From Steroidobacteraceae bacterium (GTDB lineage: Bacteria > Pseudomonadota > Gammaproteobacteria > Steroidobacterales > Steroidobacteraceae), in contig JABAQN010000022.1 in assembly GCA_019187495.1 (NCBI GenBank), forward strand, positions 1 through 64,000: a DNA stretch of 64,000 bases, read 5' to 3'. The notes under the pieces were generated by a model. The model had not been told where the DNA came from, made no database searches, and was given only the letters and a program-made list of their open reading frames with translations. Below, piece after piece: positions 1 through 64,000 of the stretch. The stretch's first letter is position 1. Every line of letters begins with the position of its first letter. A program made the translations under genes and the position numbers.

Positions 1-599
1 ACCACGAAATCGATGCCGTCGGGCGAGCAGTTCGTGTCGACGATCGCGACGACCGGAATGCCGAGCTTCCTCGCCTCGTGGATCGCGATGTTCTCGTGGC
101 CGACATCGATCACGAACAGCGCGTCGGGCAGCGATTCCATCGCCTTGATGCCGCCGAGGCTGCGCTCGAGCTTTTCCATTTCGCGGCGCAGTTGCGTCGC
201 TTCCTTCTTGCCGCGCTTGTCGAGCAGGCCGCTCTCGCGCATTTCGTTGAGATCGGCGAGCCGCTTGATGGACTGGCGGATCGTCTTGAAGTTGGTCAGC
301 ATGCCGCCGAGCCAGCGCTGGTTGACGAACGGCATCGTGCAGCGCAGGGCTTCCGCCTGCACGGCATCGCGCGCGGAGCGCTTGGTGCCGACGAACAGCA
401 CGGTGCCGCCGTCGGCGACCACGCCCTTCACGAAGTTCGCCGCCTCCTGGTAGAGGGGCTGCGTCTTCTCGAGGTTGATGATGTGGATGCGATTGCGCTC
501 ACCGAAGATGAAAGGGGCCATCTTCGGGTTCCAGAAGCGGGTCTGGTGTCCGAAATGGACGCCCGCTTCCAGCATCTGTCTCATGGACACGCCGGACAT
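1..599 (-). CDS. rpsB: 30S ribosomal protein S2 (3' end outside window)
   Basis: Small-subunit ribosomal protein S2, a component of the 30S head near the mRNA exit. Reading the minus strand from ATG at 599 gives [20 protein letters not shown], then the S2 hallmarks [17 protein letters not shown], a [11 protein letters not shown] segment and [11 protein letters not shown]. About 199 residues are present before the window edge, so roughly the last fifth is missing. An AGGAG ribosome-binding site lies just before the ATG. The gene is divergent from map, the usual arrangement in Gammaproteobacteria, where tsf normally follows (outside this window). A 120-nt leader separates it from its promoter, a place where S2 autoregulation is known in relatives; that role here is inference. 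Confidence 0.97.
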
Positions 600-729
600 A
601 AAAACTCCTGTCGGGTTGAGCCTCCGCGCCGCCCTCCCGGCCATCCCCGCATGGCCGAAGCCCGCGGGAACACCCAACCGGAAGGTCACTTGCTGCGCGT
701 GTGGATTGCGTTGCCAAAAAAGGCCGCGC

Positions 730-758
730 TTTATACCATGTGTTCCTCGCGAAAACAA
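730..758 (-). promoter_or_regulatory. sigma70-type promoter of rpsB
   Basis: Read on the minus strand, a -35 TTGTTT (753-758) is followed after exactly 17 bp by a -10 TATAAA (730-735). Transcription would start near 723, giving a leader of about 120 nt before the rpsB ATG. The leader (600-723) has no ORF; S2 leaders can mediate autoregulation, but I cannot assign a structure here. Confidence 0.6.
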
Positions 759-784
759 CGCCTTACGCCGCCACCGCCCCGCTG

Positions 785-1552
785 ATGCCCGTATCGATCA
801 AGACCCCGGAAGAACAGGACAGGATGCGCACGGCCGGCCGCCTCGCCGGCGAAGTTCTCGACATGATCGGGCCGCATGTGCAGCCGGGCATCACCACCGA
901 AGAACTGGACCGGCTGTGCCACGAGTACATCGTCGAGGTGCAGCACACGGTACCGGCGAACCTCAATTACCGCGGCTTCCCGAAAACCATCTGCACCTCG
1001 GTGAACCACGTCGTCTGCCACGGCATTCCGAACGACAAGCGCCTGAAGGCGGGTGACATCGTCAACATCGACGTCACCGTGATCCGCGACGGGTTCCACG
1101 GCGACACGAGCCGCATGTTCTACGTCGGCAAGCCGGGCATCCAGGCGCAGCGCCTCACCGAAACCTGTTTCGAGGCGATGTGGCAGGGCATCCGGCAGGT
1201 CGCGCCCGGCGCACGCCTCGGCGACATCGGGCACGCGATCCAGACTTACGTCGAGGCGCGGAATTTTTCCGTGGTGCGCGAGTACTGCGGCCACGGCATC
1301 GGCCGCGTGTACCACGAAGACCCGCAGGTGCTGCATTACGGCACGCCCGGCACGGGTGTCGCGCTCGAACCCGGCATGACCTTCACGATCGAACCGATGG
1401 TGAACGCCGGCAAGCGCCACGTCTCGATCCTGAAGGACGGCTGGACCGTCGTCACCAAGGATCATTCGCTGTCGGCGCAGTGGGAACACACCGTGCTCGT
1501 CACCGAAAGCGGCGTCGAGGTCCTGACGCTCGGTGCCGCGGACCGGCGCTGA
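785..1552 (+). CDS. map: type I methionine aminopeptidase
   Basis: Removes the initiator methionine from nascent proteins in the cytoplasm using a dinuclear metal centre. The 255-residue product begins [20 protein letters not shown] and shows the pita-bread fold signatures: [11 protein letters not shown], a metal Asp in DIVNIDVTV and in [34 protein letters not shown] and the final Glu in [11 protein letters not shown]. An upstream in-frame start at 701 would add 28 residues with no family counterpart, so ATG 785 is chosen. Its stop codon overlaps the glnD start (TGATG), so map and glnD are probably translationally coupled. Confidence 0.97.
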
Positions 1553-4245
1553 TGCCGTCCGCACGCACGGTCGACGAAGCAGCGCCCGCCGCGACTGCGC
1601 CGCTCGTCTGGCCGCTGCTCGAGCGGCTGCCGGCGCGGCTCGCCGCGGAACCGTTGTCCGCTTCCCTCTATCGCGACGCGCTTCGCGAAGCCAACGCCGA
1701 GCTTGCGGCCCGCTTCCATGCCGAGGAGCCGGTCGAGGCGATCGTGCATGGGCGCGCGCTGCTGATCGACGTGGTATTGCGCGCGGCATGGCACGCGCAC
1801 CTCGGCCCGCTCGCGGAACGCTGGGCACTCGTCGCGGTGGGCGGCTACGGACGGCTGGAACTCGCGCCCTGCTCCGACGTCGATGTGCTCGTGCTCGTCC
1901 CGGCGCCGCCCCCGGACCCCGAGCGTGGCCAGGTCGCCGGCCTGCTGGCATTCCTCTGGGACATCGGCCTCGAGATCGGCCACAGCGTGCGCACGGTGGC
2001 CGAATGCACCACCGAAAGTGCCGCCGACGTCTCCGTGATGACCACGCTGGTCGAGGCGCGCCATCTCGCGGGCGACGGGGCGCTCACGCTCGCGATGCGC
2101 GCGGCACTCACGCCGCAGCACCTCTGGCCCGTGCGCGAGTTCTTCGAGGCGAAGGTGCGCGAGCAGGCCGGGCGGCACCTGAAGGCGAACGACACCGCGT
2201 ACAACCTCGAGCCGAACGTGAAGACCGCGCCGGGCGGCCTGCGCGACATCCAGACGATCGCGTGGGTCGCGAAGCGCCACTTCGGTGCGGCAACGCTCGA
2301 TGAACTCGTGACACACGGCTTTCTCGCGCCGTCCGAACTGCGCAAGCTGAAGCAGGCGCAGGCGTTCCTGTGGAAAGTGCGCTGCGCGCTGCATCTCGCG
2401 ACCGGCCGGCGCGAGGATCGCCTCCTCTTCGACCACCAGATCCGCATCGCGAAGAGCTTCGGTTACGAGGACGCCTCGTACACGCTCGCGGTCGAGCAGT
2501 TCATGCAGCGCTACTACCGCACCGCGATGGACGTGAGCCTGCTGAACGAACTGTTGCTGCAGCTCTTTCGCGAGGCGATCCTGACCGAGGGCGCGCCGCC
2601 CGTGCCGCTGAATGCCCGCTTCCAGGTGCAGAACGACTACCTCGAGACCGTGAACGGCGACGTCTTCGGGCGCACGCCGTCGGCGCTGCTCGAGCTCTTC
2701 GTGCTGCTGCAGCAGCACCCGCAGATCCGCGGCGTGCGTGCCGAGACGATGCGCGCGATCAGCCGCTCGCTGTGGCTGATCGACGAGGAGTTCCGCCAGA
2801 ACCCGCGCCACCATCGGCTGTTCCTCGACATCCTGCGCGCGCCGGTCGGCGTGACCCACGAACTGCGGCGCATGAACACCTACGGCGTGCTCGGCCGCTA
2901 CATCCCGGCCTTCGGCCGCATCGTCGGCCGCATGCAGTACGACCTCTTCCACACCTACACGGTCGATGCGCACACGCTGTTCGTGGTCAGCAATCTGCGG
3001 CGGCTCGCGATCGAGCGCTACGACCACGAGCTGCCGCAGGTTTCCGCCGTGTTCCGCGAGCTGCCGAAACCCGAGCTCGCCTATCTCGCGGCGCTGTTCC
3101 ACGACATCGCCAAGGGCCGCGGCGGCGACCACTCGGAACTCGGCGCGGTCGACGCCGAGGCCTTCTGCCTCGAACAGGGGCTCAGCCGCTACGACGCGAG
3201 GCTCGTCGCCTGGCTCGTTCGCAACCACCTGATCCTCTCGGTGACCGCACAGAAGCAGGACATCTCGGAGCCCGAGGTCGTCAACGATTTCGCGTTGCGG
3301 GTCGGCGACGAGGCGCACCTCAATTATCTCTACGTGCTCACCTGCGCCGACGTGCGCGGCACGAACCCGAAGCTGTGGAACTCGTGGAAGGCATCGCTCT
3401 TCCACACGTTCTTCGAACGCACGCGGCGCGCGCTGCGCCGCGGCCTCGAGGCGCCGATCGACCAGGACGAGCTGATACGCGATGCGCAGGCCGCCGCCCG
3501 CGCCATACTGCTCGCGGGCGGCTGTCGCGATGCGCAGGTCGATGCGGTCTGGGCGCGCCTGACCCCCGGCTACTTCCTGCGCAACAGCGCCGACGAGGTC
3601 GCCTGGCATACGCGGCTCCTCGCCGAGCGCGACCCGCGCAGCGAAGAGCCGGTGGTGGCGCTCGATCCACGCAGCGTGCGCGGCACGACCGCGATCTTCA
3701 CCTTCGCGCCGCACCGCTACCACGGCTTCGCGCGCACGACCGCCGTGCTCGACCAGCTCGGGCTCACGATCGTCGACGCGCACATCACGCCGACCGAAGA
3801 CCGTTACAGCCTCGACGTCTACCACGTGCTCGAGGACGACGGCGCGCCGATCAACGACCCGGAGCGGCTCGCCGAGATCGAGCAGGCGCTGTGGCGCTCG
3901 CTGCAATCGCCGGACGAGGAGCCGCTCGCGGTGCACCGCCGCGCACCGCGCCAGACTCGCATGTTCCACACTCCGACTCAGATCACCGTGAGCATCGACG
4001 AGCGCCAGCGGCGTTCCGTGCTCGAATTGACCGCGGGCGACCGGCCCGGGCTCCTGTGCGACATCGGCAAGGTCCTGATGGCCGAGCGCGTGCACCTGCT
4101 GAACGCGAAAATCATGACCGTGGGCGAGCGCGCCGAAGACGTCTTCTACCTGACCGACGCCTCGAACCAGCCGCTCGACGCCGCGGCCGCGGAGCGCCTG
4201 CAGCAGCGTCTCGCGGAAGCGCTCGAACGCAGGCGCGCGGCGTGA
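1552..4245 (+). CDS. glnD: bifunctional [PII] uridylyltransferase / uridylyl-removing enzyme
   Basis: Primary glutamine sensor of nitrogen control: it uridylylates PII at low glutamine and removes UMP at high glutamine. The 897-residue product matches the usual GlnD length. In order: a nucleotidyltransferase domain with VGGYGRLELAPCSDVDVLVL (GG near residue 97, DxD close behind), the PII-UTase helical region, an HD domain with AALFHDIAKGRGGDHSELG (His-Asp at about 517-518), and two C-terminal ACT domains, the last starting near QITVSIDERQRRSVLELTAG. The start overlaps the map stop and the stop overlaps the dapC GTG, placing it in the middle of a map-glnD-dapC operon. Confidence 0.97.
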   Translation: MPSARTVDEAAPAATAPLVWPLLERLPARLAAEPLSASLYRDALREANAELAARFHAEEPVEAIVHGRALLIDVVLRAAWHAHLGPLAERWALVAVGGYGRLELAPCSDVDVLVLVPAPPPDPERGQVAGLLAFLWDIGLEIGHSVRTVAECTTESAADVSVMTTLVEARHLAGDGALTLAMRAALTPQHLWPVREFFEAKVREQAGRHLKANDTAYNLEPNVKTAPGGLRDIQTIAWVAKRHFGAATLDELVTHGFLAPSELRKLKQAQAFLWKVRCALHLATGRREDRLLFDHQIRIAKSFGYEDASYTLAVEQFMQRYYRTAMDVSLLNELLLQLFREAILTEGAPPVPLNARFQVQNDYLETVNGDVFGRTPSALLELFVLLQQHPQIRGVRAETMRAISRSLWLIDEEFRQNPRHHRLFLDILRAPVGVTHELRRMNTYGVLGRYIPAFGRIVGRMQYDLFHTYTVDAHTLFVVSNLRRLAIERYDHELPQVSAVFRELPKPELAYLAALFHDIAKGRGGDHSELGAVDAEAFCLEQGLSRYDARLVAWLVRNHLILSVTAQKQDISEPEVVNDFALRVGDEAHLNYLYVLTCADVRGTNPKLWNSWKASLFHTFFERTRRALRRGLEAPIDQDELIRDAQAAARAILLAGGCRDAQVDAVWARLTPGYFLRNSADEVAWHTRLLAERDPRSEEPVVALDPRSVRGTTAIFTFAPHRYHGFARTTAVLDQLGLTIVDAHITPTEDRYSLDVYHVLEDDGAPINDPERLAEIEQALWRSLQSPDEEPLAVHRRAPRQTRMFHTPTQITVSIDERQRRSVLELTAGDRPGLLCDIGKVLMAERVHLLNAKIMTVGERAEDVFYLTDASNQPLDAAAAERLQQRLAEALERRRAA

Positions 4246-5435
4246 ACCCGCGCATCGCGGCGCTGCACGCGTATCCGTTCGAGAAGCTCGCGGCGCTGAC
4301 CGAGGGCTGCCGCCCGCCCGCGCAGCTCGCGCACATCGCGATGTCGATCGGCGAGCCGAAGCACGAGCCGCCCGCCTTCGTGCTCGACGCCTTGCGTGCC
4401 GCGCTCGGGGAACTCGGCCGTTATCCCTCGACGGTGGGGCTCCCTGCCCTGCGCGCGGCGGCCGCGCGCTGGCTCGAGCGGCGCTTTGCACTCGGCGCGG
4501 GCGCCGTCGACGAGGGCACGATGGTGTTGCCGGTGAACGGCACCCGCGAGGCGCTGTTCGCGTTCGTGCAGGCCGCCATCGATCCACGCCGGCCGGCCCT
4601 CGTCGCCATGCCGAATCCTTTCTACCAGATCTACGAGGGCGCAGCGCTGCTCGCCGGAGCCACGCCGCATTACCTCAACACGACCGCGGCGTCGGGCTTC
4701 ATGCCCGACCTCGATGCGGTGCCGGCCCACGTGTGGCGCGACGTGCAGATCCTCTTCCTTTGCTCGCCCGGCAACCCGACCGGTGCCGTCCTGCCGCGCG
4801 CGTACCTCGAGCACGCACTCGCGCTCGCCGAACGCCACGACTTCGTGATCGCCTCCGACGAGTGCTACTCGGACCTGTGGCTCGACGAGGCACGGCCGCC
4901 GCCCTCGCTGCTCGAGGCCGCGCGCGGGGCGGGACGGGACCGCTTCGAACGCTGCATCGTCTTCCACAGCCTCTCGAAGCGCTCGAGCGTGCCGGGGCTG
5001 CGCTCGGGATTCGTCGCGGGCGATCCGGCGCTGATCCGCGACTTCTTGCGCTATCGCACCTACCACGGTTGCGCGATACCGGTGCCGACGCAGCTCGCGA
5101 GCATCGCCGCGTGGAACGACGATGCGCACGCCGCCGTGAACCGCGCGCTCTATCGCGAAAAATTCGCGCGCGCCGTGCCGCTCCTGGCGCCCGTGCTCGA
5201 CGTTTCGGCGCCGGCGGGCGGGTTTTACCTCTGGCCCGACGTGCGGGGCGATGACACCGTGTTCACCCGCGAGCTCCTCGCGGCACAGAACATCACCATC
5301 CTGCCGGGGAGCTTCCTCGCCCGCGAGGCGCACGGGATGAACCCGGGCACCGGCCGGGTGCGCATTTCGCTGGTCGCCGGCGTCGCGGAATGCGTCGAGG
5401 CGGCCGGCCGGATCCGCGCCTTTCTCGACCGGTAG
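4242..5435 (+). CDS. dapC: succinyldiaminopimelate transaminase
   Basis: PLP enzyme that converts N-succinyl-2-amino-6-ketopimelate to N-succinyl-LL-diaminopimelate in lysine and peptidoglycan-precursor synthesis. The product has 397 residues with class I/II aminotransferase features: LFLCSPGNPTGAVL, ASDECYSDLW and the PLP-lysine segment VFHSLSKRSSVPGLRSGF. It begins with GTG (VNPRIAALHAYPFEKL), overlapping the glnD stop as GTGA, which sets the start. dapD and dapE in the same window supply the flanking steps, so DapC is favoured over other transaminases of this family (ArgD-like, alanine or aspartate type), although specificity is not proved by sequence alone. Confidence 0.9.
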   Translation: MNPRIAALHAYPFEKLAALTEGCRPPAQLAHIAMSIGEPKHEPPAFVLDALRAALGELGRYPSTVGLPALRAAAARWLERRFALGAGAVDEGTMVLPVNGTREALFAFVQAAIDPRRPALVAMPNPFYQIYEGAALLAGATPHYLNTTAASGFMPDLDAVPAHVWRDVQILFLCSPGNPTGAVLPRAYLEHALALAERHDFVIASDECYSDLWLDEARPPPSLLEAARGAGRDRFERCIVFHSLSKRSSVPGLRSGFVAGDPALIRDFLRYRTYHGCAIPVPTQLASIAAWNDDAHAAVNRALYREKFARAVPLLAPVLDVSAPAGGFYLWPDVRGDDTVFTRELLAAQNITILPGSFLAREAHGMNPGTGRVRISLVAGVAECVEAAGRIRAFLDR

Positions 5436-5456
5436 CGCGCTTTCGACGGCGGATTC

Positions 5457-7733
5457 GTGACCCGCATCGCGGTCCGCGCCCGCATGGGCGGCGCAGACTA
5501 CGCTTGTCATATTCTTGCCCGAGGACAGGACGCCTTGCAGGCCCAGCCGTTCGATGCGGCCCCTTATGCGCAGATCGTGCGCTCGCTGTTCGCGCGCACG
5601 CGCCGCGTGATGCTCTACGGGCCCGACGGACGCCTGTGGTGGAGCGAGGACGGCGCGGATGCGCTCGATGTGCGCGCCCGCCTCGAGCAGGTGCTGGCGC
5701 TGATGCGCCGCAAGGAGTCGGCCGCCGCGACCACGCTCGCCCGCACGGATGATCCCGCCAAGGGCCTGCTGCTGCCGGTCGGCGAGGACAACGCGTCGCC
5801 ACTCGCGTGGCTCGGCATCGTGGGCCCGGAGCCGCGCATCGCATCGGATCCCGACGGCACCGCACTCGCGCAATCGCTGCGCCCGGTGCTGCTCCTCCTC
5901 GCGCGTGAACTGGCCGGTACGGCGCTGCTGCGCCGGCAACGCCACGCGAGCCTGCAGGCCGCGGAACAGACCGCCGAACTTCGCTGGCTGCTCGCCACCT
6001 CGAGCCAGGCGGGCCGCGGCACGAGCGTCGACCGGCTCGAGGCCACCCTCGACGCGTCGGCCGCCCACCTCGGCTGCGACGGCGTGCTGCTGTGGCTCGC
6101 CGACCGCAGACTCGAACGTTGCGTCATGCGCCGGCCCGTTCCGTCCGACGAACTCGAACCGCTGCGGCGCCTCGCGCGTGGCTCGCTCGCGCAGGAAGTC
6201 GCGGCGCGTCACCGCACGACGATCGTCGCGAAGCTGCGCGAGACGCCCGATTCCGAACTGCTGCCCTGGACCGTGATCGCCACGCCGGTCGAATCCGGCG
6301 GTCAGCACCACGGCCTGCTGATGGCCTTCGCGCGGCGCGATACGCGCCGCCTCACGACCCGCGATGCGCGACGGCTCGAGCAGATCGTGCCCCGCGTGCT
6401 CACCGCGACCGAGATCGAGCACGATCCACTCACGGGCCTGCCCGCGCGCCACGTGTTCGAGGACCGGCTGCGCGCCGCGCTCGCCGCGCCCGAGGCCAAC
6501 GACTGCGTGATCTACGCCGACCTCGACCAGCTGCACGTCACGAATGATCTCTTCGGATTCGCCGCGGGCGATGAGGTGCTGCGACGGGTCGCTGCGCTGT
6601 GGCGCGATCATGCCGGCGTGCGCGTCGACATGGCGAGCCGCTTCGCCGGCGACCGTTTCGTGGCGCTGCTGCGCCAGTGCACGTTGAACCAGGGCCGGGT
6701 GTGGGCCGAGGCTGCGCGCCAGGCGATCGAAGCGCTGCCGCCGCCGCCCGGGCGCGCGGGCCTGCGTGTCACGGCGAGCTTCGGGGTCGCCGCGGCCGTC
6801 ACCGGCGACCCGCCCGAACACGTGCTCGCGATCGCCGAAACCGCGTGCAAGGCGGCGAAGGACCGCGGTCGCAACCGCGTCGAGGTGTTCGCGCACAACG
6901 ATGCGAGCCTCGTGCAGCGCCGCGACGACCTGCAGGTGTTCCGCGACCTGAGCGATGCCTTCACGCAGGACCGGTTCCTCCTCTACGCGCAGCCGATCGA
7001 GTCGCTGTGGGATCCCACGCGACCGCGGCGACACGAAATCCTGGTCCGCATGCGTGACGCGGACGGGGAGCCCGTGTCGCCGTCGCGGTTCATTTCCGCG
7101 GCGACGCGCTACCAGCTGCTGCCCCAGCTCGATCGCTGGGTCGTCGCGCGCGCCATCGCGAGCCTCGAGCCGCACGCGGCAACGCTGCGTGCGAGGAACC
7201 TCAGTTTTTCGATCAACGTGTCCGCCCAATCGCTCGTGCAGCCGGACTTCGCGGACTTCGTGCGCACCACCCTGAAATCCGCCGATTTTCCCGCCGAGCT
7301 GCTGGTGTTCGAGTTCACCGAAAGCGCGGCGATCTCCGACATCGATGCGGCGCGGCGCTTCATCGAGCGCATCGGCGCGCTCGGTACCCGTTTCGCGCTC
7401 GACGATTTCGGCACCGGCTTCTCCTCGCTCGCGTACCTGAAGTCGCTGCCGGTCTCGGCGCTCAAGATCGACGGCTCGTTCGTGCGCGACCTGCTCACCG
7501 ACGAGCGCTCCGAGGGTGTCGTGCGGGCGGTGCTGCAGATCGCGGCACAGCTCGGCCTCGACACCGTGGCCGAGTTCGTCGAATCGGAGGCCATCGCCGC
7601 CCGACTGCGCACCCTCGGCGTCACCTACGGCCAGGGATACGCCTTCGGCGCACCCGTGCCGCTCGAAACCGTGCTCGCGAAGCTCGACGCCGCAGACACC
7701 CCCGCTCCCGCCCTGGTTGCGACCGGCCGCTGA
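5457..7733 (+). CDS. degenerate GGDEF - EAL domain protein, probable c-di-GMP phosphodiesterase
   Basis: A 758-residue cytoplasmic signalling protein. The first part (about 1-170) is unassigned. A GAF-like sensor region follows at about 180-320, then a GGDEF domain whose signature is AGDRF at residues 397-401 and which also lacks an RxxD I-site, and a C-terminal EAL domain from about 490. The EAL domain keeps its catalytic set: EILVR (E527), [29 protein letters not shown] and GYAFGAP. The best reading is a c-di-GMP-degrading enzyme with a non-catalytic GGDEF module. The start is GTG 5457; ATG 5484 is possible. It separates dapC from dapD but has no obvious link to lysine synthesis. Confidence 0.85.
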
Positions 7734-7770
7734 GGCCGGCACGATGCACGCTCCCCCCGCGGAGCGTGCC

Positions 7771-8601
7771 ATGGCCGAACTCGACGAACTCAGGACGACG
7801 ATCGATGCCGCCTTCGGGCAGCGGGCGGAGCTCGCACCCGGCCGGGTACCCGCCGCCACGGCGCGCGCAATCGAGCGCTCGATCGAACTGCTCGATGGCG
7901 GCACGGTGCGCGTCGCCGAACACGATGGCACCCGCTGGATCGTGCACGAATGGCTGAAAAAGGCCGTGCTGCTGCATTTCCGCACGCACGACAACACGGT
8001 CGTCGACGCCGGTTACACGCGCTTCTACGACAAGGTGCCGCTCAAGTACGCCGGCGCCGACGAGGCGGCCTTTCGCGCGGGGGGCACGCGTGTCGTGCCG
8101 CATGCGATCGTGCGCCGCGGTGCCTACGTCGCACCGAACGTCGTGCTGATGCCCTCCTACGTCAACATCGGCGCCCACGTCGGCGCCGGCACGATGGTCG
8201 ACACCTGGGCGACCGTGGGCTCGTGCGCACAGATCGGCCGCAACGTGCATCTCTCGGGCGGTGTCGGCATCGGCGGCGTGCTCGAGCCGCTGCAGGCGGC
8301 GCCCACCATCATCGAGGACGACTGCTTCATCGGCGCGCGCTCCGAAGTCGTGGAGGGAGTCGTCGTCGAGCGCGGCTCGGTGCTCTCGATGGGGGTCTTC
8401 CTCGGGCAGAGCACCCGCATCTATGATCGCAAGACGGGCGCCATCCTGCAGGGCCGGGTCCCTGCGGGCTCGGTCGTCGTGCCCGGCGCGCTGCCCTCGA
8501 AGGACGGCACCCACAGCCTCGCCTGCGCGGTGATCGTGAAAAGGGTGGACGCGCAGACGCGCGCGAAGACCGGCATCAACGAGTTGCTGCGGCTCGAGTG
8601 A
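7771..8601 (+). CDS. dapD: 2,3,4,5-tetrahydropyridine-2,6-dicarboxylate N-succinyltransferase
   Basis: Transfers succinyl from succinyl-CoA to tetrahydrodipicolinate, the committed step of the succinylase branch of lysine/DAP synthesis. The 276-residue product has the DapD N-terminal helical domain, then a left-handed beta-helix built of hexapeptide repeats (for example [20 protein letters not shown] and [20 protein letters not shown]) and the usual C-terminus [11 protein letters not shown]. The start is set at ATG 7771 ([16 protein letters not shown]): GGAG lies 6 nt upstream and the length matches the family. An in-frame ATG at 7744 would add nine residues. It is convergent with pstB, 24 bp away. 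Confidence 0.96.
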
Positions 8602-8625
8602 CGCGAGTCGGACTGGACGGGCGCG

Positions 8626-9396
8626 TCAGCCGTATCGACCCGTAATGTAATCCTCGGTCGCCTTGCGTCCGGGATTCGTGAACAGCTTGCTGGTCGCATC
8701 GAACTCGACCAGCTCGCCGAGGTACATGAACGCCGTGAAGTCGGACACGCGCGCTGCCTGCTGCATGTTGTGCGTGACGATCAGCACGGTGACCCGTTCG
8801 CGCAGCGCCGTGATCAGCTCCTCGATGCGCGCCGTCGCGATCGGGTCGAGCGCCGAGGTGGGCTCGTCGAACAACAGCATCTCGGGGTCGGTCGCGAGCG
8901 CGCGCGCAATGCAGAGGCGCTGCTGCTGGCCACCTGACAGCGACAGCCCCGGGCCGTGCAGGCGATCCTTGACCTCGTCCCACAGCGCCGCGTCGCGCAA
9001 CGCCTTCTCGACCTGCTCCTCGATCAGCGCCCTCGAGCGGGCGCCTCGCACCCGCAGCCCGTACGCGACATTCTCGAATATCGACTTTGGAAAGGGATTC
9101 GGCTTCTGGAAAACCATGCCGATGCGCATGCGCACTTCGATGGGGTCGACCGCTTTCGCGACGAGGTCGATGTCATCCGGGTAGAGGCGGATCGAGCCCT
9201 CGTAGCGGGTGTGCGGCGTCAGGTCGTGCATGCGGTTGAAGCAGCGCAGGAACGTGCTCTTGCCGCAGCCGGAGGGACCGATCAGCGCGGTGACCTTCCG
9301 GTCGCGGATCTCCATGTCGAGCCCGTGCAGGGCGCGCACGTTTCCGTACCAGAATCCGAGCCCGCTCACGCGCGCTTTCACGGCCGATGTCAGCAT
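8626..9396 (-). CDS. pstB: phosphate ABC transporter, ATP-binding protein
   Basis: Cytoplasmic ATPase of the high-affinity PstSCAB phosphate importer. The 256 residues contain Walker [10 protein letters not shown] (40-48), the signature [15 protein letters not shown], Walker [14 protein letters not shown], the H-loop [10 protein letters not shown], and the PstB-typical RMHDLTP and [11 protein letters not shown] segments. It is the last gene of the minus-strand pstS-pstC-pstA-pstB operon, starting 4 nt after the pstA stop. No phoU follows here; phoU sits with phoBR about 6 kb away on the same strand. Confidence 0.97.
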
Positions 9397-9400
9397 CGAG

Positions 9401-10309
9401 TCACCATTGGAATGTCTTGCGGAGGCGATGGCGCAGCCAGATCGCGAGGCCGTTCATCAGCAGCGTCATGCCGAGCAGGATGGCGCCGGCCGCGGCCGCG
9501 TTGACGCGAAACGCCGGGTCCGGCCGCGACACCCAGTTGAACATCTGGATCGGCATCGCGGTGAACGGGTCGCCGAGCCACGCGAACGACAGGAACGGGA
9601 ATTCGCCGGTGAAGGGCGGCGTCGGCAGAAAGGCGATGAACGACAGCGCCCCGATCGTGATGATCGGCGCCGTCTCGCCGATGGCGCGCGACAGGCCGAT
9701 GATCATGCCGGTCAGCACGCCGCCCATCGAATACGGCAGCACGTGGTGCGCCGTGACCTCCCAGCGCGTGGCGCCGAGCGCGTACGCGGCCTCGCGGATC
9801 GTGCGCGGCACGGCCCGCAGCGCCTCGCGCGTCGCGACGATCACGATCGGCAGGATCAGGAGCGCGAGCGTCAGGCCCGCCGCGAGAATGCTCTGGCCGA
9901 GGCCGAACTCGTAGACGAACAGCCCGAGCGCAAGGAGGCCATAGATGATCGAAGGCACGCCCGCGAGGTTCGTGACATTGATCTCGATGATCGCGGTGAG
10001 CCAGTTCTTCGGCGCGTATTCCTCGAGATGGATCGCCGCGGCGACGCCGACCGGCACCGCGACGCAGGCCGTGACGAGCATGATCAGCGAGGTGCCGACC
10101 CAGGCGGCGAGGATGCCGGCCTGCGCGGGGCGGCGCGAGGCGAAGGAGGTCAGGAAGTCGGGATTCAGCCGCGCCGCGCCCTGGCGGACCAGATCGGTAA
10201 ACAGCGCGAGCAGGACCGCGAGCGCGGCAATCAGCACCAGCATTCCGAGCACGACGAACAGCCTGTCGAAGCGCTTGCGCCGCACGACCCCGCCGCTCGC
10301 GGCCAGCAT
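9401..10309 (-). CDS. pstA: phosphate ABC transporter, permease PstA
   Basis: One of the two inner-membrane permeases of the Pst phosphate importer. The 302-residue product has six predicted membrane segments, starting with a hydrophobic helix after [15 protein letters not shown], and the BPD_transp_1 EAA loop region [20 protein letters not shown] preceding the last helices. Typical PstA stretches include [20 protein letters not shown] and [17 protein letters not shown]. Its start overlaps the pstC stop as TGATG, indicating coupled translation within the pst operon. Confidence 0.96.
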
Positions 10310-11232
10310 CAGTACGCCTCCCGGAAGCGGCGTGCCAGCAGGAAGCCGGCGACATTGAAGGCCAGCGTGACGATCAACAGGACGAGGCCCGCCGCGAAGA
10401 TCGACTGATAGCCGATGCTGTCATGCGGCAGGTCCCCGAGGGTGACCTGCACGATGAACGACGTGATCGTGGCGGCGGACTCGGTCGGATCCCAGGTGAG
10501 ATTCGGTTGCAGCCCTGCGGCGACCGCGACGACCATCGTTTCACCCACCGCGCGCGAGATACCGAGGATGTACGCGGCGGCCATGCCGGACAGGGCGCCT
10601 GGCACGACGACACGCAGCGCCGTCTGCAGGCGCGTCGCGCCCATCGCGTAGCTGCCTTCACGCATGTGGGTCGGCACTGCGCGCATCGCATCCTCGCTGA
10701 CCGATGCGACGTACGGGACAATCATGATGCCGATCACGAGGCCGGCCGACAGCATGTTGAAACCCGGCAGGCCGGGGATCAGTTTCTGCAGGAACGGCGT
10801 GACGATCGCGAGCGCGAAGTAGCCATAGACGACCGTCGGCACCGCGCCCAGCATTTCGAGCGCGGGTTTGACCACCTCGCGAAGGCGACGTGACGCGAAC
10901 TCCGAGAGGTGGATGGCGATGATCGTGCCGGCAGGGATCGCGACCGTGAGCGCGACCGCGGTCGTCACCAGCGTGCCCGCGAGCAGCGGCAGGATGCCGT
11001 AGCGCGGCTCCGCGAACAGCGGCGTCCACATCGTGTCGGTGAGGAAATCGCCGAGTGGCACGCGACGGAAGAAAGGCAGGGCCTCGGTCACGAGGATCCA
11101 GACGATCGAGAGCGTCGTGAAGACCGCCACCAGCCCGGCGAGCAGCAGCAGGGCTTCGATCATCCGGTCGCGAACCCTGCGCCGCCGGATCGATATCCGC
11201 CACGACGCAGGGGTTGTCGGTGCTGTCGTCAC
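10309..11232 (-). CDS. pstC: phosphate ABC transporter, permease PstC
   Basis: Second inner-membrane permease of the Pst phosphate importer. The 307-residue product starts with GTG (VTTAPTTPASWRISIRRRRV) and has about six membrane helices. PstC-typical segments are LFAEPRYGILPLLAGTLVTT, VVKPALEMLGAVPTVVYGYF, the EAA loop EGSYAMGATRLQTALRVVVP and GISRAVGETMVVAVAAG. It lies 13 nt downstream of pstS and overlaps pstA. Expression should follow the PhoB box upstream of pstS. Confidence 0.96.
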   Translation of the reverse strand: MTTAPTTPASWRISIRRRRVRDRMIEALLLLAGLVAVFTTLSIVWILVTEALPFFRRVPLGDFLTDTMWTPLFAEPRYGILPLLAGTLVTTAVALTVAIPAGTIIAIHLSEFASRRLREVVKPALEMLGAVPTVVYGYFALAIVTPFLQKLIPGLPGFNMLSAGLVIGIMIVPYVASVSEDAMRAVPTHMREGSYAMGATRLQTALRVVVPGALSGMAAAYILGISRAVGETMVVAVAAGLQPNLTWDPTESAATITSFIVQVTLGDLPHDSIGYQSIFAAGLVLLIVTLAFNVAGFLLARRFREAY

Positions 11233-11245
11233 GAACGGGCGCGGT

Positions 11246-12247
11246 TCAGAGTTTGCCTTCGCGCTCGAGCATGGCCTCGACGTCGAGGCCGACCTCGGTC
11301 ACGCCGCCGAACGCCGTGCCGACCTTGCCGGTGCGGAAATTGCGCAGCGCGAGCTCATAGGCTCGCCGGGCGAGCGGCACATACTTCACTTCCTCGATGA
11401 GCGGGGCCCCTTCGCCGAGATAGAACTCGACGAAGGCCTTCACTTCCGGACGCTGCGCCGATGCGGCGTTCACGTAGATGAAGATCGGGCGCGACAGCGG
11501 CTCATAGCTGCCATCGAGCACGCCCTGCGGCGACGGGGCCACCGCGGCGCCCTTCGAATTGACGATCCTCACGGCCTTGAGCTTCGCCGCGTTCGGCGCG
11601 TAGTAGGCGTAGCCGAAGTACGCAAGCGCATTGACGTCCGACCCGACGCCCTGGACCAGGACGTTGTCGTCCTCGCTCGCGGTGAAATCCCCGCGGCTCG
11701 ACTTCGCCTTGCCGACCGTCGCCTCGGTGAAGTAGTCGAATGTGCCGGAATCGGCTCCCGGGCCGAAGAGGCGCAGCGGTTGCGCCGGCCACTTCGGATT
11801 CACGTCCCTCCAGGTCGCGACCTTGCCTTGCGCCGCCGGCTCCCACATCTTCTTCAGCTCGGCGAGCGTGAGCGTGTCGACCCAGGTGTTCTTCGGGTTC
11901 ACCGCGACCGTCAGCGCGTCATAGGCCACCGGCAGTTCGATGTAGCGCACGCCCGCCCCCGCGCACGCGGCCATCTCGGAACGGCTGATGGGTCGCGACG
12001 CGTCGGCGATGTCGATTTCGCCCCGACAGAACTTCTTGAAGCCGCCGCCCGTCCCGGAAATGCCGACCGTGACGCGCACCTTGCCGCGGCGCGCGATCTG
12101 GAATTCCTCGGCCACGGCCTCGGAGATCGGAAACACGGTGCTCGAACCGTCGAGCTTGATCGTCTCGCCGGCGGCGGTGGCAGCCGGCGCGGTCGCAAGG
12201 CTCGACGCGAGCACCGCGGCGATGGTGAGGATCGGTGTCCATTTCAT
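11246..12247 (-). CDS. pstS: phosphate ABC transporter, periplasmic phosphate-binding protein
   Basis: Periplasmic phosphate-binding protein feeding PstCAB. The 333-residue precursor has an N-terminal signal peptide ([20 protein letters not shown], cleavage near ATAAG) followed by the PstS start [20 protein letters not shown], the phosphate-binding [20 protein letters not shown] region and [16 protein letters not shown]. This sequence type (PstS with [10 protein letters not shown]) is the PBP_like_2 branch common in proteobacteria rather than the E. coli-type PstS. A GAGGAAG ribosome-binding site precedes the ATG. It is the first gene of pstSCAB and is directly preceded by a Pho box. Confidence 0.95.
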
Positions 12248-12271
12248 GATTGCTTCCTCGTCATGTAATCA

Positions 12272-12305
12272 ATGATAAAAATGATGCGTGACAAATTTGT
12301 GACAG
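12272..12305 (-). promoter_or_regulatory. Pho box and -10 element of the pst operon
   Basis: On the minus strand CTGTCAC-aaat-TTGTCAC (12288-12305) matches the PhoB direct-repeat consensus of two 7-mers with a 4-nt spacer (11-bp period). Exactly 10 bp downstream is TATCAT (12272-12277), the expected spacing between the second half-site and the -10 of a PhoB-activated promoter. The start point would be near 12265, 18 nt before the pstS ATG. There is no good -35, as expected for such promoters. Confidence 0.88.
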
Positions 12306-12321
12306 AAGCCCGGCACCACCG

Positions 12322-13632
12322 CTAGAACTTGTAGTTGAGGTCGAGTTGCAGGCGGTCGTAGTCGCGCCACGTTTCCGCGACCGCGGCCGGGCCCGGGAGC
12401 ACGCGCTCGTTCACGAAGTACGTGCCGTTCAATGTCCAGTTCTTCGCCGGGCTCCATGCCGCCTTGACGACGCTGCCCTTCGAGTAGGTGGTCCCGCTGC
12501 CGAAATCGGAATCGACGAACTGGCCGAACTGGGCGTTCTGCTCCATGTCCTGGTAGACATAGCTCAACTCCCACGTTTTCGCGCCGCCCGCCTTGCCGAG
12601 CGTCACGCCGACCGCGTAGCCCGTGTCCCCGTCGAGCGCTGCCCGATTGCGGATGTAATCGCCGAACACCGAGACCGGTAGCCCGCCGAACTTGAAATCG
12701 GCCTTCGCGAGCACTTCGACCAGGTCGTAGTCATCACGCAGTTGCCGGCAGCCTCCGACCACATCGGTGCGATTGCCCTGCGCGCCACCGAAGAAGACCT
12801 TGCTCGCGGCACAGGTCGGCGTGGACGAATTCGCGGTCACCGCACCTTGCACAGAACCGACGTCGAAGTAGCCGACCGCCGCCGTCAGGGTGGTGCCGCC
12901 GCCGAGCGTCGCGTTCACGCCGAGCTGGCCGCCCAGCAGGCTCGCGTCCGCGCCGCTGCCGGATTCGGACAGCCAGGAGCCGAAGGCGCTCGCGAACACC
13001 GGGCCGCGCGCGAACCTGACTGCACCGCCCTCCCAGGTGATGTCGCCGTCCCAGAAGTAGCTGCCGACCCGCTGCCATGCGTACGGGGTCTTGCCGAGCT
13101 GCACGCTGGCGCCTTCCACGGGCGCCCAGTCGACATAGGCGAGATCGAGGCCGATGCCCTTGCGGGTCAAGCCCTCGCCGAGCGTCTGGTTCGTCGAGCG
13201 CGGGTCGCGATCGTCACCGGACGTCGCAATCTGCACGACCGCCTTCACCGTCTCGTTCACCTGCGCGTCGAGCCCGAGCCGCACGCGGAGGCGATGCCGC
13301 ACGCGTTCGTTCGCCTGCGAGGCGTCGTCGATCTGCTCATGCCGATAGCGCAGGTCGCCCTTCAGGCGCACCTTGCCCGCCCAGTCGGCGGCCTTCGCCC
13401 CCTTCTCGATGGCCGGCAGGCGCGCGAGCGCGACTTCCGCCTCGGCGAGTTCCTTGCGGCTCGCGCGGGCGTTGTCCCTGAGATAGGCGTTCTCGGCCTC
13501 GACGCGTTCGAGGCGCTGCGACAGCGCACCGAGGTCGCGACGCAGCTCCTCGAGTGTCGAGGCGGCGGGCTCGTCGGCGAAAGACGGCGCCGCCAGCAAT
13601 GCGCCGACGGCGATGGCAACAGGTGTTCTCAC
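12322..13632 (-). CDS. porin with coiled-coil N-terminus, phosphate-regulated
   Basis: Predicted outer-membrane beta-barrel porin of 436 residues. It starts with GTG 13632 (VRTPVAIAVGALLAAPSFAD, a signal peptide) with GGAG 8 nt upstream; a longer frame to 13869 has no support. After cleavage a coiled-coil segment (about 30-80, LEELRRDLGALSQRLERVEA) precedes antiparallel strands beginning near VRLKGDLRYRHEQ and ending LDLNYKF with a terminal Phe, the BAM signal. The arrangement resembles the 'putative porin' family and recalls trimeric porins with N-terminal coiled coils. A multi-copy Pho box upstream and pstS downstream suggest a phosphate or polyphosphate channel, which is inference. It resembles the porin at 52980-54302. 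Confidence 0.85.
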   Translation of the reverse strand: MRTPVAIAVGALLAAPSFADEPAASTLEELRRDLGALSQRLERVEAENAYLRDNARASRKELAEAEVALARLPAIEKGAKAADWAGKVRLKGDLRYRHEQIDDASQANERVRHRLRVRLGLDAQVNETVKAVVQIATSGDDRDPRSTNQTLGEGLTRKGIGLDLAYVDWAPVEGASVQLGKTPYAWQRVGSYFWDGDITWEGGAVRFARGPVFASAFGSWLSESGSGADASLLGGQLGVNATLGGGTTLTAAVGYFDVGSVQGAVTANSSTPTCAASKVFFGGAQGNRTDVVGGCRQLRDDYDLVEVLAKADFKFGGLPVSVFGDYIRNRAALDGDTGYAVGVTLGKAGGAKTWELSYVYQDMEQNAQFGQFVDSDFGSGTTYSKGSVVKAAWSPAKNWTLNGTYFVNERVLPGPAAVAETWRDYDRLQLDLNYKF

Positions 13633-13663
13633 AGAAGTCTCCGGATTGGTTGCGGACGGCAGC

Positions 13664-13719
13664 GTTATACGGAGCCGATGTGCCGTTTCCGTGACACCTG
13701 CGTGGCAGTTGCATGACAA
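13664..13719 (-). promoter_or_regulatory. multi-copy Pho box and -10 upstream of the porin gene
   Basis: Reading the minus strand, three half-sites follow each other at 11-bp intervals: TTGTCAT (13713-13719), CTGCCAC (13702-13708) and GTGTCAC (13691-13697). A fourth weak one, ACGGCAC, occupies 13680-13686. Ten bp after this last half-site is the -10 TATAAC (13664-13669). The geometry fits cooperative PhoB binding; the predicted start is about 25 nt before the GTG of the porin gene. Confidence 0.82.
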
Positions 13720-13771
13720 CGGGGCTTGCGGACCGGACGCGCGCCCCGTATAAGGCGCAGCCACTGCCGCC

Positions 13772-14899
13772 ATGTCCGCCACACTCGACCTGACCCTCGA
13801 TCTTCTGTCCCGCGCCTCCGTCACCCCGACGGACGGTGGTTGCCAGATCGTGATGATGGAGCGCCTCACGACCGCAGGATTCGCCGTCGAGCCGCTGCGC
13901 TATGGCGTCGTCGACAACTTCTGGGCGAAGCGCGGCCGCGGCGGGCCGGTCCTGTGCTTCGCCGGGCATACGGATGTCGTGCCCACCGGGCCGCTCGAGG
14001 AGTGGACGTCGGATCCCTTCCGCCCGGAAATCCGCGACGGCGTGCTCTTTGGGCGTGGCGCGGCCGACATGAAGAGCGGCCTCGCGGCGATGATCACCGC
14101 GACCGAGGCGTTCGTGCGCGAGCACCCGGGGCACCGCGGTTCGATCGCCTTTGTCATCACCAGCGACGAGGAAGGCCCTTCGGTCGACGGCACGAAGCGC
14201 GTCGTCGAAACGCTGAAGGCTCGCGGCGAGCGCATCGACTGGTGCGTGGTCGGGGAGCCCTCGAGCGAGCGAACGATCGGCGACACGATCAAGATCGGCC
14301 GGCGCGGCTCCCTCTCCGGCCGGCTCACCGTGCACGGCACGCAGGGACACATCGCTTACCCGCAGCTCGCCGAGAACCCGGTGCACACGTTCGCGCCGGC
14401 GCTCGCAGAATTGACCGGCCGCGTGTGGGACGAGGGCAACGAGCACTTCCAGCCGACGTCGTTCCAGGTCTCGAACTTCAATGCCGGCACGGGCGCACCG
14501 AACGTGATTCCGGGCGAGCTGAAGGCGCGTTTCAACCTGCGCTATTCACCGGTGCAGACGCTCGACGGCCTGCGCAGCACCGTCGAGGGAATCCTGAAAA
14601 AGCACGGCGTGCGCTACACACTCGAGTGGTACGTGTCGGGTGAGCCGTTTTTCACGCCGCCTGCGGAGCTCTCGCGCGCCGCGATCGACGCGATCCGCGC
14701 CGAAACCGGCGCCGGGCCGAAGCTGTCGACGGGCGGCGGCACCTCGGACGGGCGCTTCATCGCCCCGCTCGGAGCCCAGGTCGTGGAACTCGGCGTCGTC
14801 AATGCGACGATCCACAAGGTGAACGAATGCGTGCGCGTCGAGGAGATCGACGCGCTGCACCGGATCTATTTCGGCGTCCTGCGATCGCTGTTGACGTAG
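13772..14899 (+). CDS. dapE: succinyl-diaminopimelate desuccinylase
   Basis: Zinc M20-family hydrolase that releases succinate from N-succinyl-LL-DAP, the step after DapC. The 375-residue product carries the metal-site motifs [33 protein letters not shown] and [12 protein letters not shown], the dimerisation-domain insert, and the C-terminal [20 protein letters not shown] with the last metal His in [11 protein letters not shown]. The start ATG 13772 gives [19 protein letters not shown], the normal DapE N-terminus. Its 3' end overlaps the convergent dsbB by 34 bp. It is divergent from the porin gene, 139 bp away. Confidence 0.96.
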
Positions 14900-15366
14900 A
14901 CGCCGAACGCACCGAGGAAGGTCGCCGCAACCAGTACCCACGCCGGCATCGAGAGGCCGAGGAACCGCCAGTCGATCCGCGCACACTCGCCGCCGCCGGT
15001 CATCACCTTGCGAACCACATCGGCGAGCGGGAACGCCTCGAGCAGAAAGTCGAGCGATGCACCGCAAGCGGGTACCGTCCCCGGCGGCAGCGCCTGCACG
15101 TACACGTGGCGCGCAGCCACGCCAATGGTGGTCGCGGCGGCGAGCACGATCAGCACGGCATAGACGCGGGCGCCTGCGCGCCCCGGTGCGTGCAGCGCCG
15201 CCAGCGCGAACACAATGCCGATCGCGAGCACCCCGACGCGCTGGAACATGCACAGCGGACACGGCGCGAGCCCGAGGATCTTCTCGGCGAAGATCGCGAA
15301 GCCGAGCATCGCGGCGCAGGCTGCGGCCCCGACCACATTTCCCGACCGGCCCTGCAGTACTCTCAC
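14866..15366 (-). CDS. dsbB: disulfide bond formation protein DsbB
   Basis: Inner-membrane quinone reductase that reoxidises DsbA. The 166-residue product has four predicted membrane helices, the first periplasmic redox pair in [17 protein letters not shown] and the second pair as Cys in [12 protein letters not shown] and [12 protein letters not shown], followed by [12 protein letters not shown] typical of DsbB. The GTG start ([10 protein letters not shown]) overlaps the phoU stop as GTGA, so it appears to be the last gene of phoB-phoR-phoU-dsbB. The 3' end overlaps dapE on the opposite strand. Confidence 0.92.
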
Positions 15367-16109
15367 GGCCGCTCGCCGCCCGACCGCGATCGCAGGCGGG
15401 CCTCGATCTCCTCGAGGCGCGTGTGGCGGATGTCCTGGCCGTGCACCATGTAAACGACATACTCCGCGATGTTCTTCGCGTGATCGCCGACCCGCTCGAG
15501 CGCACGCGCCGCCCAGGTCACATCGAGCATCCTCCTCACCTGGCGCGGATCCTCCATCATGAACGTCATGCACTGTCGCTGGATCGATTCGTATTCCTCG
15601 TCGACCTGCAGGTCGTCTTGCGGCACCTGCAGGGCCGCCTCGACGTCGAGCCTGGCGAACGCATCGAGCGCCTCGTGAACCATGCGTTCGACGAGCCGGC
15701 CGAGATGCCGCAGCTCGCGGTAGCGGTCGACGGGATGCTCGAGCGCGGCGAGCCGCAATGCGATGTGCGCGATCTTGCGGGCCTCGTCGCCGATGCGCTC
15801 GAGGTCGGTGATCGCCTTGATGATCGCGACGATCAGCCGCAGATCGACAGCCGCCGGCGCACGGGTCGCGAGGATGCGCAGGCACTCCCCGTCGATCTCG
15901 ACCTCCATCCGGTTGACCTCACCGTCGTGGCGCACGACGTCGCCGGCGAGCGCCCTGTCGGCGTCGGCGAGCGCCGCGAGACTGCGCCGCAGCTGCTCCT
16001 CGACGAGGCCGCCCATCCTGAGGAGTCGTGCCCGCACGCTTTCGAGATCCTCGTCAAAGCGGCTCGAGATGTGTTGCGATCTGGCACTCGATTCCATGGT
16101 TTCGATCAT
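15363..16109 (-). CDS. phoU: phosphate signalling protein PhoU
   Basis: Negative regulator that couples Pst transport to PhoR kinase activity. The 248-residue all-helical protein has the two tandem PhoU repeats with metal-binding ExxxD motifs: the first includes EVEIDGECLRILATRAP and AITDLERIGDEARKIA, the second MTFMMEDPRQVRRMLDVTW and ALERVGDHAKNIAEYVVYMV. It sits 3 nt after the phoR stop and overlaps dsbB. A second ATG at 16097 would also give a normal N-terminus. Unusually it is linked to phoBR rather than to the pst operon. Confidence 0.96.
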   Translation of the reverse strand: MIETMESSARSQHISSRFDEDLESVRARLLRMGGLVEEQLRRSLAALADADRALAGDVVRHDGEVNRMEVEIDGECLRILATRAPAAVDLRLIVAIIKAITDLERIGDEARKIAHIALRLAALEHPVDRYRELRHLGRLVERMVHEALDAFARLDVEAALQVPQDDLQVDEEYESIQRQCMTFMMEDPRQVRRMLDVTWAARALERVGDHAKNIAEYVVYMVHGQDIRHTRLEEIEARLRSRSGGERP

Positions 16110-16112
16110 AGC

Positions 16113-17453
16113 TCACCCGTTGCCGGCGGCCGCCACGACGCGATGGGCCGGAAAGTGACAGGTAAACGTGCTGCCGCGGTCTTCAACGCTCGCAATCTCG
16201 AGCGTGGCGCCGTGACGCTGCAACACGTGCTTGACGATCGCGAGGCCGAGTCCCGACCCGCCGGTCGCCCGTGAGCGCCCCGCGTCCACGCGGTAGAAGC
16301 GCTCGGTGAGGCGCGGGATCGCCGCCGCGGGAATGCCGGGCCCGGTATCAGTGACCGAGCAATGCCCGCCGTCGCGATCGACCCACCAGCGCAGGGCGAT
16401 GCGTCCGCTCGCGGGAGTGTACTTCGCGGCGTTGTCGACGAGGTTCGCGAATGCCGAATGGATTTCGAGCTCGTCGCCGAGCAGTCGGTCGTTCGGGTCG
16501 ACCATGAGCGAGACCTCGGCGGGATGTTGCGGTCGCGCGAGGACCTCGTTGCGCAGCTGCGCGAGCATCGCGGCGACGTCGATCGGCCGGCCGTCGACCT
16601 GCTCCTCCTTCGCCTCGAGGCGGGACAGCACCAGGAGGTCGCCGATGATCGCGGCCATGCGCTCGGCCTGCCGGCGCATCTCGGCCAACGGCGGCGCGAG
16701 CGCGGGGTCGAGCGCGATATCATCCGCGATCGTCTCGAGATACCCCGTGATCACGGTCAGGGGCGAGCGCAGTTCGTGCGATGCGTTCGCCACGAAATCC
16801 TTGCGCATCGTCTCGATGCGCGTCTCGCGTGTCACGTCGCGCAGCAACAGCAGGCGCTGGCCTTCGCCGTACGGCAGCACGTGCAGGGAAAGCCAGGCCT
16901 CCGTCGCCTCGCCGGTACGGAGCAGGAGCGGTCGCGAGTGATCGCCGCCGGCGAGATAGGCGCCAAACTCGGGCCGGCGCAGCAGGTTGTCGATGCGCAC
17001 GCCGACATCCTGCCGTCCACGCAGTCCGAGGAGTTGCTGCGCCATGCGATTGAACCAGGTGATCCCGCCGCGGGCATCGAGCAGCACGACGCCATCCGGC
17101 AACGCTGCCGTGGCATCGCGCAACTCGCGCGCCAGAGTCACGAACCGCTCCTTGTGGTAGCGCTTGCGGCGATGGATCCGCAGCACCTGCGCCACGACAT
17201 CGTCCCAGGCCCCGCCGAGTGCCGGCGGCCCGGAGCGGCTGCGATGCCGCAGCCAGTAGTCGAACCGCAGCAGCTTCGAAAACTGCCAGGCGACGCAGGC
17301 GAGCACGGCGAGGAGGAGCGCGATCGGCACTTGCCCCGAAATCAACCCGATGGCGAGGGCGACCCCGAGCACGGCGAGCAGCCTCGCCGCCGCTGCGCCC
17401 AGGAGTCGCAACGTTCGCGCGAATCGCGGGCCGTTCGCACCTCGCCCGCTCAA
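16113..17453 (-). CDS. phoR: phosphate regulon sensor histidine kinase PhoR
   Basis: Membrane sensor kinase that phosphorylates PhoB under phosphate limitation. The product has 446 residues: two hydrophobic helices near the N-terminus ([20 protein letters not shown] and [17 protein letters not shown]), the short PhoR linker, a PAS domain ([20 protein letters not shown]), the HisKA His in [20 protein letters not shown], and a HATPase_c domain with [18 protein letters not shown] and [14 protein letters not shown]. The likely start is TTG 17453, which overlaps the phoB stop as TTGA and gives a family-length protein; the frame is open further upstream but only through phoB sequence. Confidence 0.94.
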
Positions 17454-18154
17454 GGCGCGAGTGCCGAGAACCGGTAGCCCGCGCCTCGAACGGTCTGCAC
17501 GAGGTGATCGCAGCCGTGCTCCTCGAGTACCTTGCGCAGCCGCCGGATGTGCACGTCGACGGTACGTTCTTCGACGTATACGTTGCCGCCCCATACACGG
17601 TCGAGCAACTGTTCGCGCGTATACACGCGCTCCGGGTGCGTGATGAAGAATTCGAGCATCCGGTACTCGGTCGGACCGAGCGGGACCACCCGGTCGCCGG
17701 CCGTCACGCGATGACTCGCCCTGTCGAGCGTGAGACCGTGGAGGTCGATGCGATCCTCGCTTCCGCCGTGAATGCCACGGCGCAGCACGGCGTTCACCCG
17801 TGCGACGAGCTCACGTGGCGAAAACGGCTTCGTCATGTAATCGTCCGCCCCGCCTTCGAGCCCCGCCACCTTGTCCGATTCTTCCGCGCGCGCGGTGAGG
17901 AGGATGATCGGCAGGTCGCTCGTGCCGCGGTCGCGCTTCAGCTGTTTCGCGAGCTCGAGACCGCTCAGGTCGGGCAGCATCCAGTCGAGCAGCAGCAGGT
18001 CCGGCCGGCGATCCGCGAGTTGCGCGCGCGCGCTGCGGCAGTCTTCCGCTTCGCGCACCTCGAAGCCCGCGCGCCGCAGGCCGTACGCGATCATCTCGCG
18101 GATCGGGCGCTCGTCTTCGACGACCAGGATCTGTTTGCCGCTCATGGCACTCAT
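17450..18154 (-). CDS. phoB: phosphate regulon response regulator PhoB
   Basis: OmpR-family transcription factor of the Pho regulon. The 234-residue product has a receiver domain (acidic pair in LVVEDERP, phospho-acceptor D57 in [13 protein letters not shown], Thr and Lys in LTARAEE and [10 protein letters not shown]) and a C-terminal winged helix ([40 protein letters not shown]). Two in-frame ATGs, 18154 and 18145, are possible; the second is favoured by promoter position because the predicted -10 overlaps the first. Neither has a clear ribosome-binding site. It lies 12 nt after tsaB and overlaps phoR. Confidence 0.96.
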
Positions 18155-18186
18155 TACAGCCGGGAATTATTGCAGAACCATGACAG
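18153..18186 (-). promoter_or_regulatory. Pho box inside the 3' end of tsaB, upstream of phoB
   Basis: On the minus strand CTGTCAT-ggtt-CTGCAAT (18169-18186) gives one perfect and one 5/7 PhoB half-site with the correct 4-nt spacer. It is followed after 10 bp by TGTAAT (18153-18158) as a possible -10. The box lies within the last six codons and stop of tsaB, so it would allow phoBRU to be autoregulated independently of yoaA-tsaB. The -10 overlaps the first phoB ATG, predicting an RNA start at or next to the second ATG (18145). Confidence 0.6.
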
Positions 18187-18865
18187 CCGGCACGGCGACT
18201 TCGTCTCGCAGGTAGACGGGCTGCAGGCTCTCCGGTGGGCCGGCCTTGCCCGCGCGCTGCGCCGCCACCGCGAGCGCCGCGATTGCGCCGGCATCCGGCA
18301 GGATCGCCGCATCGATCATCGCGAGCTGCGCGTTCAACCGCTCCGCGAGCTGCGGATGGGCCCGGAATCCCCTGCCTGCGCCGACGACGCGTGCTCCCCT
18401 CGGCACTGCGATCGAGACGGCGTCGGGGCGCGAGACGCGTTCGGCGCCTTCGAGCACGGCGAGCCCGCCGTCGCTGCGGCGGTAGAGCGCCGTGTAGACC
18501 TCTTTCATGCGCGCATCGTTCGCAACCAGCACATGGGTCGCCTGGGCCTCGCGCCCGAACATCGCCTGCGCAACGGCCGCGAGGTTCGAGATGCCGACCA
18601 CGGGCAACCCGGCGCCGAAGGCGAGGCCCTGCGCGACACTCACGCCGAGGCGCAGGCCGGTGAATCCGCCGGGGCCGCGCCCCGCGGCGAGGCCATCGAG
18701 GTCGGCGAGGCGCAGGCGATGCGCCGCGAGCCGCGCATCGATCATCGGCAGGATGCGCTGTGCATGGCCGTGCGCGAGCTCGACGGTCTCGACGTCGACC
18801 TCGCCGTCGAGCCACAGCGCGACCGAACAGGCTTCGGTCGCGGTGTCGAGCGCGAGCAGCTTCAC
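18167..18865 (-). CDS. tsaB: tRNA threonylcarbamoyladenosine biosynthesis protein TsaB
   Basis: ASKHA-fold partner of TsaD in the complex that makes N6-threonylcarbamoyladenosine at position 37 of ANN-decoding tRNAs. The 232-residue product starts MKLLALDTATEACSVALWLD and contains HGHAQRILPMID and GRGPGGFTGLRLGVSVAQGLAFG, the standard TsaB signatures. Its ATG overlaps the yoaA stop (4 nt). The 3' end carries a Pho box used for the next gene. Confidence 0.95.
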   Translation of the reverse strand: MKLLALDTATEACSVALWLDGEVDVETVELAHGHAQRILPMIDARLAAHRLRLADLDGLAAGRGPGGFTGLRLGVSVAQGLAFGAGLPVVGISNLAAVAQAMFGREAQATHVLVANDARMKEVYTALYRRSDGGLAVLEGAERVSRPDAVSIAVPRGARVVGAGRGFRAHPQLAERLNAQLAMIDAAILPDAGAIAALAVAAQRAGKAGPPESLQPVYLRDEVAVPAVMVLQ

Positions 18866-20802
18866 GGCGCCGGGCCCGCCGGCGCGTGGCGCGCGAGGAA
18901 ACGACAGGATTCGTCCTGCTCGCGCGTCACCGTGAGCGGCGGCAGGCTCGCGCGCAGCACGCGACCGTAGCCGCGCGACACGAGCCGCGGGTCGCAGATC
19001 GCGACCACGCCGCGATCTTCCTCGCTCCTGATCAGCCGCCCGACGCCCTGCTTCAGCGCGAGCGCCGCCTCGGGCAACTGGTAGTCCCGGAACGCGTTGC
19101 CACCCGTCGCCTCGAGGTGCGCGATGCGCGCCTTGACGAGCGGATCCTCCGGCGAGGCAAACGGCAGCTTCTCGATCACGACGAGCCGCAGCGCCTCGCC
19201 TTTCACGTCGACGCCTTCCCAGAAGCTCGCGGTCCCGAGCAGCACGGCATTGCCGAGCGCGCGGAACTCGCGCAGCAGCTGTTCGCGCGGCGCCGTGCCC
19301 TGCACGAGGATCGGGTATTCGAGGGGCCCCTCGGCACGCGCCCGGATCAGGTCCGCGACCCGCCCGAGCGCCCGATGGCTCGTGAAAAGCAGGAATGCTC
19401 CGCCGCGCGCGGCCTCGATCAACGGCAGCGCTTCGCCGAGCACCGCCGCGAGATAATCGGACGAGGCCGGATCCGGCATGTCCGGCGGCAGGTACAGGAG
19501 TCCCTGGCGTTCGAAATCGAACGGGCTATCGATCCGCAGCGTCGCGGCATCGCCGAGGCCGAGGCGCGCCGCGAAATGGCTGAAATCATCGCCGAGCGAC
19601 AGCGTCGCCGAGGTGAAGATCCACGCACAGGGGCGCGCATCGACGATGGCACGGAAACGCGGCGCGATGTCGAACGGCAGCATCGACAGCGTGAAGCCGC
19701 GCGCGTCGCGCCCGACACTGCGCGCCGCTTCGCTTTCGTGCGCGTGCGCGACACGGGTGAGTGTCGCCGCGAGCTGCGCCGCGCGCATCGCCGAATGCGC
19801 GAGCCCGGGCCCGTTCGCCGCCCCGGCGAGTGCGCTGTGCAACTGCTCGAGGGCATCGGCCAGCGCGTCGAGCGCCGTTTCGAGCGACACCGGCGCGTCG
19901 CCCCAGGCGAGCCGCGAGCCGTTCGCGCCGCTGCGCGAGGGCAGGCTGTCGCGCGCGGCCGCGAGCGCCGCGGCGACCGCCTCGAAGTGCGCAGTGAGCG
20001 AGGCATCGCCGCCCTGTCCCGCGAGTTCAACCCGCGCATCGGCGAGCAGGTGCTCGATCTGCCGGCTCGTGAACTCGACGCCGAAGAACTGGGTGACGAG
20101 ATCGGGCAACTGGTGCGCCTCGTCGAGGATCACCGCGTCGGCGGCGCCGAGCAGATCGCCGAACCCGTCTTCCTTCAGCGCGAGATCGGCGAGCAGCAGA
20201 TGGTGGTTGACGATGACGAGGTCGGCCTCGTTCGCCGCGCGGCGCGCGGCGACCACATGGCAGCGCGACCACTCGGGGCAGCGCTGGCCGAGGCAGTTCT
20301 CGCGGGTCGAGGTGACGGCGGCGCGAATCGCGCCGGTATCCGCGAGCTCCGGCACTTCCGCGAGATCACCCGTCGCGGTGACGGCGGCCCAGCGCTCGAT
20401 CACCGCGAGGCTGCCACCTTCGAAGCCATCCAGCGCGCGCTGCGCGGTGGCGGTTGCGAGTCGCTGGCGGCACAGGTAGTTCGCGCGCCCCTTCAGCAGC
20501 GCGACGTTCACCGGGCGCCCGATCGCCGCGGCGACAAGCGGCAGATCCTTGGCGTAGAGTTGGTCCTGCAGCGTACGCGTGCCGGTCGAGATGATCACGC
20601 GTCGGCCGGACAGCAAGGCGGGGACGAGATAGGCAAAGGTCTTGCCGGTGCCGGTCCCCGCCTCGACGAGCAGCGCCCCGCGGGATTCGATTGCCTCGGC
20701 GATGCGCACGGCCATGCGTTGCTGCGAACGCCGCGGCGTGTAATCCGGCAGCGCGCGCGCGAGCGGGCCGGCCGCCGCGAAAATGTCCCCGATATCGGTC
20801 AT
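18862..20802 (-). CDS. yoaA: ATP-dependent DNA helicase, YoaA/DinG (XPD-like) family
   Basis: Superfamily 2 iron-sulfur helicase acting in DNA repair. The 646 residues show Walker A EAGTGTGKTFAYLVPAL, the four-Cys iron-sulfur cluster (first Cys in ANYLCRQRLAT, then Cys in ENCLGQRCPEWSRC), the DEAH box VILDEAHQLPDL, SATLSLGDDFSHFAARLG, and the motif VI region LKQGVGRLIRSEEDRGVV. Length and gene pairing with tsaB match YoaA rather than the longer DinG. It is divergent from pckG across 139 bp. Confidence 0.92.
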   Translation of the reverse strand: MTDIGDIFAAAGPLARALPDYTPRRSQQRMAVRIAEAIESRGALLVEAGTGTGKTFAYLVPALLSGRRVIISTGTRTLQDQLYAKDLPLVAAAIGRPVNVALLKGRANYLCRQRLATATAQRALDGFEGGSLAVIERWAAVTATGDLAEVPELADTGAIRAAVTSTRENCLGQRCPEWSRCHVVAARRAANEADLVIVNHHLLLADLALKEDGFGDLLGAADAVILDEAHQLPDLVTQFFGVEFTSRQIEHLLADARVELAGQGGDASLTAHFEAVAAALAAARDSLPSRSGANGSRLAWGDAPVSLETALDALADALEQLHSALAGAANGPGLAHSAMRAAQLAATLTRVAHAHESEAARSVGRDARGFTLSMLPFDIAPRFRAIVDARPCAWIFTSATLSLGDDFSHFAARLGLGDAATLRIDSPFDFERQGLLYLPPDMPDPASSDYLAAVLGEALPLIEAARGGAFLLFTSHRALGRVADLIRARAEGPLEYPILVQGTAPREQLLREFRALGNAVLLGTASFWEGVDVKGEALRLVVIEKLPFASPEDPLVKARIAHLEATGGNAFRDYQLPEAALALKQGVGRLIRSEEDRGVVAICDPRLVSRGYGRVLRASLPPLTVTREQDESCRFLARHAPAGPAP

Positions 20803-20941
20803 GGCGGCAAACTAGCCGTGGCCGATCGGGCTGTCGAGGCGCGAATGCCGCGCGACGGGCCCCGAAAATAATGTTGCATCGCAATAGCACGGCCGGCACG
20901 ACGTCGCTATAATGGAAAGCTCACCACGACGAGGATTCGGG
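20803..20941. promoter_or_regulatory. yoaA/pckG intergenic region with a TATAAT -10
   Basis: The 139-bp divergent region holds a consensus TATAAT on the plus strand at 20908-20913, without a convincing -35 at 16-18 bp. Because this -10 overlaps an in-frame ATG at 20912, it argues that pckG starts at ATG 20942 instead. A short dyad TTGC-atc-GCAA lies at 20874-20884, between the two genes, of unknown meaning. Confidence 0.45.
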
Positions 20942-22717
20942 ATGGCCACAGCGCCTCGAACGTTCACTCCGCTCCCGCAGCTTTCACCGTCGGTGGCCGA
21001 ATGGGTGGCGAACGTCGCGAGCCTCACGAATCCCGACCGCATCCATTGGTGCGAAGGCTCACCCGAAGAGATCCGTCGCCTGCGCGGCGAGCTGATCGCG
21101 AGCGGCGAACTGATCGCGCTCAACGAGAAGGAATTCCCGGGCTGCGATCTCTACCGCTCGCACCCGGCCGACGTGGCGCGCGTCGAAAAGGTGACTTTCA
21201 TCTGCACGACGGCGCGCGAAGACGCCGGGCCGAACAACCTCTGGCTCTCGCCGGCCGAGGGGCACGCGAAAATGCGTGCGCTCTTCAGCGGCTGCATGAA
21301 AGGCCGCACGCTCTACGTCGTGCCCTACTGCATGGGCCCGCTCGGCTCGCCGCACGCGCGCTGCGGCGTCGAAATCACCGACAGCGCCTATGTCGTGCTC
21401 AACATGGCCATCATGACCCGCATGGGCCGCGCGGCGCTGGAACGCATCGCGGGCGGCGAAAATTTCGTGCGCGGCCTCCATTCGATCGGTGAGCTCGACC
21501 CGAACCGCCGCTTCATCATGCACTTCCCGGAGGAGCTCACGATCGAGAGCTTCGGCTCGGGCTACGGCGGCAATGCGCTGCTCGGCAAGAAATGCCATGC
21601 GCTGCGCATCGCGAGCTGGCAGGCGCGCCAGGAAGGCTGGCTCGCCGAGCACATGCTGATCGTCGGGCTCGAAAGCCCCGCGGGCGAACAGCACTACATC
21701 GCCGCGGCTTTCCCGTCCGCCTGCGGCAAGACGAACCTCGCGATGCTGATCCCGCCCGATTCGCTGCAGGGCTGGAAAGTCACGACCATCGGCGACGACA
21801 TCGCGTGGCTCCACCCGGGCGCGGACGGCCGCCTGTGGGCCATCAACCCCGAAGCGGGGTACTTCGGGGTCGTGCCCGGGACGAACCGGGCGACGAACCG
21901 CAACGCCTACGACATGATCCGCCGCGACACGCTCTTCACCAACGTCGCGGTGACCGCCGACAACCAGCCGTGGTGGGAAGGACTCGAATCGGGCACGCCG
22001 GTCACCGACTGGCAGGGTCGTCCGTACGATGCGAAGCTCGGCCCCGCCGCGCATCCCAATTCCCGCTTCACGGTCGCCGCCACGCAGAATCCGGCCTGGT
22101 CGCCGCACTCGGAGGATCCGCAGGGCGTGCCGATCTCGGCCATCGTGTTCGGCGGGCGCCGCCGCACGGTCGCGCCGCTCGTCTATGAGGCGCGTAATTT
22201 CACGCATGGCGTACTGGTCGGCGCCGGCATGGCCTCCGAGCAGACCGCGGCCGCCGAGGGCAAGGTCGGCCTCGTGCGCCGCGACTCGATGGCGATGAAG
22301 CCCTTTTGCGGATACAACTTCGGCGACTACTTCGCGCACTGGATCAATGTCGGCTCGAAGCTGAAAAACCCGCCGCGCATCTACCACGTCAACTGGTTCC
22401 GCCGCGATGCGGACGGCAAGTTCCTCTGGCCCGGCTTCGGCGACAACCTGCGCGTGCTCGCGTGGATGCTCGATCGCTGCAGCGGCCGCGGCGGCGCGGT
22501 CGAGACACCCATCGGCAACCTGCCCCGCCCCGGCGACCTGAATGTCGCGGGCCTCGACATCGCACCCGCGACACTCGAGGCCCTGCTGCGGGTCGACATC
22601 GAGGACTGGCGCAAGGAAGCCGCCGAGATCCGCGCCTACCTCGGCGAGTTCGGCACGCACGTGCCGAAGGCGATGCTCGCGGAACTCGACAGGCTCGACG
22701 AGAAGCTCGAGGCCTAG
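20942..22717 (+). CDS. pckG: phosphoenolpyruvate carboxykinase (GTP)
   Basis: Converts oxaloacetate and GTP to PEP, CO2 and GDP, the entry to gluconeogenesis. The 591-residue product has the GTP-PEPCK signatures: NLWLSPAEGHAKMRALFSGC, YVVPYCMGPLGSP, the P-loop FPSACGKTNLAM, GDDIAWLHPGADGRLWAINP with the following PGTNRATN, the FGGRRR loop, and MKPFCGYNFGDYFAHW. The start is placed at ATG 20942 (MATAPRTFTPLPQLSPSV); an in-frame ATG at 20912 lies on the -10 element. This GTP-dependent type, rather than the ATP-dependent PckA of enteric bacteria, occurs in several other proteobacterial lineages. Confidence 0.96.
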   Translation: MATAPRTFTPLPQLSPSVAEWVANVASLTNPDRIHWCEGSPEEIRRLRGELIASGELIALNEKEFPGCDLYRSHPADVARVEKVTFICTTAREDAGPNNLWLSPAEGHAKMRALFSGCMKGRTLYVVPYCMGPLGSPHARCGVEITDSAYVVLNMAIMTRMGRAALERIAGGENFVRGLHSIGELDPNRRFIMHFPEELTIESFGSGYGGNALLGKKCHALRIASWQARQEGWLAEHMLIVGLESPAGEQHYIAAAFPSACGKTNLAMLIPPDSLQGWKVTTIGDDIAWLHPGADGRLWAINPEAGYFGVVPGTNRATNRNAYDMIRRDTLFTNVAVTADNQPWWEGLESGTPVTDWQGRPYDAKLGPAAHPNSRFTVAATQNPAWSPHSEDPQGVPISAIVFGGRRRTVAPLVYEARNFTHGVLVGAGMASEQTAAAEGKVGLVRRDSMAMKPFCGYNFGDYFAHWINVGSKLKNPPRIYHVNWFRRDADGKFLWPGFGDNLRVLAWMLDRCSGRGGAVETPIGNLPRPGDLNVAGLDIAPATLEALLRVDIEDWRKEAAEIRAYLGEFGTHVPKAMLAELDRLDEKLEA

Positions 22718-22734
22718 CGGCTCGCGGTTCAGCG

Positions 22735-23307
22735 TCAGATGACGAAAGGAATGATCGCGCGCACCCGCGCCCTGTAAGCCGCGTACGCCTCGCCGAACGT
22801 CTGCTGCATCCACGCTTCCTCGAGCCTCAGCTTGCGGACGAGTGCAATGGTCGCGACCAGGAACGCGAGCATGCCGCGTCCGTTGCCGAGCACCAGCGCG
22901 GAGCCGAGGAACGCCACGATCAGCCCCGTATAGATCGGGTGGCGCGCGAGCGCATAGGGCCCGCTCGTCACGAGCGTGTGATCTTCCTTCACGGTCACCA
23001 TGCCGCTCCAGTTCCTCCCCATGTGCACCCTCGCCCACACGGCGAAGAGAAGTCCGGCGGCCGTGATCGCGGCGCACGTCCAGAACCACGCCCGCGTGAC
23101 ATCGATGAACCGCGCATCGATCGGGCCGAGCGACGGCACCGGGCTCGCCATCAGACCCCCGGCGATGATGAGCGGCACGACATGGCCGAGCCGTGAGGCG
23201 CGCGACTCGAGGCGCACGGCGGGCTTGGTGCGAAACGACGCGAGGTACCAGCCCAGCATCCAGGCCACCCACAAGCCGGGAAACGTGAAACCATAGAGCG
23301 CGTGCAT
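22735..23307 (-). CDS. isoprenylcysteine carboxyl methyltransferase-like membrane protein
   Basis: A 190-residue integral membrane protein with about five hydrophobic segments and the C-terminal signature of the ICMT/PEMT/NnrU-like methyltransferase superfamily: VTSGPYALARHPIYTGLIV, then RKLRLEEAWMQQTFGEAYAAYRARV. These proteins use SAM to methylate lipids or thiols at the membrane; the substrate cannot be told. The start is ATG 23307 (MHALYGFTFPGLWVAWMLG). It lies 7 nt downstream of the gene ending at 23315 and may share its transcript. Confidence 0.75.
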   Translation of the reverse strand: MHALYGFTFPGLWVAWMLGWYLASFRTKPAVRLESRASRLGHVVPLIIAGGLMASPVPSLGPIDARFIDVTRAWFWTCAAITAAGLLFAVWARVHMGRNWSGMVTVKEDHTLVTSGPYALARHPIYTGLIVAFLGSALVLGNGRGMLAFLVATIALVRKLRLEEAWMQQTFGEAYAAYRARVRAIIPFVI

Positions 23308-23314
23308 CAGAGTG

Positions 23315-24007
23315 TCAGCGTCGCGGCCTGAAGTAGAACTCGTAAGCCGGTCCGCCGCGGACCAGCATGTCGACATACAGCATCGCCATACGCTCCGTAT
23401 ACCGGGCCGTATCGAGCGGGCCGACATCGGCGGGCTCGAGCCCGAGCGCGCTCACGAGCTTCGCGACTTCCGCCTTTGCCGCCGCATCGTCACTCGACAG
23501 CGGAACGCTGACGGGGCCACCGGCGGCCTTCGGATTCGCCATGATGCGATAGTTCACGGTATTGAACGCCTTGACGAAGCGCGCCCGCGGGGCGCGCGAC
23601 TGCAGCAGCTCGACGCCCGAGGCGGGAAGGCCAGGGTCCTGCACCCGGCCGTCACGGACGCGGATCGGATTCGTGACGTCGATGACGATCTTGCCGTCGA
23701 GATCACCCAGACCCGCCACCGTCGACTCCGCAGCTTCCCAGGGAATCGCGAGCACCAGGATCCCGCAGGCCTGGGCGGCATCCTGCGGGATGAGCGCGCG
23801 TGCATCGCCGCCCGTGCGGGCGACGAGTTCCCGGACCCTGTCCACCTGCGGGGTGCGCGAGCCGTAGACGATCGCGTGCCCGAGGCCAGCGAATCGCATG
23901 CCGAGCGCTCCGCCGACTTCCCCGGTGCCGATGATCGCCATGCAACTCCCGGCGCCCCATGCCGGGGCGGCCAACCACAGGATCAACGCCAGCGCTGCGC
24001 GCATCAT
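23315..24007 (-). CDS. exported F420/NADP-oxidoreductase-like Rossmann protein
   Basis: The 230-residue product has a Rossmann nucleotide-binding fold of the NADPH-dependent F420 reductase/ProC-like family: AIIGTGEVGGALGMRFAGLG, VIDVTNPIRV, VKAFNTVNYRIM and SDDAAAKAEVAKLVSALG. Unexpectedly the ORF begins with a good Sec-type signal peptide, MMRAALALILWLAAPAWGAG, ahead of the Rossmann strand, so it may be periplasmic. An internal ATG at about 23940 would give a cytoplasmic version without the leader. There is no twin-arginine motif. It lies between an Lrp-type regulator and a membrane methyltransferase gene on the same strand. No F420 biosynthesis gene is visible in the window, so the true cofactor is uncertain. 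Confidence 0.7.
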   Translation of the reverse strand: MMRAALALILWLAAPAWGAGSCMAIIGTGEVGGALGMRFAGLGHAIVYGSRTPQVDRVRELVARTGGDARALIPQDAAQACGILVLAIPWEAAESTVAGLGDLDGKIVIDVTNPIRVRDGRVQDPGLPASGVELLQSRAPRARFVKAFNTVNYRIMANPKAAGGPVSVPLSSDDAAAKAEVAKLVSALGLEPADVGPLDTARYTERMAMLYVDMLVRGGPAYEFYFRPRR

Positions 24008-24043
24008 CTCCCCCGACGACCGTGATCAGTTCCCGGGCACATC

Positions 24044-24466
24044 CTACAGCTTGTGCGTCGCGAGCAGCAGGCTCGTCTCGGTGCTCGCGATGCCCTCGAC
24101 CTGGCGAATGCGGCCGAGCACCTTGTCGAACGCCTCCAGGCTCTCGGCGCGGAGTTCCGCGACGATGTCCCAACGCCCGTTCGTCGTGTGCAGGGCCTGC
24201 ACGGCCGGATCGCCCTTGAGCGTGCGCAGCACCTTCTCGGCGTTGTTGCCCTCGACGGCGATCGTCATCAGGGCGGCGATGCGAGGCTCGTCGACTTGCG
24301 GGCGCAGGCGCACGGAGTAGCCGGCAATCACGCCCTCGCGTTCGAGGCGTGACATTCGGTTCTGCACCGTGCCGCGGGCCACCCCGAGCGCCTTGGCGAG
24401 CCGCGCCACCGGCGTACGGGCATCGGTGCGCAACAGGGCGAGCAGGCGGCGGTCGGTATCATCCAT
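24044..24466 (-). CDS. Lrp/AsnC family transcriptional regulator
   Basis: A 140-residue feast/famine regulator: N-terminal helix-turn-helix (DDTDRRLLALLRTDARTPVA, LGVARGTVQNRMSRLEREGV) and C-terminal ligand-binding RAM domain (VDEPRIAALMTIAVEG, TTNGRWDIVAELRAESLEAF). The start is ATG 24466; an upstream in-frame start at 24508 adds residues not typical of the family. It is divergent from ornithine cyclodeaminase and arginase, so it most likely controls arginine/ornithine catabolism with an amino acid as effector; this is inferred from position. Confidence 0.93.
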   Translation of the reverse strand: MDDTDRRLLALLRTDARTPVARLAKALGVARGTVQNRMSRLEREGVIAGYSVRLRPQVDEPRIAALMTIAVEGNNAEKVLRTLKGDPAVQALHTTNGRWDIVAELRAESLEAFDKVLGRIRQVEGIASTETSLLLATHKL

Positions 24467-24497
24467 AAAGCCAAGCCTTCTTGCCAGAATGCTCGAA

Positions 24498-24516
24498 TGA
24501 TCGCACAAGTTGATCA
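24498..24516. promoter_or_regulatory. possible Lrp-type operator
   Basis: Between the divergent regulator and ornithine cyclodeaminase genes lies the dyad TGATC-N9-GATCA (24498-24516). A second related GATCA sequence occurs about 35 bp downstream. Spaced dyads of this kind are common for Lrp/AsnC operators, but no consensus match can be claimed. Confidence 0.35.
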
Positions 24517-24592
24517 GTAATGTGGCTTCTTGTTGGCTCTGAACCCCCTGATCATTACCGGGGACACCCGAATGTCACGATGGGAGCCGCCC

Positions 24593-25663
24593 ATGGTCAA
24601 TTTCATCGGAGTCAGTGATATCCAGCGTCTCGTCCACAGGATCGGGACCGGCGCCTTCATCGAGCGCCTCGCGCGCGAGATCGAACACGACTACCGCCGC
24701 TGGCGCGAGTTCGAGAAATCCGCGCGCCTCGCGAGCCATTCACCCGTGGGCGTCATCGAACTGATGCCGACGACCGACGGCCGGTTGTATTCATTCAAGT
24801 ATGTGAACGGGCATCCGAAGAACACGGCGGAGGGGTTGCTCACGGTGACAGCCTTCGGCGTCCTCGCCGACGTCTCGACCGGTTATCCGCTGCTGCTGTC
24901 GGAACTCACGGTCACGACGGCGCTGCGCACCGCCGCCACTTCGGCGCTCGCCGCGCAGTGGCTGGCCCGCGACGGCAGCCGGGTCATGGCACTGATCGGC
25001 AACGGCGCGCAGGCGGAATTCCAGGCCATCGCGTTCCACCGCCTGCTCGGTATCCGCGAACTGCGCCTGTTCGATGTCGACCCGCACGCCACCGCCAAGC
25101 TCGAGCGGAACCTGCGCGCGACGCCCGAACTCGCCGACCTGAAGCTCACCCGAACCCGTTCGGTCGCCGAGGCGTGCAAGGGCGCCGACATCGTCACGAC
25201 GGCGACCGCCGACAAGCGCAACGCCGTGATCCTGACACCGCCGATGATCGCACCCGGCATGCATCTCAACGCGGTCGGCGGCGACTGCCCCGGCAAGACC
25301 GAACTGCACGCGGACGTGCTGCGCATGCCCGGTGCGAAAGTCGTGGTCGAGTACGAGCCCCAGTCGCGCATCGAGGGTGAAATCCAGCAGATGCCGCCGG
25401 AATTTGCCGTGACGGAGTTGAGCGACGTCGTTTCCGGCAAGGCATCCGTGCGCGCGGCGCCCGGCGACATCACCATTTTCGACTCGGTCGGATTCGCGCT
25501 CGAAGACTACTCGGCGTTGCGCCTCCTGCACACGCTGCTCGAAGAGGAGCGCGGCGCGCATCGCACCATCGATCTCGTCCCCGAACTGCTGGACCCGAAG
25601 GATCTCTACGGCGGCACGCTCGGCCGCGGTGGTGCGCGCGGACGGATGCGCCTGACCGGCTGA
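24593..25663 (+). CDS. ornithine cyclodeaminase
   Basis: NAD-dependent enzyme converting ornithine to proline and ammonia. The 356 residues match the OCD/mu-crystallin family, in its longer ornithine-specific branch: LMPTTDGRLYSFKYVNGHPK, LLSELTVTTALRTAATSALA, the Rossmann motif ALIGNGAQAEFQAIAFHRLL, ADIVTTATADKRN, MHLNAVGGDCPGKTELHADV and TIFDSVGFALEDYSALRLLH. ATG 24593 is preceded by GGGAG 6 nt upstream; ATG 24572, with GGGGA, is the alternative. The arginase gene follows after 5 nt, giving a two-gene arginine to proline route. Confidence 0.92.
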   Translation: MVNFIGVSDIQRLVHRIGTGAFIERLAREIEHDYRRWREFEKSARLASHSPVGVIELMPTTDGRLYSFKYVNGHPKNTAEGLLTVTAFGVLADVSTGYPLLLSELTVTTALRTAATSALAAQWLARDGSRVMALIGNGAQAEFQAIAFHRLLGIRELRLFDVDPHATAKLERNLRATPELADLKLTRTRSVAEACKGADIVTTATADKRNAVILTPPMIAPGMHLNAVGGDCPGKTELHADVLRMPGAKVVVEYEPQSRIEGEIQQMPPEFAVTELSDVVSGKASVRAAPGDITIFDSVGFALEDYSALRLLHTLLEEERGAHRTIDLVPELLDPKDLYGGTLGRGGARGRMRLTG

Positions 25664-25668
25664 ACCGC

Positions 25669-26586
25669 ATGGACGCCACGGCGGTCTCGCTCATCGGCGC
25701 GCCCACCGACATCGGCGCCGGCTCACGCGGCGCTTCGATGGGGCCGGAGGCGCTGCGCGTCGCGCATCTTGCGGCGACACTCGAAGCGCAGGGCGTCGAG
25801 GTCATCGATCGCGGCAACCTGGCGGGTCCGGCCAATCCGGCGCTGCCGCCGGTGAACGGCTACCGGCACCTCGCGGAAGTGACGACCTGGTGCCGGCAAG
25901 TCCACGAGGCGGTGCATGCCGAACTCGCGCAGGCGCGCCTGCCGATCCTGCTCGGCGGCGATCACAGCCTCGCGATCGGCTCGATCAGCGCGGCCGCGCG
26001 GCACTGTCGCGAGACGGGCCGCAACCTTCGCGTCCTGTGGCTCGATGCACACGCCGATTTCAATACCAGCGTGCTGACGCCGAGCGGCAACATCCACGGC
26101 ATGCCGGTCGCGTGCCTGTGCGGCTTCGGCCCGCACGAACTGGTATCGCTCGGCGGCAGCACTCCCGCCGTCGATGCGCACTCGCTGCGCCAGATCGGCA
26201 TCCGCAGCGTCGACCAGGGCGAGAAGCGCTTCGTGCACGAAGTGGGGCTCGAGGTCTTCGACATGCGCTACATCGACGAAGTCGGCATGCGATCGGCGCT
26301 CGAGCACGCGCTCGCCGGTGTCGACGGGTCGACGCACCTGCACGTGAGCTTCGACGTCGACTTCCTCGATCCCGTCATCGCGCCCGGCGTCGCGACGACA
26401 GTTCCCGGCGGGCCGTCTTATCGCGAGGCGCAGCTCTGCATGGAGATGATCGCGGACACCGGGCGCCTCGCCTCGCTCGACATCATGGAGCTCAATCCGG
26501 CGCTCGATGTCCGCAACCGCACGGCGGAGGTCGCCGTCGACCTCGTCGCCTCGCTCTTCGGCAAGAGCACGCTCATGCGACGCTGA
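25669..26586 (+). CDS. arginase
   Basis: Hydrolyses arginine to ornithine and urea with a dinuclear Mn centre. The 305-residue protein has the ureohydrolase motifs LLGGDHSLAIGSI, VLWLDAHADFNT, HGMPVACLCGFG and VSFDVDFLDPVIAPGVAT, and a C-terminal MELNPALDVRNRTAEVAVDL segment typical of arginase (RocF type) rather than agmatinase. It immediately follows ornithine cyclodeaminase, which uses its product. Its 3' end overlaps the convergent hsp20 gene by 14 bp. The urea formed could leave through the UT-type transporter at 33923-34924; no urease is in the window. Confidence 0.94.
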   Translation: MDATAVSLIGAPTDIGAGSRGASMGPEALRVAHLAATLEAQGVEVIDRGNLAGPANPALPPVNGYRHLAEVTTWCRQVHEAVHAELAQARLPILLGGDHSLAIGSISAAARHCRETGRNLRVLWLDAHADFNTSVLTPSGNIHGMPVACLCGFGPHELVSLGGSTPAVDAHSLRQIGIRSVDQGEKRFVHEVGLEVFDMRYIDEVGMRSALEHALAGVDGSTHLHVSFDVDFLDPVIAPGVATTVPGGPSYREAQLCMEMIADTGRLASLDIMELNPALDVRNRTAEVAVDLVASLFGKSTLMRR

Positions 26587-26995
26587 TGCGCTTGCCGCCG
26601 CTGTCCGCCTTCTTCGGCAGCGTGAGGTTCAGCACCCCGTCCTTGTACTCGGCGCGCGCACCCTGCGAATCGACCTCGTGGGGCAGCGAAAAGCTGCGGC
26701 TCACCATGCCGTAGCTGCGCTCGCTGTAGATCACCTTCTCGCCCTTCTTCTCTTCCTTGTCCTGCTTCGCTTCGACGCGCACGGAAACCACGTTGCCGTC
26801 GAGGTCGACCTGGATGTCCTCCTTCTTCACGCCGGGAATGTCGGCGTGCACGGTGTAGGCCTTGTCGTCCTCCTTGACGTCGATTTTCAACGTCAGTTCC
26901 TGGCCGCCCTGCATCGTCAGCGGCTTGACGAAAAATCCCCTCGTCATCTCGTTGAACAAGTCCTCGAACGGCGTATAGCGGGTCACGTTGGGCAT
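26573..26995 (-). CDS. Hsp20/alpha-crystallin family small heat-shock protein
   Basis: ATP-independent chaperone that holds unfolding proteins. The 140-residue product has a short N-terminal arm (MPNVTRYTPFEDLFNEMTRG), an alpha-crystallin domain from about LTLKIDVKEDDKAYTVHADI to the signature YKDGVLNLTLPK, and a short tail GKRISVA. An extended GGAGGAG ribosome-binding site precedes ATG 26995. It is divergent from a universal stress protein gene, suggesting a shared stress promoter region of 98 bp; no clear heat-shock sigma32 box or ROSE-type element was identified. Confidence 0.94.
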   Translation of the reverse strand: MPNVTRYTPFEDLFNEMTRGFFVKPLTMQGGQELTLKIDVKEDDKAYTVHADIPGVKKEDIQVDLDGNVVSVRVEAKQDKEEKKGEKVIYSERSYGMVSRSFSLPHEVDSQGARAEYKDGVLNLTLPKKADSGGKRISVA

Positions 26996-27093
26996 GGCAC
27001 TCCTCCTCGATAATCTGGCAACCTTCGACATGGGCGGCAGCACCCGGCCGCGCGCCCGTTCCACACTTACCCCTTGATGGAGGCACTTTTCCA

Positions 27094-27540
27094 ATGTTCA
27101 AGAACATCCTGATTCCGACGGATGGCTCGAAACTCGCCCTGAAGGGCGCGAAGGCCGGAATCCGGCTCGCGAAGGCGCTGGGGGCGCGCGTGACAGTCGT
27201 GTATGTCATCCCGCCGTTCGTGCCCATCGCGTCGAGCGAAGCATCCGCCTACGCACCGATGTTCGCGCTGCCGGACTATCGCCGGGCTTCCGAAGCGACG
27301 GCACGCAAGGCGCTCGAGGCCGTGGCCGCCCAGGCGGAAGAGGCACACGTACTGTGTCGCACACGCTTCGTCACGGCATCAAAGGTGCACGACGGCATCC
27401 TCAAGGTCGCGCAAGGCTCGAAGTGCGATGCCATCGCGATGGCCTCGCACGGTCACGGGGCCGTCGTGGGAGCGCTGCTCGGCAGCGTCACGAACCGCGT
27501 GCTGGCGCATTCGAAGCTGCCGGTGCTCGTGACGCGCTGA
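27094..27540 (+). CDS. universal stress protein, UspA family
   Basis: A 148-residue cytoplasmic UspA-fold protein: MFKNILIPTDGSKLALKGAK at the start, CDAIAMASHGHGAVVGALLG and SVTNRVLAHSKLPVLVTR at the end. The G-rich loop (GxxG near GHGAVVGALLGS) is the ATP-binding motif of the nucleotide-binding Usp subgroup. It stands 35 nt before the SDR gene and divergent from hsp20, consistent with a stress-induced unit. Confidence 0.93.
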   Translation: MFKNILIPTDGSKLALKGAKAGIRLAKALGARVTVVYVIPPFVPIASSEASAYAPMFALPDYRRASEATARKALEAVAAQAEEAHVLCRTRFVTASKVHDGILKVAQGSKCDAIAMASHGHGAVVGALLGSVTNRVLAHSKLPVLVTR

Positions 27541-27575
27541 CGCCGATCGAACGTTCCGGCACAGAGGACGGCAAC

Positions 27576-28349
27576 ATGACGGATGCGCTCTTTCCCGCCG
27601 GCGCCGTGCTCGTCGTTGGCGGCAGCGGAGGTTTGGGTCGGGCAATCTGCGCCGAGTTCGCGAAAGCCGGTACGGACGTCGCGCTCACCTGTCACCGCAG
27701 GCGGGACGCGGCCGATCAGGTGGCTGCGCAGGTCGAGGGGCTCGGGCGCAGGGCGACCGTGCACCAACTCACGATCGGCGACCCTGAGCGCGTCGAGGCG
27801 GTCGTCGACGAGGCGGCGCGCGCGCACGGGCGGCTGCACACTGTTCTCGTCGGTGCCGGCACGCTCGCGACGCAGGTCAGGGTCGCGGACATGACACGCG
27901 AGCAGTGGTCGACCGTCGTCGACCAGGACCTGAACGGTTTCTGCAACATCGTCCGCGCCACCCTGCCGCGCCTCAGGGCGTGGGGCGGCGGCTCGTACGT
28001 GCATCTGGGCTCGGCCGGACAGCTGCGCTGGCCCGACGGCGACGTGCTGTCCGTCGCACCCAAGGCGGCGATCGAAGCGCTGGTCACCGGCATCGCGCGC
28101 GAGGAAGGCCGGCATGGCATCCGCGCGAACAGCGTGCTGATCGGCGTCATCGAGGCGGGCATGTTTCTCGAGCTGACGAGGCGCGGCGAGTTCGATGACA
28201 AGTGGGTGCGTGCAGTGCGCAAGTCGCTCGCGCTGAAACGCTGGGGCAAGCCGGAAGAAGTCGGGCACGCGGCCGTGTTCCTCGCCTCGACGCGGGCCGC
28301 CTACGTCACGGGGCAACGCATCGCCGTCGCCGGTGGCTACGGTCTCTGA
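27576..28349 (+). CDS. short-chain dehydrogenase/reductase-like protein lacking the catalytic Tyr
   Basis: A 257-residue SDR-fold protein. The dinucleotide motif VVGGSGGLGRAICAEFAKAG is intact and a C-terminal AYVTGQRIAVAGGYGL is typical. The catalytic region is divergent: the Ser is present in HLGSAGQLRW, but the YxxxK motif reads SVAPK, with Ser in place of Tyr, and the usual NNAG strand end is VGAG. It may be catalytically altered, a binding protein, or use another acid. The start is ATG 27576, 35 nt after the Usp gene. It is convergent with the Cys-rich secreted protein gene, 17 bp away. Confidence 0.8.
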   Translation: MTDALFPAGAVLVVGGSGGLGRAICAEFAKAGTDVALTCHRRRDAADQVAAQVEGLGRRATVHQLTIGDPERVEAVVDEAARAHGRLHTVLVGAGTLATQVRVADMTREQWSTVVDQDLNGFCNIVRATLPRLRAWGGGSYVHLGSAGQLRWPDGDVLSVAPKAAIEALVTGIAREEGRHGIRANSVLIGVIEAGMFLELTRRGEFDDKWVRAVRKSLALKRWGKPEEVGHAAVFLASTRAAYVTGQRIAVAGGYGL

Positions 28350-28366
28350 TCGCCCGGCCTGCCGGA

Positions 28367-30457
28367 CTACCGCGCCTGCAGCCGGATCCGGTCGACCCCC
28401 GCGAAAAACCCGGACGAAGCACCGTTGCGACCCGTGATCCTGAGGGTCACCGGCCGCAATCCACGGTGCAGGGTGAAGACGCCGAGGTCGACGGTCACAG
28501 GGCCTTGCACGGCCGGCGCATAGCCGTCGAAGCGGATCGCCGACGGCTGGTGGTCCACTTCGAATTCGAGCTGCCCGTAATCGGGGGCCCGCGTCAGATC
28601 GATCGCGACCCGCCACGCGCCGTCCCGCGGCACCTCCACCATGAGATCGAGCGTCGAGCCGGTTTCGCCGCCGTGCCAGAAGAGCTGCCGGTTGTCGCTC
28701 CAGCCGCGGCCGAAACCCTTCATCTTCTGCCGCGACAGCTCCCCGCCGCGCAGGTGGTAACGATGCTGCAGCGAAAGCCCCTCCCCTTCGAACCCCACCG
28801 CGAAGCGCATCGGCAGCACCGAGCCCGCGATCCCGCCCAGGCCGGTTGCGAGCGCCGAATCGCCGACCGGCAGCCGTTGCGATGGCGGCAGCTCGAGCCG
28901 GCAGTAGCGCTTGCCGTTCAGGCTGAATTCGCTGAGGCAGGCCGCATAGGACAGGTGGCTCGGGCAATGCATGACGAGCCCATCCTTCTGCGCGGACTTT
29001 CGATCCGGCGTCGTGCAGCCGCGGCTCTTCACGCGCCCGATGGCGCCGATCATCCACATCGCCTGGTTGGCGTACTCCTTCTGGTAGCGCGGCCGCAGCT
29101 GCTCGCAGGCGCTCTGCCACACGGGCGGCGTCACATTCTGTCGCGCTACATTCCTGAAGCAGACCGCTGCGTCTCTCCGGTAAACCTCGGCGGGAGTATC
29201 GAGGGACCGGACGCTGGATTGCGCCAGTTCCTGGAGATGGCGACACTCTTGTTCCGTGGGTTTGGGCTCGTAAGGGGAAGGCGCGCTGTCGTCCGCCAGT
29301 TTCCTGTAACAGTCTCGCGCCCGTTCATAGTAGGCGCCGGTGGTGATGGGGTACTGGTTCCCCGGGTCATTGGCCAGCTCGTTGAGCCATCGGCAGTGCG
29401 CGTCACTCGGCTCCGGAAACGGAAAGCGCTGGTGCATCGTGAACGCACAGTTCCGGACGAACAGTTCCTGTCCCGGAAGCGGACCGCCGGTCGAGGGCTT
29501 CCCGTAGTTGGCGAGGACCACGGCGCGGATTGCGGGACGGGTGACCGACTCGAAATAGCCATCGACCGCCACCGGCAGCGCAGCGGCGAAGCCTTTCACT
29601 TCACGGGTGAAATTCCGCTTGAACGCACCGCAGGTCTCGCGCGCGGTCGAGCGGTACTGGTTGTGTGAATCGAAGTAATTGACGCAGCCGTCGTAGATCT
29701 CGCCGACCACCCGGCCGGGCCCGGCGCCGCGCATCACCTGCGCGGTCGAGTACTGGTACCAGGGTTGCCAGTAGAGCGCGTAGTAGCGTTCCTGCGGCAT
29801 GTGGCTGTCATCGCCCATGAGTGCGCTCTCGAGCGCATCCGCGCCGGCCGCCACGGCATTCGCGATACTTTCGGCGAATCGTTTTGCTCCGAGGAGGATG
29901 GCCGCGAGACCACCGCACAGCATGTCCTTCGCGAACCCCGCCGCACCGTCACCCGGGATCAGGTTGCAGACACCCGTGCCGACCGCCTCCACCAATGCCC
30001 ACCAGTCGGGGCCCTGCAAGGCGCTGAACACCCGGTCGAGCGTGCCGGCACCCTTCGAGATCACCCAGCCGATGATGCTGCAGGCGGCGCCCTTGACCGG
30101 CCCCGAGAGCGGCAGCACCGCGCACGACACGGATTTCGCCACGACCTCGCCGCCGATCCGGACCACATCGACCCAGCGCCCATCGCGCGCCGCGGCGAAG
30201 ACCTGCGCCGCCTTCTGCACGCGATCGTCGGCGGGCCCGATGGGCAGGGCATCTCTCGCCTGCTGCTTCGCCGTCTCGAGGGCACATGCCTCGGCTGAAC
30301 CGCCTCCCGCCAGGCATTCGATGAGCGGTCGCGCCGGTGCGAGGGTCGGATCGATCGCCTGGATCACGTAGTCGAGGAGGTCGGCCGCGCGGACCGGAGA
30401 AGCGGCCACGCACAGCAGGATGGCGAGACAGGCCAGCGGCCCCCTTTTTCGGTTCAT
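28367..30457 (-). CDS. large Cys-rich secreted protein with C-terminal beta-sandwich, unknown function
   Basis: Function not recognised. The 696-residue precursor starts with a signal peptide (MNRKRGPLACLAILLCVAAS, cleavage near VRAAD). Residues of about 25-220 are helical and Gly/Ala-rich with hydrophobic stretches (LPLSGPVKGAACSIIGWVIS, GLAAILLGAKRFAESIANA). The middle (about 230-510) is rich in evenly spaced Cys, suggesting several disulfides. The last ~130 residues (WSDNRQLFWHGGETGSTLDL to FFAGVDRIRLQAR) resemble a jelly-roll module that I associate with secreted glycoside-hydrolase-type proteins; that likeness is from memory and should be treated as a lead. No catalytic motif was found. 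Neighbours (SDR, cyclase/FHA gene) do not define a role. Confidence 0.6.
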   Translation of the reverse strand: MNRKRGPLACLAILLCVAASPVRAADLLDYVIQAIDPTLAPARPLIECLAGGGSAEACALETAKQQARDALPIGPADDRVQKAAQVFAAARDGRWVDVVRIGGEVVAKSVSCAVLPLSGPVKGAACSIIGWVISKGAGTLDRVFSALQGPDWWALVEAVGTGVCNLIPGDGAAGFAKDMLCGGLAAILLGAKRFAESIANAVAAGADALESALMGDDSHMPQERYYALYWQPWYQYSTAQVMRGAGPGRVVGEIYDGCVNYFDSHNQYRSTARETCGAFKRNFTREVKGFAAALPVAVDGYFESVTRPAIRAVVLANYGKPSTGGPLPGQELFVRNCAFTMHQRFPFPEPSDAHCRWLNELANDPGNQYPITTGAYYERARDCYRKLADDSAPSPYEPKPTEQECRHLQELAQSSVRSLDTPAEVYRRDAAVCFRNVARQNVTPPVWQSACEQLRPRYQKEYANQAMWMIGAIGRVKSRGCTTPDRKSAQKDGLVMHCPSHLSYAACLSEFSLNGKRYCRLELPPSQRLPVGDSALATGLGGIAGSVLPMRFAVGFEGEGLSLQHRYHLRGGELSRQKMKGFGRGWSDNRQLFWHGGETGSTLDLMVEVPRDGAWRVAIDLTRAPDYGQLEFEVDHQPSAIRFDGYAPAVQGPVTVDLGVFTLHRGLRPVTLRITGRNGASSGFFAGVDRIRLQAR

Positions 30458-30478
30458 GCGACCCCCGACTCCGGTCTT

Positions 30479-31384
30479 TCAGCTCTCCTCGCAGCTGAAG
30501 CGGATCACACCCGGTGCGCCGAGTTCCGGCGCGCGGCCGAGCCCGATCACCCCTTCGCCCTTCAGCTGCATGCTGTCGCGCCGGACGAAGGACTCCTCGC
30601 CGTCGGCGCCCTGCACGAACGTGCCGTTCGTGCTCTGGTCGATGAGTACGATCTTGCCGCGGCTGATTTCGATGCGCGCGTGCAGCCGCGAGATCAGGTT
30701 GCCCTTGACGACCAGATCGTTGTCTTCGGCGCGGCCGAGCGACGCATAGGGCCGGCGCTCGTCGAGCACGACTTCGCCGTCCGCCGTGCGCAGCCGCAGC
30801 CGGACCGCGCGCCGTGCATCACGACCGGCGAGCGCGATCGCCGGGATCATGCTGGTCACGTCTTCGGTCTGCCACAGCACCTCGTAGAGCGTGACCTCGT
30901 TGCCCTGCCCCTTCAGCGTCGCGATGTCGATCTGGCGCACCGACGCACGCCATTCGGGCGCGAGCTGCTCGACGGTCGTGGCGGTGGTGACGATCTGGCC
31001 GGCCTTCGCCTGGCTCGTCATGCGGTTCGCGGTATGGACGGTCGCGCCGAACACGTCGCGATTCTCGAGCACCACGGGACCGAAATGGCAGCCAATGCGA
31101 ATCGCAACCGGGTGACCGTCGTGCTTCAGCTGCGCGTGCACCGAAATCTGCTGCTGCATCTGGGCGGCCGCGTTCAGCGCCTCGTCGGCGGAGGGGAAGG
31201 TCGACATGACCTCGTCGCCCATCGTCTTGATCACCGTGCCGTTGTGCTGCTCGGTCGCGGTCCGCATCACGTCGATGCAGGTCGCGATGGTGTCGCGCGC
31301 GCGCGCATCCCCGAGTTCCTCGAACAATCGAGTGGACCCGACGACGTCGGCGAACAGAATGGCGAGCTCGATATCCTTGCCCAT
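30479..31384 (-). CDS. class III adenylate/guanylate cyclase with C-terminal FHA domain
   Basis: A 301-residue cytoplasmic protein joining a class III nucleotide cyclase domain (about 1-175) to an FHA phosphothreonine-binding domain (about 205-295). Metal Asp residues are present in LFADVVGSTRLF (D13) and KTMGDEV (D57), and K53 sits at the purine-specifying position. In the transition-state helix the usual VNxAAR reads VHTANR, so the Asn is His while the Arg is kept. The FHA part has ASLGRAEDNDLVV, ISRLHARIE and DQSTNGTFV, all standard. It could couple a Ser/Thr phosphorylation signal to cAMP, but activity is unproven. It is 9 nt upstream of nothing obvious and 21 nt before the gene ending at 30457's start. 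Confidence 0.85.
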   Translation of the reverse strand: MGKDIELAILFADVVGSTRLFEELGDARARDTIATCIDVMRTATEQHNGTVIKTMGDEVMSTFPSADEALNAAAQMQQQISVHAQLKHDGHPVAIRIGCHFGPVVLENRDVFGATVHTANRMTSQAKAGQIVTTATTVEQLAPEWRASVRQIDIATLKGQGNEVTLYEVLWQTEDVTSMIPAIALAGRDARRAVRLRLRTADGEVVLDERRPYASLGRAEDNDLVVKGNLISRLHARIEISRGKIVLIDQSTNGTFVQGADGEESFVRRDSMQLKGEGVIGLGRAPELGAPGVIRFSCEES

Positions 31385-31393
31385 GGCACTTTC

Positions 31394-32431
<1,038 letters not shown>

Positions 32432-32545
32432 CGAATCGCTGCCAATCCCGAGGGAGGTGCCCGTTTTGATAGCGCTCTCCACTCGTGCCGCTTCTGCGGG
32501 GACTCCGTGCATTGCGGTTGGTCTATCGCTTTACATTACGCATAG

Positions 32546-32561
32546 TCGACACATATGTCGA
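32546..32561. promoter_or_regulatory. short dyad upstream of the nucleotidyltransferase remnant
   Basis: TCGACA-cata-TGTCGA is a perfect 6-bp inverted repeat with a 4-nt centre. It lies in an unusually AT-richer patch between dusA and the toxin-antitoxin remnants and could be a leftover operator of the decayed module or a dusA regulatory site. No protein can be assigned. Confidence 0.3.
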
Positions 32562-32595
32562 TGGAGCGCCATGTGATTCGCCTGCTCGAGGCCCG

Positions 32596-33033
32596 GCATT
32601 CGCGCAATCTCTTCGGATACACGGCATCGAGATAGCCCCGTCCACCGAAGCCAGGCAGACCGAGACTACGCAGCGCTGGAAACTTGCGCTGCGCATCATC
32701 GAGTCCGGCGCAGAAGTGCCGACGAAAATCGAATTTTTCCGTCGTGGCCTTCGTGGCGAGAAGCCACTGGAACCCGTGGATGCAGGGATCATCCACACGT
32801 ACCGCCTCCACCCTGTGATCGTGCAGCACCACTCGGTACATACGGCATTCGCCCGGAAATTCTCGGCTCTGCCGCTTCGCGGGCAAGTGTTCGCCTACCT
32901 GGAACCCGAGTACCAGGATCACTACGGAAACAGGCGCACCTGGAACGAACTGCAGGAGCAGGATCCCTTCCGCGCGTTTGTCGCCGAGCGCATCAAGGCG
33001 ATCAGGTCCGCTGGCTCGAATTCACGAACCTGA
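32596..33033 (+). pseudogene. remnant of an AbiEii-like nucleotidyltransferase toxin
   Basis: The frame here encodes RIHGIEIAPSTEARQTETTQ, then KLALRIIESGAEVPTKIEFF and the tail AYLEPEYQDHYGNRRTWNEL, ending at 33033. The TKIEF-x-RR strand followed by an HPVIVQHHSVHTAFARKFSA region looks like the core-to-C-terminal part of AbiEii/AbiGii nucleotidyltransferase toxins, but the N-terminal nucleotidyltransferase motif (GSxxD) is absent. A short ORF in another frame just upstream (from 32553) ends at about 32630, as if a deletion or frameshift had broken a longer gene. Family assignment is tentative. Confidence 0.4.
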
Positions 33034-33116
33034 AGGGACACAAAGGAGACAACTCCCTTCCGCCACCGCCCGGTTTCCGATCATGGAAACGCCCTTGGAA
33101 GCCTCATTCCGAGGGC

Positions 33117-33145
33117 TTGACCATTTTCGTACAGTGCCGTACGGT
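33117..33145 (+). promoter_or_regulatory. possible promoter/operator of the Phd-PIN pair
   Basis: TTGACC (33117-33122) is followed after 17 bp by TACGGT (33140-33145), a weak -10. The perfect 8-bp palindrome CCGTACGG (33137-33144) overlaps it and a partial copy, CGTACA, lies 8 bp upstream. Antitoxin/toxin complexes usually bind such repeats over their own promoter; here this is inference. Confidence 0.35.
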
Positions 33146-33162
33146 TGGGGATGAGGTGGCTC

Positions 33163-33417
33163 ATGGCGAAACCCGGCCGAAAAGGGGCTGAAGAAGCCCG
33201 CAACCAGCTTCCGGACCTCCTGACAGCGGCCGAAAAGGGCCGATCAACGGTCATTACCCGGCATGGCCGCCCTGTAGCAGCCCTCGTTCCGATGAGCGAT
33301 TTCACCGGCGGCAACCGGCAGCAATCGCTCGTGCCGCTCGAGGGCTCAGGCGTCGGGCTATGGGGAAAGGACAGCGCAGGTACGCTTCGTGACCTGCGCG
33401 ACGAATGGAGCCGCTAG
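33163..33417 (+). CDS. type II antitoxin, Phd/YefM family
   Basis: An 84-residue DNA-binding antitoxin. The Phd/YefM fold is seen in EEARNQLPDLLTAAEKGRST followed by VITRHGRPVAALVPMSDF; the C-terminal tail (about 50-84, ending LRDLRDEWSR) would wrap the toxin. ATG 33163 is chosen because GAGG lies 6 nt upstream; in-frame starts at 33145 and 33151 exist. Its 3' end overlaps the PIN toxin gene by 13 nt, the usual translational coupling of antitoxin and toxin. Confidence 0.85.
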   Translation: MAKPGRKGAEEARNQLPDLLTAAEKGRSTVITRHGRPVAALVPMSDFTGGNRQQSLVPLEGSGVGLWGKDSAGTLRDLRDEWSR

Positions 33418-33830
33418 ATCTTTCGGGCTTGCCCGAGCACGCCCTGCTGTTACTCGATACACCGCCCCTCATCTGTTGGTTCGAAGCCCACCCCGAACTC
33501 GGGCCGCGTTTCCGGCCTCTGTTCGAGGCGCATCGGGATGGCGGCGTGCGCTTTGCGGTGACCACGATAAGCCTTGCGGAAGTCATGACCGGCCCGCTGC
33601 AATCGAACGACGAGGCGTTGGCGCGCCGCTATCGGAACATCCTCGAATCCTGGCAGATCGTCGAGCTGGACGCCGCCATCGCGGAAAATGCCGCACGACT
33701 TCGCGCAGCCGCACGCCTGAAATTGCCCGAGGCCGTACAGGCCGCCAGCGCGCTGGCGGTCAATGCCGATGCGCTGATCACTCACGACCGCGATTTTTCG
33801 CGATTGAAGTCCTTGCGGGTGCTTTCCTGA
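33405..33830 (+). CDS. type II toxin, PIN-domain (VapC-like) ribonuclease
   Basis: A 141-residue PIN-domain endoribonuclease. Acidic residues expected in the active site are D18 (ALLLLDTPPLI), the Glu of ISLAEVM, a Glu instead of Asp in LPEAVQAASAL, and the Asp residues of ITHDRDFSRL. Toxins of this class cleave tRNA or rRNA when freed from the antitoxin. It overlaps its antitoxin gene and ends 92 bp before the urea transporter. The Asp to Glu change at the third position is a conservative substitution, so activity is plausible. Confidence 0.85.
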   Translation: MEPLDLSGLPEHALLLLDTPPLICWFEAHPELGPRFRPLFEAHRDGGVRFAVTTISLAEVMTGPLQSNDEALARRYRNILESWQIVELDAAIAENAARLRAAARLKLPEAVQAASALAVNADALITHDRDFSRLKSLRVLS

Positions 33831-33922
33831 AGGCGTCGCCCGTCCGGGCGTGAATCCTCCGGGGAGTGCAGCGGTTTCGACTACGATTGCGGCAACGCGA
33901 ACGCTGCAAGGACTCCCGCTTC

Positions 33923-34924
33923 ATGGCAATACGATTCTCGTCGACTGGCCTCGTCGTGGGTGAGGACACCAGGTTTTCCCTGCCCGCTTTCGTCGACGCG
34001 ATCCTGCGCGGGGTCGGGCAGGTGATGCTGATGAACAACGCCTGGACCGGCCTGCTCTTCCTCGCCGGGATATTCCTCAATTCGGCGCTGTTCGGCGCCG
34101 CGGCGCTGCTCGGCACCGCGGTCAGCACGGCGACCGCCCTGCTGCTCGGCGCCGACCGCGCATCCATCCGGGATGGACTCTTCGGCTTCAACGGCGGGCT
34201 CGTCGCGATCGCGCTGCTCTACTTCCTCGAGCCGAACCCCCTGACCTGGGGCTGCGTCGTCTTCGCCGCAGCGGGGTCGACGATCGTCATGGCGGCGATG
34301 GCCTCCCTGCTCGACACGTGGAAGGTCCCCGCGCTCACGGCACCGTTCGTGTTCACGTCACTGTGCTTTTTCCTCGCGACGGCGCGCTTCGGAAGACTCG
34401 AAACCACGAATCTCCTGCCGACCGCCGGCCTGCCGCAGACCGCGGCCGTGGAGGGCGTGGTGACCGCCGCGACGGTTGGCGAGGGCCTCTTCAACGGAAT
34501 CGCCCAGGTATTTTTCCAGGGCAGCCTGCTGACGGGCATCGTGTTCGCGATCGGGCTGCTGGTCGGCTCATGGCGCGCCTGCGTTGCGGCGCTCGCGGGT
34601 TCCCTCGTCGGCATCCTCGTCGCATGGGGCATGGGCGCGGCCGAACCCGCGATCCGCGCCGGGGCGTTCGGCTTCAACAGTGTGCTGGTCGCGATCGCGT
34701 TCGGCGCCGTGTTCCTCGCGCCGGGCCGCGGCGCCACTTTCGCTTACGCGTTGCTCGCAACCATCGCGACGCCGGTGGTATTCGCGGCCGTGTCAGCCGC
34801 ACTCGAGCCGCTCGGTGTGCCGGCGCTCACCCTGCCCTTCGTGCTCGTCACGTGGCTGTTCCTGTTTGCGAGCCAGCGATTTCTCGGGCTATCGCGAGCT
34901 GCCGCCAAAGACTCGCCTCACTGA
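33923..34924 (+). CDS. urea transporter, UT family
   Basis: An inner-membrane channel-type protein of 333 residues with about ten membrane helices in two homologous halves, each carrying the UT selectivity-filter signature: GLFGFNGGLVAIALLYF in the first and GAFGFNSVLVAIAFGAVFLA in the second. The N-terminal half shows MLMNNAWTGLLFLAGIFLNS, also typical. ATG 33923 is preferred over upstream in-frame codons. There is no urease nearby, but arginase (25669-26586) makes urea, so export or recapture is possible. The 3' end overlaps the convergent TonB receptor gene by 36 bp. Confidence 0.93.
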   Translation: MAIRFSSTGLVVGEDTRFSLPAFVDAILRGVGQVMLMNNAWTGLLFLAGIFLNSALFGAAALLGTAVSTATALLLGADRASIRDGLFGFNGGLVAIALLYFLEPNPLTWGCVVFAAAGSTIVMAAMASLLDTWKVPALTAPFVFTSLCFFLATARFGRLETTNLLPTAGLPQTAAVEGVVTAATVGEGLFNGIAQVFFQGSLLTGIVFAIGLLVGSWRACVAALAGSLVGILVAWGMGAAEPAIRAGAFGFNSVLVAIAFGAVFLAPGRGATFAYALLATIATPVVFAAVSAALEPLGVPALTLPFVLVTWLFLFASQRFLGLSRAAAKDSPH

Positions 34925-36925
34925 CAGCCGGGCGTACGGTTCGATCCTGAGAGTGCGGATCTCGATGTAATCGAGCGGCGCACTGCCACGAACCCCGGAG
35001 AAGATCTCGCGCTTCCGCTCGGCCGCCCGGTCGGTGAGGTTGTTGAGTTCGAGGCGCACATTCCAGGCGGGTGCAGGCTCGAATTCCACGAAGGCATCCA
35101 CCGACGTTCCGAGCCGGTCGGTCCGGATCTCGTTGAACCGGTACTCCGTCTCGGTGCGCGCCAGTTCGACGGCGAAGCCCCAGTGGGCCTGCCAACGCGG
35201 CAGGTCCTGCGTAAACGTGCCGGTCGCTTCCAGCGGCGCGTCTCCGGAGATGCGCCGCGACTCGCCCGTGGCCGGATCGGTCGCACGGCTGTCGCGCCAC
35301 AGGGCGTCGATCTTCACGCGCATCGGCGGCAGCCCGCGCCATTGCATCGGCAGCGTCAGGTTGAGCTCGAACTCGTTGCGCTCGCCGGCGCCGATATTGC
35401 CGATGCCGTCGAACGGCGTAGGGCCGGCAATCGGAATGCGATCCACAAGGTCCGCGATCTGCTCGTGGCGCGCTGCCAGCACGAAGGCAGCGCCCTGCGT
35501 GAAATGCCGCTCCCACGCGAGCTCGGTGCGCCACGTCTGATCTGGCTCCAGATCAGGATTGCCCGCGGTGACGGTCTGCGACGTCAGTGAAGCCGAGCTC
35601 ACGAAATCGCCGAAGTCGAGCTGTCCCACCTCGCGCTCGACCAGCAGGCGCCACTGGTCGGCGGACGTTGGCGCCCATGACAGCAGCGCCCTCGGCTTGG
35701 TGAAGAAGAACGTCTTGCCGAGGCTGCTGTCGCCGCTCTGGCTCAACTGCGAGCGCTCGAATCGCAAGCCGGACTCGAGCAACCAGCGCGAGGAAATCCG
35801 CCATGTCGCCGTCGCAAACGCCTCGCCGCGAAGCTCCTCAACACGCACGTCTGCAGCCGGCAGCGGAATTTCGATGCCGTTCTCGGTCAACCCGCTGTGG
35901 CTGTCAAGTATGTTCAAGGCGGTTTCGAGACCGCCTTCCAGCGCCAGGCGATCGCCGTTGAGCCGCAGCGTACCGCGCACGATCGACTCGCTGGCATCCG
36001 AGTCCTCGCGCGAGGATGCACGCTCGTCGGCTGCGACACTGCGCTCGCCGCCCCGTTCACGGGCGTTGCGCTGGATGCCGAAGACCTCGAGCTGCAGGCC
36101 GTCGGACAACGGGCGCTCATAGTGGGCGCTCAGCTCCGAGTTTCGCTTGTCTTTGAACTCTTCGCCGGTCGACAGGGAGAACGCCGGCACGACCCGGTCA
36201 TCGACGATGTGTGCAGCGAACTTCTCCTGCCTCAGGGCGGCGTGCACCCGCAGGTTCCCCTCCCCGGCCCCGGACTGGTAGTTCGTGGCCAGCTCTGCGA
36301 TCCGTGCGCCTTCGTCCTGCGAGTAGCGACCGTCGCGCAGGATGGCGCCGTCCGCGGCCACGCGGGGGCGTGTACCGCTGCCGTGCTCGTCATCGACCGT
36401 GCGGTAGAGCGCACCGGAGAGCTCGAACAGCTTGTCCCCGGACTGACGCGAGAACTCGCCGGCGACGCGAGGTGCGTGAAAGCCCCGGCGATAAGTTGCC
36501 TCACCGATTTCGACGGCGGAACGGGTCGCCAGATCGCGCACGCGAACGATATTCGCCAGCACGGACTGGCCCTGCATGTCGATGCCGGGTGCGCCGGCGC
36601 GGATCAGTTCGATGTGATCGACCGTGCCGGCCGGAATCCTGCGCAGCAGGGCTTCGAGCGTTTCGTGCTTGCTGGCCGGACGGCTTCCGTCGATGAGCAC
36701 ATTGCCGGCGGCATCCGCATAGCCCCGGATGTCGGGATCGATGTCGCTGAACTTGTACCCCGGCAGCAGCATCAGCATGTCGAACGCCGAGTACGGCTGG
36801 GCCTGCGCGAAGAAGGCTGCGCCGTACTCGGTCACGGGCGCGGCCTCGGACTGCGCGGCGTGGGGCGCAGTGGCGTACACGAGCAGCATCCAGGCCACGA
36901 AAACTCTGCAAAGGCGTATCGGCAC
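34889..36925 (-). CDS. TonB-dependent receptor
   Basis: Outer-membrane receptor of 678 residues. GTG 36925 begins MPIRLCRVFVAWMLLVYATA, a signal peptide, with GGGGAG upstream. A plug domain follows (FDMLMLLPGYKFSDIDPDIR, GNVLIDGSRPASKHETLEAL, VDHIELIRAGAPGIDMQGQS), then a 22-strand-type barrel. The C-terminus (PYARLSVRRVFGGSSR) lacks the usual terminal aromatic. The plug type (IDPDIRGY, LRRIP, IELIRAGAPGIDMQG) matches the receptor group with an outer-membrane beta-barrel domain rather than classic siderophore receptors. The ligand is unknown. It lies 105 bp downstream of the kinase gene of the PepSY two-component operon and may be one of its targets. Confidence 0.88.
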   Translation of the reverse strand: MPIRLCRVFVAWMLLVYATAPHAAQSEAAPVTEYGAAFFAQAQPYSAFDMLMLLPGYKFSDIDPDIRGYADAAGNVLIDGSRPASKHETLEALLRRIPAGTVDHIELIRAGAPGIDMQGQSVLANIVRVRDLATRSAVEIGEATYRRGFHAPRVAGEFSRQSGDKLFELSGALYRTVDDEHGSGTRPRVAADGAILRDGRYSQDEGARIAELATNYQSGAGEGNLRVHAALRQEKFAAHIVDDRVVPAFSLSTGEEFKDKRNSELSAHYERPLSDGLQLEVFGIQRNARERGGERSVAADERASSREDSDASESIVRGTLRLNGDRLALEGGLETALNILDSHSGLTENGIEIPLPAADVRVEELRGEAFATATWRISSRWLLESGLRFERSQLSQSGDSSLGKTFFFTKPRALLSWAPTSADQWRLLVEREVGQLDFGDFVSSASLTSQTVTAGNPDLEPDQTWRTELAWERHFTQGAAFVLAARHEQIADLVDRIPIAGPTPFDGIGNIGAGERNEFELNLTLPMQWRGLPPMRVKIDALWRDSRATDPATGESRRISGDAPLEATGTFTQDLPRWQAHWGFAVELARTETEYRFNEIRTDRLGTSVDAFVEFEPAPAWNVRLELNNLTDRAAERKREIFSGVRGSAPLDYIEIRTLRIEPYARLSVRRVFGGSSR

Positions 36926-36978
36926 GGCATTCTCCCCGGTCGGCTCCGCGCCTTCGATGCGCGGAACCCGTGCGATGG

Positions 36979-37002
36979 AGCATGCGCCGGGGCCGCTGAC
37001 GA
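36979..37002 (-). promoter_or_regulatory. weak GTCAG-type element upstream of the TonB receptor gene
   Basis: Minus strand: TCGTCAG (36996-37002), 11 bp, then CATGCT (36979-36984). This imitates the half-site to -10 spacing of the stronger boxes around 39.4, 40.7, 49.7 and 52.9 kb, but the upstream half-site (CTGCAGG) and the -10 are poor. Additional CTGAC repeats at 11-bp spacing (37018-37035) overlap the end of the kinase gene. Confidence 0.3.
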
Positions 37003-37030
37003 GCCGCCTGCAGGAATCGTCAGGTTGCCG

Positions 37031-38377
37031 TCAGCGGGCGAACGCCCAGGAAATCTTCACCCGCAAACCGCCGAGATCCGAGCGCGAGAGCTCGATCCGG
37101 CCGCGGGTTGCCCCGACGAGATCGTGGGCGATCGCAAGCCCGAGCCCGTGGCCCGTGCCCGCCTCGTCGAGCCGCCCCCCGCGCGCCATAGCCTCGCTGA
37201 TCTGGTCGGGGGCGATCCCCGGGCCGTCATCGTCGATGCAGAGCTGACGGGCGCCGGGGGAAGCCGCGCCGCTGATCCGCACGCGGCGGCGCGCATGGTG
37301 CGAGGCGTTCTCGATGAGCGCGCCCATGAGCTCCGTGAAGTCCCCGGCTGCCACCGGAACGTGCATCTCTTCCGGCACGTCCACCTCGAAAACCAGGCGC
37401 TGGCCGAATTCGGTTCTCTCGACGACCCGGATGATCGATTCGATCAGGGACTGGGCCGCGGCGCTGTCACCAGCCGACGCGGCACGCACGGCTGCCGCGC
37501 GACTGCGCGCGAGTTCGCCCTCCACCGCCGCCGTCGCGGCATTGATCGCCCGATCGAGGCCATCCGCCGCGGCATGCGCGCCGGCCTCTCGCGCGCGACG
37601 GCTCTGCGCCGATAGCGCCGCGAGCGGCGTCTTCAACCCATGGGCCAGGTCGGCGGCCCGGCGGCGCGCCCGCTCGAGATCGCGCTCACGCGTATCGGCC
37701 AGCTCATTGATGGCACGTATGAGAGGCTCGATTTCGAGTGGGTGCGCGGCATCCAGGCGCGCGCGGGGATCGCGCTGCAGGGCCTCGAGCTCACTGCGAA
37801 CGCGCCGCAGGGGACGCAGCCCGAGTTCCACCTGAACCCATGCGGCCGCCGACAGAATGACCCACAGCAACGCGAGGAACACGGCGAGTTCGGCACCAAA
37901 CTGGGCGCGCGACTCGTGCAGCGGCGCGCTCTCGTAGCCGATCTGCAGCAACACATCGGCCGCTCCACGCTCGGGCCGTACCACGCGCTCCACGAGCAGC
38001 AGTTCCTTCTCGAAAGGACCTGCGACGAGCCGATCAGACCACCTGCTCGCCGACGCAGTGCCCGAGGCGGGCAAGGCCTGATCCCAGAGCGAGCGCGAAC
38101 GCAGCATCCCGCGAGGCGTCGACACCTGCCAATACAGGCCGCTCGCCGGCTTCTCGAACCGTGCATCGCCGGGCTCGCGCGCGATCACGGGCACACCATC
38201 GGCGCCGATCGATACGCTCGCCGCGAGTTGTTTCCCGTCGCGAACCAGCTCCTCCTTGACGCGCCGCTCGATGTGGCGCTCGAACAGGATCGTCATGCCG
38301 ACCCAGGACCCGGCCAGCGCGAGGAGGATCGCGATGGCCGCGCCGAGCAGCAGGCGCACTCGCAAGGAACGCTGCAC
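37031..38377 (-). CDS. sensor histidine kinase (PhoQ/QseC-like)
   Basis: A 448-residue inner-membrane kinase. It has a first membrane helix (about 8-30, LLLGAAIAILLALAGSWVGM), a periplasmic domain of about 120 residues, a second helix near 168-188 (ELAVFLALLWVILSAAAWVQ), a HAMP-like linker, a HisKA domain with the phospho-acceptor His in AADLAHGLKTPLAALS, and a HATPase_c domain with LIENASHHARRR, DDDGPGIAP and GTGHGLGLAIAHDLVG. The DLAHGLKTPL motif is that of PhoQ-like kinases. The GTG start overlaps the regulator stop (TAGTG). It is the third gene of the PepSY-regulator-kinase operon. Confidence 0.93.
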   Translation of the reverse strand: MQRSLRVRLLLGAAIAILLALAGSWVGMTILFERHIERRVKEELVRDGKQLAASVSIGADGVPVIAREPGDARFEKPASGLYWQVSTPRGMLRSRSLWDQALPASGTASASRWSDRLVAGPFEKELLLVERVVRPERGAADVLLQIGYESAPLHESRAQFGAELAVFLALLWVILSAAAWVQVELGLRPLRRVRSELEALQRDPRARLDAAHPLEIEPLIRAINELADTRERDLERARRRAADLAHGLKTPLAALSAQSRRAREAGAHAAADGLDRAINAATAAVEGELARSRAAAVRAASAGDSAAAQSLIESIIRVVERTEFGQRLVFEVDVPEEMHVPVAAGDFTELMGALIENASHHARRRVRISGAASPGARQLCIDDDGPGIAPDQISEAMARGGRLDEAGTGHGLGLAIAHDLVGATRGRIELSRSDLGGLRVKISWAFAR

Positions 38378-39042
38378 TACGCACCATTCTGCGCGAGCGC
38401 ATAACCGAAGCCGCGGCGCGTCTCGATGACATCGGGCCCAATCTTGCGCCGCAGCCGTACCACGAGCGCTTCGATGGCGTTCGAATCGTTGGTGTCGCTC
38501 GCGCCGTAGAGGTGCTCGGCCAGCTCACCCGCCGATATCGGGCAACCCGCGTGATGGGCCAGGTAGTGCAGGAAGCGGAACTCCAGTTGCGACAGGCGAA
38601 CGGGGCGCCCCGCCCAGGTCGCCGACATGCGGGAGGTATCCAGTACCAGCTTGCCGACCTCGATCGCCGGTGATGCATGCCCCGCTGCCCGACGCAGCAG
38701 CGCGCGCACACGCGCGACCAGTTCCGGAATCTGGAAGGGCTTGCCGAGGTAGTCATCCGCGCCCGCCTCGATACCGTCGACCTTTTCGGTCCAGTCGCTG
38801 CGCGCGGAGACGATCAGGACCGGAAAGTCCCGCTGCGCGCTGCGCCAGCGCTTGAGGACAGACAATCCATCGAGCTTCGGCAGGCCGAGATCGAGCACGA
38901 CCGCGGCGTAATCCTCGGTGCTGCCCTTGAACCAGGCCGTCTCACCGTCGCCTGCGGTGTCGACGATGAATCCCGCGCCCTGCAGCGCCCGCGCCAGATC
39001 CTGCGCGACATCGATGTCGTCCTCGACCACGAGCAGGCGCAA
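38377..39042 (-). CDS. OmpR-family response regulator
   Basis: A 221-residue regulator with a receiver domain (VVEDDID, phospho-acceptor D51 in AVVLDLGLPKLDG, Lys in YLGKPFQIPEL) and a winged-helix DNA-binding domain (LSQLEFRFLHYLAHHAGCPI, SNAIEALVVRLRRKIG, IETRRGFGYAL). It begins with TTG at 39042 directly after the PepSY gene stop, with no gap, so translation is probably coupled. It belongs to the QseB/PmrA/PhoP-like group. It is the leading candidate for binding the NYGTCAG direct repeats found at 39.4 kb and elsewhere. Confidence 0.93.
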   Translation of the reverse strand: MRLLVVEDDIDVAQDLARALQGAGFIVDTAGDGETAWFKGSTEDYAAVVLDLGLPKLDGLSVLKRWRSAQRDFPVLIVSARSDWTEKVDGIEAGADDYLGKPFQIPELVARVRALLRRAAGHASPAIEVGKLVLDTSRMSATWAGRPVRLSQLEFRFLHYLAHHAGCPISAGELAEHLYGASDTNDSNAIEALVVRLRRKIGPDVIETRRGFGYALAQNGA

Positions 39043-39375
39043 TCAGTCGTCCTCGATCTTCAATACCGCCCCCGTGCCGGCGTTGATCTTGATTTCCCGC
39101 ACCCGACCGGTGTCGGTCAATACCTTGATCTCGTAGACCAGGACGCCGTGCTTGCTCTCGAGTTCCACCTCGATGACGTCGCCGGGAACCTGCGCCGCCG
39201 CGATGGCCAGCACCTTTGCCAGGGGCAACACTTCACCGCGACGCAGCGCCTCGCGGACGATGTCCTGCTCGCCCTTCTCGCCGCCGATCGCGACATTCTG
39301 CGTCACATCGAGCCACAGCAGCGAGAGCAGCAGTGACCCGCCAAACACCCACGTTACGCGCTTCATGCCTGCCAT
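39043..39375 (-). CDS. PepSY-domain protein, first gene of the two-component operon
   Basis: A small exported protein of about 107-110 residues: membrane leader (MKRVTWVFGGSLLLSLLWLD) followed by one PepSY domain (EQDIVREALRRGEVLPLAKV, VIEVELESKHGVLVYEIKVL, GRVREIKINAGTGAVLKIED). PepSY proteins next to response regulators are thought to act as periplasmic modulators of the sensor. ATG 39375 or ATG 39366 may be the start; the predicted -10 CACAAT covers 39375, favouring 39366. The stop is immediately followed by the TTG of the regulator. Confidence 0.82.
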   Translation of the reverse strand: MAGMKRVTWVFGGSLLLSLLWLDVTQNVAIGGEKGEQDIVREALRRGEVLPLAKVLAIAAAQVPGDVIEVELESKHGVLVYEIKVLTDTGRVREIKINAGTGAVLKIEDD

Positions 39376-39408
39376 TGTGGTGAGAGCAACCTGACAGTGG
39401 CCTGACGG
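39374..39408 (-). promoter_or_regulatory. direct-repeat regulator box and -10 for the PepSY-regulator-kinase operon
   Basis: Minus strand: CCGTCAG-gcca-CTGTCAG (39391-39408), two half-sites with 11-bp period, then 11 bp and CACAAT (39374-39379). The arrangement is shared with four other promoters in the window. The likely transcription start, near 39367, is next to ATG 39366, suggesting a leaderless or almost leaderless mRNA. Confidence 0.5.
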
Positions 39409-39411
39409 CGG

Positions 39412-39446
39412 GCGTCCGCTTGCCGTCAGCCATCGCAGGCTATCTT
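39412..39446 (+). promoter_or_regulatory. direct-repeat regulator box and -10 for the divergent PepSY gene
   Basis: Plus strand: GCGTCCG-cttg-CCGTCAG (39412-39429), 11 bp, TATCTT (39441-39446). It lies back-to-back with the box of the divergent operon, so one regulator could control both. The predicted start is about 36 nt before ATG 39489. Confidence 0.5.
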
Positions 39447-39488
39447 GCCACCCGCATGCCAATTCCGGCAAAAATCAGGAGCAGGATC

Positions 39489-39800
39489 ATGACTAACCGA
39501 ACGACACTCGGCGGCGCACTCGCCCTGGCGGGGCTGATGGCCCTGGGTGGCACCGCGATCGTTTCCGCACAGACCGCGCCGGCAAGCCCCTCGGCCGCCC
39601 CGGTTGCCGCCACCACGCTCAGCCTCGGCGACATCGAGAGCAAGATGAATGCACAGGGCATCACGATCAAGGAGATCGAGTTGGAAGGCCTGCTCGCCGA
39701 GGTCGAAGGCCACGATGCGCAGGGCCGCAAGGTCGAGCTCACGCTCGATCGCCGCAGCGGCGAGGTCCTGTCGCGCAAGGTCAAGAACAAGACGAAGTGA
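39489..39800 (+). CDS. exported PepSY-domain protein
   Basis: A 103-residue precursor with signal peptide (MTNRTTLGGALALAGLMALG, cleavage near VSAQT), an Ala/Pro-rich linker, and one PepSY domain (LGDIESKMNAQGITIKEIEL, GRKVELTLDRRSGEVLSRKV). AGGAG lies 7-8 nt before ATG 39489. It is divergent from another PepSY gene that heads a two-component operon and shares its regulator box, so it is probably induced by that system and may feed back on it in the periplasm. The 3' end runs into a long hairpin. Confidence 0.83.
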   Translation: MTNRTTLGGALALAGLMALGGTAIVSAQTAPASPSAAPVAATTLSLGDIESKMNAQGITIKEIELEGLLAEVEGHDAQGRKVELTLDRRSGEVLSRKVKNKTK

Positions 39801-39810
39801 TGTATTCGGC

Positions 39811-39863
39811 TCGCCGCCACCGGTCGCGCCGGCTGATTCGGCTGGTGCGACCGGTGGCGGCGA
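39811..39863. terminator. long near-perfect hairpin between convergent genes
   Basis: Left arm from 39811 and right arm to 39863 pair over about 24 bp: 17 perfect pairs (outer arm cgccgccaccggtcgc at 39812-39827 with its complement at 39847-39862, plus a T-A), then further pairs with three G-U wobbles, closing on a 5-nt loop (gattc). It sits between the plus-strand PepSY gene and the minus-strand lipoprotein gene, so it likely blocks read-through in both directions, although it lacks a U-tract. Confidence 0.7.
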
Positions 39864-39878
39864 TTCCGATGAGGCCTC

Positions 39879-40658
39879 TCAGTTGGCCACGCGCGCAAAC
39901 GTTTCCGTCAGATCGTTACGAATCGACTTCTTGGTATCGTTGATCTGCTTCCATTCCGGCTGCTTGAGCAGGACTTCTTCCTTGTAGACTTCCTTGGCAG
40001 CCTCGCCACGCGCCTGTGCTTCCGGCGATCCGTACTGCTTGACCAGCACCGCCGTGGGGTTCGTGCCGGCGGGAGTACGCTCGATGTACATCGTGTAGGC
40101 CAACAGGGCGCCCGTCGATTTCTGGTGTGCCATGTTCGGAACAATGTACTTTTCCGTGTAGGACTTGTACTCGGCGGGCGTAACCAGCGCCTCGTAGTGA
40201 TTCACCGCATAATAGGATGACGGCGCCGCGGAATCCGCCGAATCACTGGCGTCGTGCGCGAGCACATCGGCTTGGCGCACCTGCACGCCCGGATCGCTGA
40301 GCGTCTGCATCCACTGCTGCAAGCTTGGCTCGTCCTTGAAATCCAGGATTGCGAGCGATCTGAATCCTGCCGGTCCCGGGCCCGGTTGTGCACTGAGCAC
40401 CGCAACCCGCAGTACGCCCGGAGCCTGGCGTACCGCAACCATGCGCTCGGCAAACTCCTTCGACTCCGGCGCGCTCGCCGCGACCGTTACCAGCGCGTGC
40501 GCGGGTTCGGCGGGCGCCACAACAGGGGGCGCGGAGTTCGCGGCCGCTGCGGATGATCTGCCCGCGTCCGCATTATTGCCGCTGCACGCCGCCAACATGG
40601 CGCACGCGAGAATCGACGCACCCGTCGTGACTTTTTTCAGAAAACCTGCGATCTGCAT
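39879..40658 (-). CDS. lipoprotein with two dimeric alpha-beta-barrel-like domains
   Basis: A 259-residue predicted lipoprotein (lipobox MLAACSG after SILACA). The mature part seems to hold two tandem domains of about 90 residues with ferredoxin-like (ABM/EthD-type) patterns: one around ALVTVAASAPESKEFAERMV to LAILDFKDEPSLQQWMQTLS, the other YYAVNHYEALVTPAEYKSYT to YTMYIERTP. The same two-domain pattern occurs in the C-terminal half of the gene at 41002-42183, so they are paralogues. No heme or catalytic residue can be assigned. GGGAG precedes the ATG and a direct-repeat regulator box lies 40 nt upstream. Confidence 0.65.
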   Translation of the reverse strand: MQIAGFLKKVTTGASILACAMLAACSGNNADAGRSSAAAANSAPPVVAPAEPAHALVTVAASAPESKEFAERMVAVRQAPGVLRVAVLSAQPGPGPAGFRSLAILDFKDEPSLQQWMQTLSDPGVQVRQADVLAHDASDSADSAAPSSYYAVNHYEALVTPAEYKSYTEKYIVPNMAHQKSTGALLAYTMYIERTPAGTNPTAVLVKQYGSPEAQARGEAAKEVYKEEVLLKQPEWKQINDTKKSIRNDLTETFARVAN

Positions 40659-40698
40659 AGGTAACTCCCTGCTCAGCTATCTGTGAAAACCAGACGCA

Positions 40699-40733
40699 AG
40701 TCTAGGCTCGATCACCTGACATCAATCTGACAT
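40699..40733 (-). promoter_or_regulatory. direct-repeat regulator box and -10 upstream of the lipoprotein gene
   Basis: Minus strand: ATGTCAG-attg-ATGTCAG (40716-40733), two identical half-sites 11 bp apart, then 11 bp and TAGACT (40699-40704). The start would be about 34 nt before ATG 40658. The same half-site and spacing are found before the porin at 52980, and the same -10 before the operon starting at 49572. The TGTCA core also resembles a PhoB half-site, so PhoB is an alternative binder. Confidence 0.6.
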
Positions 40734-40772
40734 CCAGTCGTCATCACAAGCCTCTCCTCGCGCGCGCGCCAG

Positions 40773-40987
40773 TTACGCCTCGGCTTGACGGAGAATGTTC
40801 CCGCTCAAGGGGAGAAAAATGCCCTGGTCGAGCACGATGGCTTGCCCTTCCTGGCTGAGCACGAATCGTGCCCATTCACCATCCGCTTCGGCAATGTCAG
40901 CCCATGAGAGTTCTCCGCCGCCCGATCGGGTGCGCGCATAGACACATCGCGACAGCGACGGCGGCGATTCCAGCGAATCCGCTGCGC
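40773..40987 (-). pseudogene. C-terminal remnant of a PstS-like binding protein gene
   Basis: The minus-strand frame ending at 40773 encodes ARFVLSQEGQAIVLDQGIFL followed by PLSGN. This is closely similar to the C-terminus of the intact PstS-like protein at 44781-45968 (FLLSREGQQVVLDQAVFLPL). Only about 70 residues of recognisable sequence remain and no start or signal peptide precedes them; upstream the frame runs into the neighbouring gene. It is best explained as the relic of a duplicated binding-protein gene. Confidence 0.6.
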
Positions 40988-41015
40988 CCACCCGGAACAA
41001 GTCAGTTCCGGGTGG
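40988..41015 (-). terminator. hairpin containing a stop codon in its loop
   Basis: CCACCCGGAAC and GTTCCGGGTGG form a perfect 11-bp stem (40988-40998 with 41005-41015) around a 6-nt loop. The TGA of the gene ending at 41002 lies in the loop (41002-41004). There is no U-tract, so it may attenuate or protect the 3' end rather than act as a classical terminator. Confidence 0.5.
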
Positions 41016-42183
41016 TATCGGCTGGAACTGCCAAGGTCCATGAGTCGGTAGTCCGCAGCTTCTCCTTCTTCTCCATCTGGGCCGCGTACACGGAATCGCT
41101 CGCCGCCAACTCGTCACTGAGCCTGCCCTTGATCGGCTCCGAAGATGCTTCGATCGCGGCGTCCGGGTACTCGAGCACGAGTAACAACCTCCCTTTGTCA
41201 CCTTCTTCCAGGTACATCATGTAGCTCGAAAGAATGCCGGAAGACTGTTGCGCACGCAGGTACTTGGCCAGATATCCATCCACCCAGTCCTGAAACTCGC
41301 TCACCGGAGCGGTCAGCGAGTAGTAGCTGATCTTGTAGATGGATCTTCCGGAGCTCTTTACGCCATGACCATCGCCGAGCAGGGCTCGCGCCCGCTTCGA
41401 GAGGATGGGCGCCTCGAGCTTCGCGGCATGTGCTGCGCGCCACGCCTCGAGTGAACGGTCATCCGGAAACCCGAGGATCGACATCTGCTCGAAACCGGAG
41501 GGTGCGTCGCGCTTCACACTGCGAACCCATGGTGTAGCGACGAATGCCCCGGTACTTCCGGCACCTGCGGCGACCATCGCCGTCGAATGCCCGCTACCTT
41601 CCGGCACGGTGAGAATCAGCCACGACGCCGACTTTGGCTGCCGGGCATCGGACACGCGAGCCCGGGCAAACATCGCCGCATGATCGGCAATCTGTGACTG
41701 CAGGCCGTCGCGCATCCTGTTTGCCTCATGCAGGAACTCTTCATCCGATCGTTGTGCTCCCGGCGGATTCTTGAATCCGAAGACGATGCAGCCGACATTC
41801 CTCGCGTTCCTGTCGCGCAAAGGCACCAGTACCAGGAACTTCGGCTCGGGATCCTGTTTGTTCCATCGTGGGTCGATGAGGGTAAAGCCGCTTTCGATCA
41901 CCATGACATCGTCCGCCGCGGAAATCTTTCCGATCCGGTCCGGCCAGGTGCCGGCGAACATCGTATAGATTCCCTTCTTGCCCGGCGGAGAGCCATGGAA
42001 CGTCACGCTGAGCAGGTCGCGGTTGTCACGCATCAACTGATCCACCAGGGCCTGTGCATGCATCTTGAACGCGGGCGCAACCCAGTTCTTTCCGGGCGGC
42101 AGGCCCTCAGGGTCGGCCGCAAGAGCGGCATAGGATGAAAATACATACGTTGCGACCCACAATAGCTTGCGTACGAGTGTCAT
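41002..42183 (-). CDS. periplasmic protein with C-terminal double dimeric-barrel module
   Basis: A 393-residue exported protein (leader MTLVRKLLWVATYVFSSYAA, cleavage near ALAAD). Residues of about 25-175 form a domain I do not recognise, perhaps sensor-like (FKMHAQALVDQLMRDNRDLL, FLVLVPLRDRNARNVGCIVF). Residues of about 190-370 repeat the two-domain barrel pattern of the lipoprotein at 39879-40658: SILGFPDDRSLEAWRAAHAA, YYSLTAPVSEFQDWVDGYLA and SSYMMYLEEGDKGRLLLVLE. It is the last intact gene of the operon from the CitMHS transporter, starting 19 nt after its neighbour with a GGAGG ribosome-binding site. Function unknown. Confidence 0.6.
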   Translation of the reverse strand: MTLVRKLLWVATYVFSSYAALAADPEGLPPGKNWVAPAFKMHAQALVDQLMRDNRDLLSVTFHGSPPGKKGIYTMFAGTWPDRIGKISAADDVMVIESGFTLIDPRWNKQDPEPKFLVLVPLRDRNARNVGCIVFGFKNPPGAQRSDEEFLHEANRMRDGLQSQIADHAAMFARARVSDARQPKSASWLILTVPEGSGHSTAMVAAGAGSTGAFVATPWVRSVKRDAPSGFEQMSILGFPDDRSLEAWRAAHAAKLEAPILSKRARALLGDGHGVKSSGRSIYKISYYSLTAPVSEFQDWVDGYLAKYLRAQQSSGILSSYMMYLEEGDKGRLLLVLEYPDAAIEASSEPIKGRLSDELAASDSVYAAQMEKKEKLRTTDSWTLAVPADTTRN

Positions 42184-42202
42184 CGGCTGCCTCCTGCGGA
42201 AT

Positions 42203-43714
42203 TCAATACTGGCCTGGGGGCGACAACGCCCACTTCAGCAATGCGACGTAGACCGCGCGACCATCCTCTGTCAGGTCAGGGAACCGTGGCGCATCCATCG
42301 GAAACAACGCACGACGGGCCGGCGCCACTCGATCGTTCGCCATCGTCGCGCCCTTCTCGTAAACGAACAGGGTCGCGTGTTCAGGCTGATTCGGGATGGT
42401 GGCGATGACCTGCGCCCCCGCTGGAGGGCGCGACCACGCCAGCACACCGGGCGTCCGGTAAAGCTTCAAGCGCCCCGCCGGAAATCCCGCCGCAATCGGG
42501 TGCAATCCGCGCGCAATGTCGATGTAATTCTCCGGCGGATAGAGGCTTTCCTTGTGATCGTTCACACCATAATCCCGATTGCGATGCCGCCCAACCATGC
42601 CGAGCGCATCAACGGCCTTGGCCTCGAGCAGCACTACGGGAGCAGTAGCATCCGCGTACTTCACCCCCAATTTGTACTTGTTGGTACTGGCGGAGATGAT
42701 CACGATGTCCTTGCCGACTGCGCGGCTGTCCGGCTCCATGTGATCAGCCGTCGCGACATCGAATCCCAGCTTTCCGAGCCAGGAGAGTTGGGCCTGGTCC
42801 GATGCCTCGTTCTCCGGCCATGGCAGATCATAACGACGGACGAAGAGCAGCTTCTTGCCCTTGGCGATGCGTGACAGTTCCTCCCACTGCGCGGAAGCTG
42901 TCGCAGTGATCGGCGCGGGCGGTGCGCTGACAGCCCAACGCAGCGCGGCGTCGAATATGCGACGCCCGGAGAACCACGCGAACTCCTTCGGATCCTGGGC
43001 TGCAGGTCCCTGCGCATCCGACAGAATGGACCAGCTGTTGTCGCCGAGAAAGAGTCCCACACGCCGGGCTGGTGCGACCGCTCCGCCGGCCATCAGGGAA
43101 CCCTTCTCATATGAGAAGACGGCAGCCTTGTCGTAGTCATCCTGGAATGACACCGCGACATCAGCGCCTCTCATCGGCTTTCCCCAGCCGGGGTCGGTGA
43201 CGCCACCGCTGAACAGCAGCGGTGCGATCATTCCCTGCGAAACGCTTGCGGCAGCGAGTATCGGATTCGTGCTGCTCGTGGCGAGCGCGTAGTAGTCCGC
43301 ATGATTCTCGTTGTGGAAGGGCTTCTCGCGAACCACCGAAAAATCCTCGTGCAGCTTGTCGCCGGTCATGTGCAGCAGCGGATACGCGTACTTGTTCCAC
43401 GTAACGATCGGCGCTGCCACCTCAGCCAACCGGGCGTCCATCTCGCGTGCGTTGACAGTCGACGAGACAATGATCAGGTCCGCCTTGCTGGCTGCCGCAG
43501 GCGCCTCGACCGCATCGACCATCGTGACATTTGCTCCGCGCGTGCCGAGATAATCGCGAATCAGCGGGTCATCGTTCGGAACTCCCGGTTTCGCCTCGCC
43601 GACCACGAACAAGACACGCTTGCCGATCAGCGCGTCCGGGGCCACAACATCAGCACGTGCCTGTGCCGACCAGGCCAGCACAACCACCACCATGACCAGA
43701 AGTGTTCGCAGCAT
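42203..43714 (-). CDS. exported protein with two tandem copies of a GATase1-like domain
   Basis: A 503-residue precursor starting at ATG 43714 (MLRTLLVMVVVVLAWSAQAR, signal peptide; GGGGAG upstream). Two homologous halves follow: copy 1 at about 30-250 and copy 2 at about 275-500. Matching segments include RVLFVVGEAKPG / KLLFVRRYDLPW, DLIIVSSTVNAREMD / DIVIISASTNKYKLG, and FSYEKGSLMAGGAVAPARR / FVYEKGATMANDRVAPARR. The LIIVSSTVN strand resembles a class I amidotransferase-like fold seen in secreted, often multidomain, proteins, but no catalytic Cys-His-Glu triad is seen. It sits in the transporter operon between the YncE-like and barrel genes. Probably a binding or structural protein; function unknown. 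Confidence 0.65.
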   Translation of the reverse strand: MLRTLLVMVVVVLAWSAQARADVVAPDALIGKRVLFVVGEAKPGVPNDDPLIRDYLGTRGANVTMVDAVEAPAAASKADLIIVSSTVNAREMDARLAEVAAPIVTWNKYAYPLLHMTGDKLHEDFSVVREKPFHNENHADYYALATSSTNPILAAASVSQGMIAPLLFSGGVTDPGWGKPMRGADVAVSFQDDYDKAAVFSYEKGSLMAGGAVAPARRVGLFLGDNSWSILSDAQGPAAQDPKEFAWFSGRRIFDAALRWAVSAPPAPITATASAQWEELSRIAKGKKLLFVRRYDLPWPENEASDQAQLSWLGKLGFDVATADHMEPDSRAVGKDIVIISASTNKYKLGVKYADATAPVVLLEAKAVDALGMVGRHRNRDYGVNDHKESLYPPENYIDIARGLHPIAAGFPAGRLKLYRTPGVLAWSRPPAGAQVIATIPNQPEHATLFVYEKGATMANDRVAPARRALFPMDAPRFPDLTEDGRAVYVALLKWALSPPGQY

Positions 43715-43742
43715 TCCAATCTCCCCGGTTATTGCCCGCCGC

Positions 43743-44729
43743 TTACTTGCCCACACCGAGCAACCCACCGTTTCCCGCTAGGTACAGTTGCTGCGTCCGG
43801 TCATCGAATGCGGCCGCAACGCCGCGCGAGCCGACATCCGGCGATTCCATCAGTGAGGCGGTCAACTTGGCATTCTGGATCACATTCAACGCGCCGCTCG
43901 CATTCGGCATGTAGAGCATGACGAGCCGGGCCGGAGCGAACTGCATGGCCAGCCCGGACTCTCCCTGCCCTCCGACCGGAACCACGCCGATCATTTGACC
44001 CGGGTCCGGGTCGACGATGATCATTCGACCGTTGGAACACGCGACATAGAGGCGTCGCTCCCGGGTATCGTGGGCGATCGCGGTTGGGCCTGCACCGGGC
44101 CACACCGAGATTGCCCCGACCGGGTTCATCTCGTGCTTGGCGCCCAGTTCGATGACATGGAGCACGTTTGCGGCTTCGTCCGCGACGAAAAGGTGCCCGC
44201 GTCCGTCGACGGAGGCCTGCCGCAGGCGGCCACCGAGCTTCACGGCCCCGCGCTTGCTGCCGCTTATCGCGTCGAACGCGACCAGGTCGCCGCTGCCGGC
44301 ATTGGAAACATAGATTCGTCGCGTCGTTGCATCAAACTCGACCTCGCGTGGTTCGAGACCACCAGATCTGACTGTCGCAACGACCTGCAGCGATTGCAGA
44401 TCGAACAGTGTTACCGTTCCCGCATCCCGGTTGCTGACATAGCCGCGCCGGATTTCCGGCGCGATCTCGATCGCCCCCGGGACACCGGTCGTCGCCACAC
44501 TCGCCAGCCGACGGCCAGTCTCCAGGTCATAGACATCGACACCCCCGTCACGCGCCGAGTACAAGCGTCGTGCGGCGGAGTCCACCGCCAGTGACAGCGT
44601 CTCGGGTGCGCCCTCGGTCGAAATGGTGCGATTCACCCTGTAGCCGGGCGACGCGGCATTCGCGTTCGCTGCATCGAAAGCGAGGAGCGCGAACATCATG
44701 ATCAGGCAGCCTGTCAGTCGCAACTTCAT
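43743..44729 (-). CDS. YncE-like periplasmic beta-propeller protein
   Basis: A 328-residue exported protein (signal peptide ending near ANAAS) made of repeated propeller blades: RLYSARDGGVDVYDLETGRR, RRGYVSNRDAGTVTLFDLQS, RRIYVSNAGSGDLVAFDAIS and RRLYVACSNGRMIIVDPDPG. These YVSN/DAGTVT repeats are those of the YncE/PQQ-lactonase-like propeller group. In E. coli yncE neighbours the TonB receptor gene yncD; here a TonB receptor gene is two genes upstream in the same operon. No catalytic residues are apparent, so a ligand- or surface-binding role is likely. Confidence 0.8.
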   Translation of the reverse strand: MKLRLTGCLIMMFALLAFDAANANAASPGYRVNRTISTEGAPETLSLAVDSAARRLYSARDGGVDVYDLETGRRLASVATTGVPGAIEIAPEIRRGYVSNRDAGTVTLFDLQSLQVVATVRSGGLEPREVEFDATTRRIYVSNAGSGDLVAFDAISGSKRGAVKLGGRLRQASVDGRGHLFVADEAANVLHVIELGAKHEMNPVGAISVWPGAGPTAIAHDTRERRLYVACSNGRMIIVDPDPGQMIGVVPVGGQGESGLAMQFAPARLVMLYMPNASGALNVIQNAKLTASLMESPDVGSRGVAAAFDDRTQQLYLAGNGGLLGVGK

Positions 44730-44780
44730 GGTGTCATTCCGGTTTGTGAAACTCTTTGCCCGAAGAATGTTCCGTCGGTG

Positions 44781-45968
44781 CTATTTCGCGAGCAGTTCCC
44801 GCGCATGCGCAGCCTGTTCGGCGCGCAGCGGCAGGAAGACAGCCTGATCGAGGACAACCTGCTGGCCCTCTCTGCTGAGCAGGAACTGCAGGAAGGACTC
44901 GAGTGCGGCAGGCACGGGCTTCCCCGGTGCCTTGTTGATATTGAAATAGATCAGCCGGCTGAGCGGGTATCGTGCCTGTGCCACGTTCTCATAAGTCGGT
45001 GCAATGGCCGGGTCCGCGGGGTCCCGCGACAGTGGCAGCATCTTCACAGGCGAATCGATGTAGGCCAGGCCCGAATAGCCGATCCCGAAGCGATCGTTGG
45101 CCACACGACTCGCGAGTGGAAACACCAGCTTCTCGTAGTGCAGATCCTCGCGCCATTCGCCGCGAGTCGCACCCGGGCTGAGAACGCGCTGCCGGATGAA
45201 TTCCTCGAAGCCGTTCCACGGCTGGATGGCGTAAGCCCTGACCGGCTTGTTTGCCCACTCGCCTCCCAGACCGAGTTGTCCCCAGGTGCGAATGGCCTCC
45301 GGCGCACCGCGGTGCCGTGTTCGCGAGAAGATGGCGTCAATCTGCGCGAAGTCGAGCTTCGACAGCGGATTGTCCGGGTGGACAAAAAACCCCATCGCAT
45401 CGAGGAATCCGAAATGACGATAGCTTCCGCCCGCGACCGGTATGCTCGTCGGCAAATAGCCGAATCGCCGCTCGAACTCCTCGAGATCTTCCGGCTTCAG
45501 CTCACGCGAGACGAAAACGAAGTCGACCGACTGCCTGATCAGTTCTTTCGTACCGAGACTGCCCGCGTACGGCGGCGCTGTCAGACTTAGCTGCACACCG
45601 GGATGAAGTTCACTGAAGCGTTTGAACCAGCGATTGGCGAGTTCCACGAGCACATCCGATGCGCCTCCGGTGAAACTTCCGGACAGCCCCGGGCCAGAAT
45701 CCCGCTGATAAGATGGCAAGCCCTCGTCCAGTGCCGGCTGCAGCAACTCTCGCATCGGCAAACTGCGACCGTGTGCACGCGCCTCCTCCTTTTCGGCCTC
45801 TGTCTGCGGCAAGACAGGCGCAACGGGTGGAACGAGCCAGTGCACCGGCCTGACCGCGCGGCCAGCCTCGATCGCTGCTGCCCCCTCACTGGCACCAGTC
45901 GAAGCCGCGATGCAAAGCATCGCGACTGCGGCGAGACCGCTTTGCAGTCCTGCCGCGCGAGGGCTCAC
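44781..45968 (-). CDS. PstS-like periplasmic substrate-binding protein
   Basis: A 395-residue exported protein of the PBP_like_2 (PstS-like) superfamily. GTG 45968 overlaps the TonB receptor stop (GTGA), giving the leader SPRAAGLQSGLAAVAMLCIA. The body has DVLVELANRWFKRFSELHPG, TAPPYAGSLGTKELIRQSVD, FVFVSRELKPEDLEEFERRF, MGFFVHPDNPLSKLDFAQID, WGQLGLGGEW and SREGQQVVLDQAVFLPLRAE. It differs from the Pst operon PstS by an N-terminal insert rich in Glu/Ala and by lacking [10 protein letters not shown]. There are no pst permease genes beside it, so ligand delivery may be to another partner. Phosphate or a phosphate-bearing compound is only a guess. Confidence 0.75.
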   Translation of the reverse strand: MSPRAAGLQSGLAAVAMLCIAASTGASEGAAAIEAGRAVRPVHWLVPPVAPVLPQTEAEKEEARAHGRSLPMRELLQPALDEGLPSYQRDSGPGLSGSFTGGASDVLVELANRWFKRFSELHPGVQLSLTAPPYAGSLGTKELIRQSVDFVFVSRELKPEDLEEFERRFGYLPTSIPVAGGSYRHFGFLDAMGFFVHPDNPLSKLDFAQIDAIFSRTRHRGAPEAIRTWGQLGLGGEWANKPVRAYAIQPWNGFEEFIRQRVLSPGATRGEWREDLHYEKLVFPLASRVANDRFGIGYSGLAYIDSPVKMLPLSRDPADPAIAPTYENVAQARYPLSRLIYFNINKAPGKPVPAALESFLQFLLSREGQQVVLDQAVFLPLRAEQAAHARELLAK

Positions 45969-48181
45969 AGATTCACCCGCCACGACAGTGTCATGTTGCG
46001 AGGCGCTCCGGGCACCACCCCGTTCTCGTTGAGCGTGGAATTGACACCCTCGAAATAGTGTTCATCGAACAGATTGCCGATCTTCAGCGTGAAATTGTGC
46101 CGCTCGCGCAACCGATAGTAGATTGCGAGATCTGCGACCGTGTAACCGGGCAGCATCAGCACTCGCCCATCATTCTGGCTCGGCAGGCTGCCGGCAATCT
46201 CGCTGCTGTAGTACGTGCCCACGCCAATACCGAGTCCCTGCAATGGGCCATCCACGACGTCATATCGAACCCACAGATTGGCGGTCCGAAGTGAAGAGTT
46301 GGTCAGCTGGGCACCGACCAGGGGCGCCGACGGCGCGCTGTAGGACTCGTCGATGTACGCATCCGTGTAGGCGACACCCGCAACGACCTGCAGGTTCTCG
46401 AGCACGCTGTAGTTCAATTCCAGCTCGAGGCCCTTCGAGCGCTCCGCACCCACCTGCTGGGAGCAAGTGCCGGCCACCCCGGTGTTGCAGGCGATGGGAG
46501 CAAGCGTGTCTTCCCGCTTGATATCGAACAGCGCAAGTGTTGCTGTAAGGCGGTCTGCCAAGGCATCGGCCTTCACCCCGACTTCGATCTGCTTGCCCGA
46601 CTGGGGATCAAAAGGGTTTGCTCGCCCGGCAGCGTCCTGCACCCCTGCCGCCTGGGGTACAAATGATGTGGCGTAGCTCGCGTACAGCGTCCACGCGGGC
46701 GTCGGCTGAAACATCAGGCCCGCTGTCGGCAGCACGTTTGATGTTTGCGTCTCCCGCGAAGTCAGCGGAGGCGTCTTGCGCTCCTCCGTTTCCTGCTTGT
46801 CCCTGGCGTAGCGGAGGCCAACACTGGCTTTCCAGCGTTCGGAGAACGTGATGAGGTCGGACAAATACAGACCTGTCGAGGTATTTCGCGTGTAGCGCCG
46901 ATTCAACGGTCCCGATGGGTAGCTGGCGAGCGGCAATGCGTTGCCGTACACAGGGTCATAGACATTGATATTGATCCGTCCGGGGCCCGGCAATGACGCG
47001 GGCCCAGTCGTCGGTCCGTTGAAGAACTGTATGCGCTCGAAATCAGTCGAATCGACTCCCGCGTTCACGCCAACCAGCAACTTGTGGCCGATCGGCCCGG
47101 TATCGAACGGTATCGAGAGATTCGAATCGAGGAAATTGTAGGTTCGCTTGTTGAGCTGCTGTCGCGCGCGCCTTTGCAACGTCACCCGATCTGCCAGCAC
47201 CGAGACATTGTCGAATCCTTCAGCCGAATCTTCCGTGCTGATACTGCGAAATGCGGCGTTCAAGCGCAGACCGCTGTCGAAATCGTGCGAATACGCCAGC
47301 GTGCCACCCTTGCCCTCTTCGTGCTGCCGATCGCCCGGCTCCTGATAGCGGGTCCGGATATCCGCGATCAGGCTCGCATCCTTGTTCGGTGCAACGAGTT
47401 GCGTGTCATACGCATTCTTGCGGCGGCGATACTCGAATGAAGCTCTCAGCGAATCTCGTTCCGTCATGTTCCAGGTGAGACTTGGCGAAACGTAGCTGGC
47501 CTCTTCGAAGCCGTGACGAAACGTATCCCGATCCGTGTGCTCCACCACGAGCCGATAGAGCAGCGCGCCTTCGCCGATCGGGCCCGTGACATCGAAGCCC
47601 GCGTTGTAACCCGCACCATCACCGAAGGACATTCCGGCGCCATCGTACGTCGACCCTCGCAGGTCGATGATGGCACCGAAGTTCTCCCGAGGCTTCTTGC
47701 TGACGATATTCACGAAGCCGCCCGGCTGGGCCTGGCCGTAGAGTACCGACGCAGGGCCTTTGACGACTTCGACATTCTCCGCCGCGAACGTCGGCGGCGA
47801 GCCAAATCGGCCGCTCAGGCCCGGCAGGCCATCCACCATGATCGCGCTCTTGTCGGCTTGCGTATTCTTGAAGCCACGAATGGAGAGGTCATAGCCCGTC
47901 ACGCCACCGCGGCGTACTCCGGTCATATAGCTGTAGAGATCCGCGATGTTGGTGGTCTCGATCGCCTTCATGAAGGCATCGCTGTAATTGGCGACCGAGT
48001 AGGGAGTATCCATGACGCTGATGTCCTGCTTCATCGCGCTCTGGGCTCCCACCGAAACGAACTTTCCCTCGACGATCACCGTATGGAGCTCTTCGGCCTG
48101 CTCCTCCGAAGCAGTTTCCTGGGATCGCACCTCGCCAATCATTACCAGAACAGCGGTGAAAATCAGAAAGCTGCGCAACAT
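45965..48181 (-). CDS. TonB-dependent siderophore-type receptor
   Basis: A 738-residue outer-membrane receptor of the FhuA/FecA-like siderophore group. ATG 48181 has a strong GGGAGG 6 nt upstream; the leader is MLRSFLIFTAVLVMIGEVRS. A TonB box-like segment LHTVIVEG is followed by a plug domain (DTPYSVANYSDAFMKAIETT, VEVVKGPASVLYGQAQPGGF, NIVSKKP), which is characteristic of siderophore receptors, and a barrel ending NMTLSWRVNL. A barrel segment with CNTGVAGTCSQQVG is unusual. It lies 29 bp after the CitMHS transporter gene and overlaps the PstS-like gene. Ferric-citrate or another metal chelate is a reasonable but unproved ligand. Confidence 0.9.
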   Translation of the reverse strand: MLRSFLIFTAVLVMIGEVRSQETASEEQAEELHTVIVEGKFVSVGAQSAMKQDISVMDTPYSVANYSDAFMKAIETTNIADLYSYMTGVRRGGVTGYDLSIRGFKNTQADKSAIMVDGLPGLSGRFGSPPTFAAENVEVVKGPASVLYGQAQPGGFVNIVSKKPRENFGAIIDLRGSTYDGAGMSFGDGAGYNAGFDVTGPIGEGALLYRLVVEHTDRDTFRHGFEEASYVSPSLTWNMTERDSLRASFEYRRRKNAYDTQLVAPNKDASLIADIRTRYQEPGDRQHEEGKGGTLAYSHDFDSGLRLNAAFRSISTEDSAEGFDNVSVLADRVTLQRRARQQLNKRTYNFLDSNLSIPFDTGPIGHKLLVGVNAGVDSTDFERIQFFNGPTTGPASLPGPGRININVYDPVYGNALPLASYPSGPLNRRYTRNTSTGLYLSDLITFSERWKASVGLRYARDKQETEERKTPPLTSRETQTSNVLPTAGLMFQPTPAWTLYASYATSFVPQAAGVQDAAGRANPFDPQSGKQIEVGVKADALADRLTATLALFDIKREDTLAPIACNTGVAGTCSQQVGAERSKGLELELNYSVLENLQVVAGVAYTDAYIDESYSAPSAPLVGAQLTNSSLRTANLWVRYDVVDGPLQGLGIGVGTYYSSEIAGSLPSQNDGRVLMLPGYTVADLAIYYRLRERHNFTLKIGNLFDEHYFEGVNSTLNENGVVPGAPRNMTLSWRVNL

Positions 48182-48210
48182 GGAACCCTCCCAGGTCATA
48201 GTCATTGATT

Positions 48211-49572
48211 TCATCCTGCCGCCAACGGAAACAATCCCAGCGCGAGCGCCGCCACGAGCATCAGCAGGCAGATCCCCGCCGCCCAGGCCAGTGTGAATTT
48301 CTGGTGATCCCCGAAATCGACACCCGCGAGTCCGACCAGCAAGTAAGTGGACGCGACCAATGGGCTCAGCAGATGTATGGGTTGCCCGATCAACGACGCC
48401 CGCGCCATTTCGAGGGGGCTGATGCCGGCGGTGCGCGCGACTTCCGTCGCGATCGGCAGCACGCCATAGTAGAACGCGTCATTCGAGATGAAGAACGTGA
48501 ACGGCATGCTGGCGAGCGCGGTAATGACCGCGAGCGACGGTGCCCAGGATTCCGGCACCACCGTCAGCAGGCTGTCGGACATGGACTTGACCATCCCCGT
48601 GCCGGATAGGATGCCGGTGAACACGCCGGCGGCGAAGATCAGCGCAACCACAGCGATGACATTGCCGGCATGCGCCGCGATGCGCGCTCGCTGCTCCGGC
48701 AGTTGCGGGTAGTTGGCGACGATTGCGATCGCAAACGCGACCATGAAGAGCACGGGCAGCGGCAGCAAATTGACGATCAAGCCAACGATCAGGGCCACGG
48801 TCAGCAGCGCATTGAACCAGCGCAACCGCGGGCGCTTGAGCCGGGATGCAGCTTCACTCTCCCCGTTCGCCGGCAGCAGCGCAGTATCTTCAATCGATGA
48901 CTGCGCGACCGCCGGATCCGAATCGGCTGCCAGGGGGGGCGTCCCGAGTACGACTTGGCCCAGCCGCTGCCGCTCGCGCACACCGAGGAGCCATGCGAGC
49001 GCCACGACGCCCGCGACTCCGATGACCATCACCGGAATCATCGGGACGAAGACTTCCGACGGATCCACCGACAATGCGGTCGCCGCCCGTGCCAGCGGCC
49101 CGCCCCACGGCGTGAGATTCATGACCCCACTCGCGAGGATGGTCACACAGGTGAGATTCAAGGCGTTCATGCCGAGACGCCGGTACAGGGGCAGTATCGA
49201 TGCCACGGTGATCATGTAGGTGGTCGATCCGTCGCCGTCGAGCGACACGAATGCGGCAAGCACCGCGGTACCCACCACCACCTTTGCGGGATCGTTGCCG
49301 ACACTGCGCAGGATCCGGCTCACCACCGGATCAAAGAGCCCCGCATCGATCATGATCCCGAAGTAGAGGATGGCGAACATGAGCATCACGCCGGTCGGTG
49401 CGAGCGTGCGGATGCCATCGAGCATCATGATGCCGAGTTCATCACTGCCGACACCGGCCAGCACGGCGAAGAGGATCGGAATGGCGATCAGCGCGACGAG
49501 CGGCGAAACGCGCTTCAGCATGATCAGCGTCATGAAAGTGATCACCATGCCGAAGCCGAGCAGCGTCAGCAT
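48211..49572 (-). CDS. CitMHS-family (metal-)citrate:H+ symporter
   Basis: A 453-residue inner-membrane transporter with about 12 hydrophobic segments. Family-typical stretches are MLTLLGFGMVITFMTLIMLK, the GVMLMFAILYFGIMIDAGLF loop, FVSLDGDGSTTYMITVASIL, MNLTPWGGPLARAATAL and SMPFTFFISNDAFYYGVLPI. Proteins of this family import citrate complexed with Mg2+, Ca2+ or other divalent metals. It heads the operon continuing into the TonB receptor, 29 bp downstream, and lies behind a TctDE-like citrate-type two-component system, consistent with regulation of tricarboxylate uptake. A regulator-type box and -10 lie 85-120 bp upstream. Confidence 0.9.
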   Translation of the reverse strand: MLTLLGFGMVITFMTLIMLKRVSPLVALIAIPILFAVLAGVGSDELGIMMLDGIRTLAPTGVMLMFAILYFGIMIDAGLFDPVVSRILRSVGNDPAKVVVGTAVLAAFVSLDGDGSTTYMITVASILPLYRRLGMNALNLTCVTILASGVMNLTPWGGPLARAATALSVDPSEVFVPMIPVMVIGVAGVVALAWLLGVRERQRLGQVVLGTPPLAADSDPAVAQSSIEDTALLPANGESEAASRLKRPRLRWFNALLTVALIVGLIVNLLPLPVLFMVAFAIAIVANYPQLPEQRARIAAHAGNVIAVVALIFAAGVFTGILSGTGMVKSMSDSLLTVVPESWAPSLAVITALASMPFTFFISNDAFYYGVLPIATEVARTAGISPLEMARASLIGQPIHLLSPLVASTYLLVGLAGVDFGDHQKFTLAWAAGICLLMLVAALALGLFPLAAG

Positions 49573-49656
49573 GGAATCTCGCCTCGTGCACTGGTCATGG
49601 GCGCCCCTCCGATCCGGCGTGGACGCTTTCGGCCAGCGTCGCAGCGGATGGGGGCC

Positions 49657-49691
49657 AGTCTAGGAACTTCTTGCTGTCTGCAACCTGTCAG
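49657..49691 (-). promoter_or_regulatory. direct-repeat regulator box and -10 upstream of the CitMHS operon
   Basis: Minus strand: CTGACAG-gttg-CAGACAG (49674-49691), 11-bp period, then 11 bp and TAGACT (49657-49662), the same -10 as before the lipoprotein gene at 40658. The half-sites read GACAG instead of GTCAG. The predicted start leaves a leader of about 78 nt before the transporter ATG. Confidence 0.5.
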
Positions 49692-49701
49692 GGACGGGCG
49701 C

Positions 49702-50769
49702 TCACTTCGGCGGCTCGATGGCTCCATTCCAGAGGTTCATAAAGCGACGCTTCTTCAGCTGGTCGAGGTAAACCAGCAGGCCGGGGCCGAGGACCACCGG
49801 CCGCAGCGGGCCGACCACGGCGTTGGTAATTCCGCCGCGGGTCTGCTGTACCGACGCCTCATTTCGAATCGCCGGCAAGCCACCCTCGTTCGCAAGCGTC
49901 CGCTGGCCCTCGATGGACACCAGGTACTCGAGGAAGCGATGTGCCGCATCCGGATTCGGTGCGCTGGCGGGAAGCACAGCGGTTCTCGTGACGACCAGCG
50001 TGTAGTCGCGCGGATAGACGATCGCGAGCGGCGCTCCAGCGGCGATGCGCGATTGCGCATATGAACCGAGGAGGTTGTAACCGATGGCGAGATTGCCCTT
50101 CTCGAGCCGCGCGAGCAGGTCGCTGGTGCGCCGCTCGATGACGACACCGGCGTCGCCGAGAGTCTCCAGCAGCGCGCTGAATTCACTGCTCTGGCGCGCA
50201 TCCTGCGAGGCGAGCAGGTAACCCACACTGCTGCCGGCAATGTCATAGGTACCGATCCGGCCACGCCACGCCGCGGGATCCCGTCGCACCAGTTCGATCA
50301 GCTCGCTTCTCGTCCGCGGCAGGGTCCGCCCCGAGAAGGCGTTGACATTGAACACCATCACGGCGGGCTCGAACGTGAATCCGAATGCCTGGTCGCGCCA
50401 CCGCGCCCATTCGGGAAGCATCCGGGCATTGGCCGAGAGATGGGTCGCGGCGTAGCCGTCGTTGACGAGTTTTACCTGCAGATCCATGGCCGAGCTCAAC
50501 AGCAGATCGGCCCTAGGCTTGCCGTGCTTCAGATCTTCGAGGAAGCGCTCGTAGAGCACGTGGCTCTCGAGTTCCTCATACTGGACAGCAATTCCCGGGT
50601 TGAGCCGCTGAAAGTGCCGGACAGCCGCCTCGAACACCGCGGTATCTGTCGTGCTGTAGATCGTCAGCTGCCTCGCACCAACGCTCGCCGCAGGATAGGT
50701 CTCCGCGACGGCTGTCAGGGAAAACCAGCCGGCGGCGCTCACGATCAATAACCACGCGACGCGACTCAT
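49702..50769 (-). CDS. ABC-type substrate-binding protein co-encoded with a sensor kinase
   Basis: A 355-residue periplasmic binding protein (leader MSRVAWLLIVSAAGWFSLTA) of the iron/molybdate/spermidine-like SBP superfamily: LTIYSTTDTAVFEAAVRHFQ, ADLLLSSAMDLQVKLVNDGY, AFGFTFEPAVMVFNVNAF and APNPDAAHRFLEYLVSIEGQ. No ABC permease or ATPase is adjacent. Its ATG overlaps the kinase stop (ATGA), so it is translated with the kinase. Such binding proteins next to TctE-type kinases may present the ligand to the sensor domain instead of a transporter. Confidence 0.82.
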   Translation of the reverse strand: MSRVAWLLIVSAAGWFSLTAVAETYPAASVGARQLTIYSTTDTAVFEAAVRHFQRLNPGIAVQYEELESHVLYERFLEDLKHGKPRADLLLSSAMDLQVKLVNDGYAATHLSANARMLPEWARWRDQAFGFTFEPAVMVFNVNAFSGRTLPRTRSELIELVRRDPAAWRGRIGTYDIAGSSVGYLLASQDARQSSEFSALLETLGDAGVVIERRTSDLLARLEKGNLAIGYNLLGSYAQSRIAAGAPLAIVYPRDYTLVVTRTAVLPASAPNPDAAHRFLEYLVSIEGQRTLANEGGLPAIRNEASVQQTRGGITNAVVGPLRPVVLGPGLLVYLDQLKKRRFMNLWNGAIEPPK

Positions 50770-52172
50770 GACTCGACACCTTCCGCCCGCCACGGGAGCC
50801 GGAGCGTCACTTCGAGACCACCACCTTCCCGGTTGGCGAGTACCACTTCACCACCGTGACTGGCAATCGCACGGCGAACGATGGCAAGACCCAGCCCGGC
50901 TCCAGGACTGCCGACGCCATCACCACGAACGAAGCGCTCGAATACCTTCGCCTGCCGGGATTCCGGGATACCGGGGCCACGGTCGGCCACCGTGACTACA
51001 TAGCCGCCCTCTTCCGCCCGAATCGACACGAGCACGGAACCATCCACGGTCGAGCCGTATTTCAGCGCATTGTCGATGAGGTTCTTCAGTGCCTCGCCCA
51101 ACATCAACGCATCACCGACGAAAGGCGCCTGATCCAGTTCGGTGCTGATGACGACATCCCTGCGCCGGGCGTGCGGTACTCCCTCATTGATCGCCTCGTG
51201 CACAAGGTCCAGCAGGTCACAGGGCTCGAAGGCCCGCACATCCGAGCGATGCATCACCGTGGCGTCGATCAGGAGCTGATCGAGCAGGCGCGAGAGCCTC
51301 GCGGCATTGCGCTCGATCGCCGCGATACTGCGCCGCAGCCCCTCCGGATCCTCGTCGGCGGCGACGTGGGCCTGCGCATACAGGGAGGCGAGCGGCGTGC
51401 GCATCTGGTGCGCGGCTTCGCCGATGAATGCCCGCAGCGCCTCGATGTTCCCGGCGAGGCGCCGCATGAAGCCGTTTATTGCGTCTATCAGCGGTGCGAT
51501 CTCGAGCGGTACGGGTTCCACGACGGGCTGCAGGTCTTCCGGTTGCCGGCCTGTGAGGTCTTCCCCGACGCGCTGCAACGGACGCAGCGCCCGGGCAATA
51601 CCCCACATGACCACCGATATCGCGAGCAATGTCATCAGGGTGATGGGCGCAACCGCTCCGAGCACGAGCTCCCGTGCCAATTCGTCACGCGCGCGGCGCG
51701 TGTGCCCGACCTGCACCCAGACCCATCCCTGCATGCCTGGTTCGGCGATCTCGCGCCCGAGCACTGCGAACCTCACCGGCTCGCCCCGATAGTCCGCGTC
51801 GAAAAAGCGGGCCTCGTCCAGCGCGATGCGCCGGTCGCGACCCGAAGGCAGCTGCCAGCCAGGCAGGTCGTCATATCCGGTGATCGTGCTCGGGCCTGGC
51901 CCGATCACGCGATAGAACACCCGGTCGTCCGGTGCCGCCGAAAGCATCTCCAGCGCGGCATACGGCAGATCCACCTGCAACTGGCCGCGGTCGACGGACA
52001 GCGTTTCCGCGATGGACAATGCGGAGCCTGCCAGCAAGCGGTCATACGATTTGTCCGCGGCAAGGCGCCCGTAGGCCTGGGCTGCGAACAGCAGTGCGAG
52101 TGTCCCCACCAGGAACAGCAGGCCCAGCATGCCCGCGATGCGGGCGCGCAGCGAAAGCACCCTAGGCTTCAT
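50766..52172 (-). CDS. TctE-like sensor histidine kinase
   Basis: A 468-residue inner-membrane kinase. Membrane helix at about 14-36 (ARIAGMLGLLFLVGTLALLF), a periplasmic 2CSK_N-type domain typical of TctE kinases (ADKSYDRLLAGSALSIAETL, VFYRVIGPGPSTITGYDDLP), second helix near 172-192 (LVLGAVAPITLMTLLAISVV), HAMP linker (IARALRPLQRVGEDLTGRQP), His in AFIGEAAHQMRTPLASLYA, and HATPase_c with LIDNALKYG, DRGPGIPE and PGAGLGLAIVRRAI. ATG 52172 overlaps the regulator stop by 11 nt. TctE relatives sense tricarboxylates; the adjoining CitMHS transporter supports such a ligand. Confidence 0.92.
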   Translation of the reverse strand: MKPRVLSLRARIAGMLGLLFLVGTLALLFAAQAYGRLAADKSYDRLLAGSALSIAETLSVDRGQLQVDLPYAALEMLSAAPDDRVFYRVIGPGPSTITGYDDLPGWQLPSGRDRRIALDEARFFDADYRGEPVRFAVLGREIAEPGMQGWVWVQVGHTRRARDELARELVLGAVAPITLMTLLAISVVMWGIARALRPLQRVGEDLTGRQPEDLQPVVEPVPLEIAPLIDAINGFMRRLAGNIEALRAFIGEAAHQMRTPLASLYAQAHVAADEDPEGLRRSIAAIERNAARLSRLLDQLLIDATVMHRSDVRAFEPCDLLDLVHEAINEGVPHARRRDVVISTELDQAPFVGDALMLGEALKNLIDNALKYGSTVDGSVLVSIRAEEGGYVVTVADRGPGIPESRQAKVFERFVRGDGVGSPGAGLGLAIVRRAIASHGGEVVLANREGGGLEVTLRLPWRAEGVES

Positions 52173-52842
52173 TGCCCGAGCCCGCTGCCTCGGCGACATA
52201 CCCGACGCCGCGAACCGTACGAATGATCACTGCCGATCCGAGCTTGCGTCGCAGCCGGCCGATATACAGCTCGATCGCGTTGTCGCCGGCCTCTCCGTCA
52301 AAGTCGAAAAGCTGTGAGGCAATTTCGTGCTTGCTGACCACGGCGCCGACGTTGCCGATCAGGATCTCGAGAAGCCGGTACTCGCGATTCGGCAAATGCA
52401 GCATCCTGCCGTCGAGCGTCGCGGATCTCGCGCCCCGATCGAAAACCAGCGACCCGACCGTCGTGACGCCGGAAGCCACACCCTGTGTACGACGCAGCAG
52501 CGCGCGGCAGCGCGCATCGAATTCGCGCAGATCGAATGGCTTGGAAAGATAGTCGTCGGCCCCGACATCCAGCGCACTCACCCGGTCCTCGATCTTTGCG
52601 CGCGCTGTCAGCATGAGCACGGGGGTTCGATCGCCCCGCTCGCGCAGCCAGCGCAACACCGAAAACCCATCCCTGCGGGGAAGGCCGATGTCGAGGACGA
52701 TGAGATCGTAGGACTGATAGCTCAGCACGTCGTGCGCGGCCTGGCCATCACGCAACCAGTCGACGGCATAGCCCTGCCGGCGCAGATGCCGAAGCACCGC
52801 GTCTCCCAAGTCGGCTTCGTCCTCCACCACGAGGATGCGCAT
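52162..52842 (-). CDS. TctD-like response regulator
   Basis: A 226-residue OmpR-family regulator: receiver domain (LVVEDEADLG, phospho-acceptor D51 in LIVLDIGLPRRDGFSVL, Lys in YLSKPFDLREFDAR) and winged helix (LPNREYRLLEILIGNVGAVV, NAIELYIGRLRRKLG, IIRTVRGVGYVAE). ATG 52842 is preferred to an upstream in-frame start at 52872. It lacks a visible ribosome-binding site, and a TATAAG element ends 6 nt upstream, which suggests a leaderless mRNA. It is divergent from a porin gene and heads the operon with kinase and binding protein. Confidence 0.93.
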   Translation of the reverse strand: MRILVVEDEADLGDAVLRHLRRQGYAVDWLRDGQAAHDVLSYQSYDLIVLDIGLPRRDGFSVLRWLRERGDRTPVLMLTARAKIEDRVSALDVGADDYLSKPFDLREFDARCRALLRRTQGVASGVTTVGSLVFDRGARSATLDGRMLHLPNREYRLLEILIGNVGAVVSKHEIASQLFDFDGEAGDNAIELYIGRLRRKLGSAVIIRTVRGVGYVAEAAGSGNEA

Positions 52843-52848
52843 TGCAGG

Positions 52849-52854
52849 CTTATA
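52849..52854 (-). promoter_or_regulatory. -10-like element immediately before the TctD-like gene
   Basis: TATAAG on the minus strand with 6 nt to ATG 52842, so RNA synthesis would begin at about the A of the start codon. No good -35 is seen at 16-18 bp. This supports, but does not prove, a leaderless transcript. Confidence 0.4.
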
Positions 52855-52903
52855 GCAGGATCGGGAACGCAACGGGCACTACCGCCGCAGCGGGGTCGCG
52901 CAC

Positions 52904-52938
52904 GTGTCAGCGGAATGTCAGGTTTGGATCAATACGAT
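52904..52938 (+). promoter_or_regulatory. direct-repeat regulator box and -10 upstream of the porin gene
   Basis: Plus strand: GTGTCAG-cgga-ATGTCAG (52904-52921), then 11 bp and TACGAT (52933-52938). The predicted start is about 35 nt before ATG 52980, with GGGAG as ribosome-binding site. It uses the same ATGTCAGGT half-site and spacing as the lipoprotein promoter at 40.7 kb. Confidence 0.6.
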
Positions 52939-52979
52939 GGCTTTACTGTTCATGGACCTGCCGTTGACGGGAGACACTG

Positions 52980-54302
52980 ATGATGCGCCTGAACCGATAT
53001 ACACGAACGAGTCGCCACAGCGGTCAATCCGCGTTGGCGATAGTCGCGACGCTCACCCTCGCGGTCACACCCGCGCTCGCGGCTTCGGATCCGTCCCCCG
53101 AAACAGCGGCCGCAATCGCCGAGATCCAGACCCTGCGCGCTGAACAGCAGCGCATCGCCGAACTGCAGCAACAGGTCGCGGCGCGGCTGCAGGCCCTGGA
53201 GGCCGCGCTCCACGTGGCGCCATCGCCGTCTGCACAGCCGGTCACGCCAGCAACTCCGGCGTCGGCCGTGGCGGCAACGGCTGCGGCAGCGAAGCCCCGG
53301 CTGGCCGTATCGGGCGACCTGCGCATACGCTCGCAGGGCGACTACGCGAGCGACACACCGGATCACCTGAGCGGGCAGGTGCGCGGTCGGCTCGGCGTCA
53401 CTTACACCGCGAATGATGTCGTATCGATCGGCGCCCGGCTGGTCACCGGCAATCCCGATGATCCGAACAGCACCGACGTGCAGCTGTCGAACTTCGATGA
53501 CGACTTCGACGTGAGCCTCGACCAGGCCTACGTGCAGTTCAACCTGGGCGACCTGAAGCTCTACGGCGGCAAGATGCCGCAGCCCTTCGTGCGCACCGAA
53601 CTCGTGTGGGACGGTGACGTCAATCCGCAGGGCGTGAGCGCGGTTTATCGTCATGCGCTCTCGGACGGCTCCGCGTTTCGCGCGAACGGTCTCTTCTTCA
53701 TCATCGATGAACGCGCCGTGGCCGCCGACAGCACGATGCTCGGGGCACAGTTCGGCTACGACACGCGTACCCTCGGGAAGTGGAAGCTCGACGCCTCGGT
53801 CGCCTACTACGACTACAAACTGGGCAGCGTCGCGGGAGCCGACAGCGGTGATCTGCGTTCGAACCTTCTCAATCCGGACGGCACGTATCGGTCGGACTTC
53901 GAACTGGGCGATGTCATCATCGGGGCCACCTGGAATGGAGCGGGCGAGCGCTGGCCGCTGCGTATCGTGGGCGACTTCGTGCGCAATTTCGGCGCCGCAA
54001 CCGATGCCGACACCGGCTACGGCGCGGACTTCACGATCGGGCGCGCGAGCAAGGTGCACGACTGGCGCGTGACCTACGGTTACTCGATCGCCGAAACGGA
54101 CGCCGTGCTCGCCGCGTTCTCACACGACAACATCGCGCTCGGGACCAACTACCGGCTGCACGCGCTCACGCTGGACTACGTGCCGTTTCCGAAGACGATG
54201 TTGAGCGCGATCTGGTACCACTACCAGCCTTACGAATCGACGCCGACGCTCGGCAAGGACTGGATCGAGCGCCTGAGGCTCGCGTTTGCCGTGAGTTTCT
54301 AG
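52980..54302 (+). CDS. porin with coiled-coil N-terminus
   Basis: A 440-residue outer-membrane protein. After a rather long leader (cleavage near ALAASD) comes a coiled-coil segment (IAEIQTLRAEQQRIAELQQQ), an Ala/Pro-rich linker, then a beta-barrel of about 16 strands (VSGDLRIRSQGDYASD, VRGRLGVTYTANDVVSIGAR) ending LRLAFAVSF with a terminal Phe. It belongs to the same 'putative porin' type as the product of 12322-13632. Divergent from the TctD-like regulator gene and carrying its own regulator box, it may admit tricarboxylates or their metal complexes; OpdH-type pairing is an analogy. Two adjacent ATGs (52980, 52983) are possible. Confidence 0.82.
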   Translation: MMRLNRYTRTSRHSGQSALAIVATLTLAVTPALAASDPSPETAAAIAEIQTLRAEQQRIAELQQQVAARLQALEAALHVAPSPSAQPVTPATPASAVAATAAAAKPRLAVSGDLRIRSQGDYASDTPDHLSGQVRGRLGVTYTANDVVSIGARLVTGNPDDPNSTDVQLSNFDDDFDVSLDQAYVQFNLGDLKLYGGKMPQPFVRTELVWDGDVNPQGVSAVYRHALSDGSAFRANGLFFIIDERAVAADSTMLGAQFGYDTRTLGKWKLDASVAYYDYKLGSVAGADSGDLRSNLLNPDGTYRSDFELGDVIIGATWNGAGERWPLRIVGDFVRNFGAATDADTGYGADFTIGRASKVHDWRVTYGYSIAETDAVLAAFSHDNIALGTNYRLHALTLDYVPFPKTMLSAIWYHYQPYESTPTLGKDWIERLRLAFAVSF

Positions 54303-55696
54303 CGCCCCGCGCGCGCCCCGCCGAGATCGACCGCAAGCCGGTAGATGTGGTCGAGTCCTTCGTAGAACGACGCCACCGGGAGCCGCTCGTTCAGGCCGTG
54401 TGCAAACATCTCGGACGGCTTCGAGAACAGTCCCGAGGACGCGAAGGTCGGGATGCCCGCCCGGCGATACACCTTGCCGTCGGTGCCGCCCGATTCGAGA
54501 TAGGGGACGATCGGCACACCCGGATGCACCGCGTGCACCGCGCGCGTGATCGCGGCCATCACGTCCGGACGCATTTCGGACACCGGGCTCGGCTCGGGCG
54601 AGTCACGCACGACGACCTGAACCCCGGGATCGCCGATCGTGCGCACGAGTTCCTCGCGCACCGTGCCGACCTCGACGCCCGGGAAAATGCGGCAATTGAT
54701 CGCCGCCGACGCCTTCTGCGGCAGCGCATTCTCGGCGTGGCCCGCCTCGAGCATCGTCGCGACACACGTCGTGCGTGTCGTGCCGACATACTCCGGCGAT
54801 CTCGCGAGCGTGTCGGCCGCGGCTGCATCCGTCGGGTCGGCAGCGAAACGACGCAGCGCTTCACCGACCTCGCCGGTTTGCGCCTTGCCCATCGTGCCGA
54901 GATAGGCACGCGTCAGGTCGTTCGCCATCACGGGGAAGCGATGCGCCTCGATGCGGTCGAGCGCATGCGCGAGTTCGTAAATGGCGTTGTCGGCGCGCGG
55001 CCGCGAGCTATGTCCGCCCGGATTGGTGACGGTCAGGTCGAAGGTGGCGTAGGTCTTCTCGGCGCCCTGCACGAGGTACACGAGCGGCTTGCCCGTGGCA
55101 TCGTCGAGTGCGCCACCACCGGCATCGGTATTGATCGCGAACTCGGCATTGCGGACCCAAGGGTGTGAAGCAATCGCGCGCGTCGTTTCCATGCCGGTCT
55201 CTTCGTCGCCGACGAACGCGAACACGAGCTCGCGTGCAGGCTGAAGGCGCTCCGCCTTGAAGCGCAGGATCGTCGAGACGAGCGCGGCGACACCCGCCTT
55301 GTTGTCAGACGTGCCGCGTCCATAGAACCTGCCGTCCTCCTCGATGAGCGTGAACGGATCGCGCTGCCAGTCGGCCGGACGCGCATCGACGACATCCATG
55401 TGGGCGGAAAAGAGGATTGGCCGGCCCGGCTCGCGGCCCGGCAGTCGCACGAGCATCGCGGTGGCGCCGGCCGCCTCGAGCATCGCGATGTCGTCCGCCG
55501 GCACGCCGCCCGCTTTCAGGACCCCGGCGAGATAATCCGCCATCGCGGCCGTCTGGTGCTGGCCCGCCGCCGTGCGAAACCCGATGATGCGCGCATACAC
55601 TTCGCGCGCCTGCACCTGATAGGGCGCGGTCTGCGCGGGGGCGGCGGTCGGCAACGCGAAGGCCAATACCACCGATGCGACGAGCGGAATACGCAT
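54299..55696 (-). CDS. exported M20-family metallopeptidase
   Basis: A 465-residue exported hydrolase (leader MRIPLVASVVLAFALPTAAP, cleavage near APAQT; GGAG upstream). Zinc-site motifs are ILFSAHMDVVDA, YGRGTSDNKAGVAAL and VGDEETGMETTRAI; the dimerisation domain follows, and ESGGTDGKVYRRAGIPTFAS carries the late metal ligand region. The M20 family includes carboxypeptidases, dipeptidases and aminoacylases; an exported, periplasmic peptide-hydrolysing role is likely. It overlaps the porin by 4 bp at their 3' ends. Confidence 0.9.
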   Translation of the reverse strand: MRIPLVASVVLAFALPTAAPAQTAPYQVQAREVYARIIGFRTAAGQHQTAAMADYLAGVLKAGGVPADDIAMLEAAGATAMLVRLPGREPGRPILFSAHMDVVDARPADWQRDPFTLIEEDGRFYGRGTSDNKAGVAALVSTILRFKAERLQPARELVFAFVGDEETGMETTRAIASHPWVRNAEFAINTDAGGGALDDATGKPLVYLVQGAEKTYATFDLTVTNPGGHSSRPRADNAIYELAHALDRIEAHRFPVMANDLTRAYLGTMGKAQTGEVGEALRRFAADPTDAAAADTLARSPEYVGTTRTTCVATMLEAGHAENALPQKASAAINCRIFPGVEVGTVREELVRTIGDPGVQVVVRDSPEPSPVSEMRPDVMAAITRAVHAVHPGVPIVPYLESGGTDGKVYRRAGIPTFASSGLFSKPSEMFAHGLNERLPVASFYEGLDHIYRLAVDLGGARAGR

Positions 55697-55779
55697 TCTT
55701 GTTCTCCGGGATGGGCTGGCGGCAAGCATACAGGCATCGCATTGGGCTATGGTGTCCATGTCAAACGACTGGAGTCGCC

Positions 55780-55968
55780 ATGAAAGCCATCAAGAGTTAC
55801 CCGACGAGGGTGGAAGCCGACCTTGCGAGAATGGAACTCGACGTGGCGGGCGTGCCCTCGATCGTCGTCGGCGTCGGTGTCGGCATGGAAGGCGGCATGG
55901 ACGGGGTACAACTGCTCGTGCCCGAAGAGCGCATCGACGACGCGCTGGCGGTGCTCGGGAAGGAGTGA
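55780..55968 (+). CDS. DUF2007 small protein
   Basis: A 62-residue protein of the DUF2007 family ('putative signal transducing protein', PII-like fold): MKAIKSYPTRVEADLARMEL, IVVGVGVGMEGGMDGVQLLV, PEERIDDALAVLG. GGAG lies 6 nt before ATG 55780. The biochemical role is not known for the family. It is convergent with bfr, 10 bp away. Confidence 0.85.
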   Translation: MKAIKSYPTRVEADLARMELDVAGVPSIVVGVGVGMEGGMDGVQLLVPEERIDDALAVLGKE

Positions 55969-55978
55969 CGGCGGGCCG

Positions 55979-56449
55979 CTACGAACCCATCTGCGACTGG
56001 CAGTAATTCTCGATCCCGACGCGCGCGATCAGATCGAGCTGCGTCTCGAGGAAATCGATGTGCGACTCCTCCGACTCGAGGATCCGTTCGAAGATCTCGC
56101 GCGAGACGTAATCCGCCAGCTTCTCGCAATCCGCGATGGCGGCCTGGAACTGCGGCCGCGCGGCCATCTCGAGTTTCAGGTCGCAGCGAATGCATTCCTC
56201 GACATTCTCGCCGATGTGCAGTTTGCCGAGGTCCTGCAGGTTCGGCAGCCCGTCGAGGAACAGGATCCGCTCGATCAGGCTGTCCGCATGGTGCATCTCG
56301 TCGATCGATTCCTTCTTCGTGTGTTCTTCGAGGCGCTTGAGCCCCCAGTTGCCGAACATCCGCGCGTGCAGGAAGTACTGGTTGATCGATGTGAGCTCGT
56401 TCTTCAGCGCCGCGTTGAGGTGCTTCAGGACTGCCGGGTCGCCTTTCAT
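55979..56449 (-). CDS. bfr: bacterioferritin
   Basis: Heme-containing 24-mer iron-storage protein. The 156-residue four-helix product has the ferroxidase ligands E18 ([18 protein letters not shown]), the [20 protein letters not shown] helix with the heme Met in [18 protein letters not shown] and the late [20 protein letters not shown]. The start is ATG 56449. It lies 87 nt downstream of bfd, which supplies electrons for iron release, and is probably co-transcribed with it. Confidence 0.96.
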
Positions 56450-56536
56450 GATGGTCTCTCCTGCCGCTTCAGCGAGACCCGATCTTGGACGCGGTCGCGC
56501 CTCACTGCAACGCGCGCGCCTGCGTCGTTCGCGTGC

Positions 56537-56725
56537 TCAGGCGGCGCGTGGCGCGCGGCACTGCTCGACGCACGAGTCGATGACTTCGCGCGCCGTGTCT
56601 TCACAGTGCCCGCAGCAGGTCGCCACGGGCAGGTGGCACTGCACCTCGGCGAGCGATGACGCCCCCCGGTTCACGACCTCGCGCAGTTGCCGGTCAGTCA
56701 ACGAATGGCAGATACAGACGTACAT
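56537..56725 (-). CDS. bfd: bacterioferritin-associated ferredoxin
   Basis: A 62-residue [2Fe-2S] protein that reduces bacterioferritin to mobilise iron. Cysteines are arranged as MYVCICHSLTDRQLREVV and VATCCGHCEDTAREVID (CxC and CxxC spacing), the BFD-like [2Fe-2S] fold. The start is ATG 56725 (MYVCICHS); an upstream in-frame start is not used by the family. A Fur-box-like dyad lies 36-50 nt upstream. Confidence 0.95.
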   Translation of the reverse strand: MYVCICHSLTDRQLREVVNRGASSLAEVQCHLPVATCCGHCEDTAREVIDSCVEQCRAPRAA

Positions 56726-56760
56726 GGCAGCCCTCTCAGGGAAGCCATGGTAAATACGAA

Positions 56761-56775
56761 TGAGAATTGTTGTCA
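56761..56775. promoter_or_regulatory. Fur-box-like dyad upstream of bfd
   Basis: TGAGAAT-t-GTTGTCA is an imperfect 7-1-7 inverted repeat like the Fur consensus TGATAAT-g-ATTATCA. It occupies the expected promoter region of bfd and overlaps the stop codon of the upstream FAH-family gene (56773-56775). Fur control of bfd fits low-iron induction in relatives. Confidence 0.55.
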
Positions 56776-57462
56776 ATTGACGAGGACGGTGACGACCCCG
56801 ACGCCCTCGATCTCGCCCTGGACCCAGTCACCCGCTACAACGGGGCCCACGCCGGCCGGCGTCCCGGTGAAGATCAGGTCGCCGGGCGCCAGGCGAAAAA
56901 ACCTCGACAATTGCGCGACGATTTCCGTGCAACTCCATGTCATTTCAACCAAATTCCCTTCCTGCCGGCGCTGCCCGTTGACGCTGAGCGTGATCCGGCC
57001 CGACTGCGGCAAGGGCTCGCCCGCCGGCCACTCGACGAGCGCACTGATCGGGGCCGAGGCATCGAACGACTTGGAACACTCCCAAGGCCGCCCGGCCTCC
57101 TTCGCCGCGTTCTGCAGGTCCCGGCGCGTGAGATCGATACCCACCGCGAGGCCGATGACGTGCCGCCTCGCCTCCTGCGGGGAAATGTCGGCACCGCCCA
57201 GCCCGATGCCGAGCACGAGTTCGACCTCGTGGTGCAGATTGCGCGTCTCGGGCGGGTACGCGATCGTGCTGCCGCTCGCGACCACGGCATCGGTCGGCTT
57301 CTGGAAGAAAAACGGCGGCTCGCGGCTGTCGTTACCCATTTCGCGTGCGTGCGCGGCGTAGTTGCGGCCGACGCAGTAGATGCGGCGCACCGGGAACAGC
57401 GCGTCACGCCCTGCGACCGGGATCGCGATGCGCGGCGGTGGCGGAATGATGAATTGCGACAT
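56773..57462 (-). CDS. fumarylacetoacetate hydrolase (FAH) family protein
   Basis: A 229-residue FAH-fold enzyme resembling YcgM/FAHD1-type acylpyruvate hydrolases or oxaloacetate decarboxylases: VRRIYCVGRNYAAHAREMG, EPPFFFQKPTDAVV, the metal-binding HHEVELVLGIG, GIDLTRRDLQNAAKEAGRPW and LIFTGTPAGVGPV. Conserved acidic ligands of the divalent metal are in EVE and the Asp of GIDLT. Substrate cannot be chosen from sequence. Its stop codon is within the Fur-like box of bfd. Confidence 0.88.
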   Translation of the reverse strand: MSQFIIPPPPRIAIPVAGRDALFPVRRIYCVGRNYAAHAREMGNDSREPPFFFQKPTDAVVASGSTIAYPPETRNLHHEVELVLGIGLGGADISPQEARRHVIGLAVGIDLTRRDLQNAAKEAGRPWECSKSFDASAPISALVEWPAGEPLPQSGRITLSVNGQRRQEGNLVEMTWSCTEIVAQLSRFFRLAPGDLIFTGTPAGVGPVVAGDWVQGEIEGVGVVTVLVN

Positions 57463-57507
57463 CGAGCGATTTTATATCATCGCCCTTTCACCGCCGGGAC
57501 CCGCCTC

Positions 57508-57720
57508 ATGCGTATCGCCAAGCCGTTCTTCATCGTCACGACGCCGATCGGGCTTGCGCTCGGGCTCTATGAAGGCTGGCGGCTCGCCGGTGGCCTCGTC
57601 GTGATCATGGCCATGATGATTGCGCTCGTGGGCGCGGCGATGCTGAGCGTCGTGCTCACCGTGCGGCGCGAACGACGCGCCGCCGGGCAGGCCGATCGCG
57701 AGTCGCCGGGCCCGCCGTGA
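57508..57720 (+). CDS. small two-helix membrane protein
   Basis: A 70-residue hypothetical protein with two hydrophobic segments (FFIVTTPIGLALGLYEGWRL and GLVVIMAMMIALVGAAMLSV) and a basic, disordered tail (RRERRAAGQADRESPGPP). It is not recognised. Its stop overlaps the GTG of the following TRIC-channel gene (GTGA), so the two are likely co-translated and may be partners. Confidence 0.6.
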   Translation: MRIAKPFFIVTTPIGLALGLYEGWRLAGGLVVIMAMMIALVGAAMLSVVLTVRRERRAAGQADRESPGPP

Positions 57721-58343
57721 AGGCACTCATCCTCGGCCTCGATCTCCTCGGCACGTTCGTGTTCGCGCTCGCCGGGGCCACCGCGGGCGTGCGCCGCCAG
57801 CTCGACATCTTCGGTGTCCTCGTGCTGTCGTTCGTCACGGCGAGCGCGGGCGGCGTCGCGCGCGACCTGCTGATCGGCGCCGTGCCGCCGGCGGCGCTCG
57901 GCGACTGGCGCTACTTCGCGACTGCGATGCTCGCGGGCATCGTCACCTTCCTGTGGTACCCGACCATCGAGCGCCTGCGCACGCCGGTGCGGATGTTCGA
58001 TGCGGCGGGGCTTGCGCTGTTCGCGGTCGCGGGGGCGGAAAAGTCGCTCGCTTTCGGCCTGCACCCCTTCGCGGCGGCGCTCCTCGGCATGCTGACCGGC
58101 ATCGGCGGCGGCATGGCGCGCGACATGCTGCTCGCGGAAGTGCCCGCGGTGTTGCGCTCGGACCTGTACGCGGTGGCGGCGCTCGCGGGCGCCGGAGTCG
58201 TCGTGATCGGCGCGCAGACTCCGTTGCCGCACGCGACAACGGCACTCGCCGGCGCCGCGCTCTGCTTTGCGCTGCGGATGTTCGCGATCCGCTATGCCTG
58301 GCACCTGCCGCGCGCGTGGTCGCGCGATCGTCGCCTGCCGTAG
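57717..58343 (+). CDS. TRIC/UPF0126 family cation-channel-like protein
   Basis: A 208-residue inner-membrane protein with two homologous three-helix halves plus a seventh helix, as in the TRIC (YicG/YadS, UPF0126) family. Each half has the kinked glycine motif: AGGVARDLLIGAVPP and GGGMARDMLLAEVPAVLR. Prokaryotic TRIC homologues form K+-permeable channels; in some bacteria a glycine or amino-acid role has been proposed. GTG 57717 overlaps the upstream gene stop. Confidence 0.9.
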   Translation: MKALILGLDLLGTFVFALAGATAGVRRQLDIFGVLVLSFVTASAGGVARDLLIGAVPPAALGDWRYFATAMLAGIVTFLWYPTIERLRTPVRMFDAAGLALFAVAGAEKSLAFGLHPFAAALLGMLTGIGGGMARDMLLAEVPAVLRSDLYAVAALAGAGVVVIGAQTPLPHATTALAGAALCFALRMFAIRYAWHLPRAWSRDRRLP

Positions 58344-58349
58344 CGGGGA

Positions 58350-61300
58350 TCAGGCCTCCGGCGTCGCGATCAGCGCGCCGAACTCGGCGACAGGTCGCGG
58401 CCGCGAGAGGAAATACCCTTGCGCGAAATCGACGCCGATCGACTCGAGCGTCTCGAGCACGGCGGCATTCTCGACACGCTCGGCGACGGTCGCGATGCCG
58501 AGCGTGCGCCCGACCTGGCTGATCGCCTCGACCATGCTGCGATCGACGGCGTCCTGCGCCACGTTCGCGATGAACTCGCCGTCGATCTTCAGGAAATCCA
58601 CCGGCAGCGTCTTGAGATAGCGGAACGATGACAGGCCGCTGCCGAAATCGTCGAGCGAGAAGCGGCAGCCGCGCGCGCGCAGCTCCTGCATGAAATAGGT
58701 CGCGTTCTGCAGGTTCGCCACCGCGGCGGTCTCGGTGATCTCGAAGCACAGGCCGCGCGCGATCGCGTCATCGTCGATGCGGCCGAGCACGTACTCGAGG
58801 AAGCCCTGGTCGTTGAGCGAGGTGCCCGAGAGATTCACGGCGAAGAGCGGCGCGGCGCGCCGGTGCTCGCGCAGCATGTCGACCGCGCGCTGCACGACCC
58901 AGCGGTCGATCATGTTCATCACGTTGTAACGCTCGGCCGCCGGGATGAACTGGCTCGGCGGCACGATTTCGCCGGTGTCATCGCGCAATCGAACGGTCAG
59001 CTCCGAGAACGGCTGCGCGAGTTGCGACGATCCGATCGGGCGGATCGTCTGGAAGCACAGGTCGAGCCTTCCTTCGTCGACGGCGCGCGTCACCTGTGCG
59101 ACCCAGTGCATCTCGCGATGACGCGTCGCGGTGCCGCCACCGTCGTACAGGTGGATGCGGTTGCGCCCCTGGTCCTTGGCGGAATAGCAGGCGATGTCGG
59201 CGGCCGACAGCACGTTCGCGGCGCTTTCGGTTTCGGCGCCGATCTCGACGACGCCGATGCTCGCGCCGACCGAGAGGCTCGCCGAGCCCCACACGAAGCG
59301 GTAATCGCGCACCGCCTGGCGCACGCTCTCGGCGATCACGCCCGCCTGCTCGAGGTTGCAGCCCTCGAGCAGGACGCCGAACTCGTCGCCGCCGAGTCGC
59401 GCGATGGTGTCGGAGGCCCGCACGCGGGTCTGCAGGAGCCCCGTGATGTCGCGGATGAGCCGGTCGCCCGCGGGATGGCCGCAGGTGTCGTTGACGAGCT
59501 TGAACTGGTCGAGGTCGACGTACAGCAGCGCGTAGCGCGCCCCGTCGCGGCGCGCGGACTGCACCGCCTCGTGCAGGCGGTTGTCGAACTCGCGGCGGTT
59601 GATCAGGCCGGTGAGCGCGTCGTGGCTCGCCTGGTAGGCGAGCGCGCGCTTCAGCCGCCGTTCCTTCGTCACGTCGTGGAACACGATCACCGCGCCGATG
59701 ATCTTGCCGACGCGGTCGCGGATCGGCGAAGCCGAATCCTGGATCGCGATCGTCTGGCCGTTGCGGCTCGTCAGCACGCTCTGCTCACCCGGGCCGATCT
59801 GCTCGCCCGTCCGCAGCGCGACCAGCACGGGATTCTCGACCGGATTGCGCGTCGCCTCGTGCACGATGGAGAGCACGTCGCCAATCGGACGCCCGCGCGC
59901 CTCGTCCGCCGCCCAGCCGGTCAGCAGCCCCGCGACCGGATTCAGGTAATCGATATTGCCGGCGGCATCGGTCGAAATCACCGCGTCACCGATCGACTGC
60001 AACGTGACCTGCGCGCGCTCCTTCTCCGCGAACATGGCCTGCTCGGCCTGCTTGCGCTCGGTGATGTCGGCGATCGTGCCCTCGTAGCCGATGATGTGGC
60101 CCGCGTCGTCGCGCATCGCGTGCGCGCTCTCGAGCACCACGATCTGCTGGCCGTCGCGCCGCCGCAGGCGGAACTCGGCGTTCCTGATCTTGCCCTCGCT
60201 CTCGAGCCGCCGCGCGAATTCCGCGCGATCGGCCGGGAACCAGTAGCACATGGACGCGCTCGGCAGCGCGTAGAGTTCCTCGGCCGAGGTGTAGCCCAGC
60301 ATGCGAACGAACGCAGGGTTCACCGACAGCAGCCGTCCGTCGCGCGAGCTCTGGTAGACGCCCTCCATCGCGTTCTCGAACAACTGGCGGAACTTCGCTT
60401 CACTCGCGCGCAGCGCCGCGTCATTCGCGCGCCGCTCGATCGCGATGCCGGCGAGCTGCGCGGCATCGGCGATCAACTGCAGCTCGCCGCGGGTCGGCAG
60501 GCCCTCGTCGGGACGATAGAGGCCGAGCGCACCGAGCACCTTGCCCGATGCGCCCTTGATGGGCATCGATGCAGTCGAACGCACGCCGCAGTCGAGTGCG
60601 ACTTCGCGCCGTGATTGCCAGAAGGGATCGTTCGAGAGGTCGGCGACCAGCACCTGGCGTGCGAGGTAGACGGCCGCCGCGCACGAGCCGTTGCGGATAT
60701 CGATGCTCGAGCCGTCGAGCACCGCGCGCAGCCGGTCCGGCAGGTGCGGCGCGATGAGATCCTCGAACGAGCGGCCGTCCGGCGCGAGCACGCTGATCGA
60801 GCAATGCTGGCTCGGACAGGCCGATTCGACCATGCCGATGATCGAGGCCAGCACCGAGGCGAGCGGCGCGTTGTTCGCGATATTCTCGAGGACCGTGCGT
60901 TCACCGGCCGCGATGCGCTCCGCGCGCTTGCGTTCGGTGATATCGATGATGCTGCCGCGGATGATCGGGCGCTGCGAGTCCGGCAGGCGCACGAGGCGCA
61001 CTTCGCAGGGGATGTCGTTGCCGAGCGCATCGCGATGGATCCACTCGAACAGCTGCGGCGTGCCTTCGAGCGCACGGGCGACGTTGCCGCGCGCCGGTCC
61101 CGACGAAGGCAGCCCGTCGGCCTGCGTCGGCGGCGACAGCTGCTCCGGGCCGGCCGCGAGCAGCTGCGCGCGCGTCATCCTGAAGAAGCGCTCGGCATTT
61201 TCGTTGACGTCGGTGAAGCGCAGCGTGTCGGCATCGAACACCACGATCACTTCGGGCGCGTGGTCGACGAGCGTGCGGTAACGCGCCTCGCTGTCGCGCA

Positions 61301-61985
61301 GCGCGCGCTCCGACTCGCGCCGCTCGGTCGCATCGCGCACGCAGACGACGAAGAGTTCGCGCCGGTTGATGCGCGCGCGGCTGACCGCCATGTCGACGGG
61401 AATGGTGCTGCCATCCTTGTGCCGCGCCGCCGATTCGCTCGCGGCGAGGTCGATGTGGGTGTCCTCGCTGCTCGCGGCGAGGCGGCGCAGGCCCGCCACC
61501 ACGCTGGCATGCTGCTCGGCGAGGATGGGCAGCAGCAGGTCGATCCGCCGGCCGATGATCTCGGTCTGCGAATAGCCGAATACCCGCTCGCCGGTCGGGT
61601 TGAACGACTCGATCGCGCCGTCGCTGTCGACGGTGATCACGACGTCCTTGATGTTGTCGAGGATCAGCTGCAGGTGGCCGCTCGACTGCTCGGTGATCTC
61701 GCGCGTCAGCGAACGCGCCTCGTCCGACATCAGCTGCATCGAGCGGACGATGCCGCGGCGCTCCTCGTCGACCTGCTCGTAATATTCACTGACGACGGCG
61801 AGGAGCTTGCGCAGGTCGATGTCGCGATCGGCGCCGCCGCGCAGCGCCTCCACCTGGCTGCGCAGCTGCGGATGCACCTCGCGCAGGAAAGCATCGACGG
61901 CCGGAGCAGGCACCGACCCCGTGCGCACGACCGTCGTGGTCGCATCCAGATCCTTTGAACGACGCGCAGGGGCTGTATTTGACAT
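58350..61985 (-). CDS. multidomain PAS/GAF - GGDEF - EAL signalling protein
   Basis: A 1211-residue cytoplasmic sensor. An N-terminal helical region (about 1-105) is followed by two PAS domains (about 108-225, 230-355), a GAF domain (about 365-525), two more PAS domains (about 530-660, 665-785), GGDEF (about 785-945) and EAL (about 960-1200). The diguanylate cyclase half is intact: RASDTIARLGGDEFGVLL keeps the catalytic GGDEF and an RxxD inhibitory site. In the EAL half the signature reads ELTVR; other catalytic residues are kept (FEITETA, LDDFGSGLSSF, FLKIDGEF, VAERVE). No membrane segment is seen, so it senses soluble cues. It may switch between synthesis and degradation of c-di-GMP. Confidence 0.9.
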   Translation of the reverse strand: MSNTAPARRSKDLDATTTVVRTGSVPAPAVDAFLREVHPQLRSQVEALRGGADRDIDLRKLLAVVSEYYEQVDEERRGIVRSMQLMSDEARSLTREITEQSSGHLQLILDNIKDVVITVDSDGAIESFNPTGERVFGYSQTEIIGRRIDLLLPILAEQHASVVAGLRRLAASSEDTHIDLAASESAARHKDGSTIPVDMAVSRARINRRELFVVCVRDATERRESERALRDSEARYRTLVDHAPEVIVVFDADTLRFTDVNENAERFFRMTRAQLLAAGPEQLSPPTQADGLPSSGPARGNVARALEGTPQLFEWIHRDALGNDIPCEVRLVRLPDSQRPIIRGSIIDITERKRAERIAAGERTVLENIANNAPLASVLASIIGMVESACPSQHCSISVLAPDGRSFEDLIAPHLPDRLRAVLDGSSIDIRNGSCAAAVYLARQVLVADLSNDPFWQSRREVALDCGVRSTASMPIKGASGKVLGALGLYRPDEGLPTRGELQLIADAAQLAGIAIERRANDAALRASEAKFRQLFENAMEGVYQSSRDGRLLSVNPAFVRMLGYTSAEELYALPSASMCYWFPADRAEFARRLESEGKIRNAEFRLRRRDGQQIVVLESAHAMRDDAGHIIGYEGTIADITERKQAEQAMFAEKERAQVTLQSIGDAVISTDAAGNIDYLNPVAGLLTGWAADEARGRPIGDVLSIVHEATRNPVENPVLVALRTGEQIGPGEQSVLTSRNGQTIAIQDSASPIRDRVGKIIGAVIVFHDVTKERRLKRALAYQASHDALTGLINRREFDNRLHEAVQSARRDGARYALLYVDLDQFKLVNDTCGHPAGDRLIRDITGLLQTRVRASDTIARLGGDEFGVLLEGCNLEQAGVIAESVRQAVRDYRFVWGSASLSVGASIGVVEIGAETESAANVLSAADIACYSAKDQGRNRIHLYDGGGTATRHREMHWVAQVTRAVDEGRLDLCFQTIRPIGSSQLAQPFSELTVRLRDDTGEIVPPSQFIPAAERYNVMNMIDRWVVQRAVDMLREHRRAAPLFAVNLSGTSLNDQGFLEYVLGRIDDDAIARGLCFEITETAAVANLQNATYFMQELRARGCRFSLDDFGSGLSSFRYLKTLPVDFLKIDGEFIANVAQDAVDRSMVEAISQVGRTLGIATVAERVENAAVLETLESIGVDFAQGYFLSRPRPVAEFGALIATPEA

Positions 61986-62111
61986 AATGTCAGTCGCCTT
62001 ACATACGCAAAATCATAGGGGGCGCCGCGCGGCGGGCGCGTGACCTGGCTCCCGATTTCACATTAATGGGCGGCGTCGCAGGGCCGCGTGGCGCGCCGTC
62101 TGGTCGGACCG

Positions 62112-62681
62112 TCAGTCGGCCCTGGGCGTGGTCTGGTTCGCCGCTTTCGCGGCCGGGCCGGACGCGTTGGCGGCCGCGTCGGGCGCCAGCGCGGCCGGCG
62201 TGACCCCCTCCCCCACGATGACCGGAATTGCGAACGTGCGGGTCACCGACGACTTGTCGGTATCGACCAGCGCGACGGCCGACAGCGAAAATATGCCGTC
62301 CCGCGCCGGCACGACCGTGAGCCGGTGAATGACCGGCACGCCCGCCTCGGCGCCCGCCGGCACCACCATTTCCTGCCCGTGGGTGATCTCGATACCGTCG
62401 GTGTTCTGGACGATCACGCGGATGGTCGCCGCCGCATCGAGCGGGATCACGGCCAGGTCGATCTCGAGCGGACGCCCCGGTTCGGGGCGCGACAGCAACG
62501 CGAATTTCAGGTCGACGGCGGCCGCCGACTTGCTGCCCGTGACGGCCGACACCATGTCGGATGACAGGGGCGACTGCGGCTGGGCCTTCGTCGCGGGCGC
62601 CCTGGCGGGCGCTACGGGCGCGCGATCACACGCGCCCAGCATGCCGAGCGCGAGCAGCCATCCAGCGACCCTGTAGGACAT
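62112..62681 (-). CDS. predicted lipoprotein with beta-rich domain
   Basis: A 189-residue protein starting MSYRVAGWLLALGMLGACDR; the LGAC sequence is a lipobox, so lipid attachment at the Cys is expected. A Pro/Ala-rich linker leads to a beta-sheet domain (AAVDLKFALLSRPEPGRPLE, IDLAVIPLDAAATIRVIVQN, IHRLTVVPARDGIFSLSAVA) and an Ala-rich tail. No family is recognised. The purine-rich GAGGGGGCGGG upstream can serve as ribosome-binding site. It lies 52 bp downstream of srkA on the same strand. Confidence 0.6.
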   Translation of the reverse strand: MSYRVAGWLLALGMLGACDRAPVAPARAPATKAQPQSPLSSDMVSAVTGSKSAAAVDLKFALLSRPEPGRPLEIDLAVIPLDAAATIRVIVQNTDGIEITHGQEMVVPAGAEAGVPVIHRLTVVPARDGIFSLSAVALVDTDKSSVTRTFAIPVIVGEGVTPAALAPDAAANASGPAAKAANQTTPRAD

Positions 62682-62733
62682 CCGACACCCGCCCCCTCGA
62701 AGCTGCGCGCACGTTATCACACGGCCCCGGCGT

Positions 62734-63720
62734 TCACATCGCAAGGAGCGGCGGCTCGTCGATCGCCGCTCGCTGCTCGAGCAGATCGAGGATGTGCCGC
62801 TCCCAGAAACGCCGTTCACCGAACCACGGGAATGCCCGGGGAAACGCCGGATCGTCCCAGCGCTGCGCGAGCCAGGCCGTGTGATGGATCATGCGCAGGG
62901 CGCGCAGCGGCTCGACGAGACGCAGTTCGCGGTAATCGAAATCGGCGAACTGTGCGTAACCTTCGGCCAGCGCTTCCCACGCACGGCGCGAGTCGGCGCC
63001 GCCCGGCAGCAGCATCCACAAATCCTGGATCGCGGGACCCGTCATGCAGTCGTCGAGATCGACGAATACCGGCCCCTGTTCGCCCCACAGCAGGTTCCCG
63101 AGGTGGCAGTCCCCGTGCAGCCGGATGGTCGCAACAGCCCCGACCGACTCCCACTCGCGGACCACCGCGGCAAGAATGTCCCGCGTGACTTCCGCGTAGC
63201 GATCCTCCAGCTCCTGCGGCACGAAGCCGCTCGCCTCCACCTGCCGGCGGGCGGCGAACCCGAGCCTTTCGGGGGTCAGCGACGGGCGCGCACGGAAGCG
63301 GCGCGCGGCGGCCGCCGCATGCAACCGGCCGAGCGTGCGGCCGAGCAGCGTGAAATCGGCGTCGGTGTCGAGTTCGGCGCCGCGCCCGCCGAGCCACGGA
63401 AAGAGCGCGAAGCGAAACTCCCCATGGCGCAGCAGCGTCTCGCCGTCGAAGGCGAGCGGCGCGGCGACCGCGAGGTCACGCCCGGCCAGTTCGTGCGCGA
63501 ATTCATGTTCCTCGACGATCTGCTCGTCGGACCAGCGCCGCGCCCGGTAGAATTTTGCGACGAGCGGCGCGCCCTGCGTGGCGCCCACCCGGTAGACGCG
63601 GTTCTCGTAACTGTTGAGGGCGAACAGCCGCCCGTCGACTTCGATGCCGCGCTCGCTCACCGCGTCGAGCACGAGGTCCGGGGTCAGGTTCGCAAACGGA
63701 GTCGAGGGTACATGGGACAT
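62734..63720 (-). CDS. srkA: stress response Ser/Thr protein kinase SrkA
   Basis: Cytoplasmic YihE/RdoA-type kinase that counteracts programmed-death-like stress pathways in E. coli. The 328-residue product has the APH-like kinase fold: ALNSYENRVYRVGATQGAPL, VAKFYRARRWSDEQIVEEHE, FRFALFPWLGGRGAEL, the catalytic loop RLHGDCHLGNLLW, the metal motif FVDLDDCMTGPAIQDLWMLL and the C-terminal FPWFGERRFWERHILDLLEQ. Its ATG and the divergent galE ATG overlap by 9 bp, leaving no separate promoter space between them. Confidence 0.94.
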   Translation of the reverse strand: MSHVPSTPFANLTPDLVLDAVSERGIEVDGRLFALNSYENRVYRVGATQGAPLVAKFYRARRWSDEQIVEEHEFAHELAGRDLAVAAPLAFDGETLLRHGEFRFALFPWLGGRGAELDTDADFTLLGRTLGRLHAAAAARRFRARPSLTPERLGFAARRQVEASGFVPQELEDRYAEVTRDILAAVVREWESVGAVATIRLHGDCHLGNLLWGEQGPVFVDLDDCMTGPAIQDLWMLLPGGADSRRAWEALAEGYAQFADFDYRELRLVEPLRALRMIHHTAWLAQRWDDPAFPRAFPWFGERRFWERHILDLLEQRAAIDEPPLLAM

Positions 63721-64000
63721 CGAGGGATTCTAGTCACGGGCGGCGCCGGTTACATCGGCAGTCACACGGCGCTGCTGCTGCGCGAGCGCGGCGAGCGGGT
63801 CGTCGTGCTCGACAACCTCGTGACCGGCTTTCGCGAGGCCGTGCCCGAGGCGCCGCTCGTCGTCGGCGACGTGGGCGATGCGGCGCTCGTCGCGCGCGTG
63901 CTCGCCGAACACGATGTCGACACGGTGATGCATTTCGCGGCCCACACGGTCGTGCCCGAGTCGGTCGCCGATCCGCTCAAGTACTACCGCAACAACACCT
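63712..64000 (+). CDS. galE: UDP-glucose 4-epimerase (5' part, runs off window)
   Basis: Extended SDR interconverting UDP-glucose and UDP-galactose with tightly bound NAD. The first 96 residues are visible: the nucleotide motif LVTGGAGYIGSHTALLLRER, VVVLDNLVTGFREAV, VVGDVGDAALVARVLAEHDV and MHFAAHTVVPESVADPLKYY, all GalE-like (the AAHTVVPESV helix instead of the common AALKAVGESV is as in other bacterial GalE). The start ATG 63712 overlaps the divergent srkA start by 9 bp. Confidence 0.88.
   Translation, partial: MGHRGILVTGGAGYIGSHTALLLRERGERVVVLDNLVTGFREAVPEAPLVVGDVGDAALVARVLAEHDVDTVMHFAAHTVVPESVADPLKYYRNNT

Follow-up and report, generated by a model that had tools for sequence, protein, structure and literature searches.

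Modules in which the gene of a small periplasmic PepSY protein lies directly before the genes of a response regulator and a histidine kinase (PepSY-RR-HK) are reported to be widespread, and include DbfQRS of Vibrio cholerae and PA2658/PA2659-BqsRS of Pseudomonas; variants have two PepSY proteins, or a PepSY gene on the opposite strand (PMC12714742, excerpts). No DNA motif is given for DbfR in the excerpts of that paper. Our literature searches turned up no operator for modules of this group. BqsR reportedly goes with TTAAG-type repeats, unlike the NYGTCAG repeats described here.

The window, a 64,000-nucleotide stretch of a Steroidobacteraceae genome, contains such a module. A small PepSY gene adjoins response regulator and histidine kinase genes in the same order, and of the two PepSY proteins one is encoded on the opposite strand:

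39043-39366, minus strand: small PepSY protein (PF03413, 1.6e-16), first gene of the PepSY-RR-HK operon
38377-39042, minus strand: OmpR/PhoB-type response regulator (Response_reg and Trans_reg_C), proposed binder of the NYGTCAG box
37031-38377, minus strand: sensor histidine kinase (HATPase_c), in the same operon as the regulator
39489-39800, plus strand: second, divergent PepSY protein (PF13670, 6.8e-9)

The three operon genes lie on one strand with no gaps, an arrangement repeated at nine orthologous loci (L006-L014), where the kinase beside the regulator is 54-68% identical to that of the window. A divergent PepSY_2 homolog is found at eight of the nine (it is absent from L013). Judged by eye, the 39043-39366 protein has a signal-like N-terminal stretch.

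In Pseudomonas and Salmonella, an outer-membrane porin and tricarboxylate transport adjoin TctDE, and TctD controls opdH in Pseudomonas (PMC4513871, excerpts). The window likewise has a TctD-like regulator and kinase with tricarboxylate transport genes and an outer-membrane porin gene nearby, but this porin carries a box that appears to belong to another regulator.

Geometry of the boxes

The original prediction listed five boxes with an 11-bp period and 11 bp to a -10-like hexamer, and direct reading of the sequence finds every one in place:

Site 1, 39391-39408, minus strand: CCGTCAG-gcca-CTGTCAG, N11, -10-like CACAAT at 39374-39379; before the PepSY-RR-HK operon
Site 2, 39412-39429, plus strand: GCGTCCG-cttg-CCGTCAG, N11, -10-like TATCTT at 39441-39446; before the divergent PepSY_2 gene
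Site 3, 40716-40733, minus strand: ATGTCAG-attg-ATGTCAG, N11, TAGACT at 40699-40704; before a lipoprotein-like gene
Site 4, 49674-49691, minus strand: CTGACAG-gttg-CAGACAG, N11, TAGACT at 49657-49662; before a CitMHS gene
Site 5, 52904-52921, plus strand: GTGTCAG-cgga-ATGTCAG, N11, TACGAT at 52933-52938; before a porin gene
39879-40658, minus strand: the lipoprotein-like gene behind site 3 (no Pfam match)
52980-54302, plus strand: Porin_5 outer-membrane protein (PF16930, 1.5e-31)

Sites 1, 2, 3 and 5 share the consensus NYGTCAG-N4-NYGTCAG-N11-YANNNT, the inner half-site of site 2 being imperfect and the outer one perfect. The prediction had every box correctly oriented to its gene, which fails at site 4: this reads NYGACAG/NAGACAG on the gene's strand, and CTGTCTG/CTGTCAG only on the opposite strand. 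As at activator sites of the OmpR/PhoB subfamily, a direct repeat with a 10-11-bp period lies over the -35 region at a fixed distance from the -10. Such a layout is usual where an activator takes the place of the -35 element.

In the genome itself (3.57 Mb scanned, 91% complete), YGTCAG-N5-YGTCAG occurs exactly four times, all within 37018-52921 of the window, against none for a reversed-pattern control; three of the four are sites that had suggested the pattern. The fourth (37018-37034, plus strand), absent from the original prediction, belongs to a composite operator upstream of a TonB receptor gene, of which it makes up the distal half. With up to one mismatch allowed, the 36 matches (the four exact ones included) are no excess over the 33 of the control, so sites 2 and 4, with one mismatch each, are not callable from this genome alone, and weak sites elsewhere in it are left uninterpreted. 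Support for sites 2 and 4 comes from conservation in relatives. The pile-up 11 bp before the -10 that was to be looked for is present: of 69 distinct exact boxes, 26 have YANNNT at spacing 11, and no other spacing between 0 and 34 accounts for more than six.

The CACAAT of site 1 (39374-39379, minus strand) lies 7 nt upstream of the PepSY ATG, ATGAAGCGC. Across the loci L005-L016, the hexamer at the -10 position precedes this ATG by 5-9 nt in 12 of 12 and fits YANNNT in 10 of 12, and the PepSY-RR-HK mRNA is predicted to be leaderless. Compared with TATAAT, CACAAT agrees at four of six bases and CACAGT, the commonest form in relatives, at three, a point against the explanation that we favour below. 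Another in-frame ATG is found inside the window's CACAAT hexamer.

Two pairs of half-sites combine into longer elements:

39391-39429, no strand assigned: composite operator 1, before both divergent PepSY genes (39 bp: reversed pair, 3 bp, forward pair)
36996-37034, minus strand: composite operator 2, CTGACGG-caac-CTGACGA-ttc-CTGCAGG-cggc-TCGTCAG, N11, CATGCT at 36979-36984
34889-36925, minus strand: TonB-dependent receptor (PF00593) downstream of the kinase gene, proposed target of composite operator 2

The layout is two reversed half-sites, exactly 3 bp, and two forward half-sites. With this gap there are 26 distinct matches (16 places), 24 of them with a -10, whereas the remaining 12 gap lengths between 0 and 12 give 0-4 matches apiece and none with a -10; shuffling the window in blocks (30 copies) leaves the composite pattern without a match. 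In G060 the homologous receptor gene is preceded by an imperfect version (L249, 5227 and 5248). The nearest described relatives are the AgrR/CopR/PcoR boxes, inverted repeats of TGACA/TGTCA-like halves with the consensus ATKACANNNNTGTMAT, some of which have in-phase flanking direct repeats; they occupy a Type II activator position, and in AgrR boxes the promoter-side half is better conserved (PMC7380067, excerpts). Inverted halves of this kind with in-phase direct repeats are common to both, but in the window the halves of the inner inverted pair are separated by one more base (TGAC-N7-GNC-like with the fixed gap of 3, not the 6-4-6 TGACA-N4-TGTCA), the weak half is the one on the promoter side, and direct repeats on their own also appear to act as complete sites.

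Co-occurrence with the regulator in relatives

We surveyed 150 genomes of the family, the window's own included, and scored the regulator as present at an identity of at least 70%. The genomes with the exact box and a -10 are precisely the 10 of 150 that hold the regulator (26 matches, none for the control); the other 140 have no exact box with a -10 and four control matches. Setting aside the 10 matches before the PepSY-RR-HK operon leaves 16, in six of the 10 regulator genomes and in none of the 140. These counts are to be read as six target groups rather than 26 independent events, with eight of the 10 box genomes from one genus. In one genus, box and regulator (at least 70%) are both present in eight of 14 genomes and both absent from six, although these genomes are already part of the 150 and provide no independent test.

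Orthologs of the 38377-39042 regulator (70-76% identity) are encoded in nine of the 149 other genomes, all nine with the box. Site 1 has a counterpart with N11 at each of the loci L006-L014 (-10 CACAGT in six, CAGAGT in two, CACGCT in one), and the site 2 geometry is kept at eight of the nine, with a weaker inner half. Genomes with more distant regulators, G090 (69%) and G103 (64%), have only imperfect forms of the box, and for the ~50% identical paralogs (L017, L018, L285) box resemblances fall within coding regions only. Among 18 loci from relatives' contigs there is one near relative of the regulator, L185 (57%). Neither Pfam nor the PepSY protein of the window gives a match at this locus, but visual inspection shows a PepSY-like reading frame immediately upstream of the regulator, with an 11/12 box ~150 bp upstream of that frame and no fitting -10.

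Besides the operon, the box in relatives precedes the same porin, PepSY_TM proteins, TonB receptors and propeller-like proteins. Site 5 is kept at the orthologous porin of G074, G105, G114, G122 and G134; in G044 and G060, both genomes with the regulator, no box of at least 10/12 precedes the porin ortholog on the gene's strand. No counterpart of site 3 lies upstream of the lipoprotein ortholog in G134, and what speaks against chance at site 3 is its exact match and its spacing. Given their conservation, chance resemblance is very unlikely for sites 1, 2, 4 and 5. Where box-like sequences recur in relatives but lack a -10 at N11 (groups E and F), we did not treat them as targets; one of these is at an aldo/keto reductase gene (L128).

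With the operator defined, targets can be read from genomes: the porin, TonB receptors, PepSY_TM proteins and TolC-type channels, mostly points of entry or exit at the outer membrane.

Site 4 and the TctD-like system

Site 4 lies in a second regulatory neighbourhood:

48211-49572, minus strand: CitMHS citrate transporter (PF03600 and TIGR00784)
45965-48214: TonB receptor gene behind CitMHS
52162-52842, minus strand: TctD-like response regulator (best family model TctD), proposed binder of site 4
50766-52199, minus strand: TctE-like histidine kinase partner (2CSK_N, HisKA, HATPase_c)

The 52162-52842 protein scores 216 bits against the TctD family model, below the curated cut-off of 337, and is therefore called TctD-like only; as expected for TctD, a 2CSK_N kinase, a solute-binding protein and the CitMHS transporter are alongside. 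The recognition helix reads NAIE[LV]Y[IV][GAS]RLR in six TctD-like regulators and NAIEALV[VTL]R[LV]RRK in 12 PepSY regulators.

Besides the own genome (G000), only G134 (81%) and G078 (68%) of the 150 have a TctD ortholog. In G134 a counterpart of site 4, ATGACAG-gtcc-TAGACAG-N11-TAGACT, precedes the CitMHS ortholog beside the TctD-like system. Read forward as NYGACAG, the site scores 11/12 in both genomes; read in reverse as NYGTCAG, it falls from 11 in the window to 9 of 12 in G134. G078, with TctD and no ortholog of the PepSY regulator, has NYGACAG boxes before CitMHS and the porin. More broadly, 18 of 32 NYGACAG matches, in five clusters, are near TctD-like regulators (control, 12). Among the genomes with a TctD ortholog, perfect NYGACAG boxes with a -10 occur only in G078 (three), G000 and G134 having just the one-mismatch site 4, and the regulators at the clusters in G034, G051, G079 and G105 share ~48% identity with TctD. 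Site 4 is therefore assigned less firmly than the others.

Proposed assignment of boxes to regulators

So, which regulator binds which box? We consider it likely that this neighbourhood houses two sister OmpR/PhoB-type two-component systems. The PepSY regulator would bind NYGTCAG direct repeats, 11 bp apart, that cover the -35 region and end 11 bp upstream of the -10, and would activate its own operon (site 1), PepSY_2 (site 2), the lipoprotein-like gene (site 3), the porin (site 5) and, through 36996-37034, the TonB receptor. The TctD-like system would bind NYGACAG repeats and control the CitMHS-TonB operon (site 4). At composite operators, two dimers may sit back to back, the distal pair aiding the proximal one, which has a weak inner half-site. 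We infer this binding and activation from the observed geometry, conservation and co-occurrence. The putatively periplasmic PepSY proteins are probable feedback partners of the kinase, a role whose direction and signal we infer likewise. The putative 39-bp composite operator, the predicted leaderless mRNA and a porin promoter with YGTCAG boxes in some genomes and YGACAG in another go beyond the original prediction.

The prediction had proposed one OmpR-type regulon. An OmpR/PhoB-type regulon with an NYGTCAG box is strongly supported at the sequence level, and the 38377-39042 product, one of the candidates named, fits four of the five sites and is present in exactly the genomes with box and -10; site 4, however, has the sister motif NYGACAG. 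A single regulator for all five boxes would account for the 11-bp period and N11 common to them, for the 11/12 match of site 4 to NYGTCAG on the other strand, and for the TAGACT at both sites 3 and 4. We regard it as rather improbable, given that the G134 promoter keeps NYGACAG while losing the other reading, and that G078 has NYGACAG at its CitMHS and porin promoters with TctD and no PepSY regulator ortholog. Might the TctD-like regulator instead control sites 4 and 5, leaving the PepSY regulator its own operon only? The window porin gene is divergent from the TctD-like regulator gene, as opdH-like control predicts (PMC4513871, excerpts), and the G078 porin ortholog has a TctD-type box. Yet site 5 reads NYGTCAG, the porins of G074, G105, G114 and G122 have NYGTCAG boxes in genomes without a TctD ortholog, and in G134 the porin and tctD are on separate contigs, which makes this arrangement decidedly improbable. 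Eight of the 10 box genomes have no TctD ortholog, which points to the PepSY regulator rather than TctD as the binder of the box.

PhoB boxes consist of (T)GTCAT units with a spacer of 5 and share the TGTCA core and the 11-bp period with the half-sites here (PMC4513871, excerpts). The window holds one for comparison:

12288-12305, minus strand: Pho box CTGTCAC-N4-TTGTCAC, 10 bp to TATCAT at 12272-12277, before a pst-like operon (8626-12247)

This box has the CTGTCAT/C-type repeats and 10-bp distance to the -10 of the Pho regulon. Two TGTCA-type half-sites over the -35 region are common to both, but our sites end in G, not T or C, lie 11 bp from the -10 and have another distribution; the predicted difference from Pho boxes in half-sites and -10 spacing thus holds for the one Pho box seen. 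The boxes are also absent from the 140 genomes without the PepSY regulator (classed by this regulator only). PhoB is an unlikely binder, and we give very little credence to these being Pho boxes. Chance resemblance picked by eye is consistent with the one-mismatch scan (36 against 33), but we take its probability to be negligible in view of the four exact matches against none, the co-occurrence in 10 of 150 genomes, the preference for a composite gap of 3 and the -10 peak at spacing 11.

It is conceivable, if doubtful, that the one base per half-site by which TGTCAG and TGACAG differ tells the sister regulators apart. With a nearly palindromic half-site this would amount to orientation, and one regulator's box resembles the other's on the opposite strand (site 4 scores 11/12 there for the PepSY regulator, and site 5 scores 10/12 for TctD). 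Porin-like promoters could then switch system by very few changes, and some sites could be bound by both oppositely, one regulator activating and the other blocking; the loss of the reversed reading of site 4 in G134 (9/12) speaks against the orientation idea. The porin promoter has YGTCAG boxes in six genomes and YGACAG in G078, which lacks the PepSY regulator ortholog. Sister motifs, with a porin promoter that carries either one in different relatives, form a compact natural test of promoter transfer between two-component systems. By eye, a TGAC-N6-GTC arrangement is confined to the porin boxes, where four of five relatives have it.

Boxes, spacing and the regulator that accompanies them

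All five direct-repeat boxes of the original prediction can be read directly at their predicted positions in the window; in each, the repeat period is 11 bp and a -10-like hexamer follows after another 11 bp (N11). The shared sequence holds less widely, as site 4 departs from NYGTCAG and reads CTGACAG-N4-CAGACAG on its own gene's strand (-). The features concerned are:

37031-38377 (-), kinase (HK) of the PepSY-RR-HK operon
38377-39042 (-), its regulator (RR)
39043-39366 (-), its PepSY gene
39489-39800 (+), divergent PepSY_2 gene
48211-49572, CitMHS gene, preceded by site 4 (49674-49691)
52162-52842 (-), TctD-like regulator
52980-54302, porin gene, preceded by site 5

Across the whole 3.57-Mb genome (91% complete), exact YGTCAG-N5-YGTCAG occurs four times, all within window 37018-52921, and a reversed-pattern control gives none; this count alone proves little because the pattern was derived from three of those four sites. 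With one mismatch allowed, there is no excess in this genome (36 matches versus 33 in the control). The real test of the boxes is in relatives rather than in the own genome. Irrespective of any -10, we gathered 69 distinct exact boxes from the own genome (4), 13 of 15 searched relatives (66 matches, with 23 in the reversed control) and the regulator loci. The predicted pile-up 11 bp from a -10 is borne out, with YANNNT at spacing 11 in 26 of the 69 boxes and in at most 6 at any other spacing from 0 to 34. The box of site 3, before the window lipoprotein, is not conserved.

Which regulator do the boxes accompany? In a 150-genome family sample, relatives of the PepSY-operon regulator at 70-76% identity occur in nine other genomes, and in all nine the PepSY gene is preceded by the box, N11 and a CACAGT-like -10. 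The full pattern YGTCAG-N5-YGTCAG-N11-YANNNT matches 26 times, in exactly these ten genomes (own included) and never in the other 140; its reversed control gives 0 and 4 matches, respectively. Ten of the 26 matches are the operon's own promoter and accompany the gene, leaving 16 spread over six of the ten genomes. The ten are mutually related, 8 coming from one genus, and the six genomes of that genus that lack the regulator have no match. The next nearest regulators (69% in G090, 64% in G103) have boxes that are imperfect or without a fitting -10. The TctD-like regulator cannot explain this distribution, since its orthologs are found only in G134 (81%) and G078 (68%) of the sample.

Module type and a predicted leaderless start

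The PepSY-RR-HK operon is a DbfQRS type of module, in which binding of the PepSY protein to the kinase moves the latter toward phosphatase activity (PMC12714742). If the analogy holds, more PepSY would be made once the regulator is phosphorylated, and that PepSY would in turn damp the kinase. Since PMC12714742 connects PepSY domains with metal binding and most of the predicted targets are outer-membrane transporters, our guess is a metal or membrane signal.

The distance from box to ATG is conserved in all 12 loci with a regulator of at least 64% identity (L005-L016; window region 39366-39379), and the PepSY ATG always lies 5-9 nt past the hexamer at N11 (7 nt in the window). The hexamer fits YANNNT in 10 of the 12, the exceptions being G090 (GCATAA) and G103 (AAGGTT). 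If the -10 is correct, transcription would start at or next to the PepSY start codon, and the PepSY-RR-HK mRNA is thus predicted to be leaderless.

Sister motif, Pho box and distant modules

A sister motif, NYGACAG-N4-NYGACAG, lies 10 or 11 bp upstream of a -10 at promoters of CitMHS, TonB-receptor, SBP/regulator and porin genes in clusters of G078 and G105. GACAG-N5-YGACAG with N10 or N11 and YANNNT matches 32 times in 17 of 150 genomes, versus 12 control matches. Five clusters (G034, G051, G078, G079, G105) hold 18 of the 32, each within ~15 kb of a TctD-like regulator except for one G105 match ~30 kb off; the other 14 are at about chance level. Site 4 matches this motif except at one base, and it is kept before the CitMHS ortholog of G134 (ATGACAG-gtcc-TAGACAG-N11-TAGACT). 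Counting against this assignment, neither the own genome nor G134 has a perfect NYGACAG site with a -10, and outside G078 the cluster regulators are ~48% identical to TctD and not orthologs. In the porin ortholog (49%) of G078, a genome without the PepSY regulator, the box reads ATGACAG-cctg-ACGACAG, and therefore orthologous porins carry either sister box.

The one Pho box in the window (12288-12305, CTGTCAC-aaat-TTGTCAC, N10, TATCAT; whole element 12272-12305) is unlike the PepSY box in its end base and its spacing. Behind it is a pst-like phosphate transport operon (8626-12247) of a solute-binding protein, two permeases and an ATPase.

In PepSY-RR-HK modules at ~50% identity (L017, L018, L285), the divergent PepSY_2 gene is kept. 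Their divergent PepSY intergenic regions have no NYGTCAG box and share, by eye, another 11-bp-period repeat, GTTCA-N6-GTTTA, which suggests that the box changed along with the regulator in these paralogous modules. In a 57% relative from a metagenome bin labelled Alphaproteobacteria (L185, 2033-2628), a PepSY-like frame (no Pfam match) and the regulator follow ~150 bp behind a box that matches 11 of 12 positions and has no fitting -10.

Composite operator and predicted target genes

The window's divergent PepSY genes share a 39-bp element of two reversed half-sites, 3 bp and two forward half-sites, the inner forward one imperfect. It is present at the PepSY_2 side in 9 of the 10 genomes with a regulator of at least 70% identity (own included), the one without it (G060) having no PepSY_2 match, and imperfectly in G090.

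Other composite elements
36996-37034: before the window TonB receptor (34889-36925)
G105, G134: before TolC-type channels
G028: before a protein whose Phenol_MetA_deg match falls slightly below cut-off
G134, contig C606 (L247): before an unknown protein weakly like the window lipoprotein (31%), then a CitMHS gene truncated at the contig end
G103: in the region after the kinase gene
G060 (imperfect): before the homologous receptor gene

The CitMHS context on C606 suggests that control by the PepSY system may extend to a gene family served elsewhere by TctD-type boxes. Among loci fetched for boxes or regulators, a selection that makes this a test of geometry and not of genome-wide frequency, half-site pairs with a gap of 3 give 26 distinct matches (16 places, as both-strand operators count twice), and 24 of these matches have a -10 at N11. 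At each of the 12 remaining gaps between 0 and 12, there are 0-4 matches, none with a -10.

Six groups of predicted targets among the 26 box and -10 matches
PepSY-RR-HK operon: 10 genomes
Porin_5 gene: window, G074, G105, G114, G122, G134 (relatives 58-63% identical to the window porin)
PepSY_TM protein: G074, G105, G114, G122, G134 (Pfam confirms all five)
TonB receptor: G114, G122
Beta-propeller-like proteins: G105, G134 (28% identical to window 43743-44729)
Lipoprotein: window

On this evidence, the porin appears to be controlled by the PepSY regulator. Its position beside tctD may be incidental, because G134, which has both systems, carries the porin on a different draft contig from tctD with the NYGTCAG box retained. 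The porins of G044 and G060 lack the box. By eye, five relatives (L118, L123, L132, L143, L148) have one reversed half-site, CTGAC, 1-2 bp upstream of their porin box, and in four of them the spacing matches the AgrR/CopR inverted repeat; no such half-site was seen in the window. Elsewhere in the window, 41002-43768 encodes a 393-aa and a 521-aa protein, neither with a Pfam match, whose homologs occur in conserved order on G134 contig C205 (L245).
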